Notes under the pieces: model-generated
Seen by the model: the letters and a program-made list of their open reading frames with translations, nothing else
Database searches by the model: none
What the model was told of the DNA's origin: nothing
Assembly (NCBI GenBank): GCA_026981635.1
Contig: JALSIF010000101.1
Coordinates: 1-23,060 of the forward strand
Source: JALSIF01 sp026981635 [NCBI: bacterium]
GTDB lineage: Bacteria; 4484-113; JALSIF01
DNA length: 23,060 nt
Reading direction: 5' to 3'
Translations under genes and position numbers: made by a program
Shown here: positions 1 to 23,060 of the stretch, in pieces
How positions within the stretch are numbered: the first letter of the stretch is position 1
How the letters are laid out: each line of letters starts with the position of its first letter

Positions 1-249
1 GGGAGTGGCCGGGGCGGGGGAGGTGGCCTTGGCCGCTTCCTTTCCCCCGCTGGTGGTGCGAACCGCATCGGTCTCCACCATGGCCACCACCTCAACCATC
101 TCCCGCCCGCCGATCAGGCCCAAAAGGCCCCCCTTGCGGAAGCGGCGGGTGTGGATCTTGGCGCCGGGACCGAGCTGCTGGCGGATCTCCCTCAGCAGCC
201 GGGGCAGCTCGCTGGCCGGTTCTTCGTAGCGTTTGATCCTCAGTGCCAT
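1..249 (-). CDS. flhF: FlhF, flagellar SRP-like GTPase, N-terminal part (cut by window edge)
   Basis: Only the first 83 codons are inside the window and the frame stays open to base 1. The N-terminus begins MALRIKRYE and continues through a segment with LGPGAKIHTRR and then RKGGLLGLIGGREMVEV. This is the FlhF N-domain pattern (KRYEA...LGPDAVILSTR...KGGxxGLFG). FlhF is a signal-recognition-particle type GTPase that sets the site and number of flagella at the membrane; its NG GTPase domain would lie beyond the edge. An Ala/Thr/Pro-rich linker begins near residue 70, as is common between the N-terminal B domain and the NG core. The ATG lies 3 bases after the flhA stop, with a purine run GGGGAGGG just upstream inside the end of flhA. 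It is therefore probably translated from the flhA mRNA with a Shine-Dalgarno, unlike many neighbours. Confidence 0.85.
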   Translation of the reverse strand, partial: MALRIKRYEEPASELPRLLREIRQQLGPGAKIHTRRFRKGGLLGLIGGREMVEVVAMVETDAVRTTSGGKEAAKATSPAPATP

Positions 250-252
250 GGG

Positions 253-2379
253 CTAGCCCTCCCCAGCTCTAGGCTCTCCTTCGCTCCCCATGTCGGGGGG
301 GACATCCACCACCGCTATGGTCTTGATGTCCACCCCGGGTTCTATTTCGCTGAAACTCACTACCGCCGCCCCCTCGGCGATGCGCCGGGCGATCTTTGCT
401 ACGTAGGGGCGAATCCTGGGCCCCACTAAGAATAACGGAGTGTAGCCCTGATTGACCATCCGGCTAGCCACCACTTCCATCGCCTCCAGCATCCGGCGAA
501 GATAACTGGGAGAGAGCACCGTCATGGTCCCCTCCGGGGTCTGGCGCAGGGAATCGGCGATGCGCTGTTCAAGCTGGGGGGAGAAGGTGGCCACCATCAG
601 GGTGCCGCTCTCGTCCAGGTAGCCGGCCACGATTTGGCGGCGCAGGGCCTGACGCACCTTCTCAATCAGGAAGTCGGGATCGTCGCTCTCTGCCCGGTGC
701 TGGGCGAGGGCCTCAATGATCAGGGGCAGGTTGCGGATGGAGACCCGCTCCTCCAAAAGACCCCTGAGCACCGTGGTGAGCAGCTCCAGACTTACCCGCT
801 CGGGGACGATGCCCTCCACGGCGGCGGGACGGTTTTCCCTCAACTGGTCAACCAGCTCCTTTACCGCCTCGCGGGTAAGCAGCTCAGGAGCATGGCGCTT
901 GATCACCTCGGAGAGGTGGGTAGTGAGCACGGTGGTGGGATCAACCACGGTAAAGCCCATTGCCTCCGCCTTCATCCGCATCTCCGGCTCAATCCAAAAG
1001 GCCCTGAGGCCAAAGGCGGGCTCGGTGGTCTCAATCCCTTCAATATCTACTCCCTCCTGTACCGGATTCATGGCCAGGTAGCGGTCAATCACCAGGCTTC
1101 CCTTGGCCACCGGCGTCCCCTGGACCTTGATCACATATTCCCCCTGGTCCAGGGTGATGTTGTCCCGGATGCGGATGGGGGGAACGATGAAGCCCAGGCT
1201 GAGAGCGATCTGGCGGCGCAGGTTGGCGATGCGATCTAGCAGGTCACCCCCCTGCTCCTTGTCCACCAGGGGGATGAGGCCGTAGCCGATCTCAAGCTCC
1301 AGCGGGTCAACCTGGAGCAGGCCGGCCAGTTCCTCCTGGGGGGTGGGGGCGGTCTTTTCCTCCTCGGCCTCCTCCTTCTGTGGGCGCAGGGCTCGCTCCA
1401 CCTCCAGCCGGGTCTGGTAGAAGGCGGCCCCGGCCAGGCCGAGGGCAAAGGCGGCCAGCACCAGCTTGGGCATACCGGGGATGAGGGCCATAAAGAGCAT
1501 CACTCCACTGGCCACATAGAGCACCCGGGGAACCTGGCCCAGCTCCACGACGGCTGCCTCGCCCAGGGTGCGCTCGTCGGCCTGCTTGGTTACCATGAGC
1601 CCGGTGGCGGTGGAGACCATGAGGGCAGGGATCTGGGCCACCAGACCATCGCCGATGGTGAGCTGGGTAAAGACCTGGGCTGCCTCCCCCAGGGTCATCC
1701 CGTGGACCATGGTGCCCACGATGAGGCCCACGATGATGTTGATGAAGACCAGAAAGATGGCCACCACCGCGTCGCGCTGGACGAAGCGGCTGGCACCGTC
1801 CATCGCCCCGAAGTAGTCGGCCTCCCGCTCCAGCTCCCGGCGCCGGCGGCGCGCCTCCGCCTCGTCAATCAGGCCGGCGTTGAGGTCGGCGTCAATGGAG
1901 AGCTGCTTGCCGGGCAGGGCGTCCAAGGTGAAGCGGGCGGCCACCTCGGCGATGCGCTGGGAGCCGAAGGCGATGACGGCAAAGTTTATGACCACGATGA
2001 TGATGAAGATGGCGATGCCGATGGTGTAGCCCCCGCCGGCGAGGACGAAGGAGCTGAAGGTCTGGATGAACTTACCCGCGTAGGCATCGGTGAGGATGGC
2101 CCGGGTGGTGGCAACATTTAGGAAGAGGCGGTAGATGGCCAAAAGCAGGATCAGGGAGGGGAAGCTGGTGAAGTCCAGCGGGGACTTCACATACATGGTG
2201 AGGATGAGGACCAGGATGGCAAGGGAGATGGAGAGGGCGATAAAGGCGTCCAGCATCCAGCTGGGCCAGGGGACGATGAAGATGGCGATGCCCAGGATGA
2301 CCAGCAGGGGGACGCTCAGCTCCCGGAGCATTGAGGCGCTAGGCAGGGAGAGGCTCAGGGCAGGGCGATCGCCAGCCAC
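253..2379 (-). CDS. flhA: FlhA, flagellar type III export gate protein
   Basis: 708 residues, normal for FlhA. The N-terminal half (about 20-335) carries the multi-pass membrane region. The FHIPEP family block is at about residues 149-200, with RFTLDALPGKQLSIDADLNAGLI followed by GAMDGASRFV. The C-terminal half (about 345-700) is the cytoplasmic ring domain that receives export substrates and chaperones. A charged Glu/Lys linker near 335-345 separates the halves. FlhA forms the nonameric export gate with FlhB, FliP, FliQ and FliR at the base of the flagellum. The start is GTG at 2377-2379, with TAGAAT exactly 6 bases upstream and no Shine-Dalgarno, which suggests a leaderless transcript. The order flhB-flhA-flhF is a classic flagellar arrangement. 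No defect is visible. Confidence 0.97.
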   Translation of the reverse strand: MAGDRPALSLSLPSASMLRELSVPLLVILGIAIFIVPWPSWMLDAFIALSISLAILVLILTMYVKSPLDFTSFPSLILLLAIYRLFLNVATTRAILTDAYAGKFIQTFSSFVLAGGGYTIGIAIFIIIVVINFAVIAFGSQRIAEVAARFTLDALPGKQLSIDADLNAGLIDEAEARRRRRELEREADYFGAMDGASRFVQRDAVVAIFLVFINIIVGLIVGTMVHGMTLGEAAQVFTQLTIGDGLVAQIPALMVSTATGLMVTKQADERTLGEAAVVELGQVPRVLYVASGVMLFMALIPGMPKLVLAAFALGLAGAAFYQTRLEVERALRPQKEEAEEEKTAPTPQEELAGLLQVDPLELEIGYGLIPLVDKEQGGDLLDRIANLRRQIALSLGFIVPPIRIRDNITLDQGEYVIKVQGTPVAKGSLVIDRYLAMNPVQEGVDIEGIETTEPAFGLRAFWIEPEMRMKAEAMGFTVVDPTTVLTTHLSEVIKRHAPELLTREAVKELVDQLRENRPAAVEGIVPERVSLELLTTVLRGLLEERVSIRNLPLIIEALAQHRAESDDPDFLIEKVRQALRRQIVAGYLDESGTLMVATFSPQLEQRIADSLRQTPEGTMTVLSPSYLRRMLEAMEVVASRMVNQGYTPLFLVGPRIRPYVAKIARRIAEGAAVVSFSEIEPGVDIKTIAVVDVPPDMGSEGEPRAGEG

Positions 2380-2385
2380 GGGCTA

Positions 2386-2391
2386 ATTCTA
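2386..2391 (-). promoter_or_regulatory. -10 hexamer TAGAAT for leaderless flhA
   Basis: TAGAAT is followed by the 6-base spacer TAGCCC and then the GTG of flhA. No Shine-Dalgarno lies between, so the transcript would start at or next to the start codon. I see no TTGACA-like -35 at the expected distance. A weak 4-bp hairpin (CCCA/TGGG, 2393-2406) sits directly upstream. Confidence 0.6.
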
Positions 2392-2410
2392 TCCCATATC
2401 CCTGGGCTTG

Positions 2411-3490
2411 CTAGACCGCCAGGGTGGAAAGCTTCTTCATCAGCTTGGGGTCGGTGCGAGCCACCAGCGCCAGCACCTCGGCCACCGCGGCGAAGAACTC
2501 GGGGGGGATGGCCTGGTCAACCTCCACCTGGTGGTAGAGGGCGCGGGCCAGCTCGGGGTTGCGGTGGAGGGGGACGTGAAACTCGCGGGCGACCTCAATG
2601 ATCTTCAGTGCCCGAAAGTCCATCCCCTTGGCCACCACCACCGGGGCGTCCCGCTCCGGCTCATAGAGCAGGGCGACGGCGTAGTGTTCCGGGTTGGTGA
2701 TCACCACATCGGCCTCCCTGACCCGGCCGAGCTGGCGGCGAAAGACGAGCTCCCGACCCAGCTCGCGGATGCGCCGCTTGATCAGGGGATCGCCCTCCAG
2801 CTCCCGGCGCTCCTGCTTTACCTCGTACTTGGTCATGCGAAGGGACTTTTCGTACTCGTAGCGCTGATAGAGGTAGTCCACGATGGAAAGAAGCACCAGG
2901 GTCAGGCTCATGGCCAGGCCCATCTTGATGGCCACCGTGCCAGCAAAGACCATCGCCTGGGTGGGGTCGGTAAAGGAGAGCAGGGCGAAGTGCTGGAGGT
3001 TTGCCCTGAGCATAAGAAAGCCGACCACTCCCACCAGGACCACCTTTAGCAGGTTCTTAGCCAGCTCAAAGGCGCCCCGGATAGAGAAGATGCGTTTGAT
3101 GCCCTCAACCGGGTTTAGCCGCTCAAGCTTTGGGGTGATGGGGTCGCTGGAGAATAGGAAGCCCACCTGGCCCAAGGAGGCGATCAGGGAGAGGAGAAAA
3201 GCGGCGGCAAGGTAGGGGGACATGATGACGAGGCCGCGCAGGATTAGGTCGGAAAAGAGGGAGATCACCCCACCGGTAGAAAAGTCGCGGTAGAAGCCGG
3301 CTCCCCACAGCCCCTGGGTGATGGCCAGGATGCCGGCGGTGGTAAAGCCGGCGGCCAGGATGAGCAGGCCGAACATCCCTAGCAGGGCGATGGAGGAGCT
3401 GAGATCCTGGCTGCGGGCCACCTGCCCCTTCTCGCGGGCCTTTTCCTTGCGCCGGGGGGTGGCAGGCTCGGTGCGATCAGCGTCGGCCAT
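2411..3490 (-). CDS. flhB: FlhB, flagellar export switch protein (NPEH variant)
   Basis: 359 residues. The N-terminus is short and basic (TPRRKEKAREKGQVARSQDL), as in FlhB. Four membrane segments lie at about 33-60, 85-112, 145-165 and 180-207. The cytoplasmic linker has the typical MTKYEVKQE...EGDP pattern at about 219-235. The self-cleavage site is at residues 266-269 and reads NPEH instead of the usual NPTH. The Asn and Pro that carry out the cleavage and the His are kept; Thr is replaced by Glu. FlhB binds FlhA and switches export from rod-hook to filament substrates. The gene ends 31 bases before flhA. Its ATG has TAGGAT 7 bases upstream, but the spacer GTAGGGG could also act as a weak ribosome site, so leaderless status is less certain here. 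Confidence 0.96.
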   Translation of the reverse strand: MADADRTEPATPRRKEKAREKGQVARSQDLSSSIALLGMFGLLILAAGFTTAGILAITQGLWGAGFYRDFSTGGVISLFSDLILRGLVIMSPYLAAAFLLSLIASLGQVGFLFSSDPITPKLERLNPVEGIKRIFSIRGAFELAKNLLKVVLVGVVGFLMLRANLQHFALLSFTDPTQAMVFAGTVAIKMGLAMSLTLVLLSIVDYLYQRYEYEKSLRMTKYEVKQERRELEGDPLIKRRIRELGRELVFRRQLGRVREADVVITNPEHYAVALLYEPERDAPVVVAKGMDFRALKIIEVAREFHVPLHRNPELARALYHQVEVDQAIPPEFFAAVAEVLALVARTDPKLMKKLSTLAV

Positions 3491-3497
3491 CCCCTAC

Positions 3498-3503
3498 ATC
3501 CTA
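3498..3503 (-). promoter_or_regulatory. putative -10 hexamer TAGGAT for flhB
   Basis: TAGGAT lies 7 bases before the flhB ATG, and a perfect 7-bp inverted repeat (3504-3527) abuts it directly upstream. The spacing fits the leaderless rule seen at flhA and other genes. The G-rich spacer makes a Shine-Dalgarno reading possible too. Confidence 0.45.
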
Positions 3504-3527
3504 ACCCCTCCAGAGAGAGTGAGGGGT
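3504..3527 (-). terminator. Inverted repeat between the NYN-domain gene and flhB
   Basis: On the minus strand ACCCCTC, a 10-base loop (3511-3520) and GAGGGGT form a perfect 7-bp stem starting at the stop codon of the upstream gene. No U-run follows; instead TAGGAT, the putative flhB -10, follows at once. It may end or slow the upstream transcript, or be an operator for flhB. Classification as a terminator is tentative. Confidence 0.35.
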
Positions 3528-4504
3528 CAGCTCTTGAAAACTTCGCCCACGTTGATAACCCCGGCGTCAAGCTTGGTGACGCGGGACTTTAGCTCGTTGT
3601 CGTTGGTGACTACAAATATCTGGTCAGAGCCCCGTTCAACAAGCTCTTCGGCGACCTGCTGAACCTTCGCCGGATAGCCCTCCAGGGCGTGGCGGTCACC
3701 CTTGATGTACTTCACCAGGTCAACGATGAGGTTGTCCGCCTTGTCCTTCTCCCCTGGGGTTCCACCGGCAAAGATCACCTGAATGTCGTATCTGGTGGTT
3801 ACCCCGGTCTCATGGAAGCTGTCAAAGACCACCACATAGCTTCCGGGGATCTGGGAGGCGAGAAAGTCCAGGTCGGAGATGAGCAGGTCGCGGGTGGTGC
3901 GAAGCTCGTGGTGATCCTTCCTTTCCAGGTAGCGCCTGACGTTGCCTATGGCGTTGTAGCCGTCAAAGATGAGCAGGGGGGTGATGTATTTCATTTGGAA
4001 CTGCTTTCTGAGGTAGTCCAGGTTGAAGAATTGGAGCCGGTCCTGGTCGCTAATCAGAGTGGGGAGCTCTTTGCTCGGAGCACCCTCGCTTAACTTCTCC
4101 TCCGCTCGCTGGAGGAGGGTGGGGTGCTTTTCCCTGATTAGGTCCAGCTCCTGTTTGTAGGTTCTGAGCTGGTCCCTAAGCTGATTGAGCTCCCGCTGGA
4201 CGCCATTTAGTTCACACTTAAGCTTGGTCAGGTCCTCCTGGGTGTAGAGGTTTTGTTCCGGCGTCGGCTCCACCCCTTCGCTTTTGAGGTGCTTGCGGAT
4301 ACGGTCCATCACCTCGGCGATGGGCTTTCTCTCCTCAAGCTGGAGGGATACCTCCTGGATCTCCTTGTTTAGATCCTTTTCTTTCTTTTCTAGTTCGTCT
4401 CTACGCCTAGACTTGCTTCTAATAATTTCTAAGAATTTGACCAAGTCTTCCACATCCTCAGGATATATCTTTGTTGGACGATTTGGTTTCTCTGCTACCG
4501 ACAT
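3527..4504 (-). CDS. Coiled-coil protein with C-terminal NYN (YacP/Rae1-like) nuclease domain
   Basis: 325 residues. Residues about 33-65 and 90-140 are rich in charged heptads (long runs of Glu, Lys, Leu, Gln) and should form coiled coils. The C-terminal part (about 174-325) looks like a NYN/PIN-fold domain of the YacP type. It has LLIFDGYNAIGN (Asp181), VVVFDSF (Asp228), GEKDKADNLI (Asp253, Asp257) and IFVVTNDNELKSRV (Asp302), giving the acidic metal-binding set in the expected order. In Bacillus, YacP (Rae1) is a ribosome-linked mRNA endonuclease; that role here is inference. The long coiled-coil extension is not part of classic YacP and may drive oligomer formation or partner binding. Expression signals are atypical for the window: extended -10, leader of roughly 30 bases and a strong Shine-Dalgarno. 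The first 120 coding bases are clearly richer in A and T than the neighbours, which may indicate transfer. Confidence 0.75.
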   Translation of the reverse strand: MSVAEKPNRPTKIYPEDVEDLVKFLEIIRSKSRRRDELEKKEKDLNKEIQEVSLQLEERKPIAEVMDRIRKHLKSEGVEPTPEQNLYTQEDLTKLKCELNGVQRELNQLRDQLRTYKQELDLIREKHPTLLQRAEEKLSEGAPSKELPTLISDQDRLQFFNLDYLRKQFQMKYITPLLIFDGYNAIGNVRRYLERKDHHELRTTRDLLISDLDFLASQIPGSYVVVFDSFHETGVTTRYDIQVIFAGGTPGEKDKADNLIVDLVKYIKGDRHALEGYPAKVQQVAEELVERGSDQIFVVTNDNELKSRVTKLDAGVINVGEVFKS

Positions 4505-4512
4505 CTCTCACT

Positions 4513-4521
4513 ACCTCCTTT
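4513..4521 (-). promoter_or_regulatory. Strong Shine-Dalgarno of the NYN-domain gene
   Basis: AAAGGAGGT is followed by 8 bases and then ATG at 4502-4504. It is the best match to the anti-Shine-Dalgarno in the window and fixes the start of this gene. Confidence 0.8.
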
Positions 4522-4543
4522 GTGCTCATCTTGGGTTGAGGAT

Positions 4544-4549
4544 AGTATA
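4544..4549 (-). promoter_or_regulatory. Extended -10 promoter TATACT of the NYN-domain gene
   Basis: On the minus strand TGA precedes TATACT, matching the extended -10 form TGnTATAAT. The predicted transcript would carry a leader of roughly 30 bases including the Shine-Dalgarno. A second -10-like TAGAAT lies at 4569-4574, overlapping the end of the symporter gene, and could be an alternative promoter. Confidence 0.5.
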
Positions 4550-4566
4550 TCACACTTTCAGCCGCT

Positions 4567-5889
4567 CTATTCTACTGCTGGCTGTGGGGTTTTTATCTCC
4601 TCCCCTTCCCCCAGGGCCAGTTTCTCTACCACCGCTGCACCCACCGCATCGCCCCAGATATTTACCGTGGTGCGGCTCATGTCCAGGATGCGATCCACTC
4701 CCAGGATGATGCCGATCCCCTCAAAGGGCAGGCCCACCGCCGAGAGGACTATGGTCATGGTGACCAGGCCGGCAGAAGGCACGGCGGCGGCGCCGATGGC
4801 GGCCAGGGTGGCGGTGATAAAGACCACCACCTGCTGATCAAAGGTCAGGTTTACACCGGTGAGCTGGGCGATGAAGAGGACCGCTACCGCCTCGTAGAGG
4901 GCGGTGCCGTCCATGTTGACGGTGGCTCCCACCGGGCAGACGAACTCCACCGCCTCCGCCCTGACCTTGGCCCGATCGCGGGCTCCCTCCATGGTGAAGG
5001 GGAGGGTGGCGGCACTGGAGGAGGTGGAGAAGGCGGTAAGGATGGCGGTAGTCATGGCGCGGGCAAACTCCAGCGGGCTGCGGCCGGTGATGAGCCTCAG
5101 GATCAGGGGGAGGACGATGGCCCCGTGGATGATAAGGCCGAGGATCACGGTGGCCATGTAGAGGGGCAGGTCAAAGAGGGGGCGCAGGCCACTTTTGGCC
5201 ACCAGGGTGATGATGAGGGCAAACACCCCCACCGGGGCAACCTCCATCACCCAGCTCACCACCTTCATCATCACTTCGTTCAGGCCGGTGAAGAACTGGC
5301 GCAGGGTGTCGGCGGGCCTTCCCACCGCGATGATCCCGATGGCCAGAAGCAGGCTGAAGAAGATGAGGGCGAGCACATCCATCCGGGCGAGGGCCTCGGC
5401 CGGGTTGGTGGGGATCATGGAGAGGAGGATCTCGCTGATGGGGCGGGGGCCCTGGCGTACGATCTCAGGAAGTTCGGCCGCCGCCACCTCCATGCCGGCC
5501 CTGCCCGGGTGGATCAGGTTGACCAGTACCAGGCCCAGGAAGACGGCGATGCCGGTGGTGGTGAGGTAGTAGGCCGCGGTAACTACCCCTAGCTTGCCCA
5601 GCCGCCGGCCTCCCCCCACACTGGTCACCCCGTGGATGATGGAGGCCACCACCAGGGGGACAATGATCATCTTGAGCAGGCGGATAAAGATCTCCCTTGG
5701 GGGAAAGAAGACCTCGTTTAGAAAGGGGAGCAAATGTTCTCCGTAGAGGCCAGCTGCAACCGCCACCATCACCGCGAGTGTGAACATGAAGAGGATGCGG
5801 AAGGTGAGGCTTTTTCTTAGCTTCAGGGCGAGGTAGAGGTCGAGGGCGATGATTAGCAGGAGAAGGCCGAGTGCGAGGGCGATCCCCAT
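4567..5889 (-). CDS. Glutamate/dicarboxylate:cation symporter (DAACS/SDF family)
   Basis: 440 residues with many hydrophobic segments, the normal size for GltP/GltT/DctA proteins. Family marks in order: the Ser-rich HP1 hairpin with STSSSAATLPFTM, the TM7 motif VNMDGTALYEA (NMDGT binds Na+ in characterised members), the HP2 region AAVPSAGLVTM, and the TM8 motif DMSRTTVNIWGDAVGAA. The Arg in SRTTVN matches the residue that holds the side-chain carboxylate of acidic substrates in EAAT-type carriers. This favours glutamate, aspartate or a C4-dicarboxylate over neutral amino acids. The protein starts with an extra N-terminal helix. The ATG is preceded at 6 bases by TAGACT, whose TAG is the stop codon of the macro-domain gene, so a separate leaderless transcript is likely. 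Confidence 0.9.
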   Translation of the reverse strand: MGIALALGLLLLIIALDLYLALKLRKSLTFRILFMFTLAVMVAVAAGLYGEHLLPFLNEVFFPPREIFIRLLKMIIVPLVVASIIHGVTSVGGGRRLGKLGVVTAAYYLTTTGIAVFLGLVLVNLIHPGRAGMEVAAAELPEIVRQGPRPISEILLSMIPTNPAEALARMDVLALIFFSLLLAIGIIAVGRPADTLRQFFTGLNEVMMKVVSWVMEVAPVGVFALIITLVAKSGLRPLFDLPLYMATVILGLIIHGAIVLPLILRLITGRSPLEFARAMTTAILTAFSTSSSAATLPFTMEGARDRAKVRAEAVEFVCPVGATVNMDGTALYEAVAVLFIAQLTGVNLTFDQQVVVFITATLAAIGAAAVPSAGLVTMTIVLSAVGLPFEGIGIILGVDRILDMSRTTVNIWGDAVGAAVVEKLALGEGEEIKTPQPAVE

Positions 5890-5895
5890 GGCCTA

Positions 5896-5901
5896 AGTCT
5901 A
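5896..5901 (-). promoter_or_regulatory. -10 hexamer TAGACT fused to the macro-domain stop codon
   Basis: TAGACT is followed by 6 bases (TAGGCC) and the ATG of the symporter. Its TAG at 5899-5901 is also the stop codon of the upstream macro-domain gene. No Shine-Dalgarno is present between the genes. Confidence 0.55.
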
Positions 5902-6477
5902 GCCGAGCAGCTTGGCCATCTCCTCCGGCGGCTCGCCGATGGAGTCGGCAAAGCCAGAGAGGGCGCGGCCGAAGATCTCCGCGTCGGGCTCCTTTAAGAG
6001 TGCGAAGGCCACCAGCTCGGGCGGGGTTCCCTGCTCGTCGTAGAACTTCCTTGCCGCCCCGGTCATCAGACGGGCGCACTGGTCCAGGGGAAAGCCGCCT
6101 ACGCCGGTGCCGATGGCGGGAAAGACGATGGAGGAAAGGTTGTGATCTCGGGCAAGCCGAAGGCTGGAGAGGGTGGAGCGCTCAATCAGCTCGGCGCTGG
6201 TTCTAAGGTCCTGGCCCATGCCGGCGGCGTGGATCACGTGGCGGGCGGGGAGATTCCCTGCCGTGGTGATCACCGCCTCGCCCGGCTCAATGGGGCCTTG
6301 AGCCACCGCCTCCCGCTCAATCTCCGCCCCGCCGGCCCGCTTGATGGCCCCGGCCACCCCGGCCCCCATCCATAGACCTGAGTTGGCCGCGTTGACCACT
6401 GCATCGGTGCGGGCATGGGTGATATTGCCAGTGTAGGAGACCAGGTAGAGATCGCCGTAGCGATACCATAGCTGCAT
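5899..6477 (-). CDS. Macro-domain ADP-ribose-binding protein / deacylase
   Basis: 192 residues, a single macro domain. Motifs in order: TGNIT (16-20), VVNAANSGL (28-35) whose Asn contacts the distal ribose, the glycine loop GAGVAGAIKRAGG (38-50), HVIHAAG (80-86) and the second loop AIGTGVGGFP (121-130). The glycine loop reads GVAGAI, like the archaeal Af1521 type (GVAYAI), and lacks the Asp of the bacterial YmdB/MacroD type (GVDGAI). Such proteins bind ADP-ribose and often remove ADP-ribose from acidic residues or hydrolyse O-acetyl-ADP-ribose; the exact substrate cannot be told from sequence. The neighbouring PHP phosphoesterase gene hints at nucleotide clean-up. TAGAAT sits 6 bases before the ATG, so the transcript is probably leaderless. 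Confidence 0.9.
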   Translation of the reverse strand: MQLWYRYGDLYLVSYTGNITHARTDAVVNAANSGLWMGAGVAGAIKRAGGAEIEREAVAQGPIEPGEAVITTAGNLPARHVIHAAGMGQDLRTSAELIERSTLSSLRLARDHNLSSIVFPAIGTGVGGFPLDQCARLMTGAARKFYDEQGTPPELVAFALLKEPDAEIFGRALSGFADSIGEPPEEMAKLLG

Positions 6478-6483
6478 GGCACG

Positions 6484-6489
6484 ATTCTA
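6484..6489 (-). promoter_or_regulatory. -10 hexamer TAGAAT for the leaderless macro-domain gene
   Basis: TAGAAT, then the 6-base spacer CGTGCC, then ATG at 6475-6477. No Shine-Dalgarno is present. A weak 4-bp hairpin (6491-6502) lies directly upstream. Confidence 0.6.
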
Positions 6490-6513
6490 GTCCCCGCCGG
6501 GAAAGGTGGGAGA

Positions 6514-7389
6514 CTACCCAGCGGGTGTGGGAGGGAGATCCCAGCTCAACTCCACCTCCAGGGCGTCAAGCAGGGGCAGGAGCAGGTTGGGGTCTCCTTG
6601 GGGAGGTTGGTACTGATCCTCAAAGAAGCCGTGGAAGTCGCTCCCTCCGGAGACGAGCAGGTTTTCTTCGCTGGCTAGTTCCAGATACTTCTTCCTCTCC
6701 TCCTCAGTGTGGCGGCCGTAGAGAGCCTCAATTCCCCTCACCTCCATCCTCACCACTTCCTCCACCACCGGGTCGGGGTAGCGGTGGGGGTGGGCGAGAG
6801 CGGTGATGAGCCCTAGCTCGCCTAGGATACCCACCACCTCACGGGTGGCAAGGCGGGGCTTCATCGCTTCCTGGGCGGAGGGATTGTTTACGATGGTGCT
6901 CTCGTACCAGGATTTGATCTCGTCGGGAGACTTGATCAGGCCAGATTCCAGGGCGGCCAGGATCACGTGGGCCAGGTGGATGGGGACCCCCCGCTCCTCG
7001 GCCTTGGCCTGGATGGAGTGGGGGTCAATGCCGCCGCCAAACTCCCGGTTAAGGTAGCCGATCAGGGCTAGGAAGCGCTGATCGTTGATCTCTCGCAGAC
7101 GCTGTTCAAACTCCCTCAGGTCGCTTCGCTCAAGGTCTCCGCCAAAGGCCAGGATGTCCACCTGGAGCCAGTCGCTGCCCTCCTCATAGAGGGTGGAGAC
7201 CTCAATGCCGGATACCGCAGTGAGGGGTGAGCTTTCGGCTGAGCGGAGGAAGCTTCTTGCCCCCTGCCAGGTGTCGTGGTCGGTGGCGGCGGCTAGGCGG
7301 AGGCCGGCGGGTAGCAGAACCTGGCTGATCAGTTCGGCCGGCTCGTAGCGACCGTCGGAGTAGCGGGTGTGAAGCTGAAGATCAAACAC
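6514..7389 (-). CDS. PHP-domain phosphoesterase (TrpH/YciV-like), altered first metal motif
   Basis: 291 residues. PHP metal-site motifs appear in order: FDLQLHTRYSDG at the N-terminus, AATDHDT (about 34-40), GIEVST (about 61-66), HLAHVILA (about 138-145), ALAHPHRYP (about 198-206) and SGGSDFHG (about 247-254). The insert between motifs and the overall length match the TrpH/YciV group, known in E. coli as a 3',5'-nucleotidase and 5'-3' exoribonuclease on short RNA. The first motif is unusual: where most PHP proteins have HxH, this one has QxH (Gln5, His7), so one metal ligand is changed. The GTG start places the motif at the very N-terminus, as is usual. Upstream lies a 6-bp hairpin and a possible TAACCT -10 at 9 bases; the start signal is weaker than those of its neighbours. 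Confidence 0.85.
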   Translation of the reverse strand: MFDLQLHTRYSDGRYEPAELISQVLLPAGLRLAAATDHDTWQGARSFLRSAESSPLTAVSGIEVSTLYEEGSDWLQVDILAFGGDLERSDLREFEQRLREINDQRFLALIGYLNREFGGGIDPHSIQAKAEERGVPIHLAHVILAALESGLIKSPDEIKSWYESTIVNNPSAQEAMKPRLATREVVGILGELGLITALAHPHRYPDPVVEEVVRMEVRGIEALYGRHTEEERKKYLELASEENLLVSGGSDFHGFFEDQYQPPQGDPNLLLPLLDALEVELSWDLPPTPAG

Positions 7390-7403
7390 CGCCTTGCTAG
7401 GTT

Positions 7404-7419
7404 ATCCCATCGGTGGGAT
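7404..7419 (-). terminator. Perfect 6-bp hairpin between the membrane-protein and PHP genes
   Basis: ATCCCA, tetraloop CCGA on the minus strand, then TGGGAT. It lies just after the stop codon of the upstream membrane-protein gene and 14 bases before the PHP start. There is no U-run. It may be a weak terminator or an operator; a TAACCT hexamer (7399-7404) overlaps its end. Confidence 0.35.
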
Positions 7420-7425
7420 GTCCAA

Positions 7426-8478
7426 TCAGCCCGGGTCGGGCATAAACTGGGGCATCCCCTTTTCCTCCTCCTCTGCCTGGGTCGTCCTTATCCTCCTCAG
7501 GTAGTCCAGGTGGAGCTCCAGGTCATAGGCCTCGTGGTGGGACTTGGCGGTAAGGTAGAGGAGGTAGTGGAGCAGGGGGAGGAAGGGGGCGACGATCATC
7601 TCCGCTACCAGGGTGAGCCCCTGCTGGAGAGCAACCTCAACCGGGTTTAGGGGGAGGGCCTGGCCCGTCCAGACCTCGGGCGAGGTGGTTCCGGTGATGA
7701 GGGAGATGAGCAGGGAGAAGGGGGTAAGAAGCACCAGCAGGATGAAGTAGACCGCAAGCTGGGCAAGGATCCAGCCGAGGAGGAAGGTAAAGAACATCCC
7801 CCGGCCAAGCTCGTGGGCACGCAGGAAGATACGCTTGCTGTCCTCTCCCAGTCTTCCCTCTGTCAGGTAGTCTTCCAGGGCAGCGATGGGGCTGATCAGG
7901 TAGTAGCGGATGGAAAGGAGCATCAGAACCACTCCCCAGGCAAACATCCCCATAAAGATGAGGGCGACGGCGATCCCCCCCGCCGGTCCGGTCTGGTTGG
8001 TCAGGGGGATAGCGGGCAGGGCGAAGAGGAAGAAGGCTGGGGTGGAGAGGAGAAAGACGGCCACATAGGCCACCTGCCAGCGGAGGTAGCTGCGGCGAAC
8101 CTGGCGCCAGGCCGAGGCGATGGTGGGCCGACCGCCGCTCATGAGCTCATGGAAGGCGTGAATGCCTGCGATGACCGGCAGGGGGTAGAGGAGGAGCTTT
8201 ATCACCAGGGCAGTAAGGGCAACCATGATGAGGCCGCCCATCTCGTCCAGCACGAACTGGAAATCGGCCCCCCATAGCAGGCTGTTGCCCAGGTTTATGG
8301 TGGGCCTGACCATGACCATGCCGAAGAGCTTGTAGATGAGGGAGGCGGTGAGGGCAAAGGGAAGGATCACTCCCAAGGCGGGGAGAAAGTGGGTGCGGTA
8401 GAGGCGGAAGAGGAGGGTGAGTATGTCGCTGGGTGAGGGGGGGCGGCGGAGGGGGAAGGGGTCAGCTTTCCCAGCCAC
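7426..8478 (-). CDS. Unknown polytopic membrane protein
   Basis: 350 residues from the GTG at 8476-8478. I do not recognise a named family with confidence. The shape is a cytoplasmic N-terminus rich in Pro and Arg, then about six long hydrophobic stretches (about 30-52, 78-105, 135-160, 168-192, 225-260, 285-315) and a charged C-terminal tail with Glu and Arg. This resembles the broad group of glycerophosphodiesterase-membrane-domain or DUF975-like proteins. An ATG three codons upstream (8485-8487) overlaps the -10 hexamer TAGAAT and so cannot be in the transcript if the leaderless rule holds. The GTG lies 7 bases after that hexamer, which is why I choose it. The TAG of the hexamer is also the stop of the upstream transporter gene. 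Confidence 0.7.
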   Translation of the reverse strand: MAGKADPFPLRRPPSPSDILTLLFRLYRTHFLPALGVILPFALTASLIYKLFGMVMVRPTINLGNSLLWGADFQFVLDEMGGLIMVALTALVIKLLLYPLPVIAGIHAFHELMSGGRPTIASAWRQVRRSYLRWQVAYVAVFLLSTPAFFLFALPAIPLTNQTGPAGGIAVALIFMGMFAWGVVLMLLSIRYYLISPIAALEDYLTEGRLGEDSKRIFLRAHELGRGMFFTFLLGWILAQLAVYFILLVLLTPFSLLISLITGTTSPEVWTGQALPLNPVEVALQQGLTLVAEMIVAPFLPLLHYLLYLTAKSHHEAYDLELHLDYLRRIRTTQAEEEEKGMPQFMPDPG

Positions 8479-8485
8479 GGGAGAC

Positions 8486-8491
8486 ATTCTA
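8486..8491 (-). promoter_or_regulatory. -10 hexamer TAGAAT fused to the transporter stop codon
   Basis: TAGAAT, 7-base spacer GTCTCCC, then GTG at 8476-8478. The TAG at 8489-8491 is the stop codon of the upstream transporter. The ATG embedded across the hexamer end (TAGAATG) is in frame and would mislead automatic start calling. Confidence 0.6.
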
Positions 8492-9964
8492 GGCCACCTT
8501 GCCGGGCAGCAGAAGCAAAGCGGCCATAAGGAGTAGGGCGCTTACCGGATAGACCCAGGGGAGGGTGGCGCGGGTAAGGGAGAAGACCTCCACCCCCAGC
8601 ACGTCGGCCAGGTAGACGTTGTGGGTGTTGGTGGGGTCGCTTACCCCCTGGATCAGGCCACTGGCAAAGAAGAGGGCCATCAGGGCAAAGGGGGAGTAGC
8701 TGCCGGTGGCGAGCATCAGCCCGAGCACTCCGGCGCCCATCCCCCACAGGTTCATGGGGCCGCGAAAGAGGGCCAGAGGAGCGATGACAAGGCCCAAAAG
8801 GAGTAACCCAGCATCACCGGCAGGAAGCAGGCTGGAAAGGGAAAGCTCCACCGCATGGCGCACCGGCTCCAGGTCCCTTACCGCGGAGATCAGGGTGCCG
8901 ATGCCAAGGATGATCACCAGGGCGGGGGCGGTGCTTGCCACTCCCTCAATCAGGCTGCGGGAGGCGGCGTTTATCCGGCGGCCAGCAGGAAGTGCAGTCA
9001 CCGCCACCGCCAGACCTGCCGCCAGGGCGAGGGGGATGGGGGGTGAGAAGACCTCCCGGCCGGCGGCAAAGCTGAACAGGCGGGGGGAGAAGAGCCAGGC
9101 CAGGGGGAGGATGAGGCCGGCAAGCCCGGCCATCAGGGGAGGGATACCGGCGGGGAGAAGGAGACGGGCCAGGGCGACGAACAGGGCGGCAAAGATGAGG
9201 CCGTAGCCGGCAAGGCTCAAAAGCAGGGCGAGCGGGCGGGAAAGGCCGAGCAGGTAGAGGATGAGGGCTGAGGCAGCCAGGGCGGCGGCGCCACCTCCCA
9301 CCAGGAGAAGCTCCCTCCGGCTGGTGCGGTGAAGGTTTAGCCTCACCGAGAGCAGGAAGGTGGCCAGGGCCATGAGCAGGGCACCCAGGGCGGCGAAGGA
9401 GACAATGGCGGCCTGGCTCAGCCCCAGCACCGAGATGTAGAGCTGCCAGTTGACCGGGTTCAGTGTCCCGCCCAGGGAGAGGGCAAAGAGAAAGAGGGCA
9501 CCCGCCCCCAGGGGGGGAAGGCGCAGGGCGCGAAGCAGGGGGAGGGTGAAGGAGGCCACCATGATCACCGCCCCGATCCCGCCGATGACGGTAAAGAGCA
9601 GGGCGGTGATGAAGACCACTATAAGGCTGGCGGAGAGCTCGCTGGTGCCGGAAAACTCGGTAGCGAAGCGGACCAGATCGCGGGTAGTGCCGGATAGCTC
9701 CAGCGCCCGGGCCAGCGCCCCACCCAGCACCACCGCCACCACCACCTTAGCCAGCATCGCCGGCCCCTCACCGAAGACGGTGACCATCGCCTGGCCGAGG
9801 GAGGGCAGGCCGCCGGTGGGCAGGGTGGCGATGAGGGCGATGGCCAGGGCGGCCAGAGGCAGGGCCAGCATGGCGGGCAGCACCCTCCGGTACATGGCCA
9901 GAGCGGCAAGGGCGATGACCGCAAGGCTTGCGAAGCTGATCAGCTGGGCGGTGATGGGAGCCAT
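8489..9964 (-). CDS. Polytopic transporter, ion-transporter superfamily type (substrate unknown)
   Basis: 491 residues, almost wholly hydrophobic, with 12 or more predicted membrane segments. Two similar re-entrant-type stretches stand out: one with GGTLNPVNWQLYISV in the first half and one with GVSDPTNTHNVYLADVLG in the second half. The first half also has GAVIMVASFTLPLLRAL. A pair of polar, Gly/Pro/Asn-rich loops in inverted halves is typical of the ion-transporter (IT) superfamily, such as GntP, CitMHS, DctM or NhaD carriers. I cannot choose among these, so the substrate is open. The ATG is separated from the upstream metallopeptidase stop by only CCC (TAGCCCATG), the same junction as flhA/flhF, so translation is probably coupled. 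Confidence 0.65.
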   Translation of the reverse strand: MAPITAQLISFASLAVIALAALAMYRRVLPAMLALPLAALAIALIATLPTGGLPSLGQAMVTVFGEGPAMLAKVVVAVVLGGALARALELSGTTRDLVRFATEFSGTSELSASLIVVFITALLFTVIGGIGAVIMVASFTLPLLRALRLPPLGAGALFLFALSLGGTLNPVNWQLYISVLGLSQAAIVSFAALGALLMALATFLLSVRLNLHRTSRRELLLVGGGAAALAASALILYLLGLSRPLALLLSLAGYGLIFAALFVALARLLLPAGIPPLMAGLAGLILPLAWLFSPRLFSFAAGREVFSPPIPLALAAGLAVAVTALPAGRRINAASRSLIEGVASTAPALVIILGIGTLISAVRDLEPVRHAVELSLSSLLPAGDAGLLLLGLVIAPLALFRGPMNLWGMGAGVLGLMLATGSYSPFALMALFFASGLIQGVSDPTNTHNVYLADVLGVEVFSLTRATLPWVYPVSALLLMAALLLLPGKVA

Positions 9965-9967
9965 GGG

Positions 9968-11485
9968 CTAGGCGGCAAGTTCCTCAATCAGGGGGGCGGG
10001 GTCAACTCCCCCCAAGCCCAGCTCGGTGAGGAACTGGTCCAGGGTGCGGTCCTGGCCCCGCCGCCACCAGCTGGTGAGCAGCTCCCCCGCCCGGGGGTCA
10101 AGGAACCAGCTTTCGCCAAACTGCCGGCTGAGGTAGCGGTTGAGCTGGGCCTCGCCTACCCAGGCCCTGAGGTAGTGGGCAGAGTAGAGGTTCTGGTCCA
10201 GGTCGGCGAGATAGCGGCGGGGGTCGTGGTAGAAGCCGGTGGTGGAGGTGAGCAGGTGGCAGTAGAGCTCCGCCAGCTCTTCGCCCAGCTCGGGATCGCG
10301 GTGGAACTTAAGCTCATAAACCACCTTGGCCGCGTAGCGGCGCACCATGGTGCGCTTGATGAACCTGAGCCGGGGCATGAGCTGCTCCACCGCCTCCCCA
10401 TCCAGGCCGGCAATCCCGGTCAGCCAGGCTGGCTTTGCGGTGATGTACTGGAGGAGGAAGGCGTAGAGCTCGTGGAGGGCCGAATCACCCAGCCGGCGCA
10501 CTTCCAGGGGAAGGTGGGGAGACATGTGGCCGTAGTAGAGCAGGTGGCCCAGCTCATGGAACAGGGTGGAGAGGTCCTGGTAGCCGCCCATGGGACGAAG
10601 GATGGCCCGTACATCCCCGGGGACGGAAAGGGCGACGCAAAAGGCGCGGGGGCTTTTGGAGGGACGGTCGGTAAAGTCAATGGAGAGGTTGGGCAGATCC
10701 CCTAGCTCAATCCCCATCCTCCTAAGACTCTCTAGCATCAGGCCCTGCATGCGGGCGGCGGGAAAAACACCATCTAGCTCGCGCAGGCGGGCGAGGTACT
10801 GGAAGTCACTATGATGGAGCTGGTCGGAAGCAACCCCCAGCCGGTCAGCCACCCGGTAGAGTTCCTCCCGATGGATCCGTTCGGTCCTCTCCAAGATAGT
10901 TACAGCCAGCCGTCTTATCTCTTCGTGGCGGATTGGGGTGAGGAGTTCGGTGCGGCTGATTACCGAGGGGATGCCCAGCTCCTCCAAAAGACGGCGCTCC
11001 TCCAGCCACAGGCGACGGCGGGGGGGAGAGAGTGTGGCGTGGCCGGCGAGCTCCTGTTCGCTGATCATCAGGCGCTTCTCCCTAACCGGCTCGCCGGCTA
11101 CCAGCGCGGGCAGGCTGAGCCAGGAGACCCGGCGGCTCCCCACCTCCACCTTCATGGTGGCCACGGTATGGGAGAGCTGCTCAATGGGCTCGGCCAGCGA
11201 GCTTGAGATGTAGCCATCCAGCAGAGCGTCGGCCAGCTGGGCGAGGGAGAAGTCCTGCTCCGGGGACGGGTCATCCCGCAGCCAGTCCAGCAGAGAGCGG
11301 ATGGTATCGGGGGAAAAGAGGTGATGGTACTTCTCGGCCAGGGGTCTCAGGGAGAAGCGTTCGCTAAGGCCAGCGCCATACTGGTAGTAGGCGAGGGAGA
11401 TCTCGTCAAGGTAGCTTTCCAGCTCGCCCCTTAACCTGGCAAGCCTATCAGAGGAGGGCTGGGCTGGTCTGTTAACCTTGGCCAT
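9968..11485 (-). CDS. Zinc metallopeptidase, M3 (oligopeptidase)-like
   Basis: 505 residues from the ATG at 11483-11485. The zinc motif is LFHELGH (His310, Glu311, His314), and a later Glu339 in ALHELYAFLLQ lies 25 residues after His314, the same distance as in thimet oligopeptidase (M3). Before the motif the segment DFTDRPSKSPRAFCVALSVPGD matches the strand region seen ahead of HExGH in M3-like bacterial enzymes. The N-terminal third is mostly helical. No signal peptide is seen, so it probably acts in the cytoplasm on peptides. The open frame runs 78 codons further upstream, but that part lies opposite the dut gene and has no protease features, so I reject the longer start. TAGACT at 11512-11517 may be the promoter, leaving a leader of roughly 20 bases without a Shine-Dalgarno. 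Confidence 0.75.
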   Translation of the reverse strand: MAKVNRPAQPSSDRLARLRGELESYLDEISLAYYQYGAGLSERFSLRPLAEKYHHLFSPDTIRSLLDWLRDDPSPEQDFSLAQLADALLDGYISSSLAEPIEQLSHTVATMKVEVGSRRVSWLSLPALVAGEPVREKRLMISEQELAGHATLSPPRRRLWLEERRLLEELGIPSVISRTELLTPIRHEEIRRLAVTILERTERIHREELYRVADRLGVASDQLHHSDFQYLARLRELDGVFPAARMQGLMLESLRRMGIELGDLPNLSIDFTDRPSKSPRAFCVALSVPGDVRAILRPMGGYQDLSTLFHELGHLLYYGHMSPHLPLEVRRLGDSALHELYAFLLQYITAKPAWLTGIAGLDGEAVEQLMPRLRFIKRTMVRRYAAKVVYELKFHRDPELGEELAELYCHLLTSTTGFYHDPRRYLADLDQNLYSAHYLRAWVGEAQLNRYLSRQFGESWFLDPRAGELLTSWWRRGQDRTLDQFLTELGLGGVDPAPLIEELAA

Positions 11486-11511
11486 GGCGCTGTGCCGGCG
11501 GCGACCGGTCA

Positions 11512-11517
11512 AGTCTA
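11512..11517 (-). promoter_or_regulatory. Possible -10 hexamer TAGACT for the metallopeptidase
   Basis: It lies 26 bases before the ATG, too far for a leaderless start. It is the only TANNNT-type hexamer close to the start in the 72-base gap shared with divergent dut. Confidence 0.3.
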
Positions 11518-11546
11518 ACACTGAGCTGGCCCACAAAGAGACGATG

Positions 11547-11552
11547 AGGAGG
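11547..11552 (+). promoter_or_regulatory. Shine-Dalgarno of dut
   Basis: AGGAGG is followed by 5 bases and the ATG at 11558. This supports the start and shows that dut is expressed with a leader, unlike the leaderless genes in the window. Confidence 0.75.
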
Positions 11553-11557
11553 CAAGG

Positions 11558-12049
11558 ATGGGAATTGCCGACCCTAGGGTGCTGATCAACCAGAGCTTTG
11601 CCGACCCCGGAGTGCAGCTTCAGCCGGCGGGGGTGGATCTCACGGTGGGTGAGGTGATGGTATTTGAGGAGGAGGGGGAGCTTGACTTCACCAATCAGCG
11701 GCGCCGCCTCCCCGAGCACCGGTCCCTCCCCTGGGAGAGGGAGAAGCTTCGCCTCACCCCGGGGGCCTATCTGGTGCGCTACCGGGAGGAGGTGACCATC
11801 CCCCCTGACGCAATGGGGATTATCCTTCCCCGCTCAAGTCTCATGCGGATGGGGGCGGTGCTCTACTCGGCGGTGTGGGACCCGGGCTACCGGGGCAGGG
11901 GAGTGGGGCTCTTGGCGGTCTTTCACCCCCTCACCCTCCACCGGGGGGCCAGAATCGGCCAGCTCATCCTCATCAGGCTTGCCTTTGACCCTAAACAGCT
12001 CTACCGGGGGAGCTACCAGGGTGAGGGGGGTGTGCCAGAACAGGTGTAG
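11558..12049 (+). CDS. dut: dUTPase of the archaeal (dCTP deaminase-related) type
   Basis: 163 residues of the trimeric dUTPase/dCTP deaminase fold. Motifs: LQPAGVDLTVGEV (21-33), LDFTNQRR (42-49), LTPGAYLVRYREEVTIP (66-82), LPRSSLMRMG (90-99), AVWDPGYRGRG (105-115) with the substrate-activating Asp108, and the C-terminal YRGSYQGEGG (149-158). The catalytic Glu found after the GWxG turn in dCTP deaminases is absent here (the stretch reads VGLLAV). I therefore expect dUTP hydrolysis to dUMP and pyrophosphate without deamination. The AVWDPGY form with the YQGE tail is the archaeal Dut type rather than the usual bacterial trimeric dUTPase. The role is to keep uracil out of DNA and feed thymidylate synthesis. 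It is divergent from the metallopeptidase and ends 6 bases from the lipA stop, tail to tail. Confidence 0.8.
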   Translation: MGIADPRVLINQSFADPGVQLQPAGVDLTVGEVMVFEEEGELDFTNQRRRLPEHRSLPWEREKLRLTPGAYLVRYREEVTIPPDAMGIILPRSSLMRMGAVLYSAVWDPGYRGRGVGLLAVFHPLTLHRGARIGQLILIRLAFDPKQLYRGSYQGEGGVPEQV

Positions 12050-12055
12050 CCCTCC

Positions 12056-13045
12056 TCAGGCGGTGCGGGCCGCCTGGGGTAGCTTCTGGTGGCGGGGGGA
12101 AAAGACCACTGGGTCATCAGACTCGGCAAGATCTGCCTGGTAGTCGGCCCAGTAGGAGGAGCGAACCAGGGGAGCCGAAGCCACCGCCTTAAAGCCCAGC
12201 TTCACCGCGCAGTCGGCAAACCAGTCAAACTCCTCAGGCAACACGTAGCGGGCCACCGGCAGCTGGCCGGGGCTGGGGCGGAGGTACTGGCCGATGGTGA
12301 TCATCTCCACCCCGGCGCTTCTAAGGTCCTTCATCACCTCAACCACTTCCCGGTTGGTTTCTCCCAGGCCCACCATGAGGCCGCTCTTGGTGCGGGGGCG
12401 GATCTCGGGGGGGAGCTCGGCGAAGTAGCGAAGGACTTTGAGGGAGTGCTCATAGTTTGAGCCCGGGCGGACCGTCTTGTAGAGGCGGGGGACCGTCTCC
12501 ACGTTGTGGTTGAGGTAGTCGGGCCGCGCCTGGGCAACGATCTCCAGCGCCTCGGGCTTGTTCCTGAAGTCGGGGATGAGCACCTCAATGCGGGTGCCCG
12601 GTGAGAGGCGGCGGATGGCCCGGATGGTGCGGGCAAAGTGGATCGCCCCGCCGTCCCACAGGTCGTCGCGGTCCACCGAGGTGACCACCACGTGCCTCAG
12701 CCCCAGCCGGGCTACCGCCCGGGCCACCTTCTCCGGCTCCTCTGGATCGGGAAGGTTGGGCCGGCCGTGCATCACGTGGCAAAAGCCGCAGGAGCGGGTG
12801 CAATGGGCGCCCAGGATCATGAAGGTGGCGGAGCCCCGCTCCCAGCACTCGCCGATGTTGGGGCAGGCGGCCTCCTCGCAGACGGTGGTGAGACCGCCGG
12901 TGGCGGCAAGCACCTTCTGGCGGGCCTTGGTGGTGCGGGCACGAACCTTGATCCAGCTAGGGCGGAGGGGCTCCGACCCGTTTGCCGCTAGGCGCTCGGG
13001 GGCCTTGTTGCGGGCACTGACATGGTGACGGGTACGACTGGCCAC
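12056..13045 (-). CDS. lipA: Lipoyl synthase LipA
   Basis: 329 residues from the GTG at 13043-13045, the usual length for LipA. The auxiliary cluster motif CEEAACPNIGEC gives Cys56, Cys61 and Cys67; the radical-SAM motif CTRSCGFC gives Cys82, Cys86 and Cys89; the C-terminal RSSY (in LVRSSYWAD) supplies the serine ligand of the auxiliary cluster. All catalytic marks are present. LipA inserts two sulfurs into octanoyl groups on lipoyl domains of dehydrogenase complexes and the glycine cleavage system. No lipB, lipM or lplA lies nearby. The frame stays open 40 codons upstream to 13165, but that part overlaps the divergent lipoprotein gene. The shorter GTG start has TATAAT 9 bases upstream and gives the normal size, so I prefer it. 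Confidence 0.96.
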   Translation of the reverse strand: MASRTRHHVSARNKAPERLAANGSEPLRPSWIKVRARTTKARQKVLAATGGLTTVCEEAACPNIGECWERGSATFMILGAHCTRSCGFCHVMHGRPNLPDPEEPEKVARAVARLGLRHVVVTSVDRDDLWDGGAIHFARTIRAIRRLSPGTRIEVLIPDFRNKPEALEIVAQARPDYLNHNVETVPRLYKTVRPGSNYEHSLKVLRYFAELPPEIRPRTKSGLMVGLGETNREVVEVMKDLRSAGVEMITIGQYLRPSPGQLPVARYVLPEEFDWFADCAVKLGFKAVASAPLVRSSYWADYQADLAESDDPVVFSPRHQKLPQAARTA

Positions 13046-13054
13046 GGTGATAGG

Positions 13055-13060
13055 ATTATA
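13055..13060 (-). promoter_or_regulatory. -10 hexamer TATAAT for lipA
   Basis: A perfect TATAAT lies 9 bases before the GTG of lipA, giving a leader of only about 2-3 bases or a leaderless mRNA. There is no Shine-Dalgarno. A short palindrome (CCCGA-CT-TCGGG on the plus strand, 13064-13075) sits just upstream. Confidence 0.6.
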
Positions 13061-13104
13061 GGCCCCGACTTCGGGCATTCCGGGTGGGGTGCCCAGGACA
13101 ATCT

Positions 13105-13112
13105 GAGGTGAT
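13105..13112 (+). promoter_or_regulatory. Shine-Dalgarno of the 13116 lipoprotein gene
   Basis: GAGGTGAT precedes the ATG by 3 bases (6 from GAGGT). A weak GACAAT (13097-13102) just upstream may be the -10, which would leave only a very short leader. Confidence 0.5.
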
Positions 13113-13115
13113 CCG

Positions 13116-13808
13116 ATGAAGGGAGCGTCGCTGGGAAGGTTTGTTCTGCTGGTTGCCGCCACCACCGTCCTGGTGGCGAGCTATGGCTGCATGTCCAACC
13201 AGGCTGGCTTTGACGTCCAGGTCAAGGCACAGGGCTGGGAGCTCAAGGAGAAGAAGACCGAGGTGGCCAGCCAGGTCCAGCTTAAAGGGGACAACGAGGC
13301 CAAGACGCTGGACCTGGGGGCGGTCAAGCGCTGGCGCAAGGTGATCATCAAGTATCAGGGTCCCGACCTCAACAAGTTCGTTGAGTCGGAGATCATCATC
13401 CCCCGGCCGGGCCTGTGGATTGAGGCGGACGAGCTTCTGGAGGGCAATCCGGACGAGTTCGTGGCAAGCTACTACCCCCGCATTGAGGCCATCCGCAAGG
13501 GGAAGTCCAAGGGCAAGCCCATCAATCCCCTTGCCCAGCTGGGGATGTACCAGATGGACCGCCAGTCCTTCCCCGAGACCATCAAGGTGGAGAAGATTGA
13601 AAAGCGGGAGTTCAACGGACACCCGGGCATCTACCTGGAGTACACCTCCCTGCGCAACAAGGTCCCCTTCCGCCAGATCGCCATCTTTACCGCCAGCAAG
13701 AAGTTCGTCATCAAGTTCCTCCTCTGGGTCCCCGACCAGTACTGGAACGACCCCCAGTATGGGCCCGACGTGCAGGCCATCGTGTCAAGCTTCAGGGTGA
13801 CCAACTAG
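13116..13808 (+). CDS. Putative lipoprotein of unknown function
   Basis: 230 residues. A basic start (MKGASLGR) is followed by a hydrophobic stretch and a cysteine at 25 in VASYGC. This looks like a lipoprotein signal, though Ser at -3 is not the usual Leu or Val, so plain secretion is also possible. The mature part has no motif I can name. It is rich in Lys and aromatic residues, with likely beta strands such as RKVIIKYQG, KFVESEIIIP, IYLEYTSLR, QIAIFTASKKFVIKFLLW, and a final VQAIVSSFRV. The ending resembles small periplasmic proteins that finish in a SF-hydrophobic strand (DUF1795/PsbP-like folds). That link is inference. It is divergent from lipA and lies 7 bases upstream of the ABC permease gene, so the two probably act together. 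Confidence 0.65.
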   Translation: MKGASLGRFVLLVAATTVLVASYGCMSNQAGFDVQVKAQGWELKEKKTEVASQVQLKGDNEAKTLDLGAVKRWRKVIIKYQGPDLNKFVESEIIIPRPGLWIEADELLEGNPDEFVASYYPRIEAIRKGKSKGKPINPLAQLGMYQMDRQSFPETIKVEKIEKREFNGHPGIYLEYTSLRNKVPFRQIAIFTASKKFVIKFLLWVPDQYWNDPQYGPDVQAIVSSFRVTN

Positions 13809-13815
13809 CCTGGGG

Positions 13816-14694
13816 GTGGCCGGTACACCCGCAAGCCCCGTTGTAACCCAGGCTGGGGCCGGCCCCAGGGCTCTTCTTGCCGAGCTCTTCCAGCTTGTCA
13901 AGGGCTACTTCTGGGTGGGCAAGGTGGGCTTTGCCACCTATCTTGCCTATCCGGTTGGGGTGGCGATGCACCTTTTCAGCTACCCCATCATCATTCTCAC
14001 CATGCAGTTCGTCTACCGGGCGGTTTACGCCTACCGGGAGGGGGGAGCCATCGGCGGCTTCTACCTTGGTGAGATGATGACCTACCTGGTGCTGGGCTAT
14101 ATCCTGCGGATGAGCCAGATGACGCCGGTGGGACAGGTGATCGGCACCCGGGTGCGGGAAGGGCTAATTGCCATGGAGCTGATGAAGCCGGTCTCCCTCT
14201 TTAGCTGGTACCTGGCGGAGAATGTGGGCCGCACCCTATTTAGGCTCATCTTTGGCGGGGTGCCGGTGCTTTTGCTTTTTGTCCTCCTAGGCACGGTGGG
14301 GCTGCCCGCCTCCGGGGTTCACTTTGCCGCCTTTATGGCCTTTTTCGTGCTTGCCTGGCTGGTCAACTTCCTGCTGGACTATCTGGTGGGGATAAGCGCC
14401 TTCTTCTTTGAGTTCAACTACGGCATCCGCTGGACCACCCGGATGCTCACCCAGCTCATCGGGGGGCTTCTGGTCCCCCTGACCTACTTCCCCGCCCCCA
14501 TCGCCAAGCTCTTCTCCCTGCTTCCACCGGCGCTGATGTACTACACCCCCCTCTCCATCTACCTGGGCAAGGTCCCCGCCGAGAAGCTCTACCTGCCCTT
14601 TGGCCTGGCCTTCTTGTGGATCGGGGTGCTCTATCTCATTGCCCACCTGCTTGAGCGGGCGGGGATAAGAAGGCTAGCCATAAGCGGGGGGTGA
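13816..14694 (+). CDS. ABC-2 type membrane permease without a nearby ATPase
   Basis: 292 residues with six hydrophobic segments at about 38-60, 85-105, 140-165, 172-198, 215-235 and 250-275. The pattern fits the ABC2_membrane_6 (former DUF990) group of ABC-2 permeases: an N-terminal amphipathic LLAELFQLVKGYFW, then YLVLGYILRMSQ, VREGLIAMELMKPVSLFSWYLAENVG and a late LTYFPAPIAKLFSLLPPALMYYTPLSIYLGK. The block with RxGxIxxxLxKP between segments 2 and 3 is typical for this group. These permeases usually work with a second permease and an ATP-binding subunit, none of which is in the window. The GTG start is 7 bases after the stop of the lipoprotein. A TAGCCT hexamer overlaps that stop, but at 4 bases spacing it is a poor promoter candidate. 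Confidence 0.75.
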   Translation: MAGTPASPVVTQAGAGPRALLAELFQLVKGYFWVGKVGFATYLAYPVGVAMHLFSYPIIILTMQFVYRAVYAYREGGAIGGFYLGEMMTYLVLGYILRMSQMTPVGQVIGTRVREGLIAMELMKPVSLFSWYLAENVGRTLFRLIFGGVPVLLLFVLLGTVGLPASGVHFAAFMAFFVLAWLVNFLLDYLVGISAFFFEFNYGIRWTTRMLTQLIGGLLVPLTYFPAPIAKLFSLLPPALMYYTPLSIYLGKVPAEKLYLPFGLAFLWIGVLYLIAHLLERAGIRRLAISGG

Positions 14695-14710
14695 GGAGGG
14701 GCTCCCCACC

Positions 14711-14716
14711 TATAAT
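14711..14716 (+). promoter_or_regulatory. -10 hexamer TATAAT for leaderless ribE
   Basis: A perfect TATAAT, the 6-base spacer CGCCCC and then the GTG of ribE. No Shine-Dalgarno lies between, and there is no room for an FMN riboswitch between the permease stop and this start. Confidence 0.65.
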
Positions 14717-14722
14717 CGCCCC

Positions 14723-15352
14723 GTGTTTAGCGGCATCATCCGCTACCGGGGTCGGGTCGTCCACCTAGAGCGAGGACCAGAGGGGGGGAGGCTCACCCTG
14801 GAAGTGGGCAGTGAGCTTGCCGCTAGCCTGGCGCTGGGAGATTCCCTGGCGGTAAACGGCTGCTGCCTCACTCTGGCAGAGTTAGGCGGCGGGAAGCTCA
14901 CCTTTGACCTCACCCCGGAGACCCTGGCCAAGACCAACCTGGGGGAGCTTGCCAGTGGGTCGCTGGTAAACCTTGAACCCAGCCTAAGGCTGGGTGAGCC
15001 GGTCCACGGCCACCTGGTCTATGGCCATGTGGACGGGGTGGGGGTGGTTGAGGAGATCTCCGCCACCGACGGGGGAGGGCGGCTGACCGTGGCCCTGCCG
15101 GAGGAGCTTTCCCGCTACCTCTTTCCCACCCTGTCCCTTGCGGTTGACGGGATAAGCCTTACCGTTCAGGGGGTGGAGGGAAACCGGGCCAGCTTCGCCC
15201 TGGTGCCAACCACCCTGGGGGAGACCAACCTTGCCGAGCGAAAGGTTGGAGATAGGGTAAATATTGAGGTGGACATGGTGGTGAAGGCGGCCTTCGCCGC
15301 CGCCAGGGCGGCCCTGGGACAGGAAAGCAGCGGCGGGACTGAGGTAGGATGA
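14723..15352 (+). CDS. ribE: Riboflavin synthase alpha subunit
   Basis: 209 residues, the usual length. It has two lumazine-binding halves. The first begins MFSGIIRYRG (canonical MFTGIVexxG) and includes LAVNGCCLTL; the second, after about residue 96, has VYGHVDGVGVV and LAVDGISLTVQGVEG. The enzyme turns two molecules of 6,7-dimethyl-8-ribityllumazine into riboflavin plus a pyrimidinedione. GTG is chosen as start because it gives the conserved MFxGI end and lies 6 bases after TATAAT. It is followed at once by ribBA; ribD and ribH are not in the window. Confidence 0.95.
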   Translation: MFSGIIRYRGRVVHLERGPEGGRLTLEVGSELAASLALGDSLAVNGCCLTLAELGGGKLTFDLTPETLAKTNLGELASGSLVNLEPSLRLGEPVHGHLVYGHVDGVGVVEEISATDGGGRLTVALPEELSRYLFPTLSLAVDGISLTVQGVEGNRASFALVPTTLGETNLAERKVGDRVNIEVDMVVKAAFAAARAALGQESSGGTEVG

Positions 15353-15353
15353 G

Positions 15354-16637
15354 ATGGAGCTAGCCATGGAGAGCAGTCAGGATAAGCTTCATCGTGAGCG
15401 CATTGAGCGAGTGCTCAAGGGGATTGAGGAGATCAAGCGGGGGCGGTTTGTGATCCTGCTTGATGACGAGAACCGGGAAAACGAGGGGGACCTGGTCACC
15501 GCCGCCGAGCTCATCACCCCGGAGAAGGTGAACTTCTACCTGCACAAGGCGCGGGGGATGATCTGCGTACCCATGAGCGCCGAGCGCTGCGAGGAGCTGG
15601 ACCTTCCCCTGCTGGTGGACAACTACCCGCGGGACGCCAAGCATACCGCCTACTGCATGACGGTGGACTACCGCTGGGGGACCACCACCGGCATCTCGGC
15701 CCACGACCAGGCCCTAACCATCCGGATGTTGGCCGACCCGAAGGCTCGGCCGGAGGACTTCACCCGGCCGGGACACATTCATCCCCTGAGGGCGATGCCC
15801 GGCGGGGTACTCAAGCGGGTGGGCCATACAGAGGGGGCGGTGGACCTGTGCATTCTGGCTGGCCTTCGGCCGGTGGCGGTGGTCTGCGAGATCATGAACG
15901 AGGACGGCACCATGGCCAGGAGGCCGGACCTCATGGCCTTCGCCCAGCGGGAGGGCATCCACCTCATGTACATCGCCGACCTGGTTTACTACCGGTTGCT
16001 CCACGAGAGCTGGGTGGAGCGGATAGACGAGGCGGACCTTCCCACTCGCTGGGGGAAGTTTAGGGCCATCGCCTACCGCACCAAGGACGGCAGTGAGGAG
16101 CACCTGGCGGTGGTGAAAGGAGATATCAGCCCCGACCAGCCGGTGCTGGTCAGGATGCACTCGGAGTGCCTCACCGGTGATGCCCTAGGGAGCCTGCGCT
16201 GCGACTGCGGGCTTCAGCTGGAGTTTGCGATGGAGAGGATCGCCGAGGAGGGAAGGGGGGTGCTGGTCTATCTTCGCAACCACGAGGGGCGGGGGATTGG
16301 GCTGGCCAACAAGCTTCGTGCCTACCACCTGCAGGATAGGGGATTGGATACGGTGGAGGCCAACCTCCACCTGGGCTTTCCGCCCGACAAGCGCGACTTT
16401 GGGGTGGGTGCCCAGATCCTTCGCGACCTGGGGGTGAGGAAGATCCGCCTGATCACCAACAACCCCAAGAAGTTGGTGGGGCTTTCAGGCTACGGGCTGG
16501 AGATCGTGGAGCGTATCCCCATCCCCCTGGAGGTGATGCGCACCCGCTACAACCAGCGCTACCTGGAGACCAAGCGGGAGCGGCTGGGCCACCTGATCCA
16601 GGGGGTGGAGGAGGCGGACGCCGCCGGGGAGGGCTAG
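15354..16637 (+). CDS. ribA: RibBA, DHBP synthase / GTP cyclohydrolase II
   Basis: 427 residues, two fused enzymes. Residues about 15-225 are 3,4-dihydroxy-2-butanone-4-phosphate synthase, with FVILLDDENRENEGDLVTAAE and HTEGAVDLCILAGL. Residues about 230-420 are GTP cyclohydrolase II, with the zinc motif HSECLTGDALGSLRCDCG (Cys272, Cys283, Cys285) and NHEGRGIGLANK, where RQEGRGIGL is more usual, then TNNPKKLVGL near the end. Both start the two branches of riboflavin synthesis, from ribulose 5-phosphate and from GTP. The ATG follows the ribE stop by one base, with GAGGT upstream inside the end of ribE. A second in-frame ATG at 15366 is a possible start. Its own stop codon TAG is the start of the next gene's -10 hexamer. 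Confidence 0.96.
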   Translation: MELAMESSQDKLHRERIERVLKGIEEIKRGRFVILLDDENRENEGDLVTAAELITPEKVNFYLHKARGMICVPMSAERCEELDLPLLVDNYPRDAKHTAYCMTVDYRWGTTTGISAHDQALTIRMLADPKARPEDFTRPGHIHPLRAMPGGVLKRVGHTEGAVDLCILAGLRPVAVVCEIMNEDGTMARRPDLMAFAQREGIHLMYIADLVYYRLLHESWVERIDEADLPTRWGKFRAIAYRTKDGSEEHLAVVKGDISPDQPVLVRMHSECLTGDALGSLRCDCGLQLEFAMERIAEEGRGVLVYLRNHEGRGIGLANKLRAYHLQDRGLDTVEANLHLGFPPDKRDFGVGAQILRDLGVRKIRLITNNPKKLVGLSGYGLEIVERIPIPLEVMRTRYNQRYLETKRERLGHLIQGVEEADAAGEG

Positions 16638-16640
16638 AAT
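16635..16640 (+). promoter_or_regulatory. -10 hexamer TAGAAT fused to the ribBA stop codon
   Basis: TAGAAT begins with the TAG stop codon of ribBA (16635-16637). It is followed by the 6-base spacer CTGCCC and the GTG of the propeller lipoprotein. No Shine-Dalgarno is present. Confidence 0.6.
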
Positions 16641-16646
16641 CTGCCC

Positions 16647-17852
16647 GTGCCCAAGCTGACCCTCCCGCTTACTAAGGCCCTGCATCTTGCCCTAAGCGTT
16701 CTTGCGTTGCTTCTTTTTACCTCCTGCCCTCGGGTCCCCTCGGCCATTGAGACCGGCACCGGATACGACCTCTCCAAGCCCATCTACCGAGAGGTGAGGG
16801 TGATTGAACTTCGGCTCCCCGACGGGGTCCCCCCCATCAGGCAGGCCACCTCCCTGGCGGTGGGGGAGGGGGAGCTTTATATCGCCGACGGAGATCGGGC
16901 TAGGGTGCTGGTATTTGACCTGGAGGGAAACTTTCGCCGCCAGATCGGAAACGGCAAACGCATCGCCCCCTACCAGATCCCCATTGAGGCGGTGCAGGAC
17001 AACGACATCTGGCTAAAGAAGGAGGAGCTTCCCCCGGAGCTTGAGCAGTGGTACGAGAAGCGGGAGTTCTTCCGTCCCCTGGGGGTGCGCTACTTTGAGG
17101 GACGGGTCTTTATCCTCACCGACTACATAAGCTCGGGGGCCAAGCAAACCCTGTATAAGCCGGGCATCTGGATCTACACCCCGGAGGGGGAGTTTGAGGA
17201 CGAGATCAAGCTGGTCAATGCCATGGGCCCCTTTCTGGATGTGAGTGAGGGGAGTGCGGCGGTGGCCGATCGCTGGATGCTGGGGGTGGAGGTGCACAGC
17301 GCAGAGAGCGGAAAGCTTCTCGGCATCCTGGGGATGAAGATGAGCTTCCGCCAGCTGATCAGAAACCTGGCCGCGGTGGAGGAATCGAGGCGGGAGGCAT
17401 ACATCAAAGGGATCGTGAACTCGGGCACCGATCTCGGCAAGTTTGGCGGTCTGATGGGCGGGGTGGACATCTTCCACGGCAAGGTGCTGGTGGCCGACCC
17501 GGGAAACAGCCGCATCCAGATCCTCCGCCTTGACGCCTCCCCCATGCAGTCCATTGACGGGCTGGAAGAGGGGGTGGTGAGGTTTAAGACCCCGCTTCTG
17601 GTTGAGGTTAGCCCCGAGGGGGAGATCTTTGTCTGGGACTACACCCTGAGGCAGTTTTCCCTCCTTAACCCCGACTTCTCCCTGGCCTACCAGTTTGGCT
17701 ACGGGAAGGTTGAGAATCCGGTGGACATGCAGTATGCCGAAGGGCTGGGGCTCTTGGTGCTTGACTCCAAAGGGAGGGTCCACCTCTTTGCCAAGGCCCG
17801 CATCAACCCCCGCACCGGCGAGGTGATTGAGACGGGAGGAGGAAGTGAGTGA
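16647..17852 (+). CDS. Putative beta-propeller (NHL-like) lipoprotein
   Basis: 401 residues. A basic and hydrophobic start ends in LLFTSC with Cys27, a fair lipoprotein signal (Phe at -3 is not ideal). The mature part has repeated blade-like pieces of the NHL/6-bladed propeller kind: TSLAVGEGELYIADGDRARVLVFDLEG, later DIFHGKVLVADPGNSRIQILRLD, LLVEVSPEGEIFVWDYTLRQFSLL and MQYAEGLGLLVLDSKGRVHLF. The phrases IADGDRARV and VADPGNSRI are typical of NHL blades. No catalytic motif is seen; such proteins usually bind partners or ligands outside the inner membrane. The GTG start lies 6 bases after TAGAAT. The end overlaps the start of the MeaB-like gene by 8 bases. Confidence 0.75.
   Translation: MPKLTLPLTKALHLALSVLALLLFTSCPRVPSAIETGTGYDLSKPIYREVRVIELRLPDGVPPIRQATSLAVGEGELYIADGDRARVLVFDLEGNFRRQIGNGKRIAPYQIPIEAVQDNDIWLKKEELPPELEQWYEKREFFRPLGVRYFEGRVFILTDYISSGAKQTLYKPGIWIYTPEGEFEDEIKLVNAMGPFLDVSEGSAAVADRWMLGVEVHSAESGKLLGILGMKMSFRQLIRNLAAVEESRREAYIKGIVNSGTDLGKFGGLMGGVDIFHGKVLVADPGNSRIQILRLDASPMQSIDGLEEGVVRFKTPLLVEVSPEGEIFVWDYTLRQFSLLNPDFSLAYQFGYGKVENPVDMQYAEGLGLLVLDSKGRVHLFAKARINPRTGEVIETGGGSE
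17834..17842 (+). promoter_or_regulatory. Shine-Dalgarno that fixes the MeaB start
   Basis: GGGAGGAGG lies inside the end of the propeller gene, 2-5 bases before GTG 17845-17847. It favours this GTG over the TTG at 17827. Confidence 0.65.
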
Positions 17853-18798
17853 GCTTAAAGTGGGGCCGGAGCTGATCCGCCAGCGGGGCAGGCTGGCCCG
17901 GCTGGTAAGTCTCTTTGAGGAGCGGCCCGAACATAGCCTATCCCTGCTGGCCCAAGGGGAGGGGGAGCCGGTTCCCCGCATCGGCTTTGCCGGCCCCCCC
18001 GGATCGGGCAAGAGCACCCTGATTGCAAAGCTTCTTCCCTGGATGGTGGATGAGTTTGGAGAGGTGGCGGTGCTGGCGGTGGACCCCACCAGCGAGGTCA
18101 CCGGTGGGGCGCTACTGGGGGACCGCATCCGAGCCATTGAGGAGGAGCTGCCAGAAAGAGTTTTCTTCAGGAGCCTTGCCTCCCGCGGTTCACTGGGGGG
18201 GCTTTCTGCCTCCACCGCTGCGGTGGCCCGGCTGATGGAGCGAGCCGGTTTTGGCGCCATCCTGCTGGAGACGGTGGGGGTGGGGCAGATAAGCTGCCAG
18301 ATTGCAGAGCTTGCCGATACGGTGGTCACCGTCATCTCCCCGGAGGCAGGGGACGGGGTGCAGGTGCTGAAGGCTGGCCTCTTTGAGGTGAGCGACATCT
18401 TCGTGGTCAACAAGGCCGACCGGCAGGGAGCGGAGCTCATGCGGCGAAACCTTGAGGAGGCGGTGGAGATGGGCAGTAGGCCAGAGGACGGCTGGCGGCC
18501 CCGGGTGGTGGTGGTGTCGGCCCTGGAGGGCAAGAACCTTGACGAGCTTTCTGCGGCCATCTCGCAGCACATCGCCTACCTCAAGGGGAACCAGCACCTG
18601 ACCGAGCGCCGCCGGCGCGAGCTTGTGAGCGAGCTTAGGGGCTACTTCATGGACCGGGCGGCGGGGCTGCTCTTATCACCGGAGGGGGAGGCGCTGCTTG
18701 CCCGGCTTTCAGATCGCGTCTCTGCGGGGGAAATGGGGTTTTCTGAGGTGCTTTCTGAGCTTGCCCGCTTTGTCTCTGAGCAGATGGAACAGGATTAG
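17845..18798 (+). CDS. meaB: MeaB/ArgK-type GTPase, B12-mutase chaperone
   Basis: 317 residues. G-protein motifs: Walker A GPPGSGKST (50-58); DPTSEVTGGALLGDRIR, the MeaB form of DPSS..GGSILGDKTR; RSLASRGSLGGLS; ETVGVGQ (switch region); VNKAD (base recognition) and SALEGKNL. This set is diagnostic for the MeaB/ArgK branch of the G3E family. MeaB proteins guard and reload adenosylcobalamin in acyl-CoA mutases such as methylmalonyl-CoA mutase. No mutase gene is in the window, so the partner is elsewhere. The start GTG at 17845 is chosen over the TTG at 17827 because of the Shine-Dalgarno just upstream. Its stop codon overlaps the aroE stop on the other strand. Confidence 0.9.
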   Translation: MSELKVGPELIRQRGRLARLVSLFEERPEHSLSLLAQGEGEPVPRIGFAGPPGSGKSTLIAKLLPWMVDEFGEVAVLAVDPTSEVTGGALLGDRIRAIEEELPERVFFRSLASRGSLGGLSASTAAVARLMERAGFGAILLETVGVGQISCQIAELADTVVTVISPEAGDGVQVLKAGLFEVSDIFVVNKADRQGAELMRRNLEEAVEMGSRPEDGWRPRVVVVSALEGKNLDELSAAISQHIAYLKGNQHLTERRRRELVSELRGYFMDRAAGLLLSPEGEALLARLSDRVSAGEMGFSEVLSELARFVSEQMEQD

Positions 18799-19583
18799 CC
18801 CCCCCATTCCCCGAACCAGAGCTTTCGGGCAAGCTCCGCCTGGCGGACAAGCATGCCAAAGCCATTTCTTGCCGGGATGCCGGCCAGGGTCGCTGCCATC
18901 TCCAGTGGAGTGGGGCGGGGGGTGTAGACCAGGTCATAGACCAGCCGTGCCCCCTGAAGATGGTCTGCCGCAAGGGGAGTGGGGGAGCCTTCGGTCCCCG
19001 CAGGGGTGGCGTTTATCACGAGCGCTCCGGCAACCGCCTGACCCCGCAGAGGCCAGCTCATGGCAAGCACCGCCCGCACACCCTGGCCGAAGTGGTAGGA
19101 AAGCCGGCCCGCCTGCTCGGGGCGGCGGGAGGCAATGGCTATCTCCCCTATGCCCAGTCCCAGCAGGGTGTAGACCACGGCGCGGGCGGCTCCCCCCGCC
19201 CCCAGCACCAGGGCGCGGCGGGTGGGGAAGACTCTCAGCAGGGGGGAAAGCTCTGCCGCCAGGGCGGGGGCATCGGTGTTTGCCCCCCACCACTCACCTT
19301 CCCGGAGAAAGACGGTGTTTACCGCACCGATGGCGTGGGCCTCCAGGGTGAGGCGGGGAAGGTGGCGGACGATTCGCTCCTTGTAGGGCTTGGTGATGTT
19401 GAGGCCCAAAGTGGTGGGGTCGGAGAGGAGCTCAGCCACCACCCGGTCAAACTCCTCTTCGGGGATGTCAACCAGCCGGTAGCTCACCTTTGGGCGGTTT
19501 GCTGAAAGCCACTCCTGGTGGAGGCTGGGGCTAAGGGAGTAGTCGATCCCCCTGCCCAGCAGGTAGAGGCGGGTTCTGCTCAT
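18795..19583 (-). CDS. aroE: Shikimate dehydrogenase
   Basis: 262 residues, normal length. Motifs: YSLSPSLHQ (shikimate-binding SxS), LNITKPYKE with the catalytic Lys68, GAVNTV, GANTDA with Asp104, ALVLGAGGAARAV (NADP-binding glycine loop), ASRRPEQ (the Arg pair after the second strand favours NADPH), INATPAG, YDLVYTPRPTPLE and the C-terminal NGFGMLVRQAELA. It reduces 3-dehydroshikimate to shikimate in aromatic amino acid synthesis. The ATG overlaps the stop of the upstream gene as ATGA, so translation is coupled. It is the last gene of a fliJ-led group, an odd partner for a flagellar gene. The end interlocks with the meaB stop (18795-18798). Confidence 0.95.
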   Translation of the reverse strand: MSRTRLYLLGRGIDYSLSPSLHQEWLSANRPKVSYRLVDIPEEEFDRVVAELLSDPTTLGLNITKPYKERIVRHLPRLTLEAHAIGAVNTVFLREGEWWGANTDAPALAAELSPLLRVFPTRRALVLGAGGAARAVVYTLLGLGIGEIAIASRRPEQAGRLSYHFGQGVRAVLAMSWPLRGQAVAGALVINATPAGTEGSPTPLAADHLQGARLVYDLVYTPRPTPLEMAATLAGIPARNGFGMLVRQAELARKLWFGEWGG

Positions 19584-20668
19584 CTTTTACGCCAGGGTTT
19601 TTCCCGGCGGCTGGGTGGCTTCTTTTCCCCGTCTTCCTTCGGAGGTGGGTAGGGGGCCACCTGCTTTGCTCCCCGTGCCATCTGGTCGCGCCGGTCAATG
19701 GTGCTTTTGCGCGCCCTCCTTACCCGCTGGTCGCTAAGTTCGGCGATGGAGCGGATCCTTCCCTCAGAGAAGCAGTAGAAGATCTCCCCTCCAAACTCCT
19801 CGGTCAGGGGGCCCTGGTAGACGGTCCCCGGCTGGTAGGTGGAGGAGAACGTGAGCATCTCGTCGGTGAAGGGGTTGTAGGGGACAAAGCCGAGCTCCCG
19901 GGCCAAGCTGAGCAGGAATTCGGGTCCCTGGTTTCTCACCTCCTGGGGGCTCATGGTGGGGCGGTCAAAGAAGTAGGCGTAGCGCTGGTAGAACTCGGGC
20001 AGCATGCGCTCAAGGAACAGGGCCACCCTAAATAGGGCGTCGTCGCTCTGGGTGACCGGGGGCAGAAGCAGGGGGTCAAAGGCGAGGAAGTAGTTGTAGG
20101 GGCGGGTGATCACCCGGTTGATGAGCTGGTCGTCCTCCCCCCCCCAGCGGATGGTGAGCTGGGCGAAGCTCTCCCCGTCGGAGAGGTAGAAGAGGTCCCC
20201 CCTGACCAGGGGGATGTGGGTGGGGATAACCGGCCTAAGCTCTGGCCCCTGCCTCTCCTGGGGGGAAGGAGCCGGGGAGCCTCCCGGCTGGAGGGAGGTG
20301 AGGGGAAACTGGTCGGGGGGGACCATGTCTGCCTCGCCGGGGAAGAAGCTCACCTCCTCAATGGGCTTGCCGCTAAACAGGTTGTAGACCTCAACGAACC
20401 AGGAGGGGCTGCGGGTAAGCTCGTCAAAGCTCCGGGGGAAACGCCTGTCGTGGGTGAGCCAGAAGTGGACCACCATCAGCTCCATCGCCTCCACCTGGTT
20501 CTCCACCAGGGCCCTGAGCTGGCGGTCGCTGGCCCCCTTTATGTAGGAGAGCTCCGCCTTGAGGTCGTCCGGTACGGGGGTGGCGCCGGCGGGGCGGATG
20601 CCAAGGAAAAGGGCCGCCGACAGGGCTAATGCCCAAAGGACAAGGGTGAGGGTAACTGACCTACTCAT
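19580..20668 (-). CDS. Unknown exported protein with basic C-terminal tail
   Basis: 362 residues from the ATG at 20666-20668; I do not recognise the family. The N-terminus is a clear Sec signal (MSRSVTLTLVLWALALSAALFLG) with a likely cut after AGA near residue 29. The mature part begins with a helix-rich section (about 30-100) with aromatic clusters such as MVVHFWLTHDRRFPRSFDEL, then a Pro-rich loop (about 115-145). The rest is mixed, with PYNYFLAFDPLLLPP and YNPFTDEMLTF. The last 45 residues are very rich in Lys, Arg and Pro (ending KPWRKR). The start overlaps the fliJ stop by 8 bases and has GGAG 5 bases upstream. The frame extends 16 codons further but without a signal-peptide start. Its place between fliJ and aroE suggests co-expression with flagellar genes, but its job is unknown. 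Confidence 0.75.
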   Translation of the reverse strand: MSRSVTLTLVLWALALSAALFLGIRPAGATPVPDDLKAELSYIKGASDRQLRALVENQVEAMELMVVHFWLTHDRRFPRSFDELTRSPSWFVEVYNLFSGKPIEEVSFFPGEADMVPPDQFPLTSLQPGGSPAPSPQERQGPELRPVIPTHIPLVRGDLFYLSDGESFAQLTIRWGGEDDQLINRVITRPYNYFLAFDPLLLPPVTQSDDALFRVALFLERMLPEFYQRYAYFFDRPTMSPQEVRNQGPEFLLSLARELGFVPYNPFTDEMLTFSSTYQPGTVYQGPLTEEFGGEIFYCFSEGRIRSIAELSDQRVRRARKSTIDRRDQMARGAKQVAPYPPPKEDGEKKPPSRREKPWRKR

Positions 20669-21122
20669 GGAGCTCCGTTCCCGATCTTCGCTGGCGCTGG
20701 CTCTGGGCCACCTCATCCAGGAGCTTCTGTTCCAGGCGGGCCATCTCCCGAAGGTAGCGGGCCCTTCGGAAACTTTGCAGGCGCTTTACCACCTTGTGGC
20801 GGACCAGCTTCTGGTGGAGGTTGGCCCGGCTTTGCTCAACCTTTTCTGCTTGGGCTTGGGTAGCTTCGGCCTGGCGGCTGATCTGTTCGCGCAGGAGCTG
20901 CTCAAAGGTTTTGTAGTGGAGGATGAGGGTGGGGTCGGGACGGCGGCGTCTAAGCTCGGCCTCCTCCTCCATCACCTGGTGATAGGTGGCGCGGGAGTGG
21001 GAGAGGATGCGCTCCAGCTCCGCCAGCCGGGAACGCTCGCGGACAAGTTCAAGCTGGGCCCTTTCCTTCTCAATGCGCCGCACCCTCTCCAGGGGCACAA
21101 AGGGCAGGCGAAACCTACGCAT
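20661..21122 (-). CDS. fliJ: FliJ-like flagellar export protein
   Basis: 153 residues from the ATG at 21120-21122, almost wholly charged helix. It begins MRRFRLPFVPLERVRRIEKE, like the F+F.L..LL.+R...E start of FliJ. The end reads YLREMARLEQKLLDEVAQSQ, matching the FliJ ending with E.K..DE.A. FliJ is the coiled-coil stalk of the flagellar export ATPase FliI and links it to FlhA. Length and composition fit. The alternative ATG two codons upstream (21126-21128) lies inside the spacer between the -10 TAAGAT and the chosen ATG, so it would not be transcribed under the leaderless rule. FliI, FliH and the rest of a fli operon are not adjacent. Confidence 0.75.
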   Translation of the reverse strand: MRRFRLPFVPLERVRRIEKERAQLELVRERSRLAELERILSHSRATYHQVMEEEAELRRRRPDPTLILHYKTFEQLLREQISRQAEATQAQAEKVEQSRANLHQKLVRHKVVKRLQSFRRARYLREMARLEQKLLDEVAQSQRQRRSGTELHE

Positions 21123-21128
21123 GGCCAT

Positions 21129-21134
21129 ATCTTA
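21129..21134 (-). promoter_or_regulatory. -10 hexamer TAAGAT for leaderless fliJ
   Basis: TAAGAT, the 6-base spacer ATGGCC, then ATG at 21120-21122. No Shine-Dalgarno is present. The matching -35 zone would lie over the -10 of the divergent TMEM14-like gene. Confidence 0.5.
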
Positions 21135-21155
21135 GCGCCCAAGAGTGCCTCGGGT

Positions 21156-21161
21156 TAGAAT
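21156..21161 (+). promoter_or_regulatory. -10 hexamer TAGAAT for the leaderless TMEM14-like gene
   Basis: TAGAAT, the 6-base spacer TGGTCC, then ATG at 21168. No Shine-Dalgarno is present. No upstream stop codon overlaps it, so the hexamer is not explained by stop-codon use. Confidence 0.6.
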
Positions 21162-21167
21162 TGGTCC

Positions 21168-21512
21168 ATGGACCCGCAACAGCTTGCCGGAGTGGCGAAC
21201 ATCGTCTATGCAATCTTGCTCATTCTGGGGGGAGTGGCCGGCTACGGTCAAGCAAAAAGCAAGGCCTCCCTGGTGAGCGGGGTTGCCGCCGGGGTGGTGG
21301 TTTTGGTGGCGGCCATCGGGATATTCACCGACCAGCGCTGGGGGCTGATGCTTGGGGCCCTGGCGGCGCTGGTGCTCTTGGCCTTCTTCATCTACCGCTA
21401 CGCCAAGACCCAGAAGTTCTATCCCGCGCTGGTGATGCTGGTGGTGAGCATCGTGGCGCTGGCGGTGGACATCTGGTCCCTCTACCTGACGGGGCAGGGG
21501 ACGGGGGGCTAG
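21168..21512 (+). CDS. TMEM14-family small membrane protein
   Basis: 114 residues with four hydrophobic segments (about 8-25, 35-52, 57-76, 85-108). The first loop holds GGVAGYGQAKSKASLVSGVAAG, the mark of the Tmemb_14 family (G..GY.+..S..SL..G...G). Family members occur in bacteria, plastids and mitochondria; TMEM14C in animals is tied to porphyrin transport and plant FAX proteins to fatty-acid export. The bacterial role is not settled. Expression is predicted to be leaderless and divergent from fliJ. Its stop codon shares the palindrome CTAG (21509-21512) with the stop of the facing lipoprotein gene. Confidence 0.8.
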   Translation: MDPQQLAGVANIVYAILLILGGVAGYGQAKSKASLVSGVAAGVVVLVAAIGIFTDQRWGLMLGALAALVLLAFFIYRYAKTQKFYPALVMLVVSIVALAVDIWSLYLTGQGTGG

Positions 21513-22006
21513 AAGCCAAAACCGTCTCCTCCACCTCCCGGCAGGTCGTTGTTCTGGGGGTCGCCGTCGTCTGCCACCTCAATCACGAAGTCAAAGGTGT
21601 CCTTTTTGGTGATGCGGCTGGAGAAGGAGACGCTGGCCCGGGTGGTACCGGGGCGCAGGGCGGTCACCTTGCCGGTTTTAGAGATGGTGGCGATGCGGGG
21701 GTCCTCCACCCAGTAGTCGGCCCGGTCGGTCACATCCTCGGTGCGGGTGGTGCCCACCGCACTTCCGATTACGGGGATCTCGGTGAACTTGCGGATCACC
21801 CTGAGCTGGAAGCTCTCCCCCTGGACCAGGGAAAGGATCCTGTTCTCGTCCACCTGTTCAACGATGAGCTTGCTTCTGGTGTCTGAACCCTCAATCACCT
21901 GGCGGGCGGCAAGCAGGGCAGCAGCACCGGCGCAACCGGTGAGGATGGCCAGGGCCATCAGGGCGGCGGTAAGGGTGGCTATCTTTGGGATGGGTCTTGG
22001 GTTCAT
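21509..22006 (-). CDS. Lipoprotein with one BIG2 (Ig-like) domain
   Basis: 165 residues. The lipoprotein signal is strong: Arg/Lys start, hydrophobic stretch, LTGC with Cys25. Residues about 50-145 look like a bacterial Ig-like group 2 domain: GESFQLRVIRKF, DVTDRADYWVEDPRIATISKTGKVTALRPGTTRASVSF, where SKTGKVTALRPGTT is the typical BIG2 turn. The last 20 residues are Gly- and Asp-rich and look disordered. It is probably anchored in the envelope and binds a surface or cell-wall partner. It follows a paralogous BIG2 gene by 28 bases and has its own TAGAAT plus a Shine-Dalgarno (GGGGAGGT). Confidence 0.75.
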   Translation of the reverse strand: MNPRPIPKIATLTAALMALAILTGCAGAAALLAARQVIEGSDTRSKLIVEQVDENRILSLVQGESFQLRVIRKFTEIPVIGSAVGTTRTEDVTDRADYWVEDPRIATISKTGKVTALRPGTTRASVSFSSRITKKDTFDFVIEVADDGDPQNNDLPGGGGDGFGF

Positions 22007-22023
22007 TGCTTACCTCCCCATTG

Positions 22024-22029
22024 ATTCTA
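22024..22029 (-). promoter_or_regulatory. -10 hexamer TAGAAT with a short leader for the second BIG2 gene
   Basis: TAGAAT is followed 17 bases later by ATG at 22004-22006, with GGGGAGGT in between. This is a leadered counterpart to the leaderless genes, with the same hexamer but longer spacing. Confidence 0.5.
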
Positions 22030-22034
22030 TTTTG

Positions 22035-22742
22035 CTAGGGAGAAAAGGTTCCCGCAATCCCGCTGTCAGGGGGGCTCATCTCACCCTGGACATTGCCGAA
22101 GATGAAGCGGATGCGATAAAAGTAGACCATCCCCGGGGTGACCGAGCTGTCGGTAAAGGAGATGGTGTTGCCACTCAGGGTGGCAAGCAGGGTGGGGGAG
22201 GGGTCATTGGGCTCGGTTGAGCGGTAGAGCTCCACTTGGCTTGCCCCAATCTGGAGTGGCCAGCTAATTACGATGCGGTCGGGAAACTGGTAGTCGCTGG
22301 CGTGGGGAGCCGGCGGAGCAGGGGGCATGGAGACCACCACGGTTATACTGTCCAGGTCGTCACGGCCGAAGGTGCGCTTGAGCTTGGCCTCAATCACCGC
22401 CTGGCCCACTCCCACCGCGTTCACCCTGCCCAGATTGTCCACTGTGGCCACGGCTGGATTGGAGGAGGAGTAGCGCACCAGGGTGGTCACGTCCACTGAG
22501 TCAACAAACTCGCCCCCGGCTGCGTCTCGGCGGGTAAAGAACTGGATCACCTGGAGCTGGAACTCCTCCCCAACGGTTAGGTTCAGGGTCTCGGGGGCGT
22601 TGGTGATGCGGATGATGGAGCTTGCTCCCCGTAGGACGGTGTCACCCCCACAGGCGGGGACAAGCAGAGCCAGACCGAAGGAGATGAGGACGGCTGGGAG
22701 AATACCCCGCTTCACCTTAGGTAGCTCTCCTATCATAGCCAC
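22035..22742 (-). CDS. Lipoprotein with BIG2 and fibronectin-III-like domains
   Basis: 235 residues if it starts at GTG 22740-22742; the GTG at 22713-22715 would also leave a full signal (VKRGILPAVLISFGLALLVPAC). The lipid Cys is at 31 of the long form. A BIG2 domain follows (about 50-135) with GEEFQLQVIQFFTRRD, YSSSNPAVATVDNLGRVNAVGVGQAVIEAKL. After a Pro/Ala linker, residues about 150-230 resemble a fibronectin type III strand set (IVISWPLQIGASQVELYRS, TPGMVYFYRIRFIFGN). No enzyme motif is present. The start lies 7 bases after the rho stop, so it may be read from the rho transcript. The BIG2 part is clearly related to that of the next gene. Confidence 0.75.
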   Translation of the reverse strand: MAMIGELPKVKRGILPAVLISFGLALLVPACGGDTVLRGASSIIRITNAPETLNLTVGEEFQLQVIQFFTRRDAAGGEFVDSVDVTTLVRYSSSNPAVATVDNLGRVNAVGVGQAVIEAKLKRTFGRDDLDSITVVVSMPPAPPAPHASDYQFPDRIVISWPLQIGASQVELYRSTEPNDPSPTLLATLSGNTISFTDSSVTPGMVYFYRIRFIFGNVQGEMSPPDSGIAGTFSP

Positions 22743-22749
22743 CCACTGC

Positions 22750-23060
22750 TCAGGAGGCGGCGGCCCGCTTGATGATCATGAGCAGCTCGGCGTTGGACTG
22801 GGTGGAGAGGAGGCGGTTGATCAGCCGGTTCATCCGCTCGGTCTCCTCCATGTCGGCCAGCATCTTGCGCAGGGTCCAGATGAGCTGCATCTCCTCCGGG
22901 TCGTAGAGCAGCTCCTCGTGGCGGGTGCCGCTCATGATGATGTCAATGGCGGGGAAGATGCGCTGGTCGGCCAGCTCGCGCTTGAGGTGGAGCTCCATAT
23001 TGGCGGTGCCCTTGAACTCCTCGTAGATGATGTCGTCCAGCTTGGAGCCGGTCTCAATCA
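22750..23060 (-). CDS. rho: Transcription termination factor Rho, C-terminal part (cut by window edge)
   Basis: The frame is open to the window end; about 103 residues are visible. They cover IETGSKLDDIIYEEFKGTANMELHL, then RIFPAIDIIMSGTRHEELL, WTLRKMLADM and the C-terminal helix with LLSTQSNAELL. This matches the C-terminal end of the RecA-like motor of Rho closely. Rho is the hexameric RNA helicase that ends transcription. In most Rho proteins the segment after FPAID reads N-[KR]-SGTR; here it is IIMSGTR. The N-terminal RNA-binding domain and Walker motifs are outside the window. Two BIG2 lipoproteins follow on the same strand. Confidence 0.97.
   Translation of the reverse strand, partial: IETGSKLDDIIYEEFKGTANMELHLKRELADQRIFPAIDIIMSGTRHEELLYDPEEMQLIWTLRKMLADMEETERMNRLINRLLSTQSNAELLMIIKRAAAS

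Follow-up and report, generated by a model that had tools for sequence, protein, structure and literature searches.

The window analyzed here, a stretch of 23,060 nucleotides from the genome of JALSIF01 sp026981635, contains a series of genes whose start codons closely follow a hexamer resembling a bacterial -10 box. This arrangement raises the question of whether such genes are transcribed from, or almost from, the start codon itself. Leaderless gene starts have been described in Deinococcus and Thermus and in Actinobacteria, mycobacteria among them. The genes named below are very probably leaderless or near-leaderless.

Ten starts had been listed in the initial annotation, and the hexamer assigned to each was found at the assigned distance in 10 of 10, including flhB (7 nt) and lipA (9 nt). 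On the reverse strand, TAGAAT (2386-2391) lies 6 nt before the GTG at 2379 of flhA (2377-2391; FHIPEP Pfam match), and TAGGAT (3498-3503) 7 nt before the ATG at 3490 of flhB (3488-3503; Bac_export_2), whose alignment with a relative runs from residues 4 and 5. Spacers of 6 nt follow TAGACT (5896-5901) before the ATG at 5889 of a dicarboxylate symporter gene (5887-5901; SDF), and TAGAAT (6484-6489) before the ATG at 6477 of a macro-domain gene (6475-6489; Macro). A membrane-protein gene (8476-8491), named so in the initial annotation and lacking a Pfam match, has TAGAAT (8486-8491) 7 nt before a GTG at 8478, and the radical-SAM gene called lipA in the same source (13043-13060; Radical_SAM) has TATAAT (13055-13060) 9 nt before a GTG at 13045. 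The name fliJ (21120-21134) has the same origin; its TAAGAT (21129-21134) precedes the ATG at 21122 by 6 nt, and a second ATG, at 21128, directly adjoins the hexamer. On the forward strand, 6 nt separate the hexamer from the start codon in ribE, encoding riboflavin synthase (14711-14725; TATAAT 14711-14716, GTG 14723; Lum_binding), in an NHL/propeller gene (16635-16649; TAGAAT 16635-16640, GTG 16647; Pfam match) and in a TMEM14-like gene (21156-21170; TAGAAT 21156-21161, ATG 21168; Tmemb_14), which is divergent from fliJ, with 45 bases between the two starts. A further case, a PHP-domain gene on the reverse strand (7387-7404; PHP), has TAACCT (7399-7404) 9 nt before a GTG at 7389.

The window contains 5 matches to the pattern TAGAATN{6,7}RTG, compared with a mean of 0.13 in 100 dinucleotide shuffles, none of which held 5 or more. 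TANNNT at spacers 6-7 preceded 8 of the 24 called window starts, with 0.3 expected. These eight are not the eight of the initial annotation: the gene caller, which was home-made and uncertain in its start choices, omitted flhA and fliJ because it picked other starts (ATG 2331 and ATG 21128), and it included flhB and a probably false call at GTG 4453 (TATCCT).

The window itself had been picked for the motif, and so had 9 of the other 46 contigs (L011-L019, chosen for TAGAATN{6,7}ATG matches). The main test set consisted of the 37 contigs of this genome that were not chosen by motif (376 kb, 313 called starts), and the full set of 47 readable stretches, i.e. 46 contigs plus the window (420 called starts). 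The GC content of the latter ranged from 0.585 to 0.673; contamination of the bin, considered on account of a low mean GC, was rejected, the low value having come from 54 short contigs reading N.

The initial annotation had taken the absence of a TANNNT peak near -12 as evidence against its proposal. In the 37 unselected contigs the peak was present, with 25 hexamers at spacers 6-7 against 6.7 expected (P 5e-8); with the nine motif-picked contigs and the window included, the count was 48 against 8.2. The rule of 6-7 bases stood as far as the excess at these spacers goes, but proved too narrow, spacer 9 being as frequent or more so: at spacers 6, 7, 8 and 9 there were 13, 12, 10 and 22 hexamers in the unselected contigs (background 3.4 per position) and 26, 22, 11 and 26 in all 420 starts (background 4.1). 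The excess at spacers 6-9 corresponded to 14% of called starts without the motif-picked contigs and 16% with them, so that the proposed status of leaderless translation as a major mode next to a Shine-Dalgarno class is fair, though not as a dominant one.

A peak of this kind might be produced by stop codons. The hexamers would then be upstream or in-frame TAG or TAA stops, their spacing resulting from compact gene packing and from a caller that takes the first start after a stop. TAG makes up 60% of stop codons (251/420), and a hexamer at spacer 6 or 9 shares the reading frame of the start. In three window genes, moreover, the TAG of the hexamer is an upstream stop codon: that of the symporter gene (5899-5901) also ends the macro-domain gene, that of the membrane-protein gene (8489-8491) ends the gene upstream, and that of the propeller gene (16635-16637) ends ribBA. 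Against this explanation, the control words TA[AG]N[AC]V showed no peak at spacers 6-9 in the unselected contigs (3, 5, 2 and 4), where TA[AG]N[AC]T occurred 10, 8, 6 and 16 times; hexamers beginning with TAT or TAC also peaked at spacers 6-7 (7 and 10 first starts); and the motif precedes 32 of 102 divergent genes. TAGAAT or TAGACT words sat at stops in only 7 cases across all stretches of this genome, and fusions at gaps of 7-14 comprised the three window cases and one other. Fusion of stop and -10 was thus rejected as a genome-wide rule, the fusions being real but infrequent, and stop codons are most improbable as the source of the peak as a whole.

The class at spacer 9 was analyzed separately. 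Among first starts, TAG/TAA and TAT/TAC kinds taken together, spacers 8, 9 and 10 held 11, 25 and 10 hexamers in all stretches (P 0.003) and 10, 19 and 8 when only the unselected contigs were counted (P 0.02). By themselves, the TAT/TAC hexamers were too few to tell against an in-frame TAG as the cause, with 6 at spacer 9 compared with 3 at spacer 8 and 4 at spacer 10. These counts are suggestive of a real peak at spacer 9 that is not caused by in-frame TAG. Non-standard start codons at spacer 6 were rejected as the origin of this class, since the triplets at that position in the 24 listed starts were AGA, GCC, CCC, AGC and the like, with one TTG.

The hexamer closely resembles the sigma-70 -10 consensus, and its distribution between genes was that of a directional element. 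In the unselected contigs, the 139 tandem gaps contained 18 TAGAAT in the forward and 1 in the reverse orientation (means of 2.3 and 1.9 in 59 letter permutations, largest values 12 and 6), and the 51 divergent gaps contained 8 and 11 (means 1.7 and 1.5, largest 8 and 5). The 21 convergent gaps, with 0 and 1, showed no enrichment (means 1.4 and 1.2, largest 5 and 5). At the level of starts, TANNNT at spacers 6-9 preceded the 32 of 102 divergent starts mentioned above against 7 of 102 at control spacers, 9 of 37 tandem starts with gaps of 9-40, 15 of 116 with larger gaps, and none of the 48 starts in overlapping or tightly packed genes. No TTGACA-like -35 was found upstream of these starts, in agreement with the initial annotation. 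Such strand and context specificity, together with likeness to the consensus, are the properties expected of a promoter -10 element.

These distributions also bear on the idea that the hexamer is a translation signal, an A/T-rich non-canonical ribosome site within the leader of transcripts that begin further upstream. It falls in the region where a ribosome site would lie, and non-canonical A/T-rich sites are described for the FCB group (PMC9581028). However, besides its nearness to the -10 consensus, the motif keeps to one strand in tandem gaps, stands on both in divergent ones and is unenriched in convergent ones; it occurs 10-60 bases upstream of other starts as well; and it is missing from all 48 packed starts, which must have a ribosome site but can do without a promoter. 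A signal acting in translation alone is therefore very unlikely.

The bases next to the start codon agreed with a -10 that sets the transcript's 5' end. The expectation of CC before the start codon was borne out in the 26 spacer-6 starts of all stretches, with C in 88% at -2 and 81% at -1 and a pyrimidine at -1 in 26 of 26. In the unselected contigs, C or T occupied -1 in all 13 spacer-6 starts, as opposed to 90 of 241 motif-free starts (P 5e-6). Spacer-9 starts showed no comparably clear pyrimidine/purine step at the start codon. SD-like words peaked at spacers 5-10 of the called starts of this genome; of all 420, 131 had such a word only, 81 TANNNT only, 3 both and 205 neither. Consistent with the earlier observation of no clear Shine-Dalgarno sequence between hexamer and start, 81 of 84 TANNNT starts lacked an SD-like word at -18 to -4, a mutual exclusion that is partly mechanical, as both elements occupy the same bases.

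If the promoters are real and the true starts lie further downstream, the transcripts would carry short leaders and the called codons would be upstream artefacts. Start calls are indeed uncertain, the caller having preferred for flhA the ATG at 2331, 16 codons downstream, and 4 of 11 alignments of TANNNT genes with orthologues had unmatched offsets (256/11, 106/244, 25/4 and 6/2). But in 7 of 11 the alignments began within one residue of matching offset (1/1, 1/1, 5/5, 6/6, 22/22, 4/5 and 6/5), ribE aligning from residue 1 in both genomes, and at spacer 6 the pyrimidine/purine step coincides exactly with the start codon. We consider downstream starts a poor candidate, with little chance of being correct. 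The ribE orthologue in one relative (G006) has TACAAT 6 nt before an ATG at the same start. Among 45 reciprocal pairs, leaderless status was conserved between orthologues in 2 of 11, no better than chance (Fisher P 1.0), and in one of the two, on contig L079 of this genome, where the start follows GGAGGAAGA, the motif probably arose by chance.

For the leaderless reading, the roles of sigma factor, transcription start and ribosome entry are those we infer from the sequence. The housekeeping sigma factor would recognize a solitary -10 (TAGAAT, TAGACT, TAAGAT or TATAAT) without a recognizable -35. Polymerase would start some 7 bases past the hexamer, on a purine preceded by a pyrimidine; with a spacer of 6, that purine is the A or G that opens the start codon. 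The resulting mRNA would lack a 5' leader altogether or, at spacer 9, carry one no longer than about 3 nt. The ribosome would then begin directly at the start codon at the mRNA's end, with no need of Shine-Dalgarno pairing. A second, Shine-Dalgarno-led class of genes exists alongside. A more elaborate scheme, which we put forward tentatively and regard as doubtful, has two registers: transcripts beginning at the start codon (spacers 6-7) and a class beginning about one codon upstream (spacer 9), whose 3-nt leader might occupy the ribosomal E site. In compact arrays the -10 would double as the preceding stop, so that neighbours would be transcribed separately, with the promoter as all the intergenic DNA between them. 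The scheme gains a little in probability from spacer 9 being the largest class in the unselected contigs.

These predicted leaderless starts belong to the known TA-led class, here in a little-studied lineage. The hallmark of this class (Zheng 2011, PMC3160421) is a TANNNT roughly 12 bp before the start codon, interpreted as a sigma-70 -10 box, and it covers over 20% of genes in Actinobacteria and Deinococcus-Thermus; the excess measured here was 14% of called starts (16% with motif-picked contigs). Both share the position of the hexamer, the admixture of SD-led genes and the weak information of the middle bases in GC-rich genomes. The present genome differs in its lineage, an uncultured phylum, in a wider spacing with a class at 9, and in TAG as the commonest first half of the hexamer. 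Its distinctive traits are the broad spacing with the class at 9 and the three -10 elements fused to upstream stops. A bacterial survey quoted in PMC9581028 predicted leaderless transcription in 21.6% of species; mycobacteria and other Actinobacteria likewise combine leaderless and SD-led genes in one genome, in a different lineage. Our literature searches found no report of leaderless starts for the present one, and among 15 flhA loci compared none was named as Deinococcus-Thermus or Actinobacteria, most being labelled only 'bacterium'.

In the same pipeline, Thermus thermophilus pTT27 (bases 1-200000), the positive control, gave 21 hexamers at spacers 6-7 against 1.7, and 150 kb of E. coli, the negative control, gave no excess at these spacers (3 against 3.9). 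Like the present genome, pTT27 had a spacer-6 peak, no visible -35, an SD class alongside, C at -1 (83% of 18 spacer-6 starts) and a comparable excess at spacers 6-9 (12%). Its spacing, by contrast, was sharply at 6 (18, 3, 1 and 3 at spacers 6-9, versus 13, 12, 10 and 22 in our unselected contigs).

Summed over three patterns, spacers 6-7 exceeded 11-12 in 10 of 10 phylum genomes examined (ratios 1.45-4.1), weakly in G002, G003 and G009 (P 0.003-0.011). Some single patterns failed against the shifted control: TATAAT showed no clear excess in G002 (28 against 27) and G003 (35 against 31), nor did TAGAAT-ATG in G009 (20 against 26) or TAGAAT-GTG in G005 (13 against 11). The stretches of G003, G005 and G006 came from contigs in the motif match list, some with matches inside, which slightly favours their counts; those of G004 held no listed matches. 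Outgroups had low summed ratios, while single patterns exceeded the spacer-shifted control: TATAAT-N6/7-ATG in UBP15 (58 against 23, P 6e-5) and ADurb.Bin236 (63 against 35, P 0.003), and TAGAAT-ATG in AUK107 (83 against 43). Restriction to this phylum is for this reason not supported. A reversed-pattern control had given an apparent signal in UBP15 (29 against 5), USMO (44 against 7) and ADurb.Bin236 (37 against 7), which the spacer-shifted control removed for that pattern (29 against 49, 44 against 43 and 37 against 46). Counted by gene, the portions of UBP15 and ADurb.Bin236 analyzed showed no signal (0 in 51 and 1 in 60 starts), but given their TATAAT excess these outgroups do not count as negative.

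With an excess in all ten genomes, weak in three, an uncultured phylum joins the lineages with abundant leaderless-type starts. Gene callers tuned to SD sequences may misplace starts in these genomes, where a -10 some 12 bases before the codon can serve to locate them. C before the start was not found in relatives of another family of the phylum (f3). Spacing also differed between this genome and f3 (P 0.003), a difference that offers a natural series on the ribosome's tolerance of 0- to 3-nt leaders.

All ten window starts for which the initial annotation had described a -10-like hexamer (TANNNT, e.g. TAGAAT) ending 6, 7 or 9 bases before the start codon were found, on reading the window sequence, to have that hexamer at that distance (hereafter, the spacer). 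The window has five matches to TAGAATN{6,7}RTG, where shuffled sequence averages 0.13, and the spacer-9 class includes the PHP gene and the gene initially named lipA. In three adjacent gene pairs of the window the preceding gene ends on the TAG of the -10 (5899-5901, 8489-8491 and 16635-16637), and one more such fusion was found (gaps 7-14). The divergent genes fliJ and TMEM14-like (21120-21170), both of leaderless type, have start codons 45 bases apart. Twenty window proteins were submitted to Pfam; six had no match, and the names obtained include flhA, flhB, NYN/YacP-like, dicarboxylate symporter, macro-domain, PHP, dCTP deaminase-like, radical-SAM (the lipA gene), riboflavin synthase, ribBA, NHL-repeat, meaB, shikimate dehydrogenase-like and TMEM14-like.

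The genome carrying the window is incomplete (1.745 Mb, 317 contigs, 85% complete; GC of the window contig, 63.5%). A hundred further contigs were taken, of which 54 short ones were N and were dropped, giving with the window 47 stretches (481,405 bases). Nine contigs had been picked for listed motif matches, and the fair test omits these and the window, leaving 37 contigs (375,667 bases and 342 genes, giving 313 starts that had 70 bases upstream; the fair set). Genes were called on coding score alone, upstream sequence playing no part. A genome-wide peak before starts, as anticipated initially, was present: TANNNT at spacers 5-10 was counted 2, 13, 12, 10, 22 and 6 times in the fair set over a background of 3.4 per position, the excess at spacers 6-7 having a P of 5e-8. 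The 47 stretches gave 4, 26, 22, 11, 26 and 10 over 4.1 (420 starts, i.e. 456 genes minus 36 without a start or without 70 bases upstream). TANNNT at spacers 6-9 was absent from overlapping or packed starts of the fair set (0/48; control spacers 16-19, 0), and was found at 9/37 tandem starts with gaps of 9-40 (control, 3), 15/116 with larger gaps (control, 4) and 32/102 divergent starts (control, 7); in the same order, all stretches gave 1/72, 19/56, 21/145 and 41/136. Absence from packed starts and frequency at divergent ones is the pattern expected of an independent promoter.

Such a peak could be a stop-codon effect, since the hexamer often starts with TAG, the chief stop codon in this genome. 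However, control words of the form TA[AG]N[AC] with A, C or G in the last position showed no peak at spacers 6-9, and hexamers in TAT or TAC peaked at spacers 6-7 as well, indicating that the final T is required, as in a -10 element; only seven stops were TAGAAT or TAGACT. TAG accounted for 193 of 316 stop codons in the fair set. Over the 47 stretches (481 kb), at 63% GC, TAG made up 251 of 420 (60%), with 136 TGA and 33 TAA, compared with 34-44% TAG in four relatives (G003-G006), 31% in T. thermophilus pTT27 and 6% in E. coli. As one report describes bacterial TAG use as roughly constant across GC (PMC8789281), this preference looks like an exception.

The hexamer also behaved as a promoter element in its orientation. 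In the fair set, TAGAAT was found 18 times forward and once in reverse in tandem gaps (permutation means 2.3 and 1.9), 8 and 11 times in divergent gaps (1.7 and 1.5), and 0 and 1 times in convergent gaps (1.4 and 1.2); the corresponding counts in all stretches were 24/1, 15/13 and 1/1. As initially noted, no -35 was seen: across 85 aligned hexamers, positions -38 to -3 all lay within 0.11 bits of background, and a mild preference was seen for G at -2 and C at -1 (0.18 bits). TAGA[AC]T had 35 occurrences at spacers 0-9 and dwindled beyond them across about 60 bases, so leadered genes may be served by the same element.

Spacer-6 starts had a pyrimidine just before the start codon in 13/13 cases in the fair set and 26/26 overall, compared with 90/241 starts lacking the motif. 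This pattern points, indirectly, to transcription beginning on the first base of ATG or GTG, a purine that follows a pyrimidine; no clear step of this kind was seen at spacers 7 and 9. Of 18 spacer-6 starts in T. thermophilus pTT27, 83% were preceded by C and 6% by a purine; C before the start was absent in relatives of family f3. Among 312 starts of the window's genome without the motif, G precedes the start codon in 49%, a context preference of the class that is not leaderless. Counting the first start downstream of each -10-like word gave, for spacers 6-10, 15, 14, 10, 19 and 8 in the fair set, 30, 28, 11, 25 and 10 in all stretches, 35, 8, 9, 8 and 3 in f3, and 17, 7, 1, 2 and 2 in Thermus. 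The fair set differed from f3 (P 0.003), and spacer 9 exceeded spacers 8 and 10 (P 0.02), a spacing variant worth testing.

The hexamers described initially are confirmed, and the leaderless reading of them is supported. The starts belong to a known kind: Zheng et al. 2011 define TA-led bacterial genes by TANNNT about 12 bp upstream, a type that exceeds 20% of genes in Actinobacteria and Deinococcus-Thermus and occurs in other groups too (PMC3160421), and a later survey, as quoted in PMC9581028, predicted that 21.6% of bacterial species make leaderless transcripts. Among the papers listed by searches for leaderless starts in MAGs and candidate phyla, made without the phylum's name and in a library with few subscription papers, none concerned this lineage by title or abstract opening; the case is ordinary in kind and, as far as searched, new in lineage.

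A search with FlhA over 84,980 species genomes returned 15 loci. The top two matches over most of the protein were MAGs (53% and 52%), a third (L125) reached 53% over part of it, and others include UBP15, ADurb.Bin236 and Deferribacteres; locus L112 (Zod_Metabat.1143) belongs to G005, match places being identical, and L111 (AUK090) probably to G009, counts being identical. The phylum was sampled by ten genomes, the window's included, in four families (f1-f4). In called starts, TANNNT at spacers 6-7 was observed versus expected 21 vs 1.7 times in T. thermophilus pTT27 (200 kb), 3 vs 0.5 in D. radiodurans MP1 (50 kb) and 3 vs 3.9 in E. coli (150 kb). Four relatives, in stretches from contigs already met in the motif-match list, gave 8 vs 2.0 (G003), 9 vs 1.1 (G004), 8 vs 1.8 (G005) and 17 vs 1.8 (G006). 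Outside the phylum, counts were 0 vs 2.2 in UBP15 (51 starts), 1 vs 2.2 in ADurb.Bin236 (60 starts) and 1 vs 1.1 in AUK107 (30 starts). AT-rich Denitrovibrio (L146-L149, G016) gave 16 vs 5.2 (67 starts), yet its whole-genome TAGAAT-ATG count showed no excess (62 vs 85).

Whole-genome sums of TAGAAT-ATG, TATAAT-ATG and TAGAAT-GTG at spacers 6-7, against control spacers shifted to 11-12, were, for G000 to G009 of the phylum, 45/13, 77/32, 86/53, 100/66, 105/28, 138/40, 173/42, 125/35, 77/33 and 96/66, and outside it 215/169 in AUK107 (G012; P 0.011), 93/82 in UBP15_UBA6099 (G013) and 117/96 in ADurb.Bin236 (G015). Single patterns differed beneath these sums, inside and outside the phylum. Inside, no excess was found for TATAAT in G002 and G003, TAGAAT-ATG in G009 or TAGAAT-GTG in G005. 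The most telling was TAGAAT-GTG, which exceeded its control clearly or moderately in nine of the ten members (24 vs 5 in the window's genome) and showed no excess in AUK107, UBP15_UBA6099 and ADurb.Bin236 (22 vs 19, 6 vs 10 and 17 vs 15). TATAAT-N6/7-ATG was counted 58 vs 23 times in UBP15_UBA6099 and 63 vs 35 in ADurb.Bin236, and a smaller leaderless class of TATAAT type may exist in both; their TAGAAT patterns showed no excess, nor did their 51 and 60 called starts. AUK107 had TAGAAT-N6/7-ATG 83 vs 43, with no excess for TATAAT (110 vs 107), GTG (22 vs 19) or in its 30 called starts. For TAGAAT-ATG only, G014, G021, G022 and G023 gave 44/43, 26/35, 33/27 and 13/18; G017-G020 were compared with a reversed-pattern control only.

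Orthologues were compared in 45 reciprocal best pairs between the sampled stretches and those of five relatives. Eleven genes of the window's genome had TANNNT at spacers 6-9, and the relative had it as well in two, so that conservation beyond chance was not found in these pairs. The clear shared case was ribE (TATAAT-6-GTG and TACAAT-6-ATG), whose alignment begins at residue 1 of both proteins. An SD-like word preceded the relative's start in several other pairs, suggesting turnover of the initiation mode between relatives.
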